Shown here: one piece after another, positions 1-64,000 of the stretch
Layout: every line of letters starts with the position of its first letter
Position numbering within the stretch: position 1 is the first letter of the stretch
Source of the DNA: Rhynchopus sp. YZ270_cl-10
Taxonomy: Eukaryota; Euglenozoa; Diplonemea; Diplonemida; Diplonemidae
Direction of reading: 5' to 3'
NCBI GenBank assembly: GCA_964035575.1
Contig: OZ037912.1
Span: forward strand, 434,001 to 498,000
Length of the DNA: 64,000 nucleotides
Made by a program: the position numbers and the translations under genes
Notes under the pieces: generated by a model
The model's input: only the letters and a program-made list of their open reading frames with translations
Told to the model about the DNA's origin: nothing
Database searches by the model: none

Positions 1-937
1 CCCTGCCAAACTCAAGCACCAGGCCTCGCGGTTCGAACACCTCTCCCAAGGGAACGATGAGGTATCCACCCCACAGCAGTTGTTAGCATATATTCTGCTA
101 GCGGACCGACCGGGTTTCCCACCCTGCTTATATTCACAGGGAGGCCAGGGTTATATGCCAAACTGTTCTTTTTTTTTTCTGTGTTGCTTATTTGTTCCTG
201 CAAGCTTGAGGCCTTTTTTTAATGTCAATTTTGTCTCCTTCTCTTCAGATTTCATATCTGACATCATTTTTTTTTAGTTTTCCTGCAACTCCACGCAATA
301 TTCCTAGATTCTATAACCCCTGTGATGTGAATATCAGTCCCTGCATCCCAGAGGCATTTTTCCACTATCAACTTCACTTTTTAAAAAGGGTATTCAATGA
401 TGAGTATTCTGCTCTTTTTTGTGTTATCAAGCATTGACGAATGGAAATGGAAAACGGCGGATGGTGGCGTGCCCGCTTTAGCGTATTGGGTTTTCCACTA
501 ACATACACCTCACTCACGTTCATCAGTGAAAAAACAGAGACCTTCCCAAAAGCTGGGTTTACGATAAAAAAAAAACACACAACTACAAAAAAAAACCCCC
601 CACAGATCCCAGCAGTCGCAGCAGAAGTCTCCACTCAACAAGAGGCGAGAAGCGACAACACAGGTAACCCCTTCCGATAGTGTCCACAACTTTGGGACGG
701 GTGATGGGGGGGTGTGGTGATACTGGGTGCGGGGGTGGGTGGGGATGGGGTGGGTAGCTGCAATCAGCATTTTAGGTGTGGTTCGATCTGAACCAACATA
801 ATTCGGTTGGGTGGGAGGGAACCTTTTTTTTTTTTGCTTCCTTGCTCTCCCAGGAAGTCCTGAGCCGGCTTCAAAAAGATTCAAAAAAAACTCCTCTTTT
901 TCTTAAATGTTATCTCAGCTTCTCTCACCATCCTCAG
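1..937. other. Intergenic, T-rich, one old short repeat
   Basis: No gene is seen here. Poly-T runs alternate with ordinary sequence. Around 300-392 lies a diverged copy of the family 2 short repeat, recognised by CCTGCATCCCAGAGGC and TATCAACTTCACTTT. The segment ends in the pyrimidine-rich acceptor of the next gene. Confidence 0.5.
900..937 (+). promoter_or_regulatory. Probable splice acceptor upstream of the actin-related gene
   Basis: A pyrimidine-rich stretch ends in CATCCTCAG at 937, and 22 nt later comes the ATG. No upstream exon is visible, so a spliced-leader (trans-splice) acceptor is the likeliest reading. This is an inference; RNA data would settle it. Confidence 0.5.
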
Positions 938-959
938 GGCGTCTTTCTCCCCCTTTAAT

Positions 960-2243
960 ATGGTGCACTCTGGTGGAATCGGTGTTGTGGATATTGGTGG
1001 GTTTTCTGCAAAGTTTGGGTGTGCTGGGGAGGAGCTTCCGTGCTATACAGTCCCTACTACAGCTGGGGTCCGTGGTGATGGCGACAAGGTGTTTGGACAC
1101 CGTGGTTTGACGCTAACAAATGGAACTGTAACGGTGTGCAATCCGGTTCATATGCATCATTTGGAGAGAGCTGGGGAAGTTTGCGATGTAGCTGCGTGGA
1201 CCGATTTGGTGGTACATGGTTTAGAGGAAATGGGGATATCTGAGGCAACTAGGTTGATCTTCACGGTAAAGTCGCATAGTGTGCAGCGTGATGCAATTAT
1301 TTGTTCTCAAATTGAAGCGCTTTTTTCGGTTTTGCCTTCTTTGAAAGATGTCGCTATTATACGCTCTGCCGCTGCAGTGTGCGTTGCTTCCGCAAAATCG
1401 GATGCGTTAGTGATAGAGTCAGGTCATACTTTGACTTCAGCATCTCCAGTCCTCTCTTCTCAGGTGTGTGTCGAAGCGGTGCATCGTACTCCTTTTGCAG
1501 GGAGTGTTGTGTCTGATAATATTGCTGAAGCATTTAGTGCAAAAGGAATCCATGAGATCATTCCGCAATGCCAGATCGAACGGCAGCCTCGAGCTAATGG
1601 TGATATTAGCATTGCATTACATCCAATACAGGCCTCATCTTTCAAGGAATATTGCATTCAGAACACTCTCCGAGAGGTTAAGGAGATGCATTGTACTGTT
1701 CCGTTACAACATGCCGCAGGGTCGGACGCAGTAGTGACTCTCCCGGATGGGCAGACAGCAGCGTTTGGTACAGAACTGAAGGTTCTGTCTGACGCGATGT
1801 TCCATGGGCAGCTAGGTGGGGAGGTGGAGGTGCCACGGTTGGTAGGGGTGTCTCGAGCGGAGAGTGGTATGTTGTATTGCAAGCCGGATGTGGCGTTGCC
1901 AGCCTTTGCTGCAAAGGCATTGGCAAATGTAAATGGGGAGGAGGCAGTGAGGGCAGCAAGCAATCTTCTTATGGTCGGTGGTACAGCTAATATGAAAGGC
2001 TTCGCGTCACGTTGTGCTGCGGAGGTTGCGCAGGCGACAGCGCATTTAACAGGACGGCGAAGTAAAGGGGCTGCACACACGGCCACAATGCTTCCGACGG
2101 AGAATGACCCCCTCTTTCGCCTCTACAGCCCTTTCACAGGGGCATCGATTGTGGCAGGTTGGCGTGGGAAAGACGCGCTGTGGACTACACGAGAACAGTT
2201 CGATGAGGTGGGGAAGCACGCAATAGATCCGTTCATGTGGTGA
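960..2243 (+). CDS. Actin-related protein (divergent)
   Basis: A 427-residue single-exon protein of the actin superfamily. The N-terminus has the nucleotide-binding phosphate-1 loop (GVVDIGGFSAKFGCAGE, about residues 8-24). VTLPDGQ near residue 260 matches the actin subdomain 4/3 junction (ELPDGQ). The adenosine motif LMVGGTANMKGFASR lies near residues 338-352, followed by an actin-like C-terminus (SIVAGWRGKDALWTTREQFDEVG). Length is slightly above actin (375), which fits nuclear ARPs of the ARP4/ARP6 kind or a cytoskeletal ARP, but the subfamily cannot be assigned by eye. The very poor match to conventional actin and the missing DNase-loop and C-terminal actin signatures argue against it being actin itself. 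The start was chosen because it is the first ATG, 22 nt after a strong acceptor AG. Confidence 0.85.
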   Translation: MVHSGGIGVVDIGGFSAKFGCAGEELPCYTVPTTAGVRGDGDKVFGHRGLTLTNGTVTVCNPVHMHHLERAGEVCDVAAWTDLVVHGLEEMGISEATRLIFTVKSHSVQRDAIICSQIEALFSVLPSLKDVAIIRSAAAVCVASAKSDALVIESGHTLTSASPVLSSQVCVEAVHRTPFAGSVVSDNIAEAFSAKGIHEIIPQCQIERQPRANGDISIALHPIQASSFKEYCIQNTLREVKEMHCTVPLQHAAGSDAVVTLPDGQTAAFGTELKVLSDAMFHGQLGGEVEVPRLVGVSRAESGMLYCKPDVALPAFAAKALANVNGEEAVRAASNLLMVGGTANMKGFASRCAAEVAQATAHLTGRRSKGAAHTATMLPTENDPLFRLYSPFTGASIVAGWRGKDALWTTREQFDEVGKHAIDPFMW

Positions 2244-2255
2244 ATGGGGGGAGAT

Positions 2256-3098
2256 ATATGGACTCGTCCGGAAACCCCTCTGGTAAGATTCATCCTTTTG
2301 GGTATTTTTGGGTTTTTTTGATGATGTCCCCCACAAAAAGTGCATCTAGGTGATATTCTGATATGAAAATAGGTTTTTGGGGGGGTCTGAGGCTATATTT
2401 TCGCTTTTTTAATCAGATTTTCAGCCTTTTATTGTCGTTCTTCTGGATCTCTTCTCTCTTTCTCTTAATCCTGCCATGCCGCCTTGACAAGGTTTCATTG
2501 ACCTCTGTCAAATCTACTGGATCAATGCCAGGGACTTTTGCTTTGCGGGTCACCTTGGATGTGGAGACTCCATAGTAAATACAGGTTCCCTCCATGTCAG
2601 AGTACACGCTGAAATGACACGACTGTTGCTCGGGTAGCAGTACACAGAAGAAAAGAGATTGATGGAAAGAAGGGTGCACTGATACGTATGAGTACGAGGG
2701 AATGAGATAACAAAGGCCTCTGTGTGGGGAAGCTCGCGCAGGGCACCGACAATGACCCCTACGGTAAGGATCTCCTGACAACAAGAATCATCAGAGAGAT
2801 GGTTCGAAACGACACCAAGTGTGCGTCGCACCCATTCTTACCGTGTTTCTCGACAAAAAAGTGAACTTCACTGCTGTCATTGCCACGTTTATGAAATGTC
2901 CAAAAATACGTAAAAAAATATAAGTAAAAAGGGGGGGAGCGGAAATAAACAAAATAATGATCAAAATATGCCCTCTGGGGTGGTAGGTGTATGGCGGGTA
3001 TCAAAAAATTGGGTTGTTTGGGTGTTTTGAGCAGAAAAACCTCAAAAAACCCCCAAAAGGATGAATCTTACCAGGAGGGTTTCCGGACGGACCCATAT
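2256..3098. mobile_element. Nonautonomous DNA transposon-like element with about 50-bp inverted ends
   Basis: The left end (2256-2305: TATATGGACTCGTCCGG, then TGGTAAGATTCATCC) is repeated in inverted form at about 3045-3098. The two ends match over roughly 45-50 bp with a few differences. The interior is richer in coding-like sequence on the minus strand than the surroundings. Target duplications are not certain (TATA at both edges). It lies directly behind the actin-related gene, so its left end probably forms part of that gene's 3' UTR. Confidence 0.55.
2413..3000 (-). pseudogene. Unrecognised coding-like remnant inside the inverted-repeat element
   Basis: The minus strand carries overlapping open stretches in different frames with protein-like composition. 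One reads EGTCIYYGVSTSKVTRKAK followed by VPGIDPVDLTEVNETLSRR and a lysine/arginine-rich tail. Another reads SSEVHFFVEKHGKNGCDAH. They are not continuous in one frame. I cannot name a family. Their position between inverted ends suggests the decayed passenger or transposase gene of that element. Confidence 0.35.
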
Positions 3099-3224
3099 AG
3101 ATAGAGAGAGAGGCAGACCTATTTCCTAAAATATTTGGAAATTTTTCCGAGGAATGCGAAGCAATCTTAGAAAGCACTGAAATATGGCTAAAAACTTCCC
3201 TCATTTTTTGCCCAATAATTTTCT

Positions 3225-3260
3225 TTTTTTGTCCCCAAACGAATTTCATTCACCCCATAG
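3225..3260 (+). promoter_or_regulatory. Probable splice acceptor for the KYGPEP-tail gene
   Basis: The sequence TTTCTTTTTTTGTCC is followed by CATTCACCCCATAG at 3260, then 41 nt of A/C-rich leader and the ATG at 3302. The layout matches the other genes in the window and fits spliced-leader addition. Confidence 0.45.
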
Positions 3261-3301
3261 ATCCACACACACCCACACACCCACACTCCCTCCACAAAAA
3301 T

Positions 3302-4830
3302 ATGGACGACGACAGCTTCAGCCTTGGCGATGCTCCCCCTTCACAGACCGACTCCCCAGAGCCGTTTGTCCCGCAGTCCCCTGGGCTTGGCGGGATGCAT
3401 GAAGTGGAAGCGGAACCAGAGATGGAGAGTGTAGCTGGAGACGATGCGTTGGTGGGGGCTTCTGCTGAGAAGATCGGTCTTCTATTGAGGGTTCAGGAGT
3501 TGGAGACGGAGCTTGCGGGGGCGGCGGGGGGGCAGGACTATGCTCTCGCCTGGCGACTTCAAAAGGAGATCGGACTCACCCAGGAGTTGGTCACCAAGGT
3601 TGAAAGCTTCGACGCCCGCCTTGCCAGGGTTCTCCAAGACGCTGCCAACGCTGCTGCAGAAGGTCGTTATATAGAGGCCTCATTTATCGGAGAGGAGCAT
3701 GGTCACGTCGCTGCACATAAAATTGAAGTGGTGGATGTGGAGACGAGGATTGCGGCATTGCATATCGCTGCATTACAGCATGCGCAAAACCCTGATTCAT
3801 TAGAGCGTGCTGTGGCAACAAAAGACGACGTTGCGGCTTTAGAAGAAGCAAAGCTAGGTCTCATCCGCAAAGAGGCGGACAAAGCTGCGCTTCGAAGAGA
3901 TATCATGCACGCAGTCGTACAAAAACGTTACGGCGAAGCGCAGACCCTCTCCGAAACGCTAATGGACGTCGTAAATGGTGTTGACGAAGAAGAAGAAAAC
4001 ACCTCTGACCCTTTAGAACGACCGACGAGAACGGCCGGGAGGGAGACCGAGGCCTCTGGGGTGCCTCAAAACACACCGGGGGGTGGGGTGAACAAACATG
4101 ATGTTGTTGCAAACCTGGCGGCACTCATATGGGAGTCGAGCCAAGGAGGGGTTGGGGGTGGGGGTGGGGGTGGAGGTGGAGGAGGTGGTCTGCTGCCAAG
4201 CCGTGCGCCCTCGCTGCCGCAGAACCCTGAGTACAAGAGGCGGCTGTGTAACTTCTATCAGAAGTACAACCCTTCGAAGCTGCCGTCGGTGTCCGCGGCG
4301 TTGATGGTATGGAGAGGGGGGGGTGTTGTGGGGGAGTTTTTTTGGAGTTGGTGTTTTTGTAAGTTTTGTCTTGTCGAAAAGGGTGTATGAGCGGAGGCCT
4401 CGGGAGGCGCTTTTAACATTGCGACACGAAAAATAATTGTTTGTTCGCGAAGTAATCCCATATCTCTCGATGGGTGGTCTATGAATGGGGGAGAGGGGGT
4501 TCTTTTTTCATTTCATTAGCTCTCAGTAGCGTCCCACAGACTCTCACAGAATCTCACAGCCTGTTGTGTGACGATCACGGGGACGATCATAGATCATCCA
4601 ATCTCTGTGAGAAGAGAGAGAAAAGAAAAGCCAAAAAAAAAACCCAGAAAATAAAACCACGTGCATCTCTAAACAACATTCCTCTGGGCTAGTAAGTGTC
4701 TGGTATATTTTTTCCCCCTTTTGTTTTCACCGAATCACCACAACAGGAATACCGTGGCAATGAAGAGCAGCTGTTTGATGCATTGAGGGCAAAGTACGGA
4801 CCAGAGCCAGCAGACTGTATGCACTCTTAG
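3302..4830 (+). CDS. Coiled-coil protein with C-terminal KYGPEP motif, two exons
   Basis: Exons 3302-4306 and 4747-4830, joined in phase 0 across a 440-nt intron (donor GTATGG, acceptor CAACAG), give a 362-residue protein. Residues 1-60 are acidic and disordered. Residues 65-230 are Ala/Glu/Lys-rich helix of coiled-coil type (QELETELAGA, LAWRLQKEIGLTQEL). A low-complexity part follows with 12 consecutive glycines, and the C-terminus reads YKRRLCNFYQKYNPSKL, then EYRGNEEQLFDALRAKYGPEP. This tail motif is widespread in trypanosomatid and other euglenozoan proteins, where it occurs on otherwise unrelated cytoskeletal or unknown proteins; its function is not established. The splice is strongly supported because it completes the motif exactly. 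Reading through the donor gives glycine/tryptophan junk. Confidence 0.85.
4307..4746 (+). other. Intron with an embedded short repeat (family 9)
   Basis: The intron of the preceding gene. Its middle (about 4515-4605, AGACTCTCACAG, GACGATCATAGATCATCC) is the reverse complement, with changes, of sequence at 43640-43750. A short interspersed repeat has therefore inserted in the intron. The 3' end is T-rich before CACCACAACAG. Confidence 0.6.
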
Positions 4831-4969
4831 AGGGATACTCCTCATTTGCACTATGCCACTTATTTTTGATGCCCAAATGGGGTCAATACTAAGCTTACAC
4901 TTTTAGGTTAGTTGGCGTAAGCGGCATTAGGGTTTGGGAAGGTTTGGGAGGGCTTCCCAGAAAAAAAAT

Positions 4970-5042
4970 GGACAGTGGAGATTGCACAACTGTGGCAACA
5001 CTACCGAGGCAACTACACTACTCCAACAATTTATCAAAAAAA
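4970..5042 (+). repeat. Short interspersed repeat, family 6
   Basis: The sequence GTGGAGATTGCACAACTGTG, then GCAACTACACTACTCCAAC and AATTTATCAAAA. Near-identical copies lie at 23660-23725 (+), 34752-34825 (-) and, more diverged, 45895-45958 (+). About 70 bp with a T/A-rich tail. No coding capacity. Confidence 0.75.
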
Positions 5043-5299
5043 AAAGTAGAAATATTTTCCTAAAGCGACCCCTGCCGTTCAACTAGCCTACCTTTTTCCA
5101 GGTCGCTCTGTTTTATATAAAAATGGTCGTGACTCAGCAACGTAACCAAACTTATATTCCCACTGCTCTTTTTGCATGTAGAGATCTGCACGCACACATG
5201 GCGTATTCATATTTCAACTTTTCCCTCGATTTTTGATGTCCTTAATATGTCTTGAACCTAATTGTTGCAATGCCACAACCACCACACCACCCCACAGTA

Positions 5300-5410
5300 A
5301 TGTCCATGCCCCTGCCTGTCGGCTGGCGTCTGGTTGAGAGCCAATCCGGCGATATCTTCTACATCCACAACTCCGGGCGGAAGCAATGGGAGCGTCCCCC
5401 GTTCATCTAG
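5300..5410 (+). CDS. WW-domain microprotein (36 residues) or an isolated WW exon
   Basis: The ORF encodes 36 residues, of which nearly all form one WW domain: LPVGWRLVESQSGDIFYIHN, then SGRKQWERPP. Both signature tryptophans (residues 9 and 30), the aromatic pair FYIHN and the closing proline are present. WW domains bind proline-rich peptides (PPxY and relatives). The ATG sits 2 nt after a good acceptor (CACCACCCCACAG at 5297), so it may be a trans-spliced tiny gene or the last exon of a longer one whose upstream exon I cannot find. The stop TAG follows two residues after the domain. Intact conserved residues and GC-rich codon use against an AT-rich background argue for selection. Confidence 0.6.
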   Translation: MSMPLPVGWRLVESQSGDIFYIHNSGRKQWERPPFI

Positions 5411-5844
5411 TTACCCAAAACCCAGCCACCCTTGCCAAGTTCCTCCCCCGCCACCACACCCGAGCTGGGATGAATGTATTGGGGTGCATTACGTCAAAAG
5501 GAACGCTTTCCCCAACAACCCCGTAGGCGAAGAGAGGTGAATACGGACCGCAAGGGGAAACAATAATAACAACAACACCAACAACAACTGCACTTATCGG
5601 TGGACGTCTTGGCTCTAGGATTGATTGGACTTTGACCAAAATTACCGTTTTTTTTTAGTCTGTTTTTTTCTCCCTCATTTGTGTGTGGTGGAGTAGATAG
5701 TGTTAGCATTGTATACCTTCCCCCCATAGATCTTCCCCTCAGTCCTCCCCTTTCCAATTGACATACGATTGGTAAAATGATTTGGAGAGAGTTGCAGAGA
5801 GTCTTAAAATAAACGTTTGTTTCCCTTTTTTTTTTTTTTTTTGA
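5411..5844. other. Intergenic, nothing recognised
   Basis: A GC-moderate start (AACAACAACACC microsatellite around 5562-5590) passes into T-rich sequence. No ORF with protein-like composition is seen on either strand. Confidence 0.4.
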
Positions 5845-5852
5845 ATTTCCCC

Positions 5853-6147
5853 CAGGCTCTCCGCTAGGATTTCCGATTTTGAAAATATTCTGTTGATGGT
5901 CCACGTTGGTGGGGTACATGCTTGCGCCGCAGGCACGGTACGCAACTTTTTTTTTTACCAACGCCCGATTTTGACTTTTTTGGGACGTTTGAGCACTCAC
6001 CTCTCCATATCTTCTTCTCCTGAGCTTTTTTGACAGGTAGAACGGGTCTGAACCACTTAGCAGAACTTTTTTTTTTTTCTTTTTTTCCCCATTTTCAAAA
6101 AGTTCTGTTGACAATCAACAGAACTTTAGTACCTAGCGGAGTGCCTG
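5853..6147 (+). mobile_element. hAT-type MITE, family A, copy 1 (295 bp)
   Basis: Starts CAGGCTCTCCGCTAGG and ends CCTAGCGGAGTGCCTG. It is flanked by a perfect 8-bp duplication ATTTCCCC (5845-5852 and 6148-6155), as produced by hAT transposases. The interior has the GC hairpin plus ACGGTACGCAAC motif near 5925-5947 and a subterminal palindrome around AGTTCTGTTGACAATCAACA. No coding capacity. Two more copies lie at 15484 and 44694. Confidence 0.93.
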
Positions 6148-6214
6148 ATTTCCCCACAGCCTTCCTTCAACCCCCCTGTACGGTGAGGTAAGGTGTAGTC
6201 CGCCTCTACAGCCA

Positions 6215-6345
6215 TACCTGCAGAAGAGTGCTGGGCGTGTTGTAGATTATTTCTGCAGGGTGGAGTTCCGCGAGCAGTGGGTCCCCCCCATATTCACAGC
6301 ACCCAGTCTTTTTTTTTTCGATGGCAATTACTTGGGTTTTGTTTG
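6215..6345 (+). repeat. Short interspersed repeat, family 7
   Basis: Recognised by GGCGTGTTGTAGATTATTTC, AGGGTGGAGTTCC and CGATGGCAATTACTT. Related copies lie at 36463-36562 and 58125-58235. About 110-130 bp with a poly-T run before the last module. Confidence 0.7.
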
Positions 6346-6443
6346 TTTTCTCTCCCCATGCCTTCATCCCAGAGTGCTAAAACAAACTGCATCCAAAAAC
6401 AGACTGGGGGGTGGGTAAGAAGCGTGGTGTGGGCAGTGGTGCC

Positions 6444-7997
6444 ATGCCGTTCCATGCCCTCTGCCTGTTGCTTGCATGTTTCGCAGTGTCTGCAGGTGGA
6501 TTGGAGCGGAGTGCGACAGAGCTCGAGGGGACGACCGGCCTTAGTGAGGTAGTGACCATCATTGTGGAACCGGTATGCATTTTTTTACCGACTTTTTTTA
6601 AACCGACTTTTGCGGTTTCTCCATGGCCCTATGAACAAAGAGCCACAACCACCATCACATGATAGCCTATAACTCAAACCCCCTTCTTTTTTAAATACCC
6701 ACAAAGCGTAGCTTTAAAGGAGAAATAGTTTCCTCAGATACGCCAATCACCCACTCCCATCAAATTGAGCAATCAACGCAAACCTAAAACCCCCCCTTTT
6801 TTCCCCTTTTCCCTATCCGTTACTCTGTTTAACTTATTCAACCCTACTCTAAGAACTGTCTATTCAGTAGAATATTATGAAACAAAAAACCGACAGATCG
6901 ACAGCACATTCGACAAAGATGCGTACATCGCTAGCGTCCGTGCCTCTATGCCCATCACCACTGAGGTAATAATCAAGGCACTGCTCTTCGTGACCGGCAA
7001 CACCGCCAGCTTTGAGGTGGTCTTCACCACCGGCACCGTCTCCCAGAGCACCCTCACGGGGCTTGCCATCGAGCTCATGCGGCAAGCCAACACCGCCGGA
7101 TCTGACCTACGCATCGCACAACCCCTCACGGTGCAGGCTTACTACACCACTGCCGCACCGCAAGGCACCTCAACCCCAGACGGCGACAACGGGCCAAACG
7201 GAGGAGAAATTGCCGTAATAGTAATATGTAGTGTGATCCTCTGTGGTTTGCTGACATGTTGTATAGTCTTTCTGTGTCTCAAGACAAAACGTGATCGGGA
7301 GCATGGGAAAGCACGCAAAGAAAAATCTGGGAAAAAAACCGCGGTTCGGCAGGCCAATGCAGGCAAAGTGCATATCATTGCGACGGCGATCACGATGCAT
7401 CACAACACCATTGAAGCGGGGCTTGACACTATAACCGAACCGGGTGCGGACAAAGCGAAGGCCGTGATTACGATAGAAAAACTCAGAGAGTTTCTGCAGA
7501 CCTGCAGAGTGCCGCATTTGAGCAATGCGTTCATCGCTTCGTTGCGTCGGAGCAAATCGGACCAGGAGCGCGGCGTTGTACGCAGGTCGTATTTACTCAA
7601 CACACTGCGGGCCTCCTTGGCAGGGGGTGCAAAGGGGGAGAAGGGATGTGACCAGACGCTGGTGGACCGTGCCTTTGAATATGAGGTGTGCCCGGTTATG
7701 TACGAGGTCTTCAACAAAGCAGGCGGGCAGGAGGGCAGCACAACAGCAAACCAGCTCCTGCAAGCCATCCGCCAGGACCCGCAGGTGACCTGGACCACGC
7801 AGGCACCGAAGCGCAACTGGGGCGGTCCTATGTTGGCGGAGCTGGACGCACGCAACCCCGCAATGGTAGTGACTTGGGAGGAGTTCGCAACACTCTGTTG
7901 CAGCGCCTTCTCAGAGATGCACGCACGGGAAGGGGCCGGTGTGCAGACACACGAGGTTTGTCTCTTTTTAATTGATTTTTCTGAAGAGAACCAATAA
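6444..7997 (+). CDS. Single-pass membrane protein with signal peptide and cytoplasmic helical domain
   Basis: Exons 6444-6572 and 6897-7997, joined in phase 0 (donor GTATGC, acceptor CCGACAG), give about 409 residues. A signal peptide MPFHALCLLLACFAVSAGG is followed by a short extracellular domain. The splice restores its pattern (VVTIIVEP joined to IDSTFDKDAYIASVRASM), which resembles small ferredoxin-like ectodomains common in euglenozoan membrane proteins. A transmembrane segment lies near residues 145-170 (IAVIVICSVILCGLLTCCIV), then a basic stop-transfer and a helical cytoplasmic part of about 200 residues without a recognised enzyme domain. The last stretch after GVQTHE follows a possible donor (GAG|GTTTGT at 7956). 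The gene may therefore splice on to the next exon at 8226, which continues in the same phase, and the annotated stop at 7997 would then be intronic. Start: first ATG after acceptor AG at 6402. Confidence 0.7.
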
Positions 7998-8189
7998 AAT
8001 GAAATGAAACCTCAAAATGGTTGAGTTTTTTTTGAATCGCAGTTTGATATTTGAGGCACATCTTCTATTAGTGGAAGTCTACAACTCACAGACTCTCCCC
8101 TTTTTTCGTTTTTTTTTTTTTCCCGTTTTTTTTCGTTTTCCTGTGGTGAAAGATAGCTATTGGCACTGTAGTATTTTGATTCCACCACC

Positions 8190-8225
8190 ACCACCCTCCT
8201 CCTCCTCCTCCTCCCCCCTCTACAG
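8190..8225 (+). promoter_or_regulatory. Splice acceptor before the Tudor-like gene
   Basis: A very strong pyrimidine tract (CCTCC repeats) ends in CTCTACAG at 8225, 27 nt before the ATG at 8253. It could accept a spliced leader or the cis donor at 7956. The downstream frame is open in the phase needed for the cis option. Confidence 0.6.
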
Positions 8226-8252
8226 AACAACCCCCTCCTCCTCGTTCCTGTC

Positions 8253-8864
8253 ATGAACACTTTAGAGTTCAAAGCTGGCGACAACGTTTCCGCAGAGTTC
8301 CACGGCGAGTGGTTTCCTGCTGTTGTGACAGAGGCTGTCGGGCAGCGGGACGAACTTCCGGATGGGGGCTATGTTGTGACCTGGGGCGACGGATCGCGCA
8401 CTTTGGTTCAACGGGTTGAGGTGCGGGCTGCGGACACCACTGACACAACACCACCACCACCACCACCACCTCTTGACCCCAACCACCGTGGCATCGACAC
8501 ACAAGACGTCGAAATTCTTTCCGATGCAGGAGGCAACACCGACACATCCGAGGCAAAGGAGGCTGAAGCTGCAGCAGCAGACGCGCCACATGGTGCTGAG
8601 GTGAGCGGATCCGCCGCGTCCGACGCTGCAGGCGACGATGGAGCAGACCTTGAAACACAACCCTCCCTCCCCGCAGCACCCGAAGCGGCTGCTGGCCAAG
8701 ACTACGACCTTGGTGTAAAGGTTCTGGTCCTCTGGGGGGACCCCGCCTCCTGGTATGACGGAACCGTCGTGGGCTACGACTCTACATCGAATACCTACAA
8801 CGTAGACTGGGGGGACGGGACCGGGACAGAGAACATCGCCCCAGAGAGCATTAAAACTGTTTGA
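8253..8864 (+). CDS. Protein with two Tudor-like domains
   Basis: A 203-residue protein. Two small beta-barrel repeats of the Tudor/agenet type flank an acidic Ala/Glu-rich linker. The first spans about residues 5-55 (FKAGDNVSAEFHGEWFPAVV, then YVVTWGDGSRTLV). The second spans about 150-203 (GVKVLVLWGDPASWYDGTVV, then YNVDWGDGTGTENI). Each has the expected WY/WF start and the V.WGDG turn. Such domains usually read methylated lysine or arginine on chromatin or RNA-protein complexes; a target cannot be inferred. A run of seven prolines and an Asp/Ala-rich linker look unstructured. It may be an independent trans-spliced gene or the 3' part of the gene before it. Confidence 0.75.
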   Translation: MNTLEFKAGDNVSAEFHGEWFPAVVTEAVGQRDELPDGGYVVTWGDGSRTLVQRVEVRAADTTDTTPPPPPPPLDPNHRGIDTQDVEILSDAGGNTDTSEAKEAEAAAADAPHGAEVSGSAASDAAGDDGADLETQPSLPAAPEAAAGQDYDLGVKVLVLWGDPASWYDGTVVGYDSTSNTYNVDWGDGTGTENIAPESIKTV

Positions 8865-9292
8865 GATGGCGGGGTCGTTTTAGGAAAAATGCGTTTTCCC
8901 AGATCTCAGGTAAACCATTGCTTATCTGATACCAGCATTGAGTACAGTACGCTAGTCGCCCCATCAAGGTGGGTACTTAGGGGATTGTCGACAACAAAAA
9001 AAGAAAAATGTGGATAATGTGCGTGAAGGGAAAGTGGAGCCCTGTGAAAGAAGATGTGTATGCACGTGAGGCATATTTATTTGTAAAGCTTCCCTTCTCC
9101 CTTCTCCCCTTAGGGAGGGGTAGGGTAATGATGATGAGTCAGCGTGGATTCCACGCACGAACATAGAATTAGGGCTGGGGGGGATGTTATTGTTTTCAAA
9201 GATGTCAGTACCGTACATTCATCTTTGTTAGTTTTTTTATTTTTTTGTTTTTATGAAAGTAAAAGCTTTTTGTTGCGGTTGTTCGGGGAAAC
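8865..9292. other. Intergenic, nothing recognised
   Basis: A short 3' UTR and unremarkable AT-rich sequence. No coding-like stretch or obvious inverted repeat is seen. Confidence 0.4.
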
Positions 9293-9365
9293 CAGTGTCT
9301 GCGTCCGCCGATGAACTGTGAAATGAGGCATTGTTTGCACTTTTCGACCTCTCCTTTTGGCTAAG
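9293..9365 (+). repeat. Short interspersed repeat, family 3
   Basis: GTGTCTGCGTCCGCCGATGA, then GAGGCATTGTTTGCACTTTTC. Copies at 16555-16622 and 44165-44222. Its second half matches the tail of family 2, so the two families share a module. Confidence 0.7.
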
Positions 9366-9689
9366 ATCGTATTTTTTTGTTTTGAAAACTTGATAATGTG
9401 TGTAGACTAACTGTGTAAACTCCACGCAAATTTTTTTGTGTGATTTTTTTTTTCGCAGTTTTTCGTAACTAACGAAAGATCTTACTCAAGCCATGTTTAT
9501 AAGCTTCCCTCGGTTTCTTGCCGTGGTGCCTTTTTTTTTTTGAGGAGAGACAACGGACACAACCTCTTCCTTCCTCTCAAGCTTATTTTTAACCAGCTTT
9601 GCGTACCTTTTTTTCCCCCCTTTTTTTTGGTTGGTCGGCTCTAGATGAAAAGACTCAAGCGCACTTTTTTTTTGTACAGTGAAACGCAT

Positions 9690-9800
9690 ACTCGGGTGCT
9701 TCCAAATAATACAAACCTAGTTTTCAATAAGCAACATTGTTTTTTTAAGGTGACTAAGCATGAGAGACTTAGGTTCATCTTATATAAACTTTTCTTTTCC
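9690..9800 (+). repeat. Short repeats, families 5 (diverged) and 4
   Basis: Near 9695-9735, ACTCGGGTGCTTCCAAATAA and CTAGTTTTCAATAAG resemble family 5. Near 9750-9790, GTGACTAAGCATGAGAGACT, then TAGGTTCATCTTATATAAAC is family 4, with good copies at 27828-27872 and 44555-44580 and diverged ones at 16345, 19240, 19695, 22725 and 36615. Confidence 0.6.
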
Positions 9801-9824
9801 CCCCCGCCATGCCAAATGAAGCTC

Positions 9825-9915
9825 TCTGGGGGGTTCGATAATCCTAGGAGAACCAGTGTCCCCAGTGCGTCCGCCCGATCTACGGTTTTTTATCGCACAG
9901 ATCCCTCTCCCCTCT
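9825..9915 (+). repeat. Short interspersed repeat, family 2 (diverged copy)
   Basis: GGGGGGTTCGATAATCCTAGG then CAGTGTCCCCAGTGCGTCCG. It retains the TTCGATAA hairpin loop of family 2 but the stem has decayed. Confidence 0.5.
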
Positions 9916-10329
9916 TCCTCCAAACTTCATAAAAAAAAAACTCAACGTAGACCGCGAAATGGAAGTAAGCTGGGCGGAGGGTGGGCGTGGCGTGGATATA
10001 TTCTGTTGCGACACGTGATTTTTCCAAGTTTTCAAAAAACCCATTCAAAGATCCCTCCCTCTTTCCCCCTCTTTCCTTGAAGGTGGCTGCCTGTGGAGAG
10101 GCTCAGAGCCATCTTGCTATCTTTGACGCTATCTTTAACGATAGTGGAAAGCTGTGTTCAACAAGAGACACATTCATCTTACAAAAGTGTTTTTTTCTCC
10201 CCCTTGAGTTATTGAAGATCCCTATACTGCCATCAATTTATTGAATGCATACATTGAAATACGTCTTGGGTCTTTAAAATCATGTGTCTCACCCCCTACC
10301 AGGGGAAATGACTATGTGCCTGCAGTTTC

Positions 10330-10432
10330 CCTTCCAAAAGTTCAACACTCCGGGGGGTTCGATACCCTGCGGAGTGTCAAGTGTCTGCGTCCCAAAGGCG
10401 TTTTTGCACATATCAACTTGACTTTTCCCCCC
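10330..10432 (+). repeat. Short interspersed repeat, family 2
   Basis: CAACACTCCGGGGGGTTCGA, then the hairpin closing arm TGCGGAGTG, GTGTCTGCGTCCCAAAGGCG and TATCAACTTGACTTTT. The head folds as a stem-loop. Other copies are at 22245, 48648 and 56500. Confidence 0.75.
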
Positions 10433-11145
10433 CACCCCCTTTTTTCTGAATTAATAGAATTTCACTTCTATTTGATCAAAAAAAATAAAATAACCCCCTT
10501 TTTCTGACCCCCCCGATTAGTAGCATTTCGCGCTTTTTAAAAACTGATGTTTATAGGTCTAACCCTGAACCTTTCAAAAAGAAAGAAAAAAAAAAAAGAA
10601 AAAAAAACCTGTTACAAAAAAAGCTTGCCTCGAAGTAGTATTACCAACCGCTTCTTGTCTATACCAGCACAGTACCTTTAGCTCCCCCACAAATGTAACT
10701 CACCGAGTTAAAAAAAAATTTTTTGGGGGACATAATTTAACAAGAATTTAGTAGTTTTTCATTGACCCGCAAATATTGACTTTTTTCGCAAAACCCAATG
10801 ATTACAAGCATACTACTTGATTGTACCTTGGCCGTTACATTGTGGTTTGCAAATTTGCACTGCCTGTAACAGGATTTTGTGAAGAGTTAATAAATGCACG
10901 TCAATAAAATAGTTTATAGGTCTAACCCGGATTCATCAGCGCCTTTTTTAGCACCCTCCCTTTCTTTTAAGTACTACAATGAACAACTACTCACAACGCA
11001 ATACAAAACAAACGGAGTAGCAAAAACAAAAACAAAAATAAAAACAAACTTACAAAAAACCCCTTTCTTTTTCCTTTTCTTTTTTTGAAGAAAGATGGGA
11101 ACAGTTTTGTTGATCCCTCACCATATACTATCAATTTATTGATTG
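10433..11145. other. AT-rich intergenic with minor repeats
   Basis: No coding-like sequence. TTTATAGGTCTAACCC occurs twice (about 10548 and 10915). ATCAATTTATTGATTGCATAC at about 11129-11149 has a partner at about 10229-10250, which suggests the next large element inserted into a repeat copy. Confidence 0.45.
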
Positions 11146-11159
11146 CATACACGGCGGGG

Positions 11160-11360
11160 CTGTGTCACACCTGTGACACAGCTGAGGGTGTGTAACTTTC
11201 AATGATATGCGACATTTTGTGACAGTGTCACCGTGACACTGTCACAAGCTGTGTGACACTGTCACAAATCGTGTGACACTGTCACGGTGACACTGTCACA
11301 AGTCGTGTGACACTGTCTCCGTGACAGTGTCACAGTGGTGTGACACAGTCACAGTGGCTA
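11160..11360. repeat. Palindromic GTGACAGTGTCAC array (left end)
   Basis: Repeated TGTGACACTGTCAC and its variants ACAGTGTCACGGTGACACTG, spaced by short linkers. Every unit is self-complementary, so the tract can fold on itself in many ways. The same units recur at 15015-15190. Confidence 0.8.
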
Positions 11361-11604
11361 TTGCCTCCCAGGGAAAGGGACTCTCAAAAATTTTTTTTTG
11401 CCCAAAACAGGGCTAATTTCGACGATTTGAGGCCATTAAAAGCAAAAACTGGCACTTTTGAGCATCTGTGGGGGTCTAAAACGCGGTTTGCGCACCCGAT
11501 TTTTCGTGGTTTTTGCCGTAGACAATTTTTTTCTTTAAAAAGTCAATCTGAGGTTTTCTTTGGATTTTTTGGGCCATTTTATGACCTACCACGCCCGATC
11601 TCGG

Positions 11605-12346
11605 CAGGGCGCGCGCTAACTTTTCGGAAATTTCCCGAAAAAATGGATATCGGGTCCAAAAAAATGTACCTACAGGAAGTATGTGAGGGGGGCAGAAAAA
11701 TCAGGGTCATGTTACATTTCCGAGAAAATCCCGGGCTGTGGTGGGGGATATGCGGAAAAATGGACAAAATTTTGGTGACTTAAATTTTCGCAAAATATGA
11801 ACCCATACTCGTAAACAAGGGTCATTTTCAGGTCTTTCGGACAGCCAGTACACAGTACACAGTACACAGTACACAGTACACAGTACACAGTACACAGTAC
11901 ACAGTACACAGTACACAGTACACAGTACACAGTACACAGTACACAGTACACAGTACACAGTACACAGTACACAGTACACAGTACCCATTACCGTGACTTC
12001 ACCAACCAACACCGGAAAACACCGGCAAACATGGTCAAAATCAGGTGGAATATACATAAGCACATCATGGGGGGGTAGGGAACAGGTAGCGCCGCAGGCG
12101 CACGGTACCCAACTTTTTTCTTTTTTCTTTCCCCTTTTCTCTGCTTTCTTTTGATTGCGCGAGCCGATTGCTCTCCACGGTGGGGTCACATGTGTGTCCA
12201 AAACTATCTGAAGTGCCCTTACTGTACAATATGGGATTCTCTGATTTTCTTAAGGAATCGTGTAATCAAAAAATTTTTGTACCGCGAAAAAACCTCGAAA
12301 AAACCGGGTGTGAGGGTGTGAGGGTGTGGATTTAGCGCGCGCCCTG
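11605..12346 (+). mobile_element. hAT-type MITE, family B, copy 1 (742 bp)
   Basis: Ends CAGGGCGCGCGCTAA and TTAGCGCGCGCCCTG are inverted repeats. They are flanked by a perfect 8-bp duplication GATCTCGG (11597-11604, 12347-12354). It contains an ACTGTGT heptamer array (reverse strand) and, near 12089-12113, the GCGCCGCAGGCGCACGGTAC motif. A second copy in opposite orientation is at 46106-47227. No coding capacity. Confidence 0.93.
11845..11982. repeat. Heptamer microsatellite (CACAGTA)n, about 19 units
   Basis: Uninterrupted ACACAGT repeats inside MITE B copy 1. The same locus in copy 2 holds about 72 units, so the array has changed length since the copies separated. Confidence 0.95.
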
Positions 12347-12599
12347 GATCTCGGGCGGGGAAAAAAAAATTTTTTTTTAGTCAAAAATCGCCCTTATCTA
12401 ACCACTGTTTAGGTAGGTTCTGGGGGCTGGTGCTGACATACATGCATGTCCATTCCACAGGTTGCGGGGGTCCCAGATGTTGCCCGGGTAAAGGGTCATA
12501 TGATGTATATAATTGCACAGTTTATACAGTGCAAACTGTTGTTTCATTAGATGCGATGCAATGACAGAGTATTGTTGCTTTATTTCATTTCAGTCCTCA

Positions 12600-14330
12600 G
12601 TTGTTCAGGTCACTAATATTCCAGCATATATTGATGATACTGCCTGGTTTGGTTGTATGACCATAATGTTTGCAATGTATAGCTAGCTTTCGTAAAACAC
12701 GGCAGCATGCCCAGGCGAGCCGGACAGTCGCACAAGTACTCGTTGGCTGCGACGCGTCGGAGGCGGCTTGTGGTCTGCAGGAGGCCTCCCAACACGTGCT
12801 GACCGGGCGACATGTATGTCGCACCCGTGAGCACCTTCGCTGCCTTCCGGTGGAGCACGAGGGTGTCATGTGGGTCGCAGGGAGTCGGCTGCCGTCAGGT
12901 AGACAGCTCGTCCTGAGCTGAGTGGAGGTTGTTCACTGAAGAGTCTGGCTCATCAGTTGGTGCATGTCACGACACCCGTTTTCCATCACCTTCGACACAT
13001 TGCTGGCGAGGGAGATCGGGCTGCACGACGCGGGTCATGTCGTGTCTTTTCCTTTTTGTGTAGTGGGATCACCGTTACTGTCGTCGACGACTCCGGGATA
13101 ACTGCCGTCGTCCAGGAGAGGTCGCGCATATGTAGGAGTGCTCGCGGTGCTCCATCACCGAGGTGTTGAAGCCATTCGTTGTGGACCCCGTCTGGGCCAG
13201 TGGACCCGACCTCACATCTCCTAACCTAGCGGCCGTGTTCCAGCAGAAACAAATCAACAAATCAATATTTTTCTTGTGCTGCTGCTTTGTTGACCATCCC
13301 GAACCAGAGGGAGTAGGTCTCGTTCAGGTTTGTGCGCTTCGCCGTTTTTGCAGTGCTCTCCTCCGAGAATTCAATCGGAACGTGGTCGGAGGCCCTTCGA
13401 CAGTGTAATCCATCCCTTCGTATCCAACCTTTCAGAAGTCATCACAATGTCGGGCCCCATAGCGTCTTAGTGTGTCCCAGGATACGGTGGTGCGCATTCA
13501 CGTCCCCTGCAATCGCCACCTTCCCCTGTGGGCAGTTCTCAAACGTTGCAATCGTCACATCGTGTGTCATTTTTGTGCAGGCCTGCCGCACTTGGCCTGT
13601 CCACATTGCAGAATCTCACACCTTCCACTACGTCAAGTCTCTCTGTCACGCAGCTCTCTGGAGAAGTGAAGTTGTGTTTGGATGTGCGTGTGGTGTGGAC
13701 GTCGGTCGCGATGCCGCCTCCCGATGCCATCGCCCCCTTCGCACCCTCCACACGCTTTTGAGTACGCATGCGTTTGTATAGCATATGTACGTGCGACAAG
13801 AACACCTCCCTGTACGAGATGATCTTCAACAGCGGTGATACGAAGTCTGCCGTGTCGAGACTGGACAAAGCCACCAGGTTGAGGTGATTCTCGGATATCT
13901 TTACGATGATCCTCGTTAGGCTTATGTCGTTTCTGCATGGTGGGCGAGAATATGCAACGAAAGGCGACGAAAGAAGGTTTCGGTCCCCACGGGAAGCATG
14001 GTCCACTCAGCCAACCTCCCATAACGACTGCGTTCTCGTTGCGTGTACGGTTTTGAAATCCGCTGCCGCAAAATAACGCACTACCGACTCCATTGTGGAG
14101 TGTCGGGTCAGGAGAATGATCTCTTCCAGTGGTTGCGCTGCTCCTCTGCGGAGGGAGCGGGACGTTATGATCCTGCTCCGGTAGTAGGGACCGTCCCGTG
14201 TATCTGCCTAACTGGAGGGTCGGCTTTCGTTTGGCACCAGTGCAGTAGTTTCTGATTCTTCCGTCACCTCTGCTGTTTTCAGGCGCACAACATCTGAAGC
14301 CCGCGCTGCGACCACCCAGCACATCCAGAT
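12600..14330 (-). pseudogene. Decayed non-LTR retrotransposon (LINE) with endonuclease and RT remnants
   Basis: Read on the minus strand. About 14000-13400 gives pieces of an AP-endonuclease-like domain: SGGGIATDV, and later VAIAGDVNAHHRILGHT, matching the GDFNAHH motif of LINE endonucleases. About 13260-12930 gives the start of a reverse transcriptase: GPDGVHNEWLQHL, a PLHKK-like segment and SPISLASNVSKVMENG, matching the YRPISL...K..E region. About 12880-12670 gives the region after the RT (HRKAAKVLTGATYMSPGQHV). The palm with the catalytic YxDD is missing: the finger and thumb-side pieces are nearly adjacent. Several frame changes are needed to follow the protein, so it is inactive. GC content (about 55%) is clearly above the surroundings. 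Confidence 0.8.
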
Positions 14331-14639
14331 GCCAGATGGCTAGCTTCGTCGTGCAGCACCTGCATCATGCGAAACACCTCGTCCTGCGTCGCTGGCACCG
14401 CTCTTCGATGCGAGTGCAGAGCTCCTTCTCGAAGGGCCCTCCGGAAACAAGCGTTAAGTCTCCTTTACCGTCACGAACAACAACAAAAGAGTGGGAAGAA
14501 GGCAACATGTTTCAGCAAAACAAAATTTTAGATTGCAAGCTGTTATGTTGGGTCAAATGTCGGAATAGGCAAACCCGCAACCCGGCGTTTCTTTCTTCTT
14601 CTCTTTCTCTTCGAAGCAACAACCCAACCGATCGAGCGG

Positions 14640-14810
14640 ATCAGAACGCAACGATGTGAACGTTGCGAACCGAACCAACCCAACGCCACCGGTCTGAACG
14701 CAACGGCCCGAACCGAACGCACGGAACCAACGCAACGCAACGAATGCAACCGATCTGTACGCAGCAAACCGAACGCAACCAACGCAACGAGTGGTTACAA
14801 AACGCAACCC
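14640..14810. repeat. CAACG/CCGAA-rich degenerate microsatellite
   Basis: Degenerate repetition of CGAACCGAAC and CGCAACGCAACG. It has no start/stop logic and no protein-like translation; the open frames here are side effects of the repeat. Confidence 0.7.
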
Positions 14811-14905
14811 ACCTTCGGTGGGCTCAGACTCGTGCCAGTGGTGCGGGCAAACCCGCCCTGTGTGTGGGCCGATATTGACAGGTCTTTGACACAAAGGGGT
14901 CCATA

Positions 14906-15002
14906 CCCAGTACCCAGTACCCAGTACCCAGTACCCAGTACCCAGTACCCAGTACCCAGTACCCAGTACCCAGTACCCAGTACCCAGTACCCAGTACCCA
15001 GT
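14906..15002. repeat. Heptamer microsatellite (CCCAGTA)n, about 13-14 units
   Basis: Uninterrupted TACCCAG units, the reverse complement of the TACTGGG array at 51559-52048. It lies just inside the right palindromic array of the 4-kb composite element. Confidence 0.95.
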
Positions 15003-15014
15003 GGGTATTCCTTA

Positions 15015-15190
15015 AGGTTGTGACAGTGTCACACAGGTATGTGACACTGTCACAAGTCGTGTGACACTGTCTCCGTGACACTGTCACACATTTTGTGACA
15101 CTGTCTCCGTGACAGTGTCACAAAATATGTGACAGTGTCACATGTGACACTGTCTCCGTGACAGTGTCACATGTGACACAGCCCCGCCGT
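15015..15190. repeat. Palindromic GTGACAGTGTCAC array (right end)
   Basis: Same self-complementary units as at 11160-11360, in mirrored position at the other end of the composite element. Confidence 0.8.
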
Positions 15191-15195
15191 GTATG

Positions 15196-15475
15196 ATGAA
15201 AACACTTTGAAAGAATTTCTTTTCTTTCACCAACAATCTTCATCGTTGTTTTAACTAGACCATGCCAGGGGGTGTTGTAACGATTACTAAGACACCCCCG
15301 AGATACAACTCCAGCCCCTATGCTACTTATATCGGTAACGAATTTGTGCGTGATTCCTTTACGAAGTTTTTGTTGTCTTTTTTTGATCCTGTGAAAAAGA
15401 AAAAAAAAAACTGTGGCTGCTATCTAGTGATAGTAGTCTATAATCAAACAAAAGTTTTTTGTTTTTTTTTGTATG
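15196..15475. other. Intergenic, nothing recognised
   Basis: AT-rich stretch between two mobile elements. An ORF from 15262 translates into a few plausible residues but then runs into A-tract lysines, so it is not called. Confidence 0.35.
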
Positions 15476-15483
15476 GTTTTGTG

Positions 15484-15781
15484 CAGGCTCTCTGCTAGGA
15501 TTTCCGATTTTGAAAATATTCTGTTGATGGTCCACGTTGGTGGGGTACATGCTTGCGCCGCAGGCGCACGGTACGCAACTTTTTTTTTTACCAACGCCCG
15601 ATTTTGACTTTTTTGGGACGTTTGAGCACTCACCTCTCCATATCTTCTTCTCCTGAGCTTTTTTGACAGGTAGAACGGGTCTGAACCACTTAGCAGAACT
15701 TTTTTTTTTTTTCTTTTTTTCCCCATTTTCAAAAAGTTCTGTTGACAATCAACAGAACTTTAGTACCTAGCGGAGTGCCTG
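15484..15781 (+). mobile_element. hAT-type MITE, family A, copy 2 (298 bp)
   Basis: Starts CAGGCTCTCTGCTAGG and ends CCTAGCGGAGTGCCTG, with an exact 8-bp duplication GTTTTGTG (15476-15483, 15782-15789). It is nearly identical to copies 1 and 3, which indicates recent spread. Confidence 0.93.
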
Positions 15782-16060
15782 GTTTTGTGATGAGTTGTCC
15801 AGATTTTGCCTGAAATTTGATGAAATTTGGTGGTACTTAAACACCACCACCACCACTACATTTCAGGCAAAATCAGGTGTATTGTCCTGATATTTTTCAT
15901 ATTTTTTGTCTTGATTGACTGGATCGATCCGCGAAACACCGCCGCCCATGATAGTGGTCTAAAATTCAACAAAAATTATTTTTTATCGTCTCGATCGTCC
16001 CTTAAAAAAAAGATTCTGTGCGTTCTGTGTATCTGTGTGTGGGTGGCCCTCCTTTTCTCC

Positions 16061-16226
16061 CCTAGGCATACAGTGCGGACGAGTCGTGCTGAGTGAGACG
16101 AGTACGTTTTGTAGGCACTTGCCGAAGAGACGAGTACAGACGAGTGAAAAGACGAGTTTTCGGGCTGAGACCCAAAAAAAAAACGGGTTCAGTCGAGTAG
16201 ACGACTCGTCCGCACTGTATGCCTAG
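16061..16226. mobile_element. Hairpin element with CATACAGTGCGGACGAG ends
   Basis: CCTAGG then CATACAGTGCGGACGAGTCG on the left is mirrored by CGACTCGTCCGCACTGTATG then CCTAGG on the right (about 20 bp exact). The middle is a degenerate run of GACGAG. The flanking CCTAGG may be a 6-bp target duplication, although it is palindromic. A half copy of the end (CATACAGTGCACACGAGTCG) lies at about 22531. Confidence 0.7.
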
Positions 16227-16229
16227 GGA

Positions 16230-17357
16230 AAAGTCCACACCCTCCTTTATCCGTATTTCTTGCATTCTATATAGATGTGTTCACACAAGGGGTGGCACAT
16301 TCATTTTCAAGTATTTTTTTCTTTCGCTAGAAAGAGGGGACCAACGATAGTACGCTCACTTAGGTTCATCGTACATTTTTGTTACCCCCCTACCTTTTTT
16401 TAAAAGGTGCAAACAAAGCGATTACGCCCAAAAACGCTACATACGAAAACTGAGTCCCCTGTTTTTGAGGTTTTATTCACTCCCCCCCGTAGTTTTAGTT
16501 TTGCCGTGCTACATATTTTTTTTGTTCTGGGGTGCGATAACCACGCGAAGAAGTACCCCCATGCGCCCGCCGATGAACGGTGAGGCGTTTGCACTTTCAA
16601 CTTCTCTTTTATTTTGTTGATCACGCAAACAAACTCCCCCCCTTTGTTTTTCTTTTGTTGAAATGAGATTTTTTTGGATGGATTTCCTACTACACTGCGT
16701 GCATGTCTGCAGAGACGTTTGCACTCCTCAGTACGAACCGTCCTTTTTACTCTCTGGAAAGACGTGCGCCAAGCACATATCTTTTTTTCAAAGGGGACAC
16801 ATTTTTTTTCTTCTTCAAAGTGACTAAACAACAAGGCTTACCTTACACAACGCCACATGACAGCGTGTCATGTATATGACATGGTAAAAATGATGTGTAC
16901 ACGTCATTATGGCACGTGCACAGCGTTTTTTTAGCATGGAATGAGCTTAGGTTTTATCTGAACAGCTTTTTGCTCTTTAAAGCTATGTTAGTGAAGGTCA
17001 CAGTGTTGCGTATTCTCCGCTGCAAGAGGTGACGAAGAGGAGAGAACAGCCAAAGACGTACTCTGCCCTCTCAGCGTCCCCCCTCCCTTCCTTCCTCCCT
17101 CCTACCCCCCATCTGTTATCTGTCGTTACTTCAGTCTGGAAAGGAAGAAATAAAAGTTACCCGGAGTAAAACGAACCTCTCCCCTCTCACACTGTTCACA
17201 AAAAAGCGGGCTGTTGTATTTCACGCACTTCATAAACGCCCATAATATTGCGACCCACCTTATGAATTTGCATTCTTCATTCCTCCACACTTCACGGCAT
17301 TCCTTCTTTCCCCTCTCCCCCTCTCCCCTTCATTCCTTCATCCAAACATATTCTCCA
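16230..17357. other. Intergenic upstream of the SDR-like gene
   Basis: Holds a family 4 remnant (about 16355), a family 3 short repeat (16555-16622, CGCCCGCCGATGAACGGTGA) and imperfect hairpins around GTGTCATGTATATGACATGG (about 16866). A pyrimidine-rich leader begins near 17180. No coding-like sequence. Confidence 0.5.
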
Positions 17358-17410
17358 GAGCACCTCCCCACCTCTTTTTTGGGGGCTCTGTACAAAAACC
17401 CCCCTTAACA

Positions 17411-19206
17411 ATGCCTGTCGTCAATGTCGCTATGGAGCTTCACGGCGCCAAGCAGAACCTTGCATTTGCTTTTGAAGGTGGCTTTCCGCATGACTTTGCA
17501 CATTTCAAAAAAATGTTAATGGAGGTTTTTGAGTACGAAGCTGCACTTATGTTACAGAGGGGTCAAGCTCCCCCTCAAGCCCATCAAATGGGTGCGAATA
17601 TCGCACCACGCGTTTTGATTGAGGATATTGAGAGGTACGATGCGGTGTCTAGGGTATGGGTTCGGGTCAACAATATGGAGGAAGTGCCCGACCTCGCACA
17701 GCTCTATGTCTTCCAACCGCATACCGAGGACGACCAAGGGAGGATCCCCCCTGCTCGCCCCGCCCCGGTTCTCCCACCGCACCCACCGCAGCACCTCCCG
17801 GCTCCTCAGGTTGGGCCGACGTCGAGCGCTTCTACGTTACCCCCATCGCCTTCACATGGTGCTGCCATACCTGGTACGTATACTCCAGAAATGCCACCGC
17901 AGTATCCAAGACCAGAGATCGGTGATGTATTGAGGAGTCCTGGGAAAATGAAGGGAGACCCTGATATTCCCCATCCAATCGCCCCAGGGGGTGTGCAGGG
18001 GGGCGCTATGATACGGCCCAGAACGTTGTCCCCACCTTCGTTGCATCAGGGCGCTCCGTCTCCACAGCCTCCGGCGTTTCAGGAGTATGAGGGGCAAGGA
18101 CGTCATCAGATGGCGGCCCCGCATCGGCCGGAAAGGGTGGTGTGTATTGTGGGGGTGAGTCAAGGGAGTCTTGCGGAAGCGTTGGTGAGGTGGATGGGAG
18201 GGGGTGGAGGAGGTGCGTCGGGGTTGTATTCTTATAAGGTTGTAGCGGCAGGGAGGGATTCGAGATTGTTGAAGGCATTGAAAACGGAGTTTAAAGAGTT
18301 TCATTTTTATGCATTGGACGTATTGGATGCAGAGGGGGTGGATGCCTTTGCAGCAAGAGTCGCAACGGTGCACGGTGCACCGCATGTTGTAATAAACGCG
18401 GTCGGTCTTTCTCATGCTCCAGCTTCGTTTGAACAAACCCCTGCCGCAGTTTTTGATAAACATATCGATGTTATTGTGAAGGGAACTGCGAATTTATGCC
18501 GGAGTTTGCTTGGAGTCATGCGGGCTCCGCAACAACAGCAACACCCGCAAGGCTATGAAGGCGTCTTTGTGAATTTTTCATCGAATTGGGGGCGGACCAC
18601 CGTGGGAGGGCATTCTGCGTTGTGTGCAGCGAAGTGGGCGGTGGAAGGCCTCACGAAAAGCCTGGCGCAGGAGCTGCCAGCTAACATTGCGTGCATCCCG
18701 CTCAACCCTGGTACAGTGCAAACGACAGGTCTCGGAGAGTTGCTTGGTGTAGACCGTGCGGCAGACGCGATATCGCCGCAGGAGTGGGCAGCCCTCGCGA
18801 TGCCCTTCATCCTCTCGCTCAGCCCGAGAGATACCGGAAGGTCTCTGACGTGCCCGGGTGCTCCGGAGCATCACTATGACAATGCTCTTCAGGTATGATT
18901 CAATTCTTTTTGTGAAAAAAAGCGAACTTTCAAAATACTATATCGCAACGACATCGAAAGTGGAGAGGTCTGTATATGCGAGGGGAGGAGGACTCAGGGG
19001 AGGGGTGTTCATCTCACATTATTATTATTTTAGAAGGCCCTTTGTGATTTCTCTTTGATTGAAAAGAGTATGAAACGAATCGATTGTGATCAGGGTCAGC
19101 ACGAAAGGGTTACGTTCATTCTTAAAAACTTTCTTTATTTTGTCCACCTTCAAAAAAAATCACACTACAGACGGCAAAGCCGATGTGGGCGCTGGGGTTT
19201 CATTAG
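17411..19206 (+). CDS. SDR-like fold fused to an N-terminal euglenozoan domain; catalytic Tyr absent
   Basis: Exon 1 (17411-18892) encodes 494 residues. A probable terminal exon (19171-19206, donor GTATGA, acceptor CACACTACAG) adds TAKPMWALGFH and a stop, in phase 0. Residues 1-110 resemble the ubiquitin-like N-terminal domain of BILBO1-type kinetoplastid proteins (LYVFQPHTEDDQGRIPPARP is typical). Residues 110-235 are proline-rich linker. Residues 240-490 follow a short-chain dehydrogenase/reductase: VVCIVGVSQGSLAEAL at the cofactor loop, ALDVLD, VVINAVG (NNAG-like), VNFSSNWG (active Ser strand) and LCAAKWAVEGLTKSLAQEL. In the YxxxK motif the tyrosine is replaced by leucine, so it is probably a non-catalytic or altered SDR. 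Without the terminal exon the protein would stop after NALQV. Confidence 0.75.
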
Positions 19207-20215
19207 ATACAGGGAACAGGGGTGCAGCTTATTTAGGCGACTAATCACGAGAGGCTTAGGATCATCTAATAAACGTTTCTTATTTTCTTTGGGAGAAGCC
19301 TCCCATTTGTGCGTCACGTGGTAATCCCCACCCGAGTGTACTATTTTTTTTTAAATCCCAGAGAGAGAGAGAGATAGAGAGGCCCTTTTGTTTTGTGGGT
19401 ATATATTTTTTAGTTGTTGTCGATATTGTCTAGTGAAGAAGGCCCGGCTCCACTCTCAGCCCCCCCACTCCCGTCCCCTTCAAAGATGTTATGTTTATGT
19501 GCACGAGGAGACACATGCAGCTTCCAAGTTTTGTTCCCTCCTGATTAGATGTGATTTTTTTCTTGTATTTGCTGCAAGGTTAGCAAAGTAGCAACCTTTT
19601 TTTTTCAAAACGATTTATCAAAGAAACTGTATTTTGTGTCTGTTTTGAGGCGTTTTTTGTTTGTACCCTCAATATTTTTTTTGAATGCTAAAGCGAGGCC
19701 TTAGGTTCATCTTACAAAAAAATATTTCATTTTTAGCCATTTTTTTTATAACTAGATGTGTTTCGCATTTGTATCTTCCCATATGCACCTTCCTCCCTTC
19801 TCCCCTTCTCCCCCTCTCCTTTTCTAGAAAAAAAAATTAGAAGAGAAGACAACAAACCACAGCAAAAAATGAACGATGTATTGCTAGATGATATCTCACA
19901 AACAACAAAAAAGAAGCAAGCGAGACGCAACCCACACCACCCACTCCCCCCTTCCCCCACAATACATTATTGAAAAAAAAGCCGGGTTAAATTTTTTTTT
20001 CTGCCACCTCATGAAGGAAATAGAAGCATTTTTGGACACACTTCTGCGGTTCTGGGGACGAACCGTGCTGCAGAGGCCACTCCTCACCAAAACAGGTCGA
20101 GGTGTATGCAAATTTCACCATAACCCTCTCCTCGGGGTGAGGGAACGGTAAGTGGCATTTTTTCCTCATTTTTCCTCATTCTCCTCATTCTCCTCCTCCC
20201 ATACACCAAAAACAG
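19207..20215. other. Intergenic with family 4 repeat remnants
   Basis: Copies of the GACTTAGGTTCATCTTA repeat are seen near 19235-19275 and 19695-19730. The rest is T-rich, with a GAGA run near 19363. A GC-richer stretch at 20018-20150 has a short ORF (MKEIEAFLDTLLRFWG...) that I do not recognise and do not call. Confidence 0.45.
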
Positions 20216-20258
20216 TTCTATTCTATTTACACCTTTCATTTTTATTTACCCCAAAACA

Positions 20259-20762
20259 ATGCCATCATCCGCCTTCACCATGACCGTCATTGCGGGGCGC
20301 ACCGGAGCATCTACCTGGGAGCCGACGAACATCAACACCCGCTTTGCCTCGCGTGAGGGGGCTGAGGTGCGGAGGAGCGCTGCCACGGAGAGGAGGGAGG
20401 CGGCGCAGAGCACTGTGGTGGCGCGTGTGGCTGCGCATCATGCGCGTGTGAAGCAGGTGAGACGGAGGGACGAGACGAGTCTGCGGGATGTACTTGAGCA
20501 GGAGCGGATGTGTGGTGCAGAGATCCGTCGTGAGGAGAGGCGCAGTGCTGTGCTGTCGCGTGTCGGTGCACACCATGAGCGTGTCAAGCAGGCGCACCGT
20601 CCGAGTACAAAAGCAGCGCGTGACAGCATGCTCGCAAGACACGCAGGTGCTGACGCCCGTCGTGCCGAACTTCGTGCACAACGGCTCACCAAGCTCTCCT
20701 CCCACCACAACCACGTTCAAACCCTCCGTGCAACAAAGAAGGCTGCACCCCAGGAGGAATAG
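20259..20762 (+). CDS. Basic helical protein with three HH-centred repeats
   Basis: A 167-residue, single-exon, strongly basic and almost wholly helical protein. Three repeats of about 48 residues are visible, each centred on a His-His pair: VVARVAAHHARVKQVRR, VLSRVGAHHERVKQAHR and KLSSHHNHVQTLRATK. Each is preceded by an Arg/Glu/Ala-rich helix. Such short charged repeats occur in cytoskeleton- or microtubule-associated proteins of trypanosomatids, but no family is recognised, so the role is open. The start follows an acceptor AG at 20215 and is the first ATG. The ORF is GC-rich (about 60%) and stops just before a long poly-T. Confidence 0.7.
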   Translation: MPSSAFTMTVIAGRTGASTWEPTNINTRFASREGAEVRRSAATERREAAQSTVVARVAAHHARVKQVRRRDETSLRDVLEQERMCGAEIRREERRSAVLSRVGAHHERVKQAHRPSTKAARDSMLARHAGADARRAELRAQRLTKLSSHHNHVQTLRATKKAAPQEE

Positions 20763-21315
20763 ATGTTTCCCCCCCTTTTTTTTTTTTTGAAAATCTTTGT
20801 GTTTTATTGCCTTTCTCTCTGTGAGTACGCCCTTTTTTTCTTTTTTGCGTGTTTTTGGTTCTTTTGATGATGATTTATACCCTAAGGTGTAGTTCATTGT
20901 TTTCAATCATCTTATTTTTGCGGCAACAATGCCTCTCTTGAGGTGCCAAATTCTACAAAAAAAAAGGCATAAGTTTTATTGTACCCCCTTTTCCTACTCT
21001 TTCAACGTTAAAAGGGGAAAACGACGATGTGGTATGATTACCGTCTTCGTAAAAATGTTCGACCGTAATAAAGTTCGTCCTTTTCAGGATTTTTCTGGAA
21101 GTTCGTCCTTTTTTACGGTCGAACATTTTTACGAAGACGGTAATCCGGATTGTCGTAATCCACATTTTTAGAGTCCGCATTGTCGTTTCCCCACTTTAAG
21201 AAGAACAACGAAGCCACACCTCTCTGCAACAGATACACACACAAATCCTCTCTTTTTTCTAACCCTGTTCCCCTTCCCCTAGTGCATGCATCGCGATAGT
21301 TAGATAAAAAAAACA
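20763..21315. other. Intergenic with a large hairpin
   Basis: T-rich 3' flank. An inverted repeat lies at 21037-21144. The leader of the next gene follows an acceptor AACAG at 21316. Confidence 0.5.
21037..21144. repeat. Hairpin, 32-bp arms
   Basis: ATTACCGTCTTCGTAAAAAT then GTTCGACCGTAA at 21037-21068 is repeated exactly inverted at 21113-21144, with a 44-nt loop holding a direct repeat of GTTCGTCCTTTT. Probably a small MITE or a solo inverted duplication. Confidence 0.85.
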
Positions 21316-21325
21316 GGTTGTCCAC

Positions 21326-23568
21326 ATGCGTCACGGACCGTCCACAGGGATGGGGTCGGCTGCCTCAGGCAAGCAGTACAAATGGGGTCTCATAGTCGCG
21401 TTCATGTTCTTTGTCGCGTACACCTCGGTGTTTGGCCTAAAGGTTGAGCCTGTACGGGAGCCGTCTTTGAACACCCTTGATAACTCAGAGGCCCGGGCAG
21501 AAAAGGTATGTGTTTAAAGTGTGTTTTGAGAGTAATATTCTTAGCGTTCCTTTGTTTGATACACTAATATGGGGGTAATTCTTGTGAATATGACCCCAAA
21601 ATATGTGTGTGTGTGTGTGTGTACACAAGAGGAATATTCGTCGCGTTCCCTTGTTGAAGAATATGTTTAAGGCCCGCAGTACAAAACGCAACGTATCAGT
21701 TGTGGTGTGGTCAAAGGGCACATAGTACACCGTGAAAGACTGTTTTGTAAAAACTTGCACTCCGATCACTTCATAACACCTACACACACGCATGGACAAT
21801 ATATCGCGAAGGACTTTACCCATAACTGATTTCAAAAACACAACAACACAACACAACACAACAGGTCTGGAACGATGCGAAGACCGGAAGACGGGAGGAG
21901 GACTCCTCCTCCGAAGAGAGCAGCAGACAGGACGCAGTGGTCAGCAAGTCCAAGGACGGTATCAGCACTGTTGACGGGGTTCCATACCTGGACCCCCCTT
22001 TTGGATACAACAAGTATGTTGCACAGTGTTTTCAGTCGTCGTCCACAAAAAAAAAACCGTTTTGCATCCTGTGGAAAGAACTCTCAGAGAGTGTCGTCGC
22101 ATTCTTGAATGTTCCGAGCCTTTCTGGTTGGCGAAAGGTTCCCATTTTTTTTTCCCGTTCTTATATTGTACCAAATCCTCTCAATTTATTGCGTTTTTTT
22201 TCTCATTGGCATCATTTTTTCTGGTATCCAACTCTTTTTTTTTTTGTACGCCGGGTATTCGATAACCTACGGGGGTGTCAGTGTCTGCGGTCCCTGAGGG
22301 GGGTTTTTTTTTGCGCATATCAACTTCATTCCTTTTTTCCTTCCAAAACCTGTACAATACCCAGCACACCCTCTACCCTCTTCCCTCTACCCTACACCCC
22401 ACCTATCCACCCCACCCCCACTCAGAAAGCGCAACGTAAAGCGGTGGGAGATGATCTTCAACTCAATCCAGTCAGACAACCGACAGGGGCCATTTGGCGT
22501 TGTCGACTACGGGTATGCACAGCACCTAGACATACAGTGCACACGAGTCGTATTATCGGATACGATAATAATTATCGATACCCAAAAAGTTTACGATAAT
22601 ACCCAGTGGGTATTATCGTAGATGGGTATTAGTAACGTGGGTGTTATGATAATTACCCCTAATTATCGGATACGATAATGCACGATAATTTTTTTTTACA
22701 CGGGGTTTCCACACATAATCGTATCCGGTGACCAAGCACGAAAGGCTTAGATCCATCTCAATACACTTTTGTATAATCTGGGGTGAAGCGTTCCATCCTT
22801 TTCAAACGCTTTCCCCGCGATTTTTCTCCCCAAATTTTCGTTTTTTTTTTTTACCACCTTTTTACCACCTTCCCCCCCTTCCCTCTCTCCCACAGCGCTG
22901 ACGAAGGCTACTTCAGTGTGTCCACTGCCTACGCATTTCCAGAAGCTCGTGTAATCGCATTGGATATGGGAGGGGTTGGCGGGTCCATCTGGAAGAAGGA
23001 CTACGACGTGCTCAGCGTGCAGTCTGGCAAGGCGGAGGAGTACAGTGTGGGGGACCGGTTCACAATCTGCCAGACCGCGGCGAAGCCGGAGCACTTCTTT
23101 GAGCTGTCGAAGGTGGGGGTAGGTCATGAATACCAATTCGTGCTGAGTGTCTTCCATTGGTTCACAATGGAGACCCGCAAGGCCTTCGAAGAGGTGTTAG
23201 TCGCGCTCTTCCGCAACGCAAAAACAACCTTCATCGAGCTCCCCATCGCAGGCGACTACGGCCCCCGCTTCATGAAGCAAGTTGGATCAAAGTACTTTGT
23301 AAAATGGTACGACAAACGCAGTGATATCCATCAGATTATCACGGAGTCACTCAAATCCCAAGGGGTTCAAGGGAGTGTCAGCAAGATCGGCTCCGTCAAA
23401 TGGCTGCCAGGAGACAAAAAGAAGGGCGAAAGGGACTGGGATCGCGAGGTCTTCCGGGTAGACATGCACGACCCCCCGGCGCAGTTTGACTGCCCGAAAC
23501 ACTTTGAGGTGTACGGCTGTGCAAAGGAGACTACTCCTCGCCCCGTTCGTTTCAGCCATTGCAGCTGA
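21326..23568 (+). CDS. Membrane-anchored SAM-dependent methyltransferase-like protein, four exons
   Basis: Exons 21326-21505, 21865-22013, 22426-22512 and 22896-23568 join exactly in frame (1089 nt, 362 residues). Donors are GTATGT, GTATGT and GTATGC; acceptors are CAACAG, CACTCAG and CCCACAG. A short cytosolic N-terminus is followed by a signal anchor (WGLIVAFMFFVAYTSVFGL, about residues 20-38), giving a type II topology. A luminal linker rich in Ser/Glu comes next, then a Rossmann methyltransferase core. Motif I is completed by the last splice: PFGVVDYG joined to ADEGYFSVSTAYAFPEARVIALD. FVLSVFHWF follows where motif IV is expected. The closest general resemblance is to small-molecule or Golgi-type methyltransferases; the substrate is unknown. 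Introns 2 and 3 hold repeat copies. Confidence 0.85.
22235..22340 (+). repeat. Family 2 short repeat inside an intron of the methyltransferase gene
   Basis: GGTATTCGATAACCTACGGG, GTCAGTGTCTGCGGTCCCTG and CGCATATCAACTTCATTCC. Inserted in intron 2; its T-rich tail is followed by the acceptor pyrimidine tract. Confidence 0.7.
22524..22700. repeat. Palindromic ATTATCG-rich element inside an intron
   Basis: Starts CCTAGA then CATACAGTGCACACGAGTCG, matching the end of the hairpin element at 16061. It continues with TATCGGATACGATAAT palindromes in both orientations. No matching right end is found. It lies in intron 3. Confidence 0.6.
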
Positions 23569-24435
23569 TCGGGGTTTGGGTGGGTGGTGGGGGAAGTGGG
23601 GGATATGAGAATGAGGGGGGAGAGAATAGGAGAAATTCTTTCTTTCCCCCCCAAAGAAAGTGGAGATTGCACAACTGTGGCAACACAACCCCGAGGCAAC
23701 TACACTACTCCAACAATTTATCAAAAAAATAACATTTTTTTTTTTTTTTGTTCAGAATCCCCAAGAGGTTTTTTTTGTTTTTGCACAAAAATAAAACGCC
23801 CTTTCTTTTTTAACACATACACAACCAAAAAGACCCCATCTTTAAACGCATCATAACCCTTTGGGTGGCATTGGGCACAGAAGCCACTTGATGGTACGGT
23901 GCTTTAACGGGGTTTGAGAAAAGAAGAAAAAAAAAAAGTGAAAGTCTGTATAAAAGAGAACGCATTATTACAATAACCATAACCATAACCAATTAACCAC
24001 AGAAAAAAAGGGAAGAAGACTAGCAGGTTGCCCTGTATAATGAAATAAAGAAGAAAAAAAGAGCTTTTTTTTTACGCACCTTCCTCAACAAAGCTACACG
24101 GTCTTTCACCGCATCTGCCATCTCCTCCTCACGGGGTCTCCGGTCTAAAATTATATCTTAATCTCCTTCTCCGAGCACACGAAGCATCCAATAAAACAGA
24201 CGGACGCATCAAGACACGAGGAGAACAATCCATACAATCATCTCGAGGAACGGTATGCGTTGGCTCATCCATCCTGGCCTCGCAACTGCCTAGTCATCTC
24301 TTCCATCTGCGACTGCTGATGCTGCAATCGACCTTCAAACTCCCCCCGCATATTCCATGTCCTGCGTCGCCATCTCAGTTTGGTGGTACGAAGCTTCTAC
24401 TCTTATAGAGTACTCCCAACCGGACGCAGGAAGAG
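23569..24435. other. Intergenic with a family 6 repeat and antisense coding-like scraps
   Basis: A family 6 copy lies at 23660-23725. On the minus strand two short stretches have coding-like codons: about 24371-24265 (MRGEFEGRLQHQQSQMEEMT) and about 24150-24075 (RRPREEEMADAVKDRVALLR). They are not joined by an open frame or clear splice sites and look like a remnant of an unrecognised coiled-coil gene. Confidence 0.4.
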
Positions 24436-24540
24436 GGTGTGTCTATAGTAGGCGCAAGCCATCAAGCCTGCACTGATTACGTCCCTTGCCATTTTGTACA
24501 CACCGCCCGTCGTTGCTAACCGATTGGCTGTAGGATAGAG
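24436..24540 (+). pseudogene. Small-subunit rRNA 3'-end fragment (degraded)
   Basis: The stretch TAGTAGGCGCAAGCCATCA, TGATTACGTCCC, GCCATTTTGTACACACCGCC and CGTCGTTG corresponds to the universally conserved 3' region of eukaryotic SSU rRNA (helix 44 base and mRNA channel). Single-base insertions (CCCTTGCC, CATTTTGT) and the loss of similarity after about 24540 show that it is an isolated, decayed piece rather than a functional gene. CCATTTGTACAC and GTCGTTG at these positions are characteristic of Euglenozoa. No rRNA flanks are seen on either side. Confidence 0.85.
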
Positions 24541-24851
24541 TTTGGGAGGTTGTTTTTTTTTTCTGGATTCCGGTTTAGACATATCCTTCGATGTAGTGTG
24601 TACCGCTTCAGAGCGTACAACCCCCAACCCCGACCTCGCGGGTCTCACCCTCCCCCCCTTCAACAAAACACCACCACAGCACACACCACACCACCTCCCA
24701 CCCCCTTCCAATTTATGCAACACATACCCTAACGAACCGGGTCCACCACCACCACCACCACTCCATTAAACCACCCCCCCCTTTTCCTCTAGCAAACATT
24801 GCATATACCTCCTCTTAGCGTTTCTCTAGATACCCCTGGTGTTAAAAAGCA

Positions 24852-27428
24852 ATGGACGGTGCCGAGACTGGACAGGAGCAGAAGCAGAAGCAAGAAAAAG
24901 AAAAAGAAGAAGAAGAACACCAGAAAGAGGAATGCTCCGGGTCGCCCTACCCGGTCCCCGCAACCCCGCCGTCTCCACACATCTCAGCCCCGATCCCTAG
25001 CGTGGCGTCTGAGGATATTGCGCCTACTCCAGGAACACCTCCGTCACCATCCCCTCTGTCGCCTTCTCCGCATGCCCCTACCCCAAAGAAGCCGCACCGA
25101 AAGCTCCGTCACCTCAAATCAGATTTGCACAGCAATGATTGGGTCCCAGCTGGGGCGCGTTCACCGCATCAGTTCAACCCTAATTCGCCGGGCAGAAAGG
25201 GGCATGGACCTCCAGTATGGGTGGTCACCCCTGCGATGCGCGCTGTGCAGACCGAAGAGATTACCCGGAGAAGCAGGAGATGGCACCTCGAAACCGATAC
25301 ATGGCGTGATATGCACGCTAACGGCATGCTCCGTTCCATCCACACCCTAGCAAACACTGCAGCCGACACCTTAGATGCACTGCACCTTACGTCTCTTGCA
25401 TTGCTCCACACCTACGATAGACAGGAACGGTTTTTGAGTGAACTTCGTCACCTTCATTCAATCCGCCGCACCGAACGCGCTCAGGTATACAGAGAAACAT
25501 GCAGAGAGGCTTCTGCAACTTATACTGCAGCGTCCACCTCTGCGATGGGAGGGTTGAATAATAAGCAACTTCACGCTGTGGCGAGGGGTTTGAAAGAAAG
25601 CAGCAAGGCATGCCCGGTGAAGAGAGAAAAAGAGGTGTGTGGAGCAAGCAAAACGCATTTGGTAGGGTTATGCGGGTTTTTGAGGGATGCGTGGTGTGAG
25701 AAGAGGGGTGGGGTGCTGGCAGAGCTGATCGCAAACCTGGTTGCCCCGGCGGAAGGGGAGCAGTCTCCAGACTCACCGTTAGGCGCAAGCACGACGCTAC
25801 GTTCTCCTGCACACCTTCTGCATGCAAATAACAACAACACCGACAGCGCCGAAGAGGAGGCCACAAAACGCTCCATCCTCGCGCTCGCTGCAGACCACCT
25901 CTACGAACAAAAACACACCTTCTACCCTGGCCTCTCGCGTCTCGAACTTCTCGTTCTCTTACTCTACACTATGGCCGGTCCAGACATTGACTCCTTAATG
26001 ACATTTGATAGCGTCCCCGACTATGACGTATCCCCTGAGGAATGGACCTCATATGCAGCGAGGTATAAGTCGACCAGAAACCAGCCGATTTTTTCGGAGG
26101 TGAATTGGGCGTTGCGGACGGCCCCGGCGTTTGATGCGTCGGATCCGAGTCCACAGCATGTGGTGATGCGGAAGTGGGTGAAATATATTGTTCTGCTTTC
26201 CGCGATATCCGCAAGGGGCAGTGTCGTAGGGGGGAAGGCGTTGGCAAGGGGGTTGGCTGCATTGCCGGAAAGTGTGGTCGGGGAGTATTTGGGGTTGAAG
26301 AGAGGGGATGAGTTTCGGTGGCCGGCATTGTCGTCGTGTGCGTTGGATGTTTCGGTGAGTGAGTCGTATATTAGTGGTAGCGCGGCAAACGCAACAAAAA
26401 TGACGGACGATGAAGAAAAAGAACGTCGCAAAGCACGGAGACAACGTCGTCGGAAAGATGAGCCCCCACCACCGCCTCCCCCTCCCGCAGCGATTTTGTT
26501 TCTTATCCGGAAGGTTGGTGTCGGGGTTAATCTTCAACGAATCTCTAAATACCCGAAAGAAGCGGAACACCTCCTCCCTATTATGACGTGCTTCTCCGTG
26601 GACACGATCACCACCCCAGCCTACTATAGATCCTATCTCGAAGGAACCGCACCAATCGACAAAGAAACCAAAGAATATATCGTCTCCGATCCTCAGCATG
26701 TTACGGTGCATTGTGCGTTTTCTGGTCTTCTGCTTGATAGTCATGCAGTAAAGACACAGAGTACCGTTTCAATGGAAGGTGGTTCAAATGGTACTAGTAT
26801 AACCTTAAAAGAGTTGTTGGAGCGTGCGAGGCAGTCGGGGAAGGATGATTCGCGGTTGTTGAAACAGCATTTGGCGGAGTTGCATAATGGTGCCATGGGC
26901 GGGGAGGTGGCAGATGCGGCGCAGGCTTTAGCAACATTCCTCTCTGCGGAAGAAGCTGAGCGGTCGAGGCGTGGAGGACACCTCCTGCACACAGGGGCTT
27001 CTTACATGAAGGTGCGCCTGCCGATTGGTGCGTTAGGGCCTTTATCGGAAAGACCCAAGCCACAAAGGATACATCCTCCGTCAGAACGGTTGACGCGGTT
27101 GACAGAATCGCACAAAAGCAAAGGGTTTACAGACAGAAAGGTGTTGGGGAAGGTGAGAGGGGTGAGGGGTGGTGGAGGTGGGGTGCCGCCACCGACACGG
27201 ACGACGCAAAGCACGGAGGCGCGTGTGCAGATGCAGGAAGAGGTGCGTGCAGAGCTCCGTAGTGAGCGAACGCCTCCGCCGCACAGCCCGGCTGCAGGGG
27301 GGCGGGTGTGGTGTGGGCATGTTGGAGGGGGTGGTGGAGGAGGAGGAGGAGGAGGAGGTCCACGTACGCCACGTACACCACACACACCACGAACTCCAGG
27401 AAAGATCAGTCGTGGAAATGTTGTGTAG
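24852..27428 (+). CDS. ADP-ribosyltransferase of the arginine (R-S-ExE) type
   Basis: An 858-residue, single-exon protein without signal peptide or membrane segment. Residues 1-110 are Glu/Lys- then Pro/Ser-rich and disordered. Residues 120-370 are helical. From about 370 an ADP-ribosyltransferase fold can be followed: LELLVLLLYTM; a NWALR helix; ARGL with Arg466; the strand WPALSSCALD with Ser494-Ser495; and, after a polyproline insertion (about residues 515-545), ILFLI...ISKYPKEAEHLLP with Glu570-x-Glu572. Order and spacing match the R-S-ExE class, which transfers ADP-ribose from NAD to arginine. A basic Gly/Pro-rich tail follows with a second glycine run. The target is unknown; a cytosolic or nuclear site is inferred from the lack of targeting signals. 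Start: first ATG after acceptor AGs at 24792 and 24829. Confidence 0.8.
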   Translation: MDGAETGQEQKQKQEKEKEEEEHQKEECSGSPYPVPATPPSPHISAPIPSVASEDIAPTPGTPPSPSPLSPSPHAPTPKKPHRKLRHLKSDLHSNDWVPAGARSPHQFNPNSPGRKGHGPPVWVVTPAMRAVQTEEITRRSRRWHLETDTWRDMHANGMLRSIHTLANTAADTLDALHLTSLALLHTYDRQERFLSELRHLHSIRRTERAQVYRETCREASATYTAASTSAMGGLNNKQLHAVARGLKESSKACPVKREKEVCGASKTHLVGLCGFLRDAWCEKRGGVLAELIANLVAPAEGEQSPDSPLGASTTLRSPAHLLHANNNNTDSAEEEATKRSILALAADHLYEQKHTFYPGLSRLELLVLLLYTMAGPDIDSLMTFDSVPDYDVSPEEWTSYAARYKSTRNQPIFSEVNWALRTAPAFDASDPSPQHVVMRKWVKYIVLLSAISARGSVVGGKALARGLAALPESVVGEYLGLKRGDEFRWPALSSCALDVSVSESYISGSAANATKMTDDEEKERRKARRQRRRKDEPPPPPPPPAAILFLIRKVGVGVNLQRISKYPKEAEHLLPIMTCFSVDTITTPAYYRSYLEGTAPIDKETKEYIVSDPQHVTVHCAFSGLLLDSHAVKTQSTVSMEGGSNGTSITLKELLERARQSGKDDSRLLKQHLAELHNGAMGGEVADAAQALATFLSAEEAERSRRGGHLLHTGASYMKVRLPIGALGPLSERPKPQRIHPPSERLTRLTESHKSKGFTDRKVLGKVRGVRGGGGGVPPPTRTTQSTEARVQMQEEVRAELRSERTPPPHSPAAGGRVWCGHVGGGGGGGGGGGGPRTPRTPHTPRTPGKISRGNVV

Positions 27429-28212
27429 GGTATTTATCAGGGTAAAACCATGTTGGGTAATAAAAAACGAAAGAAAAAAAGAGTGATTTTTGGAGTGTTT
27501 TTTTTTTGCCTAGAATGATACCTAAGCAGGGAAAGTCTTGGGTTCAGTGGTGCCGATTCAATTTTTTTTTCCCCCGGAGGGTGTCCTCTTATGTGGGGTG
27601 CGTTCTTTGTGCGTGTTTTTGATTGTTTGTTTGTACCCTTTTTCTCTTTTGCTTGTTTGTATATTGTCTTGTTTGTTTTGTTTGTTTATTTACTTTTTTG
27701 TTGATATATTGTGTGATTGCTCATGGTGTCTCACATAGAATGCTATCTACTTGAACACATGCCATTCATGGCATAAGGGGAGGGTCTGGAGGGGAGGGGG
27801 TGTCCACTACACACCATTATTTTTAAGGTGACTAAGCAACGAGAGACTTAGGTTCATCTTATAAACTTTTTCTTTTTGTTTTGTTTTTGCCAAATGAACT
27901 GAAAAAACATAATATAGAAAGCTGCGCGCGTATAGATGTAATGAACACCGTACCCCCCCAACCATCACACCACCCCCCCTGAAACGTTTTTTTGCACCTA
28001 CTCCATGATGTAGTGGTGGCAAAGCCCGCCCTCTCACCTCTCGCCTCTCGCCTCACCCTTTTGGCAGAATGTCTGCCCCGAAGGTTTCATCCTTGCACTA
28101 TACGAGCAGATCTGCCACTTGATTGTGAACAGAAAAAGGCTTATTTAAAAAATTTCCCGCCCACTTTCGTTCCTTTGAGTTGAATGAATTGAATAACACT
28201 CCCACAATGCAG
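27429..28212. other. Intergenic with a family 4 repeat
   Basis: T-rich and TTGT-rich sequence. A good family 4 copy (GTGACTAAGCAACGAGAGAC, then TTAGGTTCATCTTATAAAC) is at 27828-27872. No coding-like ORF on either strand. Confidence 0.5.
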
Positions 28213-28225
28213 ATACAAAACAGAA

Positions 28226-29983
28226 ATGAGGTGCCTTAAGCGCGCGCTGTCCCTTGATGGCACACTGGGGAAGCGGGAGCAGCGCAAGCGCACGCTGTTC
28301 TTTGTGATCAACGCCACGTGTCTGTTGACGTCTGTCTCAATGATTGTGGCGAGCCCTGAGAATGCCAGTGTGGGTCTGGTGGCGGCCAACTACTGCTTGA
28401 TGATCGCGCTTCCTGTGTTCGGTATTATATATGTGCTGGGGGGGTGGCAGCTGACCCCAGCTGTGATCGTGGGGGTGGCATGGGCGTTTTGTGTGAGCGT
28501 CATGGCAGGCGACCTCGTGATGAGAACCTTTGGCGAGGCATCCTGGGCACTTCTCGTCCTTGTGGTCGACTTCCTCCTGGTGATGCAGGTCGATGCGCGC
28601 TACACCGTCGCTGTCGTGCTCGCTGCAGTGGCCTGGCTCTGTCTCATGGCGTTGGAGGAAAACTTCCGATTTGGCATATTCGACATGCCCGGTCTGCACC
28701 CACAAGGCAGCAGCATAGGACGAAGGGTTGATTACGACCAAAAAGGTGACTGTGTCAATCTACCCTGTCGCACCGGGTCCATGGTACAATTGATACTCTC
28801 AGTGCAAGTCTTCGTGATTGACTTCATTGCAACGCGCGGGTTTGCACGAGAGATCCTGAAGGAGCAGGCAATGATGCAGAAAACGATCAACACGGTGCAG
28901 GAGATTGCGTCGCTCCTCGCAGGGTACGACGTGGAGAGGGTGGCTGAGCTGCTTGCGGAGCATGAGGGGCACCTGCCTGAGGAGATGACAGAGGCATTGC
29001 GGTCGTTGGAGGAGAACCTGCGTGTGTACAAAGCGTACCTCCCGAAGACGTGTCTGCCGTTTGGTGAGTACGTCCCTCAGGACAATCATGCTCTTGTGCA
29101 TGACGACTCAGACAGCGACGCCAAGCTTTCCAGTCAGACATCGTCCATGTCAAGTGTGCAAGCAGTTGTGCAGCCGCCTTTGAGATTGACGTCCACGAAG
29201 GCAACGCTGCTGACGATGAACATCAAAGACACGTTGCTCTGTTTGGAGAGGGATACCGCTTCCTTCGCACAGCTCTTCACATCAGTTCTTTCAAGCACAC
29301 TAGACACCATGAGCGCATGGCGTGGGATGGTGGACGTGTTTGTGGGTGACAGGATTCACTGCTCGTTCAACGCGTCGAGGCAGTGTGCGAACCACGCCAC
29401 CTCAGCACTGCACACTGCAACGATGTTGATGCAGGGAGGTGGCGAAGTGAGGACCCATGTGAACATGGGTGTTGCGATGGGGAAGGTGCTGCGTGGTGAC
29501 ATGGGCTGCCACGTGATGCGTCGCTTCAGCATGGTGGGTGCTCTTGTGCGTGACGTGCTCGCGATAGAACGTGCAGGACGTGTACTGGGGTGTGATGTGC
29601 TGTGCAACCGTCTGTGCTTCAGCGATGCTGAGTGCGAACACAACCTGCGTCTGATTCCGTGCAAAGTGGAACTTGCTGCAAACCGCGAAGCAGAGGTGCT
29701 TGGTGAGCTGGTTGTGTTGATGGAAGCGTCTGCTGTACCTGTGGACGAATGGATGTACCAGATTGGCGAGAAGAAGGACTGGGAGGACTACAACCAAGCA
29801 GTGCGTGGGTACTTGAAGGGTGAGACGTCAGCAGAGGCTGTTTCAGCAGCAGCGCAGACAGGTGCCTGCGCACTTTACCCAGTAAAGGTGAAGGTTGCGC
29901 TAGTCAGAGGCGCTGTGCTGCGCGTTCCTGTGCACGGTTTTTACGCGCACGAGAAGACAAATCTTGGGATGATGGATGTTTGA
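28226..29983 (+). CDS. Polytopic membrane protein with a degenerate nucleotide-cyclase-like domain
   Basis: A 585-residue, single-exon protein. The first 210 residues hold about six hydrophobic segments (such as LVAANYCLMIALPVFGIIYV and WALLVLVVDFLLVMQVDARY). Then comes a helical linker ending in NLRVYKAYLPKTCLPFG, whose counterpart (ILECYRPYLPESLF) precedes the cyclase of the receptor at 52596. Residues about 320-500 follow the order of a class III cyclase fold (VDVFVGDRIHCSFNASRQCA, VNMGVAMGKVLRGDMG, MRRFSMVGALVRDVLAIERA). The two metal-binding aspartates and the substrate-specifying residues cannot be identified, so it is probably catalytically inactive, perhaps a regulatory partner. The start lies 13 nt after the acceptor ATGCAG at 28212. 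Confidence 0.7.
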   Translation: MRCLKRALSLDGTLGKREQRKRTLFFVINATCLLTSVSMIVASPENASVGLVAANYCLMIALPVFGIIYVLGGWQLTPAVIVGVAWAFCVSVMAGDLVMRTFGEASWALLVLVVDFLLVMQVDARYTVAVVLAAVAWLCLMALEENFRFGIFDMPGLHPQGSSIGRRVDYDQKGDCVNLPCRTGSMVQLILSVQVFVIDFIATRGFAREILKEQAMMQKTINTVQEIASLLAGYDVERVAELLAEHEGHLPEEMTEALRSLEENLRVYKAYLPKTCLPFGEYVPQDNHALVHDDSDSDAKLSSQTSSMSSVQAVVQPPLRLTSTKATLLTMNIKDTLLCLERDTASFAQLFTSVLSSTLDTMSAWRGMVDVFVGDRIHCSFNASRQCANHATSALHTATMLMQGGGEVRTHVNMGVAMGKVLRGDMGCHVMRRFSMVGALVRDVLAIERAGRVLGCDVLCNRLCFSDAECEHNLRLIPCKVELAANREAEVLGELVVLMEASAVPVDEWMYQIGEKKDWEDYNQAVRGYLKGETSAEAVSAAAQTGACALYPVKVKVALVRGAVLRVPVHGFYAHEKTNLGMMDV

Positions 29984-30325
29984 AAATACACTACTGCAAT
30001 ATTTCCATATTTGCAGTCTTTTGTTCCCCTAATATCTCTCCCAGTGTACCAAGGTACACTGCCAGCGGTTATATCTTAAGCCTACTTCCGTCCACAAACC
30101 CAGCGCGTTCCCAGCGCGATAACAATAGTGGTAATATATATGTGCACAAGAGGCACATTCATCTTACAAGCTTTTCCTTTGTTTTGTTTCTATCTGACCC
30201 ATCCTTTCGCTAAATCCTTAAGAAACACTCACCCCCCTTTCTATACAACACCCCCCAATAGCAATATCACCACCACCCCCTACCAGCACACACACCACCA
30301 CCACTACCACCGCAACCATGTGCAC

Positions 30326-33300
30326 ATGACACGCGCCCTTCTCCTCATTGCTGCTCTTCTGCAGCACATCGCCCCTGCACACTGTGCTGTCCCTGCAGCA
30401 GAACGGGCTGCGCTGGTTGCCCTTCATGGTGCAACCTTCAACACACACAAGACTAATGGGAAGTACGACAAGGCGTGGTACCGCTATAAGAACTGGGGCA
30501 CAGGCGACCCTTGCGAAGATGCGTGGCAGGGTGTCACATGCACGGGGTCACCGCACCACATCCTGACACTCTCACTGAACAGCAACCGCCTCGACGGCAC
30601 CGTGCCCGCAGCCCTGGCCGCCCTGACGTACCTCACGACACTCAACCTCGAAGAAAATGCGCTGCTGAAGGGCTCCTTCCCGGAGGCCATCCTTGCTCCC
30701 ATGAAGAGCCTTGCGACTCTCCGGCTTGGGACCGGCCTTTCTGGGACACTTCCCGACATATCAAAGAACATCCCGACACTGAAGGATCTACAGCTCCGCG
30801 GGGGTGGGTGGACCGGGACGATCCCTGCCGGGTATTGGGCAGGGTCGGTGTTGCGTCTTCTCCACATCCACGATACGAGGTTGACGGGGAGCGTTCCGGC
30901 ATTGGACGGGCTTGGCGAGGCGACGGAAGTGGTCATCGCGAACAACGTTAACATGAGAGGGAACGTGCCGAGCGTGGACCCTCTGCGCAAGGTGGTGACG
31001 CTCAACTTTTATCGGAATGGCTTTTCCGGCACGATGCCTAGTTTAGAGAAGCTGGGGGCGCTCAAGACACTGCAGGTATCGCGAAATTCATTGACCGGGA
31101 CATTCCCGGAGTTGACCTCGGGTCCGGTGGAAACTGTGGCGTTTTGTTGCAACGCCTTTGCAGATTTTGCACCGTTGTGGCAGACCCCTCCTCCATCCTC
31201 ACTTAAGCTTGTTGAGGGGTATGAGAACCTACTAACAGGGACGTTCCCCTGCCACATCGTGCAGTTCCCCGCAGGCGAGCGGCTGCGCATGGAGAAAAAC
31301 TTCTTCACCGGAACCATACCCTGTCTCGACAACTTCCGTGCACTCACGGAGCTCCGCCTCACACAGAACGCCTTTGTCGGCACCCTCCCCCCCACAACCC
31401 GCCCCAACGCCGTCGAAGTCCTCGAGCTCGCACAAAACCAAATAGAAGGTACTATACCACAGGGCTTCGTCGACGCCATGGTGTCCTTAAAAAAACTGAG
31501 CCTCTCAGGGAATCAGTTTACCGGAACGCTTCCGACGTTCACCATGAACTATGTATTATCTGAACTGCGGTTATCCAAGCTGGGGAAGTGGCGGAAGGTG
31601 GCACCAGTTGTTACGTCAGATCCTTCCTTTACGGCGGTTGCGATGGATGGGTCCTTAGGGGCGGATGTTGTGTATCCTGCAAGAACAAAGCTTCTTCTTG
31701 ACTTTGGAAGGAACGTCTGCATTGACGGTGCGGTCGTGAGTCTCAGCAAGACGAAGGCTGTGGGGGGGAACATCCGGCGTACTGCAGAAGGGGCTGTGCT
31801 GGACCTGCGTCTCTATCAAGGCAACAAGGGGTTCGACTCCGCAAGCATCGTAGAGCCCTCCCTGCGCAATACCAACGGCAACTCACACCACTGGAGCTAT
31901 TCAGTCCCAGGAGGCGAAAAACGTCTTGGGCAGAACGTCTATTCGCGGCATTTTTATGATTGGCACCCAACCTGCCGGGTAAAGACACGGTATTACGGCG
32001 TATGGTTCGACAGCTGCGAGCCATCGCCCTGCAAGCTCACGGAGTTGACCCTCTATGAGACTGAGAAGATGTCCGGTACCGTGCCCGATCTGTCGGCGCT
32101 AAAGGCGCTGACGTTATTAGATTTGTCGAAAAATGCGTTGTCCGGGACGGTACCCCATTTGGTTACAGGAGCATGGACGCAGTGGATCGACCTGAGCGAC
32201 AACCTGTTGGAGGCGCTGCCGAACAGCTCATTTTGCCCTCAATTTGAAAAAATTAAGAGGGTGAGTTTGCATCACAATAGGCTTACGGGAACGCTGCCTT
32301 CTTTGGAATGTGCACGCCTGTTGGAGACTGTCGAGGTGGGGAACAATCCTTGGAGTGGCACCATCCCGGCACTACCACTGGGCTTGAAGACGTTGAAGCG
32401 GGTTTACGTCGATGCAACAGCGTGCTGCCCATATGGCGACTGGATGAGCACCTGGCTCGAAACCAACACACGGAATTACTACCGCCACGGCACCTTCTGC
32501 ACCCGCTGTGGTACCGGCATCGTCGGCACGCTCCCAGACTTCTCCTACCATGAGGCGCTCTTTGAAGCAGACTTTGGGTCAAACAGCCTCTCTGGTGCGC
32601 TCGAAAAGGTCCCCCATCTGACCCGCATTGAAACCTTCAGTATCCGCGGGAATTTCATAGCCGGTACCCTGCCGTGGAAGCAAATTATTGAGGTGGGTGC
32701 GCAAAACAGTTCGTGCTATGTGAATTCGTGGTGGTTGACGAATAACTCCTTTTGGGGTGAGGTGCCGGATTTGGTACAGCCGCTGGCGACGAGGACGTGC
32801 CCGATTCATATTCCAGGGTCGCGGCGTTGCATCTGCGGGGAAACCACCCACACCAACGACGGCCGCAAAATGTACGATGTCAGCTTCGACGAAAACTATC
32901 TCTGGGGGCCACTCCCGTCAAACCTAGAACGCTCCCAGGGCGCCATCCGGGTACGCCGGAACTGCTGGGACTGCCCCCTCCCTGCTACCCGAGTCTACGC
33001 GCCCACATGCGGGACATACCCTTGCCTATACGACTCAAAGGTCAACACCCAGAGCTCCCCTATACCTACCCACCTTTCTGCGTGGAATTCAGTAAAATCA
33101 TTGTCATCACCTCCTGACTGCAGCAAAGGCGAGACATACCCTCTGTCCGGACCCTCCTGTGTTGCGCCGGAACCGCCCGGTGCATTGTATGAATTTGTAG
33201 CACGGTGCCAAACGGAGACAACATTAACCCGCTTTGAGATTTCCGAGGAGGAGCTACGTGGTGGCACTGATTTGTCGTTGGCTGCGGTGTTTGTAGATGG

Positions 33301-34594
33301 TGCGTCGCTTCCGTTCTTTGCGCCTGGGGTGTTTGAGTGTGGAGGGGGTGTGGGGGCGACACCGTGGGGGCCCAATCCGGTTGCATTCACGCAGATGTTG
33401 CGGAAGGAGATTGTGGACAGCTTTGTGTCCGACAAATCTGAGGCCTTTGGATTCGCAGCGCGTCGTGATATTCTGTTGGGGTTAGGTGCAGCCTCGCTGA
33501 TCCTAGAGGAGATGAACCCTTATGTAGGGTTGCCTAATGCACTGAACGTTGTTCCCAGCATGGACAGCAGGTTTGACATTTCATCCGAGGAGCACATCAG
33601 CTTTGTCCTCCCGGGGCCAATGTTTCTAGCCCCGTTTGGTTCTGGGGAGCTGTTCAATTTTACTATTGTACCCTCTCCAGGGATGTTGGTGGTTCCTGAT
33701 GACATTGTCACCAATGAGCTCGATGTGAGGGACGGAGGTGTCGTCTTTGGAGCAGGACTGCACTATGGGGAGACATTTGCGTGTACTGCATCGGATGCGG
33801 CTTTGGTGCAGTGTATTACCTTTGATGGATTTAATATAACAGAGGATTCACTCAATATGACGTACGACACGCAAAAGAAGGTCTCCCGAACAAGAACCTG
33901 TGGATTTTCTTGCGCATTTCCAACCGCATCGGTGAGGGTTGTGTGCACACCCCAGACCCTCTCCTTCGTTGTGGTGTTGCCTGACTATGAGCTATCGCAG
34001 ATTCAAACCGAAAGCTTTTCCGTTCATTTGACAGCCTCGTGTACGAGTAGTGGGCTGTTGCCGCAGAACACAACAGATGCGCCGCTTGGCGTGACCATTG
34101 AGTCGGAGGTGGAGCCCACTGCGTCGTACACGTTGTCGCTCAGCGCGTCGCACACAGCAACGGAGACGCGCAGTGTCACAGCGAGGTACACAATGACAGA
34201 GACCGTGACTGCGTCGGAGTCGGTGACCCCCGATGCGTTGCCGTTGTGTGTGGCATTTCCGGAGTCGGTGTTCTGTGTGGAGGGTGGGGTAGGTTTGCGC
34301 GCAGGGTCGTTGCCTGTGGCAGGTGTGCTCGTGGCGTTGGGATGTGTGGCGGTGGCAGTGATGCTGCTATGTGCACGTCTCTGCAGGAAAAAGCGTGCCA
34401 GCTTCGCGCCTGTTGCATGCGAAGTGCTGCCGGTCTCAATAAACACCCTGCACCCACCGACACCGCCGGACGCGGGTATCACAGTGCAAGTACGTGCAGG
34501 GTCAGAAGCAGGTATCACAGTGCAAGCGCGTGCAGGGCCAGAAGCGAAACAGCATCTCCTCACAGATATTGTTATCAGTGGGAGAAAGTGTTAA
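30326..34594 (+). CDS. Large leucine-rich-repeat receptor-like protein, single transmembrane segment
   Basis: The ORF is open from further upstream, but the ATG at 30326 begins a clear signal peptide (MTRALLLIAALLQHIAPAHC) and follows an acceptor AG at 30261, so it is preferred; the product is about 1422 residues. After an LRR N-cap (GDPCEDAWQGVTCTGSPHHI) come many plant-type LRRs with the LxGTxP pattern (such as LNSNRLDGTVPAAL and LSGNQFTGTLP). They are interrupted by a cysteine-rich non-LRR region around residues 400-570 and resume afterwards. Residues about 950-1300 form a beta-rich ectodomain. A Thr/Ser-rich stalk precedes the transmembrane segment (VAGVLVALGCVAVAVMLLCA, about residues 1331-1350). 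The cytosolic tail is only about 70 residues and contains a tandem GITVQVRAGSEA/GITVQARAGPEA repeat, without kinase. It is probably a surface recognition protein; the ligand is unknown. Confidence 0.88.
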   Translation: MTRALLLIAALLQHIAPAHCAVPAAERAALVALHGATFNTHKTNGKYDKAWYRYKNWGTGDPCEDAWQGVTCTGSPHHILTLSLNSNRLDGTVPAALAALTYLTTLNLEENALLKGSFPEAILAPMKSLATLRLGTGLSGTLPDISKNIPTLKDLQLRGGGWTGTIPAGYWAGSVLRLLHIHDTRLTGSVPALDGLGEATEVVIANNVNMRGNVPSVDPLRKVVTLNFYRNGFSGTMPSLEKLGALKTLQVSRNSLTGTFPELTSGPVETVAFCCNAFADFAPLWQTPPPSSLKLVEGYENLLTGTFPCHIVQFPAGERLRMEKNFFTGTIPCLDNFRALTELRLTQNAFVGTLPPTTRPNAVEVLELAQNQIEGTIPQGFVDAMVSLKKLSLSGNQFTGTLPTFTMNYVLSELRLSKLGKWRKVAPVVTSDPSFTAVAMDGSLGADVVYPARTKLLLDFGRNVCIDGAVVSLSKTKAVGGNIRRTAEGAVLDLRLYQGNKGFDSASIVEPSLRNTNGNSHHWSYSVPGGEKRLGQNVYSRHFYDWHPTCRVKTRYYGVWFDSCEPSPCKLTELTLYETEKMSGTVPDLSALKALTLLDLSKNALSGTVPHLVTGAWTQWIDLSDNLLEALPNSSFCPQFEKIKRVSLHHNRLTGTLPSLECARLLETVEVGNNPWSGTIPALPLGLKTLKRVYVDATACCPYGDWMSTWLETNTRNYYRHGTFCTRCGTGIVGTLPDFSYHEALFEADFGSNSLSGALEKVPHLTRIETFSIRGNFIAGTLPWKQIIEVGAQNSSCYVNSWWLTNNSFWGEVPDLVQPLATRTCPIHIPGSRRCICGETTHTNDGRKMYDVSFDENYLWGPLPSNLERSQGAIRVRRNCWDCPLPATRVYAPTCGTYPCLYDSKVNTQSSPIPTHLSAWNSVKSLSSPPDCSKGETYPLSGPSCVAPEPPGALYEFVARCQTETTLTRFEISEEELRGGTDLSLAAVFVDGASLPFFAPGVFECGGGVGATPWGPNPVAFTQMLRKEIVDSFVSDKSEAFGFAARRDILLGLGAASLILEEMNPYVGLPNALNVVPSMDSRFDISSEEHISFVLPGPMFLAPFGSGELFNFTIVPSPGMLVVPDDIVTNELDVRDGGVVFGAGLHYGETFACTASDAALVQCITFDGFNITEDSLNMTYDTQKKVSRTRTCGFSCAFPTASVRVVCTPQTLSFVVVLPDYELSQIQTESFSVHLTASCTSSGLLPQNTTDAPLGVTIESEVEPTASYTLSLSASHTATETRSVTARYTMTETVTASESVTPDALPLCVAFPESVFCVEGGVGLRAGSLPVAGVLVALGCVAVAVMLLCARLCRKKRASFAPVACEVLPVSINTLHPPTPPDAGITVQVRAGSEAGITVQARAGPEAKQHLLTDIVISGRKC

Positions 34595-35405
34595 GGGGTG
34601 AAGGCTGGATTGTGTGATGCGAAAAGAAACGGTCGTAACATAAGGTGTTAATGTGACATTGGGTAAGCTTTTTTTTGTGGGAAGATGTGTTGAATTATTT
34701 GGGGGGTTTTTTTGGGGTGCGTTTCGTGTTATCTTGACTGGGTTTTTTGTGCTGTGTGTTGATAAATTATTGGAGTGTTGTCGCCTCGGTTGTGTTGCCA
34801 CAGTTGTGCAATCACCACTTTTTTCTTTTATCTCCGAAAGAGTCCTTCTTCTTCTTCAATCATCGTCTGTCTGGTTCTCATTGTGAAGTATTTCCCCCCC
34901 TCTCTTAGCCAAAGTAGGTTTGTTTAAAACTTTCGTAATTTTTTTGCGGTATTTTTTTTTTTGGTTTTATCGTGTGACCAAAAAATGTTCAAGAATCATC
35001 CAACAGCTTTCAACAACCCCCCTGTACACACAGCACTTCGTTGTGCCTGCTGAATGTGTCCTATCGAGAGTGGCTTTTGATCTGAGAATCTCAGAAGAAA
35101 AAAAAAAAACAGCCGTGCAAAGGGTCAGATCCCCTGAGGCTGATATGTTTGAAAATCAATTAATGGGGGTAAATACCTCAGCGGAATATTGGTCCTTCAG
35201 GTGTCGTGTGTGCGTTCATTCACCCACCTCCGACGCCTCAGGCAATCTGCTCTGTTTTAGTTTAAGGTTTCCTTTTTACATCTACTGCTGTAGACCGCAG
35301 GGTACTTTGTGGTTTCATCCAGATGGCTGGCATCGTACAAGTGGGTCAGTAGGGAGGTGCCTGTATCGATAACTACAGCTTTAATTTTATTTTTTCTCTT
35401 TTTTT
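34595..35405. other. Intergenic with families 6 and 1
   Basis: A family 6 copy in reverse orientation lies at 34752-34825 (GATAAATTATTGGAGTGTTG). A family 1 copy lies at about 35275-35375 (GATGGCTGGCATCGTAC, GGTGCCTGTATCGATAACTA). The rest is T-rich; a short ORF at 35040-35270 is not convincing. Confidence 0.5.
35275..35375 (+). repeat. Short interspersed repeat, family 1
   Basis: TACTGCTGTAGACCGCAGGG, ATCCAGATGGCTGGCATCGT, GGGAGGTGCCTG and ATAACTACAG. Copies at 37555-37612 (interrupted by a transposon) and 48525-48620. Confidence 0.75.
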
Positions 35406-35409
35406 TTTT

Positions 35410-35907
35410 CCCAACCTTCCTGTATACACGCGTCAGCAACCAATACAGGTAGTGTATTGAAATGATTCTGGGGGGGGGTAAGGGGTCTAATTTTAATTTC
35501 GTCGATTTTGAGAAAAATTTTGGCCAAAAATGGGCCCCACGTATAAGGAACCGGGCTCATATTTCTCAAAATTTAAGTGGTCAAAAAATTGTCCAATTTT
35601 CCGAAATGACCCCACCGCTGCACGGGCGGAGCCCAAAAATGCAAATAAGCCACTTTTTCCCAACCTTCCTGTATACACGCGTCAGCAACCAATACAGGTA
35701 GTGTATTGAAATGATTCTGGGGGGGGGTAAGGGGTCTAATTTTAATTTCGTCGATTTTGAGAAAAATTTTGGCCAAAAATGGGCCCCACGTATAAGGAAC
35801 CGGGCTCATATTTCTCAAAATTTAAGTGGTCAAAAAATTGTCCAATTTTCCGAAATGACCCCACCGCTGCACGGGCGGAGCCCAAAAATGCAAATAAGCC
35901 ACTTTTT
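35410..35907. repeat. Tandem duplication, two units of 249 bp
   Basis: Unit 1 (35410-35658) and unit 2 (35659-35907) appear identical over their whole length, from CCCAACCTTCCTGTATACAC to AATAAGCCACTTTT. The unit contains the CGAAATGACCCCACC motif seen in several mobile elements here. Identity indicates a very recent duplication or an assembly artefact. Confidence 0.9.
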
Positions 35908-36193
35908 GGTTTCATTGAAATGATGCGGCTGACACTGAGGAATTATGGTTTACGGCGTCCCATTGAGGGGGCGAACCTTTTTAATTTTTTGTTCTCTTGA
36001 AATGTGTAATTTCATGTTTTCGCGAAAAAAATGCGAACTGATCCTACGAGGGTTGAAGGAAGGTGTGTGGAAAACAATAATAACAAGAACAACTAATTGC
36101 TAAGAAAAAACTGGGGTGTGCTGTGGATAACTCCGCGCGATTTTCGAAACCACCATAGCATCCTGGCGATTTTCTGGAGTTGCTGATGTGACG

Positions 36194-36408
36194 ATGCCTG
36201 GTGCGATCGACGACGTGTTGTCGTCTGTGCATTATGTGTTCCTTCCGCACTGCTCTGATGACGACGACGATGCGTGGGAGCCTGTGGACGACTACGAGCT
36301 GGAACATGCCGAGGCCGCGCGAGCGAATGGTTATCGAGCCTGCCGAGACTACGTCCAATAACGCGATCGAGCAGATGGTGCTGGACGAAGAGGCCAGCCC
36401 CACTGTTT
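36194..36408 (+). pseudogene. GC-rich acidic ORF remnant of unknown origin
   Basis: From ATG 36194 a 55-residue acidic product reads MPGAIDDVLSSVHYVFLPHC, then five Asp and WEPVDDYELEHAEAARANG, to the TAA at 36361. A second frame, ATG 36307 to 36408, reads RERMVIEPAETTSNNAIEQM then VLDEEASPTV. Both have coding-like codons and GC content far above the flanks. This suggests one former C-terminal exon broken by a frame change, perhaps the tail of a transposon or host protein. I do not recognise a family. Confidence 0.4.
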
Positions 36409-36462
36409 AAAAGTTTCAGATCCGCCTGCATCCCAGTGGGTCCAGCGTACGAAGAGCGTTTT

Positions 36463-36562
36463 AGCATACCTGCAGAAGAGCAGAATGCTGGCGTGTTGTA
36501 GATTATATTTTTTTCAGAGTGGAGTTCCACAGCACACCCGGTTTTTTTTCCGATAGCAATTA
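36463..36562 (+). repeat. Short interspersed repeat, family 7
   Basis: CTGGCGTGTTGTAGATTATA, AGAGTGGAGTTCCACAGCAC and CGATAGCAATTACTTG. It directly follows the coding remnant above. Confidence 0.7.
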
Positions 36563-36653
36563 CTTGTTTTTGTTGACGCGTGCAAGGCGCATATTTCAAT
36601 TTTTTTTGTTTCAAAGGTGAGTAAGTTCATCTTATAAAATTATCTTCGTTTAA

Positions 36654-36752
36654 GATACATACACGGTAGTCTGGCCGACTGTGCTAAGAACTGTGCCAAG
36701 AAAATTCAGGATTTTCAAAAGTCTGGCAGAGTCGGCCAGACTACCATGTATC
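36654..36752. mobile_element. Small hairpin MITE (about 99 bp)
   Basis: GATACAT...ACGGTAGTCTGGCCGACT on the left is mirrored by AGTCGGCCAGACTACC...ATGTATC on the right. The centre holds AAAATTCAGGATTTTC. A target duplication could not be decided. Confidence 0.75.
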
Positions 36753-36869
36753 AAGATAAGGGGAAGAACGGGGTTAAGGGGCTAAGGGATGAAGCAATAT
36801 CCAAAGCCAAGTCAGTTATTTTTTTCCTGCAATCAAACACCTTTTTTTTTTTGTTCAGAGTCTTTTGTG

Positions 36870-37483
36870 CAGGGTCCTAGCTTGGTTTTGAAAAAAAATG
36901 CCAAATCTGGGTCAGAATTTTTTTTTTGGGTCAGCAGAGGTTTTGGGCCTTGGGGGGCTTGTCTTGGCTTTTTTGGGTTTTCCGAGCTCTACCCTCACTG
37001 TGGTGGGGTCATTTCAGAAAAATGGACAAGTTCTTGACTGATACAAATTTTGGTCACTACGACTAGTGAGTTGCTCACAACGTTAAATGGAACTCTACTA
37101 TAACCATAAAAATCACTCCCCGTTCATAGATCACCCAACACAAAATATATAAAATGGCGCCGCAGGCGAAAAAAATTAGGGTACGGTGTAAAAATGTAGC
37201 TTTTTACACCACAGAGTCACTCTACGAACCCTTTTTTGCGGAGCAAAAAAGGAAAAATGGCGCCGCAGGCAAAAAAAATTGGGCCCAGCCCTGGACGGTG
37301 CCGGATTTTTTTGTCGATATTTTTTTCTTACCCAGAAATGGTGGTGGGCCCCCCAAAGAGGGAAAAAAATCAGAATTTCCCAATTTCCAAATTAATTAAT
37401 TCCCTTTTTTTTTTTTTTTCGTGGGTCGCGACCCAGGCACTTGGGTCAGCTTGACCCACTGACCCAGGCAAGCTAGGACTCTG
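36870..37483. mobile_element. hAT-type MITE, family D (614 bp)
   Basis: Ends CAGGGTCCTAGCTTG and CAAGCTAGGACTCTG, with an exact 8-bp duplication CTTTTGTG (36862-36869, 37484-37491). The interior has two copies of ATGGCGCCGCAGGC (about 37153 and 37257) with GGTACGGTGTAAAAATG between them. A related internal block occurs in the element at 55797. No coding capacity. Confidence 0.9.
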
Positions 37484-37554
37484 CTTTTGTGTGTTTTCCA
37501 ACCCCCTCCTTTTTAGTCACTGTCATGAGAGGGCTTTGTATTTCAAGTCAACCT

Positions 37555-37612
37555 TTTTTTTTGTGCTTTCATCCGGATGGCTGGCATCGTACGAGGTGCC
37601 TGCATCAGTAAC
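37555..37612 (+). repeat. Family 1 short repeat, interrupted at 37612
   Basis: GCTTTCATCCGGATGGCTGG, CATCGTACGAGGTGCCTGCA and TCAGTAAC, continuing at 40286 with TCAGTAACTACCA on the far side of the inserted element. Confidence 0.8.
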
Positions 37613-37818
37613 CAGGGCATATCCTAAATATGAGGTCTGAGCGGCCAAATTTGCCAAAAGGGTGCAAAAAAAAGGGGCGGATTTTTTTTTGATTTTTTTT
37701 CCAGGTTTCGTCGTTGGTGGCGCTTTTAAACATCGGCATTTGCATTCCGGAATCCGTCCGGCCAGTGGTGGGGTCAATTTGCCGAAATGGACAAGTTCTC
37801 GTTTTTGGTCAATTTCCG

Positions 37819-37918
37819 CACAGTACACAGTACACAGTACACAGTACACAGTACACAGTACACAGTACACAGTACACAGTACACAGTACACAGTACACAG
37901 TACACAGTATACAGTACG
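37819..37918. repeat. Heptamer microsatellite (CACAGTA)n, about 14 units
   Basis: Uninterrupted except for one ATACAGT variant near 37905. The same heptamer is found in MITE B. A short further piece lies at about 38378-38400. Confidence 0.95.
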
Positions 37919-38858
37919 GGGTCCACCAATCGTTTGGATTGTCGAGTCACCAAAGTGTAAGATTTTTTCGGCATTGGAAAGATTGGGCCATTTCTGAGAA
38001 CTTCAATAAATCAGATCTCTGAGAGATTTGTTTTTAATTCCCATTTTCATGTCGGGAGTTTACGTGGAAACGCCTTTGAAACCGTGCGTTCTTTAAGGAT
38101 TCTATAGGCAAAACAGGCGTTTTGCACCAAAAACCACAAGTTTCAACACAAAACCCGGTTTTTTTTTTGGCCCAGACCCGTGTATATGGCGCCGAAATCA
38201 CGCTTGCGCGTTATCAGAACCCTGCGTGGGCCACACACGGTCGTGCACACGTGCCCTTTGCCTTGTCACACAACCCACGTTTTCACACCCAAAACGACAA
38301 AGCCGTTTGTGGGCAAAAACCACCCAAAAACCCACACACAGGGGTTTGCGAGTGTTAAGGATTAGCAAACTCAAATATACAGTACACAGTACACAGGTAC
38401 ACAAAAAACTAGAACACGACACTTCGCTGCGACCACGGGCCACCCCATAGGGGGTGAATTTTTTTCACACCGAAAATGGTGTTTTTGGACTGTTTCGCAC
38501 CAGATCTGAACAAGATAAAACAAAAAGCTTGCGTTTCTTTTATCGAACAGATTTTATTCTCCGCCCCGTACCCAAAACATAAACACCACTGTGAATCAGA
38601 AAAAATATTTTCCCTTTTCTTTTTTCTTCCACACACGCTTGTTTTTGTGCTTCGTTCATTTTTTATTAAAAAAGCTTTTTTTGCCCTTGTTTCGAGTGCG
38701 AAACGTTTCTCCATGTATTGCACGGGAAACAACATGACAAACAGGTGCAGGGTGGTTCCGTGCTTACCATAGAACCTGGCACCTTGTGTGTCTCCCAAAA
38801 ACCAAAAAAGCGTTGTGTGTGAAGTTTTGAAGGAAGGAAAAATAAAATTTCCAAATAT

Positions 38859-40114
38859 GGTGTGGCGCGTTACCCTACTTTTCAAGTACATACACACTAC
38901 ATAAGAACTACACAAAAATGACTTTTTTTTGGGGGTGTTTAAGGGAAAAAATATTTTTTAGAAGTGACCTTTTTTTGGGGGGTCCGGGGCCGGAAAATTT
39001 TTTCACCAATTTTTGCCTACAAAAAATCGGGAATTTTTTTTTTTTGTTTCGGTTCTTCCGAGTCTGTGCGTGCTGTGATGGGGTCACTTTGCGCTGAGAA
39101 ATGAGTACTTTTGACCTAAAATGCATGTGTCAGTTTTATACAGGCCATTTTCAGGTTTTGTGTGCAAAATATGCTCAGTACTTGACTTTGAAGGAAAAAT
39201 GCAAAGTGAACGTGGGAGCAGTTAGCATAGCTGCGAACTTTGCTGCATGTTGTGACCCACCATTTGACGGACGGAGCTCGTAGAACCCAATGAGGAGTGA
39301 GAAAGAAGGACATGGTCAAATAAAAAAGTAGCGTACCGTGCGCCTGCGGCGCAAGCTTGCATTCCACCCTCCCCATGACATAGCTTGGCTGTAAAACAAA
39401 GTGCATTTTTAAGCGCAATTTTTTGAAATGTTGCGTACCGTGGCTTCGCCAGAACGCAGTTTTCTCGAAGTCTTCTTGCTCTTGAACATTGCAAGTCGGA
39501 AAATGGGATACTCTCGCACGGGTTTTGGAGGCTGCGGTCGTGCACTCCCCGTCTTCGGTTGCTGTTGAACGAGGATTCTCTCTCCTGGACCACATCTACG
39601 CAAAGAGACGCCACCGCCTTTCTCACAGCACTATTGAGAAGCTGATGATTCTTCATGAACAGGCGCCCGAGTTTAATACCGAAGAGATGGGGAATATTCT
39701 TGAACACGCCGTTGTCCTGTTTCTCAGCGACAAGCGTCACAGGTTCAAAAGAAAACGGAGGGCGGAGGAGTTGGAAGACTTCGCTTCCCCCGTATTTGTT
39801 TCCGGAATTGAGCTTATGAGGACCTTTTTCGCGCGCAGCGCGTATGTTCGAAACGTATCGTGGGCAAAAAAAAATCATGATTTTCACCACCAGCCATGGA
39901 CCAAGGTCGAAAAATGTCTGATTCCTGTGTAGAAAAACCCGTAAAAAAACCGGAATTCCAAGCCCGAAAGTGCGATTTTTGTAGCTGTTTTGTAGCGTCA
40001 GGCCTGCTCTAACACAATGGGTGGGAAAATTTTTTTTACCCCCCCTTTTTACAATACATGAGCACTACATAAGAACTACACAAATATGACTTTTTTTTTG
40101 GGGCGTGCCACACC
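38859..40114. mobile_element. Inner element with GGTGTGGC ends
   Basis: Starts GGTGTGGCGCG and ends CGTGCCACACC. The subterminal sequence TACATAAGAACTACACAAA occurs inverted near both ends. The left 600 bp is homologous (reverse complement) to 47480-48112, so this and the element at 46002 are one family. No convincing target duplication. It contains the transposase remnant below. Confidence 0.7.
39489..39932 (+). pseudogene. hAT transposase C-terminal dimerisation domain remnant
   Basis: The open stretch reads VHSPSSVAVERGFSLLDHIY, then AKRRHRLSHSTIEKLMILHE. This is the C-terminal hAT dimerisation motif (S...ERxFS...KRxRLxxxxxxxLxxLxx), followed by about 80 charged residues. The catalytic core is absent upstream, so this is a truncated relic. 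GC content and codon use are coding-like. Confidence 0.8.
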
Positions 40115-40293
40115 AAAATATTTTTTTTACGGGCACTTTTGTCAAGTAGGTTTCCCCTTAGACCCCCTAGACCCCTCGTGCAAAAAAAAAGGGGCAACGT
40201 GGGACCTTATAGCCGTGCAAAAAAAAGGGGCGCACTTTTTTTCAAAAACCCGCGGGTACCGGGTACAGACTTAGGATATGCCCTGTCAGTAAC

Positions 40294-41023
40294 TACCATT
40301 TTTTTTTTTTTTTTTTTTGAAAACTTCACACTCCCTTATCTTTTTTAACGAGAGCCACTTTCTCAGTGGAAAAAAAGTAAAAAAAGAGGGGAAGAACGGA
40401 CGTTTCAAAAAAAAAAAACAAAACAAAACGACATGAAAGAGGAAGGCGAGAAAAGGGGCGAAATAGCATCAAAACCCCCCCCCCCCCCCCCAACACATAA
40501 CACACGAAACTCTCTCTCTCTCTTACCTTCTTTCTCAACCAACCCTTCTTTTCTTCAGACGCCAACCACAAACGGGGCCACCACCGATCCCTACCAATGT
40601 ACCAACACACACTATCACGAGATGGATTTTGCATTTCACTTTTCACTTTTCACGACCCACCTCTTTCTTAAGGCCACTCAGTCAGAAGGTATGACACATA
40701 CCAGTTCCTTTCCGACTGAGATGCGTTTTAACACGTTGCAACTCCTCTTTTGGTGTGATTCAGGGGGTACGGACAACCCACGGAAGAACCACGGGGGAAC
40801 CACGGAGAACTGTTTCGGGCTATATTAAGATTTGCGGGGCACCTTCGGGAGAACCACGGAGAATCCGTTTGGGTGATCACAACAACAGTCTTTTCTTTCC
40901 CTTTTAAAACATCTTCTCCCCCCCCTTTCACCCTCCCCCCAACCCTCAGGGAAGTGGAGACATACACAAGCGTTCTTTTTTTTTTCTTTTTTCTTTTTTC
41001 TTTTGATTCTCCCCCCCTCTACG
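40294..41023. other. Intergenic upstream of the GT8 gene
   Basis: Poly-T, a 16-nt poly-C (about 40477) and a CT run. AACCACGGAGAA recurs near 40798 and 40851. GACTGAGATGCGTTTTAACA at about 40718 is shared with about 56364. A pyrimidine-rich leader leads to the ATG. No coding-like ORF. Confidence 0.45.
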
Positions 41024-43443
41024 ATGCCTACCCTCCCTGCCCTGTCTCTTGCCACCCTTCTTTTATTAGCCTCTGGAGTGACTGAGTCTCACACACAGCC
41101 GGCAGGACCCTCCTCAGCCTCCTCTTCTGTTGCCACTACTGGCGCTGTTGAAGATGTGCCGATTCCTGTTGCACGCAAAGCAACTGGGAGTAAGTTTGCT
41201 TGGGTGACGATTTACTATGAGGTTGGAAAGAACGACGCGGAGTACCATTTAGGTGCGAGAGTGTTGATGCGCAGCATAAAAGAGTCCGGAACCGAGGCGG
41301 ATCGTGTTGTATTGATTGCGGAAGGCACACAACAGAAATACGCAGATAAATTCATTGAAGACGGCCTCAAGCTCGAATGGGTACGCAACATCGACTCTCC
41401 GTGGTCAAAGACCCTTCGCCGTTTTGCTTTTGCATTGAACAAACTCAAAATCTGGGCGATGACAGAATATGACCGTGTCATCTTCCTTGATGCCGACGTT
41501 ATTGTGTTGCAGCCTGCTGATTTTATGTTTAATTGCGGGCATTTTTGTGCAGTCTTTTTTAACCCAATCAACTTTCACACTGCGATTCTTGTTGTCAAAC
41601 CGGACAAAGCGATTTACGATGACATGGTGAAGAAGATCAACGACGGAATGGCATCATTCGACGGAGCGGACCAGGGGTTTATCAACTCTTACTTCACAGG
41701 ACTCAACGCGGCAAAGGAGTGGACCAAGGCACTCCCACCCAGCGAAGACAAAATGAACCGTCTCCCCGTGAACTACAACATGCACCACATCTACTACTAT
41801 GAAAAGATGTCCTGGGGAGGGCCCTGGGGCCGTGGTGAAGACATCGTGACCATGACCTACCCCATTGCACAGTTCGGCAAGCCCTGGGTCTGGTACGGCT
41901 ACCCCATGATGGACATGCACTTCCTCTGGCTGAAATACCGCAACCAAATCGACGTGGCCTCGGACTACCCGGTCCAGATCTGTGTGCTCCTGATGGCACC
42001 CCTTCTGCATTTGGTGCTCTCTCAGGTAAATGTTTTTTTTTTTGACCCCTCTCCTCCCCCAATTCCGAGTCCTTTTGCCTCCCTTTGGACGGTATCTGCC
42101 CTCAAGGTGACCTCCAGCTTTTCTGTCTCCACCAAAGTCCCCGCCTCCTTGCACTCCGCGATGTGCTTGATTCTCTCTCCGCGGCCTGCACGTGGTTCCC
42201 TGCTGCCAGGAGTCTTTTGATTTTGCTCCTGTCCGCATCCTGTCGTATTCTGACTTCGACACGGGAGCCTCCACAGCCTTCGCATCTCGCTTCTGCTTCG
42301 CCAGCGCTGGAGATGAACATCGCGTTCAGGACCACCTTTCTCGTGATCATCGCACAGTACAGCGCAGGTTTCCCGATGAAGACACCGAGCGAGGCAAGTT
42401 TCATCCTCTTCTTGATCAGCTTATCCGCAAGCGCAGCCTCCTTCTTCCTACTCCAATGGCGATCCCAAGTCACGGAGAAGTCAACGCCTGCGCCCATGTG
42501 CAGAGGGCTGAGGGTGTCCTGCGGCTCGCAAGTAGTGGCGTTTGGACACTTGCACTGCACAGGCACAAACAGCACCAAGAACCACAACGCGTAGCCCTCA
42601 GGGTCTGACTGCTGAGACGGCTGAGAAGACCCCTGAATCTGCGGGATGCGGGATCGCAAGATCTACGTGAACCGTGCACACACTTCCCTTGCACCTCACG
42701 GTGTCTTTGCCCGCGGCAAAAGCATTTTGCAGTCCCTTCACTGCCAACTTTTCCAGCATTTGCTGGGAGAGAGTTTTTCCCTTCCCCTTCCCCTTCCTTG
42801 TCCGCAATCTACTTTTCTTTTATGTTCCAGCTGTCCTCCACAAAATTCTAAATAGACCCTTAACATTCTCTTTACCAATTGAATTTACAATTTTTTTTTC
42901 ACCATCATCTCAGATCCTGAAGCGCTACCCTGGTGGCAAAGCGACTGGCCGCGAAGACGTGGAAAGCCAGAGCCGCGAGGGTGTGTGGTTCTCCTGGGGG
43001 CGCAACAGCAGCATTGTGGTGCTGTCGGGCTTTGCCTTCTCGATGGTGGCGGTCTTTGTGGCGGGGCTTGTGGCGCCGACGATTCTTCCGCCGATGTTGG
43101 GATGGGGCATCTTCTTGTCATACTACACAGTGGTGTTCTACTACCTGTGTGCCTTCGCGTGGAAGCGGGTCTACGGCAGCAAGCTGCGACTAGAGAACCA
43201 CCACCTCGCACTCTACGTGGCCCCGTGGGCAGTGTGCTTCTGTGTGATGGCATACCCAAGCTACCCGCATGGTATCATCAAGCTGCTCTGGATCTTCGCA
43301 GCGTTGCTCCTCTCCGCGGCAGCGAATTTGGCGCTGTTTAAGGTATTTCCCCCTAATTAGAAACCAGAAATAATAAATGATAACAAACTCTTTTCGCTTT
43401 TTCCCAGATCCCTAAAAAAATGTGTGGACCCCATTTTTTGTGA
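41024..43443 (+). CDS. Glycogenin-like GT8 glycosyltransferase with C-terminal membrane segments, three exons
   Basis: Exons 41024-42025, 42914-43342 and 43408-43443, all in phase 0, give 488 residues. Donors are GTAAAT and GTATTT; acceptors are ATCTCAG and TTCCCAG. A signal peptide (PTLPALSLATLLLLASGV) is followed by a GT-A nucleotide-sugar transferase domain of family GT8: FAWVTIYYEVG at the nucleotide pocket; RRFAFALNKLKIWAMTEYDR; the metal-binding DxD in FLDADVIVLQ (about residue 157); and GADQGFINSYF. Exon 2 supplies three or four hydrophobic segments (such as LSGFAFSMVAVFVAGLVAPT). The last exon encodes IPKKMCGPHFL. Glycogenin and PGSIP-type enzymes share this layout; attachment of glucose, glucuronate or similar in the secretory pathway is inferred from the signal peptide. 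Intron 1 is unusually long (888 nt) and holds antisense coding-like sequence. Confidence 0.85.
42060..42807 (-). pseudogene. Antisense coding-like sequence inside the GT8 intron
   Basis: On the minus strand, GC-rich stretches with favoured codons run in changing frames: LSQQMLEKLAVKGLQNAFAA; then ALADKLIKKRMKLASLGVFI and GKPALYCAMITRKVVLNAMF; then LAKQKRDAKAVEAPVSKSEY; then GERIKHIAECKEAGTLVETE. Together they suggest a helical, lysine-rich protein with a hydrophobic segment, either broken by frame changes or containing small introns I cannot define. No family is recognised with confidence. The host intron is spliced in frame without it. Confidence 0.45.
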
Positions 43444-44693
43444 ACAAAGCATTGACGAATATAAATGGAAAAGCAATAGATTGTATGTGCTCGCCTAAGC
43501 GGGTTTGTGGGGTTGTTGTTTTCTACTAACGGATACTTATTCATATTCTGCAAGCGAAACATTTACAAGCCTTTTGAGATAAACGAAAAAAGTGTTTTCT
43601 TCTTCTATTTCATTCAACTGTCATATTTGGGGGATCTATGATCGTCTCCGTGAGACACGTGACAGGCTGTGAGAGTCTGTGAGAGCTTGGGAGAGCCTGT
43701 GTGACCTTACTGAGAGCTAGTGAAAAAATCTCTCCTCGTTTGTAGATCACCCAATATTATGAAGTCGTTTTTCTATTTTATTTTATTTTATTTTTACAGA
43801 ACGTTTACGATACAAACATGCGGTGATGACTGAAGCAGCAAAAGGGGGGGGGAGTACAAAGCTATTCTTGCCAATACTCCTTTTTAGACGGAAGGTTTGT
43901 GGAAAAAAATGCGAAAAAAATAAAATAAAAAGGGAGTTGACAGAGGTAGGGACTGCAAACGGCAGGTCGTACCTCAGCTAACAACCCCGCGAGTTGAAAC
44001 GAAAGCAACCGAGAAGAAAATACCATAAAAAAAAACAAAAACAAAAACAAAAAAAAACGAAGAAAAAGAAATAGGCGGGGAATTACTCCATTTTTTGTTA
44101 TTTTTTACGGATATTATTGTGATCACGGTGGTGGGGTGGGGGTTTTTTTTCTTTCAGTGCAAATACCCTGCGTCCGCCGATGAACGGTGAGGCATTTGCA
44201 CTTCCTTCTTCTCTTTGTTTTGCCGTCCTGCGTGGGAATACGCTTCATTATTATTTTTTTGGGATTTGATGGGGTAAAAACAGTCCCCCCCCTCCTCCTC
44301 CAACGTCTGAGCACACATTTCACCCAAAGTTTTTGCCCAGCTTTCTGTTTTTTCGTTAAGATTATTTCCATCAAAGGTGACATAACCCGCTGTGAGGATG
44401 AGGCTTTTCTCTCTCTCTTTTTTTGGAGCGACTGGTGTGCCTGCCGTATGCATTGCAGGTCTTCCTCGGAAACGCCCTTTAAACCTCCTCTCTTTTTTCA
44501 GTCCCTTTTACCCTGTTTTTTTTTGTTGCATTACCTCAAGATGGCCTATACATATGGCTTAGGTTCATCTTACAAAATTTTCTTTTTTCTTTGTTTTGTA
44601 TGATCGTGACGCAGCTGTTCTTGAAGCATGCATTTAAAAGGACAGCTCTCACTTTCGAATCCTCTTTTGTGTTTTTTTTTTTGACAAGTATTT
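43444..44693. other. Intergenic with families 9, 3 and 4
   Basis: Family 9 (GAGACACGTGACAGGCTGTG) is at 43640-43750. Family 3 (GCGTCCGCCGATGAACGGTG) is at 44165-44222. A family 4 tail (GGCTTAGGTTCATCTTACAA) is at 44553-44580. The rest is A/T-rich with ATTTT runs. No coding-like sequence. Confidence 0.5.
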
Positions 44694-44988
44694 CAGGCTC
44701 TCCGCTAGGATTTCCGATTTTGAAAATGTTCTGTTGATGGTCCACGTGGTGGGGTACATGCTTGCGCCGCAGGCGCACGGTACGCAACTTTTTTTTTTTC
44801 AACGCCCGATTTTGACTTTTTTGGGACGTTTGAGCACTCACCTCTCCATATCTTCTTCTCCTGAGCTTTTTTGACAAGTAGAACGGGTCTGAACCACTCA
44901 GCAGAACTTTTTTTTTTTTTTTTTCCCCCCCATTTTCAAAAAGTTCTGTTGACAATCAACAGAACTTTAGTACCTAGCGGAGTGCCTG
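44694..44988 (+). mobile_element. hAT-type MITE, family A, copy 3 (295 bp)
   Basis: Same ends as copies 1 and 2, with an exact 8-bp duplication AAGTATTT (44686-44693, 44989-44996). The internal poly-T length differs slightly from the other copies. Confidence 0.93.
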
Positions 44989-45049
44989 AAGTATTTAAGG
45001 ATCCTGTAAAATATTGTGGCTGCTATCTTGTAGTCTTTTTATCAAAAAA

Positions 45050-45552
45050 CACGGGTCGGGAAAGATCTTTTTTTTTTTTTTTTTTTTCGAGAAAAAAAAT
45101 CCTCTTCTCCCGAAAAAAAAAAAAAAAAAAAGATTTTTGGGAGAAAAAAAAAAAGAGAAAAGATTTGAAAATCCTGGGAAAATCCTGAAAAAATCCTGAA
45201 AAATCCTGGAAAAATCCATGAAATTTCATGAAAAATCTCGAGATCTTGAGAAATCTTTGAAAAAAAAAAAAAAGATTTTCAAAATCTTTTTTTTTTTTTT
45301 TCCCAAAAAGATTTTTCAAAATCCCAAAAATCTTTTTTATCTTTTTTTTGAGAAAAAAAAGATTTTCAAGATCTTTTTCATCTTTTTTTCTCTTTTTTTC
45401 CTTTTTTTTTCAGGATTTTTCAAAGATCTCAAAGATCTCGAGAGATCCTGAAAAAAAAAGACAAAAATCCTGAAAATCTTGATTTTTTTTTTTTTTCTCC
45501 CGAGATTCTCGAAAAAAGACAAAAAAAGACAAAAGATCTTTCCCGACCCGTG
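45050..45552. mobile_element. Low-complexity inverted-repeat element (CACGGGTCGGG ends)
   Basis: CACGGGTCGGGAAAGATCTT at 45050 is mirrored by AAGATCTTTCCCGACCCGTG ending at 45552 (20 bp exact). Between them the sequence is almost only AAAATCCTG, GATTTTTC and AGATCTTTT repeats in both orientations, so the whole can fold back. Target duplication is hidden in poly-A. Confidence 0.75.
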
Positions 45553-45576
45553 AAAAAACAAAAAAAAAATTGACAG

Positions 45577-45709
45577 TACTGTTAGGCCAGTTGACGCCAG
45601 GGGTCGGTTTAGGAAATTTGCCTATTTTTTTTCTGGGATATCGTGTCCCATACCCTCTCATACCCTCCCATATCCTTACCACACCGTGACGTCAACTGGT
45701 CTAAGTAGC
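45577..45709. mobile_element. Small hairpin MITE (TTAGGCCAGTTGACG ends)
   Basis: TTAGGCCAGTTGACGCC at the left is mirrored by GACGTCAACTGGTCTAA at the right with a few mismatches, enclosing about 100 bp with CATACCCTCTCATACCCTCC. Confidence 0.65.
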
Positions 45710-45894
45710 AGTTTGTTGCAAAATACGTCCCTCCTTGCCTCCTTTCCGGAAAAAAAAGAGACGATTCTACCAATCACCATCCCCTGGAAAAAGAGAAGGG
45801 GAAAAAAAAATTGCTGATAATATGCAGGGTGTCAAAAATGATTAAAAATTAGAGTTGCCTTTAGGTCATTCTTCTATCTGCCGTGGGGGGGAAA

Positions 45895-45960
45895 TAGTGA
45901 TGTTATACAGGGTGGCAGCACAACAGAGACAGCTACACCACTATAACAGTTTATTAAAGG
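45895..45960 (+). repeat. Short interspersed repeat, family 6 (diverged)
   Basis: ACAGGGTGGCAGCACAACAG, GCTACACCACTATAACAG and TTTATTAAAG match family 6 with about 75% identity by eye. Confidence 0.55.
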
Positions 45961-46105
45961 GGACTAAGCATGAGGCTGGGGCTGATCTTAGTAACTATAC
46001 TGGTGTGGCCCGCCCCAAAATAAAGTCAAAAAAATGTACTTCTAATGTACTTCTAATGTATGGTAAAAAAAGGGGGGTAAAAAAATTTTTCCCACCCATA
46101 CTGAC

Positions 46106-47227
46106 CAGGGCGCGCGCTAAATCCACACCCTCACACCCGGTTTTTTCGAGGTTTTTTCGCGGTACAAAAATTTTTTGATTACACGATTTCCTTTAGAAAA
46201 TCAGAGAATCCCATATTGTACAGTAAGGGCACTTCAGATAGTTTTTGGACACACATGTGACCCCACCGTGGAAAGCAATCGGCTCGCGCAATCAAAAGAA
46301 AGCAGAGAAAAGGGAAAAGAAAAAAGAAAAAAGTTGGGTACCGTGCGCCTGTGGCGCTACCTGTTCCCTACCCCCATGATGTACTTATGTATATTCCACC
46401 TGATTTTGACCATATTTCGGGTTTGCGGGTTTGTGGGTTTGCCGGTGTTTTCCGATGTTGGCCGGTGAAGTCACGGTACTGTGTACTGTGTACTGTGTAC
46501 TGTGTACTGTGTACTGTGTACTGTGTACTGTGTACTGTGTACTGTGTACTGTGTACTGTGTACTGTGTACTGTGTACTGTGTACTGTGTACTGTGTACTG
46601 TGTACTGTGTACTGTGTACTGTGTACTGTGTACTGTGTACTGTGTACTGTGTACTGTGTACTGTGTACTGTGTACTGTGTACTGTGTACTGTGTACTGTG
46701 TACTGTGTACTGTGTACTGTGTACTGTGTACTGTGTACTGTGTACTGTGTACTGTGTACTGTGTACTGTGTACTGTGTACTGTGTACTGTGTACTGTGTA
46801 CTGTGTACTGTGTACTGTGTACTGTGTACTGTGTACTGTGTACTGTGTACTGTGTACTGTGTACTGTGTACTGTGTACTGTGTACTGTGTACTGTGTACT
46901 GTGTACTGTGTACTGTGTACTGTGTACTGTGTACTGTGTACTGTGTACTGTGTACTGTGTACTGTGTACTGTGTACTGTGTACTGGCTGTCCGAAAGACC
47001 TGAAAATGACCCTTGTTTACGAGTACGGGTTCATATTTTGTGAAAATTTAAGTCACCAAAATTTTGTCCATTTTTCCGTATATCCCCCACCACAGCCCGG
47101 GATTTTCTCGGAAATGTAACATGACCCTGATTTTTCTGCCCCCCTTCACATACTTCCTGTAGGTACATTTTTTTGGACCCGATATCCATTTTTTCGGGAA
47201 ATTTCCGAAAAGTTAGCGCGCGCCCTG
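46106..47227 (-). mobile_element. hAT-type MITE, family B, copy 2 (1122 bp)
   Basis: Same CAGGGCGCGCGCTAA ends as copy 1, opposite orientation, with an exact 8-bp duplication ATACTGAC (46098-46105, 47228-47235). It is longer than copy 1 only because the heptamer array has expanded. Confidence 0.93.
46477..46985. repeat. Heptamer microsatellite (TACTGTG)n, about 72 units
   Basis: A 509-bp pure array of TACTGTG. Because 7 is not a multiple of 3 and the unit lacks stops, all three frames are open for about 170 codons (YCVLCTV). These open frames are not genes. Confidence 0.97.
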
Positions 47228-48254
47228 ATACTGACGTAGTCAGTGTGCATAATAAAAGGGTACCGAGCTTTCCCCCCGCAAAAAGCGGTCGCTGCGCGCG
47301 CTTCGCGCACGCGACTCCCTGCTAGTGCAAGAAGGTGAGGCTCTTTCTCACCCCTGATGCACAAAATCGTGAAAGGCGGGTGGGTGAACCACAAGCCGTA
47401 GTGGGATCAGTAACCTCAGTGCCTCTATAAAAGAAGAGGCGGTCATGGCATCCAAAGGTTCCAGGCGAAGCCACGGTACGCAACATTTCTGAAAAATGTT
47501 GCCACAAAATGGCGCTGTCGTTCGTAATTAACGTCACTTTCCGTAAATTTTACTTACGTATTTCGCTAAAAACGAAAGCTTCTGGCGAAGCCACGGTACG
47601 CAACATTTCAAAAAAAAATGCGCTTACAATTGAACATTTTACAGCCAGACTACGACATGGGAAGAGTGCAAGCTTGCGCCGCAGGCGCACGGTACGCTAC
47701 TTTTCTTCTTTCGCTATGCCGCATGCTTCCTTTTACAGTAAAATAAAAGAAAATTGTCATCTGAAAATAGAGTTCTGTGGGGGTAAGGTGAGGGGTGGGG
47801 CTCCGCACCAAACCTGAAAACAGCCTGTAAAACTGATACATGCATTTTAGGTACAAAATACTCATTTCTCAGCGCAAAATGACCCCACCACAACACGCAC
47901 GGACTCCGGAGAATCGGGAAAGAAAAATTTTTTTTTCGATTTTTTGTGGCAAAAATTGTCCGAAAAATTTTTTCGTCCCCCCCCCGGACCCCCCAAAAAA
48001 AGTCACCTATAAAAAAAAGTTTTTTCCCTTAATCACGCCTAAAATAAAGTCAAAAAAATGTACTTCTAATGTACTTCTAATGTACCCCAAAAACCGGGTT
48101 TCGGGCCACACCAATTATACTATTTTTTTTGTTAAAGTCCATTCACAATCCGTGAGGCAAGTTTTTTTTTTAAATGGACGATAAAAAAATCTTGCCAGAC
48201 CTCCCCTACCTCAGTCCATTTGTCGACAGCAAGAAGGAGGGGGGGGGGGGGGGG

Positions 48255-48420
48255 TGGATGGAGGGATAATGGTTGCAGTATTGTGATGGGAGTGGAGCCC
48301 ATTGGAATACGCAAAATACATCAAAATACATCAAAATACGTATTGTGATGTATTTTGATGTATTTTGCGTATTCCAATGGGCTCCCATCACAATACTGCC
48401 ACCATTATGGAGGGAGGGGT
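48255..48420. mobile_element. Near-perfect hairpin element (about 165 bp)
   Basis: GCAGTATTGTGATGGGAGTG...CCCATTGGAATACGCAAAAT and its inverse ATTTTGCGTATTCCAATGGG...CATCACAATACTGC meet at an AAATACGTATT centre. The arms extend outward to GGAGGGATAATGG/CCATTATGGAGGG. It is preceded by a 22-nt poly-G. Confidence 0.85.
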
Positions 48421-48524
48421 GTGCATCGAGTAGGAATCTAATAACAAATGTCCAAATGGTCATTTCCCCGCAAGCAAAAAAAAAAAAAAAAAAAGACGCG
48501 CCCCCCACACCTCCCAATTTCTTT

Positions 48525-48740
48525 TCTACTGTTGTAGGCCGCAGAGTACTTTCTACTTTCAACCGGATGGCTGGCATCGTACAGTGGGTCCGTCGGAGGT
48601 GTTTTCCTGCATCAATAACTACAGTTTCTTTTTGTTTGACCACTCCCAAGCGCAACACTCCGGGGGGTTCGATAACCCCGCGGAGTGTCAGTGTTCTGCG
48701 TCCCAGAGGCGTTTTTTGCACTATCAACTTCACTTTGTTT
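48525..48740 (+). repeat. Short interspersed repeats, family 1 then family 2
   Basis: Family 1 at 48525-48620 (GTAGGCCGCAGAGTACTTTC, ACCGGATGGCTGGCATCGTA). Family 2 at 48648-48740, the best copy of the window, with a stem CACTCCGGGG/CCCCGCGGAGTG around GGTTCGATAA and the tail TGCACTATCAACTTCACTTT. Confidence 0.8.
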
Positions 48741-48952
48741 TCTGTGCACATTCTTCCATCCTCCACCCCCACCCCTAAACCAACCCGCCGCAATCCAACA
48801 GGTGGCAGAGCGGGGGTTATAGTTACCCCCACACACACACCTTCCATTTTTTTTTGTAAGACGCTGGTGGAAAACTCCATCTTTCGATTGAAAATAATAT
48901 CTTAATCATTTGTAAAGACTGAACACAGAAAGGGGTTGTTTCAATCTCCTCA

Positions 48953-50464
48953 ATGAAGCGTACACATTCAGTGGCGGAGGCAGAGAGGACAGCGCTTGCT
49001 GCCAACACACCATCTGACAACGAGGTGTACAATGTGTACGACGACCCTGTGTTCGATGAGAGTAGTGAAGAGAGTCGAGCGTCGGAGCGGTGCGCAGTGT
49101 CTGCGAAGCGGCGGAAGGTGGATGCGGCGCGTGAAGCAGAGCAGCCGCAAGACCCTCAACACCTTTGGCACCTTATGACCGTGCACCCCTCGCATGGCGT
49201 CTGCAATGAAGGCAGTCTCTCTCTGCTCACCCTCTTCGCCTCACCACCAAAGAGCGTTCTGTTCGCCGACTATATGATCGACCCTGTGTGGCTTGCCTCT
49301 GCCTTCCCTTACCTCCGGACACCTGGTCTGGTTGACACCACTCTATGGCTTTCTGATACAGGCGGCACCCTGCAAGTCCCTCAACACTGGAAAGTTGCTG
49401 TCAAAAAGGGGTTTTCCTCCTACGGTTCGCATCACTCAAAGTTTGTTCTTGCGTTTTATTCTGGGTATCTTCGGGTTGCTATACATACTGCGAATCTGCT
49501 TTACTGCGATATAAACAATAAGGCGCAGGGAATATGGCACCGTGACTTTCCTTTGAAGAAAGGAGCAACAGAACCGAGCAGCTTTGAAAAAGAATTGACA
49601 GAATATTTAGTAGCATCGGGGTGGAAAGATGCGGGAGATGCCTCGCTGTCTCGATACGATATGTCTTCAGTGAGGGCAGAGGAGGTTCGTCTCATCGGAT
49701 CGATCCCTGGACGGCATACACAAAATAGGTTAAACACCTGGGGGCATATGAAGCTGAGGAGGGTATTATCAGGACGGAGTGCTACACAAAACCCTGCTAT
49801 CCCTGATGATGAGCGTGCCGAAATTTATTTGCAGTTTTCCTCTGTTGGGTCCTTAAATGAAAAATGGATCGGAGAGTTCATAGGAGATACCTTAGGGGCA
49901 AAAGCAGGGATGTTTGTTAAGACGGTTTGGCCTACTGAAAATGAGGTGCGTTCTTGTGTCGAAGGGTATAACGGAGGGAGGAGTATTCCGGGGAGTACAA
50001 AAAATGTGCAAAAGATGATGGGGTTTTTGGGGCCGACGTTGTTTCGGTGGGGAGGGAATCCATTGAGGGAGGTGACACCACCGCATATCAAAACCTATAC
50101 GAAGGTGCGGAGGGAGAAGGGAGGTGAGAGACGGTGTGGTGGTGTGGAGTGGTCGGTGCTGACGTCGAGCAATCTCAGCATGGCGGCATGGGGCAAGCTC
50201 GAGAAGAACGGCACGCAGCTCTTCATCATGAACTACGAGCTTGGCCTCGTCTTCCTGCCTGGGGCGCCTGGGCAGTGCAGGCCGCAGATGGCGCAGATGC
50301 GCAACCCTGCTCCCTTGGTCGTGCCTCTCCCGTTCCCGACGCCACCCACGCCATACACGGAGACCGATATCCCCTGGGTTTGTGATAAAGACAAATATGG
50401 GGAGGAAGACTGTTTTGGAATGTGTGCTCCAAGTGGGACACCGATTTTGGGAATTTCTCAGTAG
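48953..50464 (+). CDS. TDP1: Tyrosyl-DNA phosphodiesterase 1
   Basis: A 503-residue, single-exon member of the phospholipase D superfamily. It hydrolyses the 3'-phosphotyrosyl bond left by stalled topoisomerase I and trims other 3' blocks. Both catalytic HxK motifs are intact: SHHSKFVLAFYSGYLRVAIHT with His161 and Lys163, then NLLYCD and QGIWHRDFP; and PPHIKTYTK with His378 and Lys380, followed by LTSSNLSMAAWGKLEKNGTQ and NYELGLVFLP. Length is close to the catalytic core of other TDP1 proteins (human 608 with an N-terminal extension). The first 65 residues are Ser/Glu-rich with a basic patch (AKRRKVDAAREA), a likely nuclear signal. Acceptor AGs lie at 48917 and 48928, just upstream of the ATG. 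The stop codon lies inside a tandem repeat (next entry). Confidence 0.95.
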   Translation: MKRTHSVAEAERTALAANTPSDNEVYNVYDDPVFDESSEESRASERCAVSAKRRKVDAAREAEQPQDPQHLWHLMTVHPSHGVCNEGSLSLLTLFASPPKSVLFADYMIDPVWLASAFPYLRTPGLVDTTLWLSDTGGTLQVPQHWKVAVKKGFSSYGSHHSKFVLAFYSGYLRVAIHTANLLYCDINNKAQGIWHRDFPLKKGATEPSSFEKELTEYLVASGWKDAGDASLSRYDMSSVRAEEVRLIGSIPGRHTQNRLNTWGHMKLRRVLSGRSATQNPAIPDDERAEIYLQFSSVGSLNEKWIGEFIGDTLGAKAGMFVKTVWPTENEVRSCVEGYNGGRSIPGSTKNVQKMMGFLGPTLFRWGGNPLREVTPPHIKTYTKVRREKGGERRCGGVEWSVLTSSNLSMAAWGKLEKNGTQLFIMNYELGLVFLPGAPGQCRPQMAQMRNPAPLVVPLPFPTPPTPYTETDIPWVCDKDKYGEEDCFGMCAPSGTPILGISQ

Positions 50465-50532
50465 AAAAAAAACCCCCTAAAAAAAGGGGGGGAAAGTAGA
50501 AAAAAAACCCCCTAAAAAAAGGGGGGGAAAGT
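50461..50532. repeat. Two tandem 36-bp units spanning the TDP1 stop codon
   Basis: GTAGAAAAAAAACCCCCTAA then AAAAAGGGGGGGAAA occurs twice in a row. Each unit can form a CCCCCT/AGGGGG hairpin. The first unit supplies the TAG of TDP1. Confidence 0.9.
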
Positions 50533-51248
50533 ACACAGGCTTCGGCCAACTTTGAGTACAGAACTTTGTTCCATTTTTTTGGAGCGAAGACGACAACAAC
50601 AAAATTATAGTGGAGTTCATCCTCGGGTGTCTACACTAATACAACCAAGTTTTCAACAAAAAAAGAATATTTAGATGGAGGGGTATTTCCTCTTCAAAGT
50701 AAACAACAAACAAAGGGGGGGGGGGGAAAGAGATATTGAAAATCCCTCATATTGTCTCTTGGATTTATTGGGTGATTTTGTTGTTGTTGTTGTTGTTGTT
50801 GATTTGCTATTTTAGAAGAAAAAAAATGATATTCTCCATTTTCCTCCCAATTCTTTTTTTTTTTAATCCTAATCACCTCCATTCCAACCCCCTCCCTCTT
50901 TCCCACCTCTTTCAACACAGGGAGCTTTTTTTTTTAACACTATTTATTTTGAATGTGTGTTTTTGGGTTTAAATAGCCGTTTAGGGGGGTTCTACTCCAC
51001 TAAATAAATCGAGCAAAAATATGGTGAACTCAGAGGAGGGGGTCATTCGGTTCGAAAAACACAATTTTTGGGCAATTAGAGCCAAAACAACACCCTAAAA
51101 TACAAGAATCAGTTTTGGAAAATCCCGCTTTTTGGCTGAGTGGGTAAAGTAACCAGACCAGGTTGTGAAAAATAGCTGTTGGTTTTTTTTTGCTTGGGAA
51201 GATCGAGCGCGAAAACGTCCAAATACGTCATTTTTTTTGGAAAAAAAT
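50533..51248. other. Intergenic with a family 5 repeat
   Basis: Family 5 (GTCTACACTAATACAACCAA, GTTTTCAAC) lies at 50615-50660. A GTT run at 50778-50801 and T-rich sequence follow. No coding-like ORF. Confidence 0.5.
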
Positions 51249-51560
51249 TACTGTACTGTACTGTACTGTACTGTACTGTACTGTACTGTACTGTACTGTA
51301 CTGTACTGTACTGTACTGTACTGTACTGTACTGTACTGTACTGTACTGTACTGTACTGTACTGTACTGTACTGTACTGTACTGTACTGTACTGTACTGTA
51401 CTGTACTGTACTGTACTGTACTGTACTGTACTGTACTGTACTGTACTGTACTGTACTGTACTGTACTGTACTGTACTGTACTGTACTGTACTGTACTGTA
51501 CTGTACTGTACTGTACTGTACTGTACTGTACTGTACTGTACTGTACTGTACTGTACTGTA
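51249..51560. repeat. Pentamer microsatellite (TACTG)n, about 62 units
   Basis: A pure TACTG array, continuous with the heptamer array that follows without any spacer. Confidence 0.97.
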
Positions 51561-52080
51561 CTGGGTACTGGGTACTGGGTACTGGGTACTGGGTACTGGG
51601 TACTGGGTACTGGGTACTGGGTACTGGGTACTGGGTACTGGGTACTGGGTACTGGGTACTGGGTACTGGGTACTGGGTACTGGGTACTGGGTACTGGGTA
51701 CTGGGTACTGGGTACTGGGTACTGGGTACTGGGTACTGGGTACTGGGTACTGGGTACTGGGTACTGGGTACTGGGTACTGGGTACTGGGTACTGGGTACT
51801 GGGTACTGGGTACTGGGTACTGGGTACTGGGTACTGGGTACTGGGTACTGGGTACTGGGTACTGGGTACTGGGTACTGGGTACTGGGTACTGGGTACTGG
51901 GTACTGGGTACTGGGTACTGGGTACTGGGTACTGGGTACTGGGTACTGGGTACTGGGTACTGGGTACTGGGTACTGGGTACTGGGTACTGGGTACTGGGT
52001 ACTGGGTACTGGGTACTGGGTACTGGGTACTGGGTACTGGGTACTGGGTACTGTGTACTGTGTACTGTGTACTGTGTACT
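51559..52080. repeat. Heptamer microsatellite (TACTGGG)n changing to (TACTGTG)n
   Basis: About 70 TACTGGG units (to about 52048) are followed by four or five TACTGTG units. Together with the preceding TACTG array this gives three related repeat units in a row over 830 bp. The long open frames across it (YWVLGTG) are not genes. Confidence 0.97.
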
Positions 52081-52585
52081 ATTCTCTACAAATCTTTCAA
52101 ATGAAGCACGAATCGAAAACTTTTGTGCATCTGATTGCCCCTCCGAGGCTGTGGAGGGAGGGGGTGGGTACCACCCACTACCTATAGGATTTGTACAGTA
52201 AAACCATAGGGGGGACCCTTCTGATTTTTTGGATTTTTGACCAACTTTTTTGAATCACGAATTTGCTCGATTTTTTTTTGCTTATATAGTTTACCCACCC
52301 TAGCGATCCATTAAAGCAAGAATTTTTCACTTTTGAGCAAACGTTGCATGTTCTAAATACAGCCCAAAATACACACATTCAGAATAAATAGTGTAATTTT
52401 TTTTTTGAAAAAATAAAATAGTGTGAACACATCCTCTGTCACACACACACACACAGTGGGCCATACTCCGTTCAGGCGTTACCCACTCTAAACCCGTTAT
52501 CAAACACACACACACACCACTCTACCAACCTTTCTTCCTCCCTTTCTTCCCTCCCCCTCTTTTTGTTTTTCCTTCAAAACAATAA
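52081..52585. other. Leader region of the kelch-cyclase gene
   Basis: Non-repetitive AT-rich sequence with CA runs near 52441 and 52505. TGAGTGGGTAAAGTAACC at about 51136 and AGTTTACCCACCC at about 52288 are roughly inverted across the satellite, but too weak to call an element. The stretch ends in TTCAAAACAATAAG at 52586, a probable acceptor. Confidence 0.45.
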
Positions 52586-52595
52586 GCAATACAAC

Positions 52596-55500
52596 ATGCT
52601 AGTCATCCTCTGCAGGCTCCTATGGGCCAACGCATTCGACGACTTTTTAGCAAACATGCAGAGCACTCACCAGCAGTGGGCTGTCCTCCCTGTACCCATC
52701 GCGACCAACCTCACAGCACGCTACGACACTGCCTCCTGCGTCCTCGGCGACACCCTCTATCTCTTTGGCGGAATGCTTGCAGATGCCGACGAAACGGTTG
52801 CGGGCGACTTCTGGGCCCTCGACTTCACTACACTCACCTGGAGGGAAATCCTCCCCGCTTCAGGAGCAACCTTCCCTTCCGCACGCAAAAAACACCATCT
52901 TCTTTGCGACGAATCCGAACAAAAGGTCTACATGGTGGGAGGAAAGAAACTCACCGATTGTTGGTCTTATCTTCCAGCTACGAATCTATGGCAGGAAATT
53001 GCGTCGGCGGCCGATCCATACGGATGGTCTCCAGAGGTACAAGGAACAGATGCGTTCCCGATGAACACTGACACCCACATTATAGTAGCAGGAACTGTAG
53101 ACGGAGTAAACAACGACTGGAAAGCGTACACCAAAGCAACCGATTCATGGGCCTTATACCAAGATGAACGCGTCGGGGTCGAAGACCCTGGTGGTATCGG
53201 GATAGGCTCCTGGGCGATCATGGTGGGGGGGTCCATCCCAAAAGGTGCACAGCTTCCTGAAAAAACCTACTACGTTGATACTGCAGCGACACCTCTCGTC
53301 TGGCAGGAGCTCGTCAGCGATGGGTTTCCCGGAGAAGAGCACCGTGTCGTGCATATGGGGCAGAACCTCATTGGTCTGCTTGGCGACCCTAGCGGGAAAG
53401 GCCCACTTTCAGAGACGAATGGAATCGCGCTGTTGAATTTGACACTGCTTCGGGACAACACAACAACGTCGTGGACTGTGGTCAAACAACCCCCAGCATG
53501 GATGGAAATGACCTCTGAGATGATTGCAGTGGGCTACCGTGGTACCCTCATTACACTAGGTGGGAGTGTCTCTCATGACGACGGAACTGCCAGCGCGACC
53601 CCCAAGATGTGGGTATACAATGCGCAGGTCTGTCCCCATGGCTGCTCTGGTCGGGGTGACTGCTATCTAGGAAACTGCCGATTTTGCGAAAAATCAAGCG
53701 GGCTTGGCTGTGAAGTTGAGGACCCAGTACCGACCGATTATACCCTTTTGATTGTTCTGACAACAACGTGCGGTAGTGCGTTTTTGGCGATCGTTGGAGC
53801 GTTGGTGTGGAGATTGACCAGTAAAATGCGTGAATACCGTAGGATGTATAACACCAGCCGTCTGGCGGAAGATATGGCGTCGCAGATTGCGTGCATGCAG
53901 CTGGGAGAGTTGGCGTATCTCCAGGACATTGCCAACCCTACGTCGGTACAGCGCAGCTTTCAAAAAATCGTTAACATCCTGGAATGCTACCGGCCGTACC
54001 TGCCTGAGTCTCTCTTCGATAACGACCCTGATATGGAACCGACCTTTGGTGCGCAGGCCCCAGGAACACAAGGAATTGAAGTCAACACAGCATCAGAGGG
54101 CATCAGTGTCGGTGGCGGCAGGGCCTGTGAAGTTGCCATAGTGTTTACTGACATTCTCAAATCAACGCAGATCTGGGAGACGTCCCCAGAAGGTATGCGA
54201 AAGGGCCTTCAGGTGCACAACCGTGTCATCCGAGAGTGCATCGCGGAGTGCAGTGGGTATGAGGTGAAGACCATTGGCGACTCCTTCATGGTGGCCTTCT
54301 GCGACGTAAAGAGCGCATGCCAGTTTGGCGTCCGCTGCCAGGAGGAATTGCATCGCGCAGACTGGCCGCGTTCCCTCTCTGAGATCCCACCCTGCGCGGA
54401 TGCACCAGGCTGGCATGGCCTTAGGATTCGTGCTGGAATCCACTATGGCGCAGCGACAGCTGAACTCAATAAGTTGACCATGCGGACGGACTACTTTGGG
54501 AACACCGTGAACGTTGCGTCCCGTATGGAAAGTTGCTGTATCGCAGGGTGCGTGGCGATCACCGATGGTGTGAAGACAGAGCTCAACGCCTTCGGTGGTA
54601 TTGAAGCAATCGGCGGGCCGGTGGAGTTGCAGATGCACAACGTGTCGTTGAAGGGCGTGTCTGGTACCTCCACGGTGCATTTGTTGCTGGCTGCGTCGTT
54701 GTCTGCGAGGCTAGGCGATGTGCAACACATGATGACCGGCGGAGGCCTGAGTGTCTCTGTGAACGTGCTTGAGAAGCAGCGCAGTGCAGAGTCTTCCAGA
54801 CATGGTGGCTCCGTGGTAGGAGGGACCCCGCAGAATAAAAACGTCCGCCGCCTGAACGAACGTCTTGACAAGGTTGCGTCTGCGACTGTCGCCTGCGTCT
54901 CCATCGGTTTCGCGAAATTAGAGCTCGAAAAATGGGCCTCCCCCATCATCCCCGTCTCCAACACCCTGTCCGACCTTCTGCTCCTCCTCGAACGAACCCA
55001 AGGGTCTCTCGTAACGTTCCTCAACAACTCTCTGTTTGTCGGCTGGAATGTGAACGGCGGAGGCAGCGCCTCGCATATGCTGCACGCAACCCGGTTTGCT
55101 AATCTGGTGCGGCCGTCCTTTGCGAACAGTGCCTCTGATGTTGTTGGAACGGTGGGGATCTGTTCCGGGGGGTTGCTGAGTGGAAGGGCGGGAGGGGCGA
55201 AGCAGAAGTTTGTGACGGTGATGGGGGGGTGCGTGGAGGGGAGTATGGTGTTTGCGAAGAGGGCGGTGGAGTTTAAAACAACAACGTTGCTTGCTGCAAC
55301 GGTTGGGCAGGTGGAGCCGTCAACGATAGCGGATTTAGAAGGATTGATCCGCCCGGTGGACCGTTACTCTGATGAGGAGAGTGGCATACACAACATCACC
55401 GTGTACGAACTGCGCGAAGGAACGAACACCCGCCGCGAGGAGGACGATGCCCTCGAAGACTGGGGCTGGTCACGTGGCTACTTTGAGGCGTTTGACACAA

Positions 55501-55604
55501 GAAATGCCGACCTCCTTGTCAATGCAGTGCCGAACGCAACGCTTGCCGTAGTTGCAGAGAAGCTTGGGACGATGGAGAGAACCGCGTTATCCCCAGCCCT
55601 GTGA
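52596..55604 (+). CDS. Kelch-EGF-transmembrane receptor with tandem nucleotide-cyclase domains
   Basis: A 1002-residue, single-exon protein; ATG 52596 is the first after the acceptor at 52586. After a short hydrophobic leader (MLVILCRLLWANAF) come kelch-type beta-propeller blades (GDTLYLFGGM, QKVYMVGGK, WVYNAQ). A small EGF-like module CPHGCSGRGDCYLGNCRFC is near residues 346-365, followed by a transmembrane segment (TLLIVLTTTCGSAFLAIVGA). The first cyclase domain (about residues 510-700) has both metal aspartates (VAIVFTDILKSTQIW; YEVKTIGDSFMVAF), the YFGNTVNVASRMES segment and the lysine expected for ATP/GTP binding, so it should be active. The second (about 760-910) keeps the fold outline but lacks these residues and may act as a pseudo-domain completing a C1-C2 pair in one chain. 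It is predicted to convert an extracellular cue to cAMP or cGMP; nucleotide choice is not decided. Confidence 0.88.
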   Translation: MLVILCRLLWANAFDDFLANMQSTHQQWAVLPVPIATNLTARYDTASCVLGDTLYLFGGMLADADETVAGDFWALDFTTLTWREILPASGATFPSARKKHHLLCDESEQKVYMVGGKKLTDCWSYLPATNLWQEIASAADPYGWSPEVQGTDAFPMNTDTHIIVAGTVDGVNNDWKAYTKATDSWALYQDERVGVEDPGGIGIGSWAIMVGGSIPKGAQLPEKTYYVDTAATPLVWQELVSDGFPGEEHRVVHMGQNLIGLLGDPSGKGPLSETNGIALLNLTLLRDNTTTSWTVVKQPPAWMEMTSEMIAVGYRGTLITLGGSVSHDDGTASATPKMWVYNAQVCPHGCSGRGDCYLGNCRFCEKSSGLGCEVEDPVPTDYTLLIVLTTTCGSAFLAIVGALVWRLTSKMREYRRMYNTSRLAEDMASQIACMQLGELAYLQDIANPTSVQRSFQKIVNILECYRPYLPESLFDNDPDMEPTFGAQAPGTQGIEVNTASEGISVGGGRACEVAIVFTDILKSTQIWETSPEGMRKGLQVHNRVIRECIAECSGYEVKTIGDSFMVAFCDVKSACQFGVRCQEELHRADWPRSLSEIPPCADAPGWHGLRIRAGIHYGAATAELNKLTMRTDYFGNTVNVASRMESCCIAGCVAITDGVKTELNAFGGIEAIGGPVELQMHNVSLKGVSGTSTVHLLLAASLSARLGDVQHMMTGGGLSVSVNVLEKQRSAESSRHGGSVVGGTPQNKNVRRLNERLDKVASATVACVSIGFAKLELEKWASPIIPVSNTLSDLLLLLERTQGSLVTFLNNSLFVGWNVNGGGSASHMLHATRFANLVRPSFANSASDVVGTVGICSGGLLSGRAGGAKQKFVTVMGGCVEGSMVFAKRAVEFKTTTLLAATVGQVEPSTIADLEGLIRPVDRYSDEESGIHNITVYELREGTNTRREEDDALEDWGWSRGYFEAFDTRNADLLVNAVPNATLAVVAEKLGTMERTALSPAL

Positions 55605-55788
55605 ACATGATACATGATTTTGCTCTGAAGATACGGAATCAGGGGGGGGTTTTTTTCAATAATTATCGATACAACAAAACAAAGAAGAGATTGTTTAGAA
55701 CAAATAGCCGGGTAACAAATGAGTTCAATCCCCTACCCTCAAGTAGGTGATTGTCGATGTAACGACCATATTTTTTTTTTTTTTTTTT
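55605..55788. other. 3' flank of the cyclase gene
   Basis: AT-rich with a poly-G/poly-T patch and no recognised feature. Confidence 0.4.
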
Positions 55789-55796
55789 GTATGAGC

Positions 55797-56258
55797 CAGG
55801 GAAATAGCTTGGTTTTCCTCCAAAATCAGGAATTATGCGAAAACGAAATTTTTTTTTTCGCCCGGTCGAAAGCGGTCGTTGCGCTTCGCGCAAGCCTCAC
55901 TGAGTGGAGAGGCGAAAGGTCAATTTGCGAGATAACCAAAAACGGAATGTAATCCCTTATTACGGAGCTTGGTCTTGCACCTTACGTTCCACTAACCGTA
56001 TGGACAAAAATAAATGGCGCCGCAGGCGAAAAAAAAATAGGGTACGGTGTAAAAATGCTGGTTTACAACCACACAGTCACTCAACAAACCCTTTTTTGCG
56101 GAGCAAAAAAGGAAAATGGCGCCGCAGGCAAAAAAAAATTAAGGGGTACGGCACATCTGCAAGCGCAGCGAGCGAAAATTTTAAGGTTCCATCATTCCAG
56201 TCATCTGGGAGATCTGGGGGTCCGCGGGCGAGGGGCCCCCAAAAGTGCCCAAAAATCC

Positions 56259-56289
<31 letters not shown>

Positions 56290-56349
56290 CCCAAAAAAAT
56301 CCAGAATTATGCGATGTCGCATAATTCGGTATATGGAGCTATTTCCCTG
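55797..56349. mobile_element. hAT-type MITE, family C (553 bp)
   Basis: Ends CAGGGAAATAGCT and AGCTATTTCCCTG, with an exact 8-bp duplication GTATGAGC (55789-55796, 56350-56357). The interior shares a block with family D (ATGGCGCCGCAGGCGAAAAA, CCCTTTTTTGCGGAGCAAAA) and has a GCGCTTCGCGCAAGC hairpin. Confidence 0.92.
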
Positions 56350-56357
56350 GTATGAGC

Positions 56358-57218
56358 TCAACTGAGATGCGTTTTAGCACATTTCAACTACCATTTTTTT
56401 TTTTAGCCACGAGGCTCCTGCAATTTCACTTTTTTTTCCCCTTCCCGGTCAGGGTGGGGTAATGACTGTATACCTGCTTACAGCTTCCCTGTAAACCAAT
56501 CCCAAGCGCAACACTACGGGGTTCGATAACCCGCGGAGTGTCAGTGCCTGCGTCCCAGAGGCGTTTGCACTATCAACTTCACTTTTTTTCCCCCTTCCCC
56601 ACGCGGAATTGCGGCATCCATTTATAATATTTTCTTCGCTCCCAGAGAAGACCCCTGAGTGTACACTAACATTTTCCTTTTCCTTCAACCCCTGTAGCTA
56701 TGGAAAATAAAGTAATAGTGGAGCACACTCTAAGGTGGCTACACTAATACAACCAAGTTTTCAAATAAAGTAATGCACAATTTTTTTTTTGTACGGTGCG
56801 TGAATTTTTGGGAACCACTTTCATTCCCCCCGCTCCTTGGGGTGTGGAAATAAAGCCCACCTAAAATGCCTGGAATATCTACACAGTGGTCTGGTAAAGG
56901 GGTCTGATGGGAGCATGACCGAGAAAAATACTGACCGGAGCTTTACCGTTCACCACTGTGTCCAAGGGTGTGGGATACCGCCCAGGTACCCACGACCTAC
57001 ACGGAAGTGTGAAGGGAACCGCACAATGAGGAATGCGACACCGCAGTAGTTTTTTAGTACCCAGATTAGAACGGTACAACTGCACCTTGCTTATTTCCCG
57101 GTCATTGACCGTGGCATTTTTTTTATTTGCCTGGGTCAGAATCCGACCGTTCAAAGTCCCGTTCAGACGCCTGACTAGATCACCGTGTACCAGTTTTCCC
57201 TCCCCTCTTCCTATACGC
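56358..57218. other. Intergenic with families 2 and 5
   Basis: Family 2 lies at 56498-56590 (GGGGTTCGATAACCCGCGGA) and family 5 at 56715-56765 (GGTGGCTACACTAATACAAC). From 56840 to 57180 the sequence is richer in GC and unique in this window. The short open frames there (HYDRQLSQYSHRRIGRGEGK on minus) are not convincing. Confidence 0.5.
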
Positions 57219-57730
57219 CGATGGCTGTATTGTGATAACTGCCTATCATAATGCATAATGCACAACACGATACAGTTGTATTGTGTTGTGTATTATGTAC
57301 AGTCATCCAACAAACGTTGGTGGGTAAAAAGGTTGGTGGGGTAAAAACGTTGGTGGATTTGGGGTCTCGAAAAAATTTGGTGGGTTTTTTGGATTAGAAC
57401 TGCATTTTTGAGTTTCCTTTACGTGGACCCCTATGCCCCTATGCCCATCCTCCCCTCCCCGACTTCCACCCAAACCCGGTCCAGATTGAAAAAATACCGC
57501 AAAAGTAAAAAAAGATGCCCCCATATACAAAACCTGCCGCAGGTTTACACCGTCAATGTTGCACTTTTGGGTTTGCGGGTACATGGTAAACACAGGTTAG
57601 AAACCACTAAGGTTGGTGGGTAAAAAGGTTGGTGGGTTTGGGGTCTCGAAAAAATTTGGTGGGTTTTTACCCCACCAACCTTTGTTGGATGACTGTATTA
57701 TGATGGGGCAATTATCACAATACAGCCATC
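57219..57730. mobile_element. Outer hairpin element interrupted by a mariner-type MITE
   Basis: GATGGCTGTATTGTGATAA at 57219-57237 is mirrored by TTATCACAATACAGCCATC near 57712-57730. The inner MITE separates the arms. Confidence 0.7.
57300..57695. mobile_element. Tc1/mariner-type MITE with TA duplication (396 bp)
   Basis: Starts CAGTCATCCAACAAACGTTG and ends AACCTTTGTTGGATGACTG, flanked by TA on both sides (57298-57299, 57696-57697), the target duplication of the Tc1/mariner/pogo group. GGTTGGTGGG and GGGGTCTCGAAAAAATTTGG recur directly near both ends. No coding capacity. Confidence 0.88.
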
Positions 57731-58469
57731 ACGTAGTACGCCTATCCCATACGCAGTGAGTCTATCATCAGACCCACAGATGCATGTTTATATTGGCCTG
57801 GCAGGTGTCCCTCCTCCCTCGGTATTTTCTTGTCAGTGCAATGTTGGGTGTTTCTGTGTCTTTTCAGGACTCATGCCACATTGTACATTATTTTTCTCCC
57901 AAACACAGTAAAAAAACCTCCCCACATTGGTTTCCATCATATCTTTATTGTATTTTACTTATCGTGTTTTGGAGAATGTTTTGTATTGTAATGGTTTGTA
58001 AATGATGTGTGTGTGTGCACGAATGACACATTCATCTCACAAATTTTCTTTTTCCGGTGTCTGCGTCCACAAAGCCGTTTGCACTTTAACTATTTTTTTT
58101 TATTTTATTTTACGCAAAATGTTGGGCGTGTTGTAGATTATTTCTACAGGGTGGAGTTCCAGGAGCGTGGGTCCCCTATATTGACAGCACACCCCGTTTT
58201 TTTTCTTTCCTCCCGATTGCAATTACTTTTGGTGTGGCTGAGTGGGGGTGCACAACGTGCGCAATAAGTGCGAATCACCCCCCTTCAGCTACACCATGTT
58301 TTCTTTTCTTTTTTTTCTTCCTTTATTTTTTTTTGCCAAGCATTGAAATAGAATCGACAGAAGGTGCGTGACTGCAAAATTGGGGTTAAAAAATATTTTT
58401 TTTGGGGTGCTTCTACTCACTCTGAGTGGGTGTGTGATGGATATTCGGGACTATGTGGGGTCCGGGAGG
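57731..58469. other. Intergenic with family 7
   Basis: A family 4 tail (ACGAATGACACATTCATCTC) is near 58018. GTGTCTGCGTCCACAAAGCC (about 58060) recalls the family 2/3 tail. Family 7 is at 58125-58235. No coding-like ORF. Confidence 0.5.
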
Positions 58470-58945
58470 GGTATTTTGGGGGTTTCAGGCAAAAAAACGA
58501 AAAAAATATGACCGTAACAGGGGGTGTGCAAAGTGTCTTGGGGATGTCTTGGGGACGTCTTGGGCATTTTTTTGACCTAAAAACACCAAAAAAACACTTC
58601 CAAAAGTGTCAAATATGTCCAAAACAGGTTGGAATGGACTCACAGGCCACTTTTGGGGTATATTTGTGCCAAAGGAGGCTTTGTGATGTCAAAAAATATC
58701 CCGGTTTTTGATTTTTTTCTCGAAAAATCGCTATTTTGCCCAAAGTGGCCAAAACGTGAAAAAAGCCGTTTTTTCACTATTTTTTTCCATTTTTTTGTAT
58801 TCTGGGGTGGCTTCTGGGTCGTTTTTCGACCCACAGGCCCCCTGTGACCCACTCTGAGGGTGTTTTTCACCCGCAGTTGCCTTGGAGATGACCAGATAAT
58901 GCCAAATGAATTTTCCGTGCGCAAAAAATGGCTGGAGTCGTACCC
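58470..58945. repeat. Left foldback arm next to the autonomous hAT element
   Basis: Read in reverse from 58945, TAGGGGGTACGACTCC, ACCCCAGAATACAAAAAAAT and GGTGTTTTTAGGTC follow the same order as the arms of the palindrome at 62436-63250 (TAGGGGGTCCGACTC, ACCCCAAAATACAAAAAAAA, TGTGTTTTTAGGTGC). Identity is roughly 60-65% by eye. Confidence 0.65.
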
Positions 58946-59462
58946 CCTAAGCATACCTAGAAAGCGAATATGATATTCGGCCTATATTCGGATCCAAAAT
59001 TCTTGGGCCATATTCGGCCTATATTCGGATCCGAATATCGTATTCGGATCCGAATATAGGCCGAATATGCATATTCGGCCTATATTCGGATCCGAATATA
59101 GGCCGAATATCATATTCGCCCTATATTCGGATCCGAATACACAGAATCTAGACTGCAGAAAGGGTGTGAGTGAGTTTGGATGGGGGTGGGTGGGGACATG
59201 AGGTAGCGAAACGCGTGTATTGGGGGGTGGGTGTGGGGGTCTTTTGATGATCGGTGTCTTTGCAAAAACAAGAGAAGTTGAAAGCACAAAAAGCACTGTT
59301 GATGGAAAAGAGGCAATACAGAAAGTATCAAGGCTGTCCTTACAGACGCATGCCAAAGCGTCCGCCACGTGGGTGTGGACTTAAGATTGAAGTAGTAGTA
59401 GGAGTAGTGCAAACAAAGAGGGGTTTTTTTTTGTTTTTTTTTTTTGTTTGCTCATGAAAAAG

Positions 59463-59511
59463 CAGCTCGAGATGATACCAGCATTTAGAACACTGGTATC
59501 ATCTCGAGCTC
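59463..59511. repeat. Hairpin containing the transposase stop codon
   Basis: AGCTCGAGATGATACCAG at 59463-59480 is repeated exactly inverted at 59494-59511 around a 13-nt loop. The last codons of the transposase (EELEMIPVF) and its stop lie in this structure. Confidence 0.9.
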
Positions 59512-61992
59512 CTCGGCGAGAGGCTCACAGTCGGAATCTGACGATTCCGACTGCTCCACCGCCTCGCCGAGGAGCCCCTTCTTGTCCTGAAGCAATCCAA
59601 GGAGCTTGCCGTTCTTCCGCAGCATCAGCTTCTCAATAAACTTTTCCTTAGATAAATTCGAGGAGCGTTTATTTTTCATTGCACTTAAGGAAGAAAATAA
59701 TCCATCAACTGAGGTTACGCTGATCGGGGTTGAAAGCCATCCATGGACGTGTGGCGCTAAATTCGGGAAGCGTAACCCTCCACTGCCTCTTGGACTCCAG
59801 AACTCGAACAGGTCAGTAACATCCTGAAACAAAAGGGCTTCGGCGTTGAGGTACAGGATGAATTCGTTCCACACGGTCGGTTCGCGCAAAGCATAGAAAA
59901 TAGCACCCCATTTCTGCATCTCTGCGTCCTGACACTGTGGCTCCCCTGTCGGCAGGTCATCATCATCATAGTCCCCGGAGAGGATGACATTGCAGTCAAA
60001 GAATATTAACTTCTCAAACCGGTCTCTCGACTTGTACTCGGCCCATGCTGCTGATAAACACTCGCGCATATTCGCAGAGTAGTCGCTGTTGGTGAGTACC
60101 CTCTGAATCTCTGGAAACCACCAGCTCGCTGCAATTTTGGTGCCGGGATTTTGCACCTTTCTGAGGAATGGAAGAAGAGGTTCGATATCGTTTGCAAATG
60201 CCGACACTTCGCGTACATGATCCTGCCACCTGTCCGTTTTGACAAGTTCAACGAGGGAGAGGAGAGACTGGTTCTTTTTCTTTCTCCCCATTTCACTATC
60301 GAGGAAAGATACCAGGGGTTGATGTCTGTCTCTAATGTGTATAGCAAGGTCGGCCATGGCTAACCACCGGGTGTCGCTGGTGAGTGATGGTGTCTTCGGC
60401 GATGCCGTATCAACATTCTCAACGTCAACATCGATCGTTTCGCTCAACACCTCCTTTGCTTTGGCCAGAAGCTCTTCAATATCATCTATTTTCGGCCCCG
60501 GAAGCAAACGTTGCATGCCCCTGACACTTTTTTTCTCCACAGCGACTTTCAAACGAATCCTGGTGTCTTGTGTGTCCGCCGCCGACTCACGCGCGTTGCT
60601 GACAGAAGATTCCTGGAAATTGAGCCAGCGCACTCGTCGGCTTTTACAAGAGAAAAGCTGACTAAACGCTGTACAAAAAACATATGACAGCTGGTAGTTA
60701 ATTTTTACGTGTGCTTTCAGTGCCGAATTTGTCACGTGGCCAAAACACCAACTGGCTTCCTCGTCAGACAACCCTACCACATTTATCGATCCATAATCAG
60801 CAACCACGGGAGAATGCGCGATATTAAATTTTTTTCGAGCTGTGTTGATAGCATCCTTCACATCTCGACCACAGTGGACTTCTCCAGTATCTTTTACGTC
60901 CATATGAATGAGGAGGGCTTGGCCTGCAACGAACGCTACAATGCACAATGTCGAAAAACCCAGGCTCTGTCCTGCAATAAAAATTTTGGGATAGTGGTCA
61001 TTTGTTTATTAGCATACCCGATCCATCTATCCCGAGAGGGATTGGTTTCCCTTCAACCAACTTCAGTAGCACACCCTCGATCTCCTTCACGAACTTCGTG
61101 GAGCGGCCCAGGACCGTTTTCCCGGTTGGGAAGTCCTCTCCGAAGAGGGGACGCACTGGCAGCGACATAATGTCGGCTTGGCGTTCTGTGAGTCCGCAGA
61201 CCAGCACAGCCAATGCCCATGTTGTGACAAACGCCGCCAACCCCATCACCGGCGTCAACACCTGCTGCCGCTTCTCCTTCGTGTCACCAACTGGAGCTGC
61301 AGCCTTCTTCTTCTTCTTCTTCTCCCTACGCTCATTATTTTTGTGGCGGTCGCTTTGGACGTGTACCTTGGCGGTACTACTTTCACCGTGTTGCACCACT
61401 CCACGGCAATGTACACAAAAAAGAACTGTGTCGTCTCCCTTTCGCCCTGTTTTCTTCGCTGCTGCCTTTTCCTCGAAGGGGAGCTCATCAACCTCCATTA
61501 CCTGAGATTTTTTTGTTATTTGTTACATTTTTTTTATTTTTTATTACTTTGTATTCACCCTAGTCACTTTAGCGCAGCCGTAGCAGTGTGGCCCCTCATT
61601 TTGTTCTATACTGACCGGTTTTTTAATACATTTTTAGCGATACATACTTCATAACACTCTGCAATTGATCGGTCGTACTTCTCCAGCGCGGTTAAACGAC
61701 CCTGCGCGGTTACCGACGATCCCGCCTTCGCCTCCGCCGACACCTCCTTCAGCTTCTTCCGAGACTCTATGGTCTCTTTGCGCTTCTCCGCCGGGGTCTT
61801 CTCTATCGCGCCGCCTTTCTTGGCTGGTGGCTTGCTTGCAGTCTTTGTAGAAGGCTTATTCGTTGCCTTCTTCGCTGATTTTTTCACTCTTTTCTTTGTT
61901 TGTGCCCTGGTGGAAGAGGAATCGCTCGCGTCCGTGTTGCTCGAGACAATGGTCGTCTCGTCGACCTTCCTCTTTCTGCTTTTTGGGCCCAT
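59485..61992 (-). CDS. hAT-like transposase with BED-type zinc finger, three exons
   Basis: Minus-strand exons 61992-61630, 61501-61018 and 60971-59485 join in frame (2334 nt, 777 residues, no internal stop). Introns are 128 nt (GTATTA...TCTCAG) and 46 nt (GTATGC...TTGCAG). The N-terminus is a lysine-rich nuclear-signal region (KSRKRK, KKRVKKSAKK). A BED-like finger follows, CVHC...HVQSDRH. The second splice restores the first catalytic Asp region (PIPLGIDGSG joined to QSLGFSTLCIVAFVAG). VVADYGSINV holds the second Asp, WCFGHVTNSAL the hAT CxxH motif and SDTRWLAMADLAI the RW motif. PISVTSVDGLFSSLSAMKNK, RSSNLSKEKFIEKLMLRKN is the C-terminal dimerisation domain. All expected parts are present, so the element could be active. 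Exon 1 as the true start is inferred from an open, in-phase splice. Confidence 0.85.
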
Positions 61993-62412
61993 TGATGATA
62001 TTTTTTTTAGCGTTTAAACTGATAAATTCCTGTTGATAGTGTAGGGGTGCACCGAAAAGAATTCACCGAAGCACGTCATATATTGTGCAAACCTAAACGC
62101 GATAATTTTCGGCGAAAATTCATGGAAAGCCCGCGGGGCTTCGAAATACAAAAGTGACTTTCTTTCTTCTTTTTTTTTGGACTTTTTTTTCTCTTTTTTT
62201 CCCCTTCCCCCCCATTTTTGGATTTTCCGAGCCAATTGCGGAACGTGGTGGGGTCTATTTCAAAAATATGATACATTCCTGTTGGTGATACGTGTATTCG
62301 GGTCATATTCGGCCTATATTCGCCTATATTCGGATCCGAATATAGGGCGAATACGCATATTCGGATCCGAATATAGGCCGAATATCATATTCGCTTTCTA
62401 GGTATGCCTAAG

Positions 62413-63262
62413 GGGGGGGGGGGGGGGGGGGGGGGTAGGGGGTCCGACTCTTAAGGAATTCCTTAAGGAATTTTGTCCGGTTTTCATTTTTTTCAACATT
62501 CGGCCATTTCCCGGGCACCTCCGGGCGAATCCTGCCCCCAAAATAGGGTGTCTGGGCCCTGTGGGGCTAAATTCACCCTCTAGGTACCCCAAAATACAAA
62601 AAAAATTGAAAAATATGGTGAAAAATAGGCTATTTTGGCCTTTTGGGCAACATTGCCGATTTTGACCAAATTTCCAAAAAATCAAAGAAAAGTCCAAAAA
62701 ATAGACGAAAAAAGGCGTCTCTGCACACAATTTCGACCCAAAAATGTGTTTTGGGTCAATTGAAAACGGGGTTTCACCCTTTTGACACTTTTTTTGACGT
62801 TTTTTTGTGTTTTTAGGTGCAAAAACGTCCTTGGAACACCGGGGGTGTTCCAAGGATGTTCCAAGGACGAGAAAAAACACAAAAAAAGCGTCGCAAAATT
62901 GTCAAAAGGGTGAAAAACCGGTTGCAATTGACTCAACCCACTTATTTCCGTCGAAATTGTGGCCAGAGACGCCTTTTTTCGTCTATTTTTTGGGGTTTTT
63001 TTTGGTTTTTTTTTGGAGACACCATTTTTAGTCAAAAACCGGCCATTTTGCCTAAGGCCAAAAAACCGATTTTTCACCATATTTTTCAATTTTTTTTGTA
63101 TTTTAGGGTACCTAGAGGGTGAATTTAGCCCCACAGGGCCCAGAAACCCTATTTTGGGGGCAGGATTCACTCGGGGGTGCCCGGGAAATGGCCTAATGGT
63201 GAAAAAAATGAAAACCGGACAAAATTTTACTAGGGAGTCGGACCCCCTAAGGGGGGGGGGGG
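62413..63262. mobile_element. Foldback palindrome (about 850 bp)
   Basis: TAGGGGGTCCGACTC near 62436 is mirrored by GAGTCGGACCCCCTA near 63236-63250. Both arms (about 410 bp each) carry matching blocks (CTGTGGGGCTAAATTCACCC / GGGTGAATTTAGCCCCACAG). They meet at GGAACACCGGGGGTGTTCC near 62842. Poly-G runs flank both ends. It abuts the hAT element directly. Confidence 0.85.
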
Positions 63263-63555
63263 GGGTTTTTTTTTAAGTTCAGTATTTGCCACCACTCACA
63301 AAACTCAGGCAGAGCGCTAAACGAGAGTGTATTAGTGTAGCCACCCTCGAGCACACTCTAGGGTGGCTACACTAATACAACCAAGTTTTCAAAAAAGAAC
63401 TCGTGGTTCCTTTGTTTTCTTTTTTATTCACTTGTCATGTCGTGACATCAGATTCTATTTAAAATGCTCTCTTTCCTCCACACCCAAGTTCTTATTATAA
63501 CCCGTACACCCCCTTTTGCAAGGGCGACGTTACCCAACGTGTGATGTGTTCCCCG
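63263..63555. repeat. Family 5 repeat in inverted duplicate
   Basis: GTATTAGTGTAGCCACCCTC and GAGCACACTCTAGGGTGGCT followed by ACACTAATACAACCAAG form a small inverted pair at about 63328-63392. Confidence 0.7.
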
Positions 63556-63557
63556 CA

Positions 63558-64000
63558 TGAAAAAAATGCTCGAGAGACTCGTTCCTCTTTGCTTGTTGCT
63601 CAAAAGACTATAAACGGGGGGGAAAAAAGTAAAAGTTGTTTGTTGTTCGCTTCCACACCACTTCTGCACTCAGATTCAAGTCTTTTGGCTGTCCTTACAA
63701 GCGCCTGCCAAAACGCTCGCCTCGTGGGTGTGGACTTTTTTTTTTTTTTTTTTTCTTCGACTTGATTTACGATATGGTTGTGTTTGCCTGAAGTACAGAA
63801 AGTGTCGTGGAGCACAGGGGGGAAAAGAGGGGGAAACAAGCGGGGAGCGGGATACGCAGACGCGCGACTTTTCACGAGGGTCTCGAGCATTTTGTCAAAT
63901 ACTACGTGTTTACTAAAAATGCTCGAGAGACTCGTTCCTCTTTGCTTGTTGCTCAAAAGACTATAAACGGGGGGGGGAAAAAGTAAAAGTTGTTTGTTGT
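63558..64000. repeat. Direct duplication at the window end (period about 353 bp)
   Basis: AAAAATGCTCGAGAGACTCG, TTCCTCTTTGCTTGTTGCTC and AAAAGACTATAAACGGGG at about 63562-63643 recur at 63915-64000. Between them lies TGTCCTTACAAGCGCCTGCC, AAAACGCTCGCCTCGTGGGT, related to about 59325-59390. The second copy is cut by the window edge, so a longer tandem array is possible. Confidence 0.8.

What the first reader, a model, noticed from the sequence alone, without database searches (positions are those of the whole stretch)
5853..47700. A GC hairpin plus ACGGTACGCAAC motif shared by unrelated transposable elements
GCGCCGCAGGCGCACGGTAC or GGCGAAGCCACGGTACGCAA, followed by AAC and a T-run, occurs in family A MITEs (5925, 15555, 44763), family B (12089, 46335 reverse) and the GGTGTGGC elements (39328 and 39430 reverse; 47463, 47583, 47672). 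These families have different ends and otherwise different sequence. A conserved core in unrelated elements may be a shared transposase or host-factor site, a replication or promoter signal, or a captured small repeat. I know of no named feature that fits.
Basis: seen in the sequence. Interest (0 to 1): 0.75.

Follow-up and report, generated by a model that had tools for sequence, protein, structure and literature searches.

The report
Hairpin tag shared by hAT transposons
A roughly 25-letter DNA tag, made of a tiny hairpin and a fixed word, is kept almost unchanged inside many otherwise different non-coding jumping genes of one eukaryote, which suggests it is a handle those elements need in order to move.

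Summary
CACGGTACGCAAC occurs 3,876 times in the 152-Mb genome against 6 for the reversed control, nearly always after a C-GNA-G mini-hairpin (34 of 36 local sites). The elements are not unrelated in kind: 43 of 68 motif sites lie between CAG-type inverted repeats with 8-bp target duplications, against 10.6% of random positions. They are hAT-type, mostly non-autonomous transposons with about 18 end types (my count). Hairpin and motif are their most widely shared words. Where flanks are alignable between elements, they differ at 52 of 397 bases upstream and 77 of 503 downstream; the motif differs at 0 of 223, with one 2-base deletion. Within family A, motif and downstream flank decay alike (543 and 529 exact 30-mers). 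So selection acts on spreading lineages, not on resident copies. No RNA structure beyond the hairpin and no Rfam family was found. Best reading: a cis-acting transposition site recognised by a trans factor shared by many hAT families, probably a hAT transposase DNA-binding domain. Binding is untested, and the two long-frame transposase loci I could check have no exact motif nearby.

The parts
5853..6147 (+). Family A, hAT-type MITE, 295 bp, TIR CAGGC(T/A)CTCCGCTAGG, TSD ATTTCCCC on both sides
5924..5946 (+). Hairpin (arm 2 bases short) plus CACGGTACGCAAC, then T-run
11605..12346 (+). Family B, hAT-type element, 742 bp, TIR CAGGGCGCGCGCTAA, TSD GATCTCGG on both sides
12089..12113 (+). GCGCCGCAGGCGC hairpin plus CACGGTACCCAAC, then pyrimidine tract
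12177..12189 (+). Second conserved block ACGGTGGGGTCAC, 68 nt after the end of the GCGCC...ACGGTAC word
15484..15781 (+). Family A copy, 298 bp, TSD GTTTTGTG
15555..15579 (+). Hairpin plus CACGGTACGCAAC
36870..37483 (.). hAT-type element, TIR CAGGGTCCTAGCTTG, with a variant arrangement: GGCGCCGCAGGCG hairpin, A-run, then reverse complement of CACCGTACCCTAA (about 37156-37188)
39328..39352 (-). GCGCCGCAGGCGC hairpin plus CACGGTACGCTAC
39430..39450 (-). GGCGAAGCC hairpin plus CACGGTACGCAAC, followed by ATTTC
39486..39932 (+). Remnant of hAT transposase C-terminus (PF05699 dimerisation region, E 6e-4, 19.9 bits, below the curated cutoff of 21.4), antisense to the motif
44694..44988 (+). Family A copy, 295 bp, TSD AAGTATTT
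44764..44788 (+). Hairpin plus CACGGTACGCAAC
46106..47227 (-). Family B copy, 1,122 bp, TSD ATACTGAC, lengthened by a 14-bp satellite and lying inside the GGTGTGGC element 46002-48112
46333..46357 (-). Hairpin with altered loop (GCGCCACAGGCGC) plus CACGGTACCCAAC
46002..48112 (+).
47464..47484 (+). GGCGAAGCC hairpin plus CACGGTACGCAAC
47584..47604 (+). Second GGCGAAGCC hairpin plus CACGGTACGCAAC
47676..47700 (+). GCGCCGCAGGCGC hairpin plus CACGGTACGCTAC
55797..56349 (.). hAT-type element, TIR CAGGGAAATAGCTTG, with the variant hairpin arrangement (about 56016-56049)

Best explanation
The motif is a cis-acting site of a large, diversified set of mostly non-autonomous hAT-type DNA transposons in one genome, probably that of a diplonemid or another euglenozoan. 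It consists of a C-GNA-G mini-hairpin, ACGGTACSCWAC and usually a T-run. Shown: many copies sit inside TIR/TSD-delimited elements, the motif is held nearly constant between families whose ends and bodies have diverged, it has one orientation within each element examined, and in family A it decays like its downstream flank after insertion. Inferred: it is bound in trans by a factor these families share, most likely the BED-type DNA-binding domain of a hAT transposase, as an internal counterpart of the subterminal repeats of known hATs. Elements losing it are no longer mobilised, so each spreading lineage keeps it while end sequences drift or are exchanged.
For: Enclosure in hAT-type elements: 43 of 68 sites against 10.6% of random positions. 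Constraint between families: GCGCC sites found only through their neighbouring GGCGAAGCC site, so not selected on their own sequence, are identical over 25 nt in 15 of 16 cases; in flanks of one type 52 of 397 and 77 of 503 bases differ, in the motif 0 of 223 plus one 2-base deletion (Fisher p 3e-11 and 1e-13). In family A no protection relative to the downstream flank after insertion. One strand only in all 20 elements examined, 9 families having 2-3 copies. From papers: hAT-derived DNA-binding domains often prefer CGG, CGC or GCGC (PMC8097297, passages); Hermes binds repeats of its left end with BED domains and none at the right end (PMC10368747, passages); Kat1 depends on TIRs and subterminal repeats (PMC4763223, passages).
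Against: The transposase that would bind the site should come from an element carrying it. The two long-frame hAT-domain loci on C1, where the motif lists are complete, have no exact motif nearby (C1:1524804, 848-residue frame, nearest 7.7 kb; C1:1896953, 1066-residue frame, nearest 49 kb); for two short-frame loci the nearest motif is 3.3 kb away in a separate family A element (C1:613409) and about 5 kb away (C2:746169). 13 of 53 rows of the closer remnant class and 5 of 33 of the other lack the 41-nt piece within 3 mismatches. The motif lies 94-1036 bp from one end and 201-1817 bp from the other, deeper than usual subterminal repeats. 25 of 68 sites are not enclosed by a recognisable TIR/TSD pair, and 11 of 23 hAT-type elements of the 264-kb sample lack the motif even with 2-3 mismatches allowed. 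Families with different TIRs are normally served by different transposases. 25 nt with a hairpin is longer than a BED-finger site. Upstream flanks change type exactly at the hairpin edge, which fits recombination too.
Confidence: 0.42

Rival explanations
1. Recombination hub. The stable hairpin stalls gap-repair synthesis after excision and the short motif provides homology for template switching, so elements keep exchanging ends around it. It is shared because exchange happens there, not because it is bound.
For: Flanks change type at the hairpin edge: B copies with two different upstream sequences and the same downstream one, and one downstream type with several upstream types. L015 and L018 differ as expected from deletion between two motif copies. 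At C2 a transposase remnant (884855-884953) ends 8 bp from a motif (884961-884973) (that junction was not read).
Against: Does not explain 0 of 223 changes against 13-15% in flanks of the same type, or the 41-nt piece kept beside a decayed transposase remnant, unless conversion tracts are only about 25 nt long.
Confidence: 0.22
2. Transcription signal of the ancestral transposase gene. In transposase orientation the reversed motif lies just upstream of the remaining coding part, so it could be a promoter or leader element inherited by internal-deletion derivatives.
For: In all 68 linked cases the motif lies upstream of the remnant on the transposase strand; same in the window element.
Against: Non-coding copies need no promoter to be moved, yet the motif stays conserved in lineages with only remnants. 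The two long-frame loci checked have no exact motif nearby. 'Upstream' is only where a deletion junction placed it.
Confidence: 0.17
3. RNA-level element: small RNA, terminator or splice signal. ACG/GTACGC resembles a 5' splice site and some copies are followed by TTTTACAG.
For: GNA hairpin followed by a T-run; splice-like words in some S copies.
Against: Folding z-scores of ten representatives (-1.6 to 1.8) are no lower than those of control windows (mean -0.94, sd 1.50); only one downstream piece reached -2.4. No Rfam match at gathering threshold in the window, and only chance-level matches in 12 loci. No consistent AG at the expected place in the aligned families (by eye).
Confidence: 0.08
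4. A small mobile repeat that inserted into many hAT families and now hitch-hikes.
For: Similar cores with different flanks.
Against: I noticed no insertion duplication around the core, but made no systematic search for one; single orientation within each element; the strict limit of conservation is about 25-29 nt, short for an element.
Confidence: 0.07

Closest known systems
Subterminal repeats of hAT transposons (Hermes, Kat1, Tol2, Ac/Ds)
   Same: Short internal sequences of hAT elements needed with the TIRs, bound by N-terminal BED domains, asymmetric between ends in Hermes (PMC10368747, PMC4763223, passages read; Ac/Ds recalled, Tol2 from a cited title)
   Different: Known repeats are short, many-copied, near the tips and particular to one family (partly recalled); here a 25-29 nt hairpin-motif unit in 1-3 copies lies deeper and is shared by about 18 end types
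hAT-derived CGG-binding proteins (CGGBP)
   Same: hAT-type DNA-binding domains often preferring CGG, CGC or GCGC, with matches in subterminal regions of the source elements (PMC8097297, passages)
   Different: No protein has been tied to this motif
Non-autonomous hAT MITEs such as Mar of Drosophila
   Same: Short TIRs, internal-deletion origin with relic transposase (PMC3517528, abstract and passages); 8-bp TSD of hATs is recalled
   Different: MITE families normally share ends and differ inside (recalled); here ends differ and an inner core is shared
d(GCGAAGC) and GNA mini-hairpins
   Same: GCGAAGC and GNA loops closed by G-C pairs are the known extraordinarily stable DNA mini-hairpins (PMC4686876, passages)
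   Different: The passages I read concern aptamers; a role in a transposon is only inferred here

Membership tests
hAT superfamily, non-autonomous elements | 8-bp target site duplication | tested here: met
   8 of 8 or 7 of 8 for the elements around the 43 enclosed sites, as the scan required; eight family A copies: six exact, two 7 of 8. Chance level: 4 pairs in reversed sequence against 46
hAT superfamily, non-autonomous elements | Short TIRs beginning CA(G) | tested here: met
   Listed elements begin CAG and end CTG, with one CAAGG end; the scan required CA
hAT superfamily, non-autonomous elements | Relation to a hAT transposase | tested here: inconclusive
   One of the motif elements read here has a remnant (PF05699, E 6e-4, below the curated cutoff; no other in the 324 kb held); 68 remnant rows genome-wide lie next to the motif. 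No autonomous partner was read
hAT subterminal repeat | Bound by the transposase BED domain | not testable with these tools
   Needs a binding assay
hAT subterminal repeat | Lies near the element tips, usually many copies | tested here: not met
   1-3 copies; 94-1036 bp from the 5' end and 201-1817 bp from the 3' end in 20 elements
SINE sharing a LINE tail | Shared part at the 3' terminus, no TIR | tested here: not met
   Motif is internal; elements have TIR and TSD
Known structured RNA family (Rfam) | Covariance-model match | tested here: not met
   0 at gathering threshold in the window; 6 chance-level matches, E 1.2 or more, in 12 loci
Introner (intron-generating transposon) | Element carries usable splice sites at or near its ends and lies in genes as introns | not tested
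   No transcript data; splice-like words noted only

The most novel reading that the evidence does not exclude
A single trans-acting factor reads a hairpin-forming 25-nt tag that serves as a common mobility handle for many hAT families with different ends. Family identity is then set by the tag and not by the terminal repeats, and the same hairpin drives swapping of ends between families: a modular transposon system in which ends are interchangeable and the inner tag is the constant part.
Probability: 0.2. Interest if true: 0.78.

Novelty: new variant of a known kind. Interest (0 to 1): 0.55.

Why it matters
DNA transposon families are normally grouped by their ends, since the ends are what the transposase must recognise. 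Here the ends vary and a short inner hairpin word stays fixed across about 18 end types. If it is a mobility handle, it would explain how so many non-coding families are amplified in one genome and would change how such families should be classified. It also gives a testable candidate for what a BED-type domain reads, and a natural setting for the ultra-stable GNA DNA mini-hairpin.

Tried and rejected
Protein-coding relic (open frames such as LAKPRYATF and CAAGARYATF): the 25-mer does not vary at third positions in 15 of 16 copies, most frames are short, and a protein search gave only 8 hits, all from unnamed 'ena' contigs. 5' splice site or SL-acceptor reading: no consistent AG downstream (by eye). 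Structured RNA. Motif in viruses or prokaryotes: 0 exact matches to two patterns in viral contigs and to one in genome contigs. The 13-mer is in no paper of the held library. Searches for a printed description of such a shared core listed none whose title or abstract start described it; listings only, except the papers named as read. A protein match to the transposase remnant in the 324 kb held found only the window copy at a meaningful E-value.

Counts with limits: the C1 loci L001-L030 were fetched because they carry the exact 13-mer, and L053-L072 because they carry the exact hairpin, so only the partner feature is unselected there. C1 400001-600000 was picked by me as one block, not for its motifs, but after I had seen the C1 motif list. 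In one search the site pattern missed the window copy at 5946, whose element is delimited. In one search, five of the 16 sites had no TIR/TSD pair found and were each counted as a type of their own; each flank type has 9 of those 16 sites, the rest left out as not homologous, and three of the nine in the upstream set have no delimited ends. In one search, 5 of 26 anchors had no GCGCC site downstream and a sixth matched only a second GGCGAAGCC site; nothing lay between 4 and 8 edits otherwise. In one search, I dropped 3 of 26 rows (A-rich CAA ends) before counting 12 of 23. One search grouped ends by single linkage at 12 of 15 matches, giving 13 groups for 42 elements, of which 10 hold the motif word; that set is biased towards the motif. 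'About 18 end types' is my count by eye (19 listed, three of them similar).
Full report
What was checked. All ten motif sites of the finding are in the window. The window is a stretch of contig C80 of an unnamed 152.4-Mb genome. A tyrosyl-DNA phosphodiesterase gene next to the elements is 53% identical to a transcript labelled Rhum in EukProt, which I read as Rhynchopus humris, a diplonemid (one search confirms only the lineage of that name). Two loci carry the tail of a Diplonema-like spliced leader shortly before what look like reading frames (the leader sequence is recalled). The host is therefore probably a diplonemid; this rests on few data.

More than chance. CACGGTACGCAAC occurs 1,953 times forward and 1,923 times reverse, against 5 and 1 for the reversed control. 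The two sister words and the hairpin are similarly enriched. Among 36 exact 13-mers in 324 kb, 26 have GCGAAGC and 8 CCGCAGG directly upstream; one has GCGAGGC and one has no hairpin; at random positions the rate is 0.56%. Of the first 100 listed GCGCC hairpins, 80 run into an exact motif and 20 into a degenerate one. Both stems close with C-G on a GNA triloop, the class described as extraordinarily stable in DNA (PMC4686876, passages).

What the elements are. Family A is a 295-298 bp element with TIR CAGGCNCTCCGCTAGG and 8-bp target duplications: six of eight copies exact, two with one mismatch. Family B has TIR CAGGGCGCGCGCTAA and duplications GATCTCGG and ATACTGAC. It holds a remnant of a hAT transposase C-terminus on the strand opposite to the motif. 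A scan for such TIR/TSD pairs found 46, against 4 in reversed sequence; it enclosed 43 of 68 motif sites and 10.6% of random positions. Those 43 sites lie in 29 elements with about 18 end types (my count). In the 264 kb not chosen for the motif, 12 of 23 credible hAT-type elements carry it. Two of the end types without it carry a variant in which the hairpin lies on the other side of the homopolymer run. The genome has at least 139 hAT dimerisation domains, many in long open frames. The element 46002-48112 ends in GGTGTGGC and has near-matching 9-bp flanks; its superfamily is unresolved.

Are they homologous throughout? No, but not wholly unrelated either. Families F4 to F15 share parts around the GGCGAAGCC and GCGCC sites, mostly 60-240 bp and up to about 430 bp between F11 and F13; B relates to the B-like families; A shares only about 30-56 bp with the others. 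Other pieces away from the motif are shared between some elements too, partly through nested insertions. A second block, ACGGTGGGGTCAC, follows the motif in B and a few other families.

Conservation. Taking GCGCC sites found only because they lie near a GGCGAAGCC site, 15 of 16 are identical over 25 nt and one has a 2-base deletion; mean pairwise identity between types is 0.990, against 0.43 and 0.46 for 40 nt on either side (five of the 16 sites have no delimited ends and count as types of their own). Much of that flank difference comes from flanks of different type. In the fairer comparison, with flanks of one type only (9 sites each), 52 of 397 upstream and 77 of 503 downstream bases differ from consensus and 0 of 223 motif bases do. 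Within family A, exact 30-mers number 543 for the motif, 529 downstream and 381 upstream. So in that family the motif is not protected more than the downstream flank after insertion. The constraint lies in what gets copied.

Relation to the transposase. A 97-residue C-terminal remnant has at least 150 matches in the genome. Of the 86 rows I entered, 68 have the motif with 20 nt of its flank on the same strand just upstream, 18 do not within 3 mismatches, and none has the opposite arrangement; 68 of 69 places of that 41-nt piece have the remnant. In the class whose remnant has fallen to 62-67% amino-acid identity, 28 of 33 still have the 41-nt piece with 2-3 mismatches; copies of one family are not independent, so this is in effect a comparison of two or three lineages. 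It speaks for a DNA-level role in lineages that no longer code for a whole transposase. Against it, the two long-frame transposase loci on C1 have no exact motif within 7 kb.

How it most likely works. Shown: location, orientation, conservation between families, decay within one. Inferred: a shared trans factor, probably a hAT DNA-binding domain. This fits reports that such domains often read CGG, CGC or GCGC (PMC8097297, passages) and that Hermes gathers BED domains on repeats of one end (PMC10368747, passages). The hairpin may be part of the recognised shape, or may stall synthesis during gap repair; the change of flank type at its edge fits the latter, and both may be true. No RNA-level role is supported.

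Verdict. A real, strongly conserved cis-element of hAT-type non-autonomous transposons, a variant of the known subterminal-site theme but longer, deeper and shared across families. Interest is moderate to good; the decisive tests are binding and excision assays and reading the autonomous partners.

Noticed in passing
window 36870-37483 and 55797-56349; C1 531340-531954; also inside C1 625523-626275 and 979109-979802, which carry the usual motif as well: Elements in which the parts are rearranged: hairpin, A-run, then the motif in reverse complement (CACYGTACCCTAA), as if motif and run had been flipped beside the hairpin.
   Followed up: partly
264 kb (window and C1 400001-600000): Perfect palindromes with 3-nt loops and stems of 8 or more are concentrated in hAT-type elements: 20 of 41 in 6.4% of the DNA, against 10 of 89 for loops of 4-8 nt. 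Copies of one family count repeatedly.
   Followed up: partly
window 12177-12189, 46257-46269 and several C1 loci: A second shared block, ACGGTGGGGTCAC, preceded by TTTTGAYTnnnCGAGCCRATTGC or similar, follows the motif at a spacing of 63-79 nt in B, F4 and two other types.
   Followed up: partly
C1 and other contigs: Many family-B-type motifs come in same-strand pairs about 600 bp apart; the pair read in L022 (C1 865226-866339) is one element with TIR CAGGCTTYGCGCTAA and TSD CCCCCAAC.
   Followed up: partly
L031, L032: Spliced-leader-like tails directly in the genome shortly before what look like reading frames, possibly retrocopied mRNAs of a trans-splicing organism.
   Followed up: no
window from about 46475 to 47000, 51169-51613 and 35405-35902: Young-looking tandem arrays: a 14-bp satellite inside the family B copy, a 10-bp array, and an exact 249-bp duplication.
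   Followed up: no
G000, residues 61-93 class: Dozens of copies of a 33-residue transposase scrap; one of them (C2:884855-884953) ends 8 bp from a motif at C2:884961-884973. The sequence there could not be fetched.
   Followed up: partly
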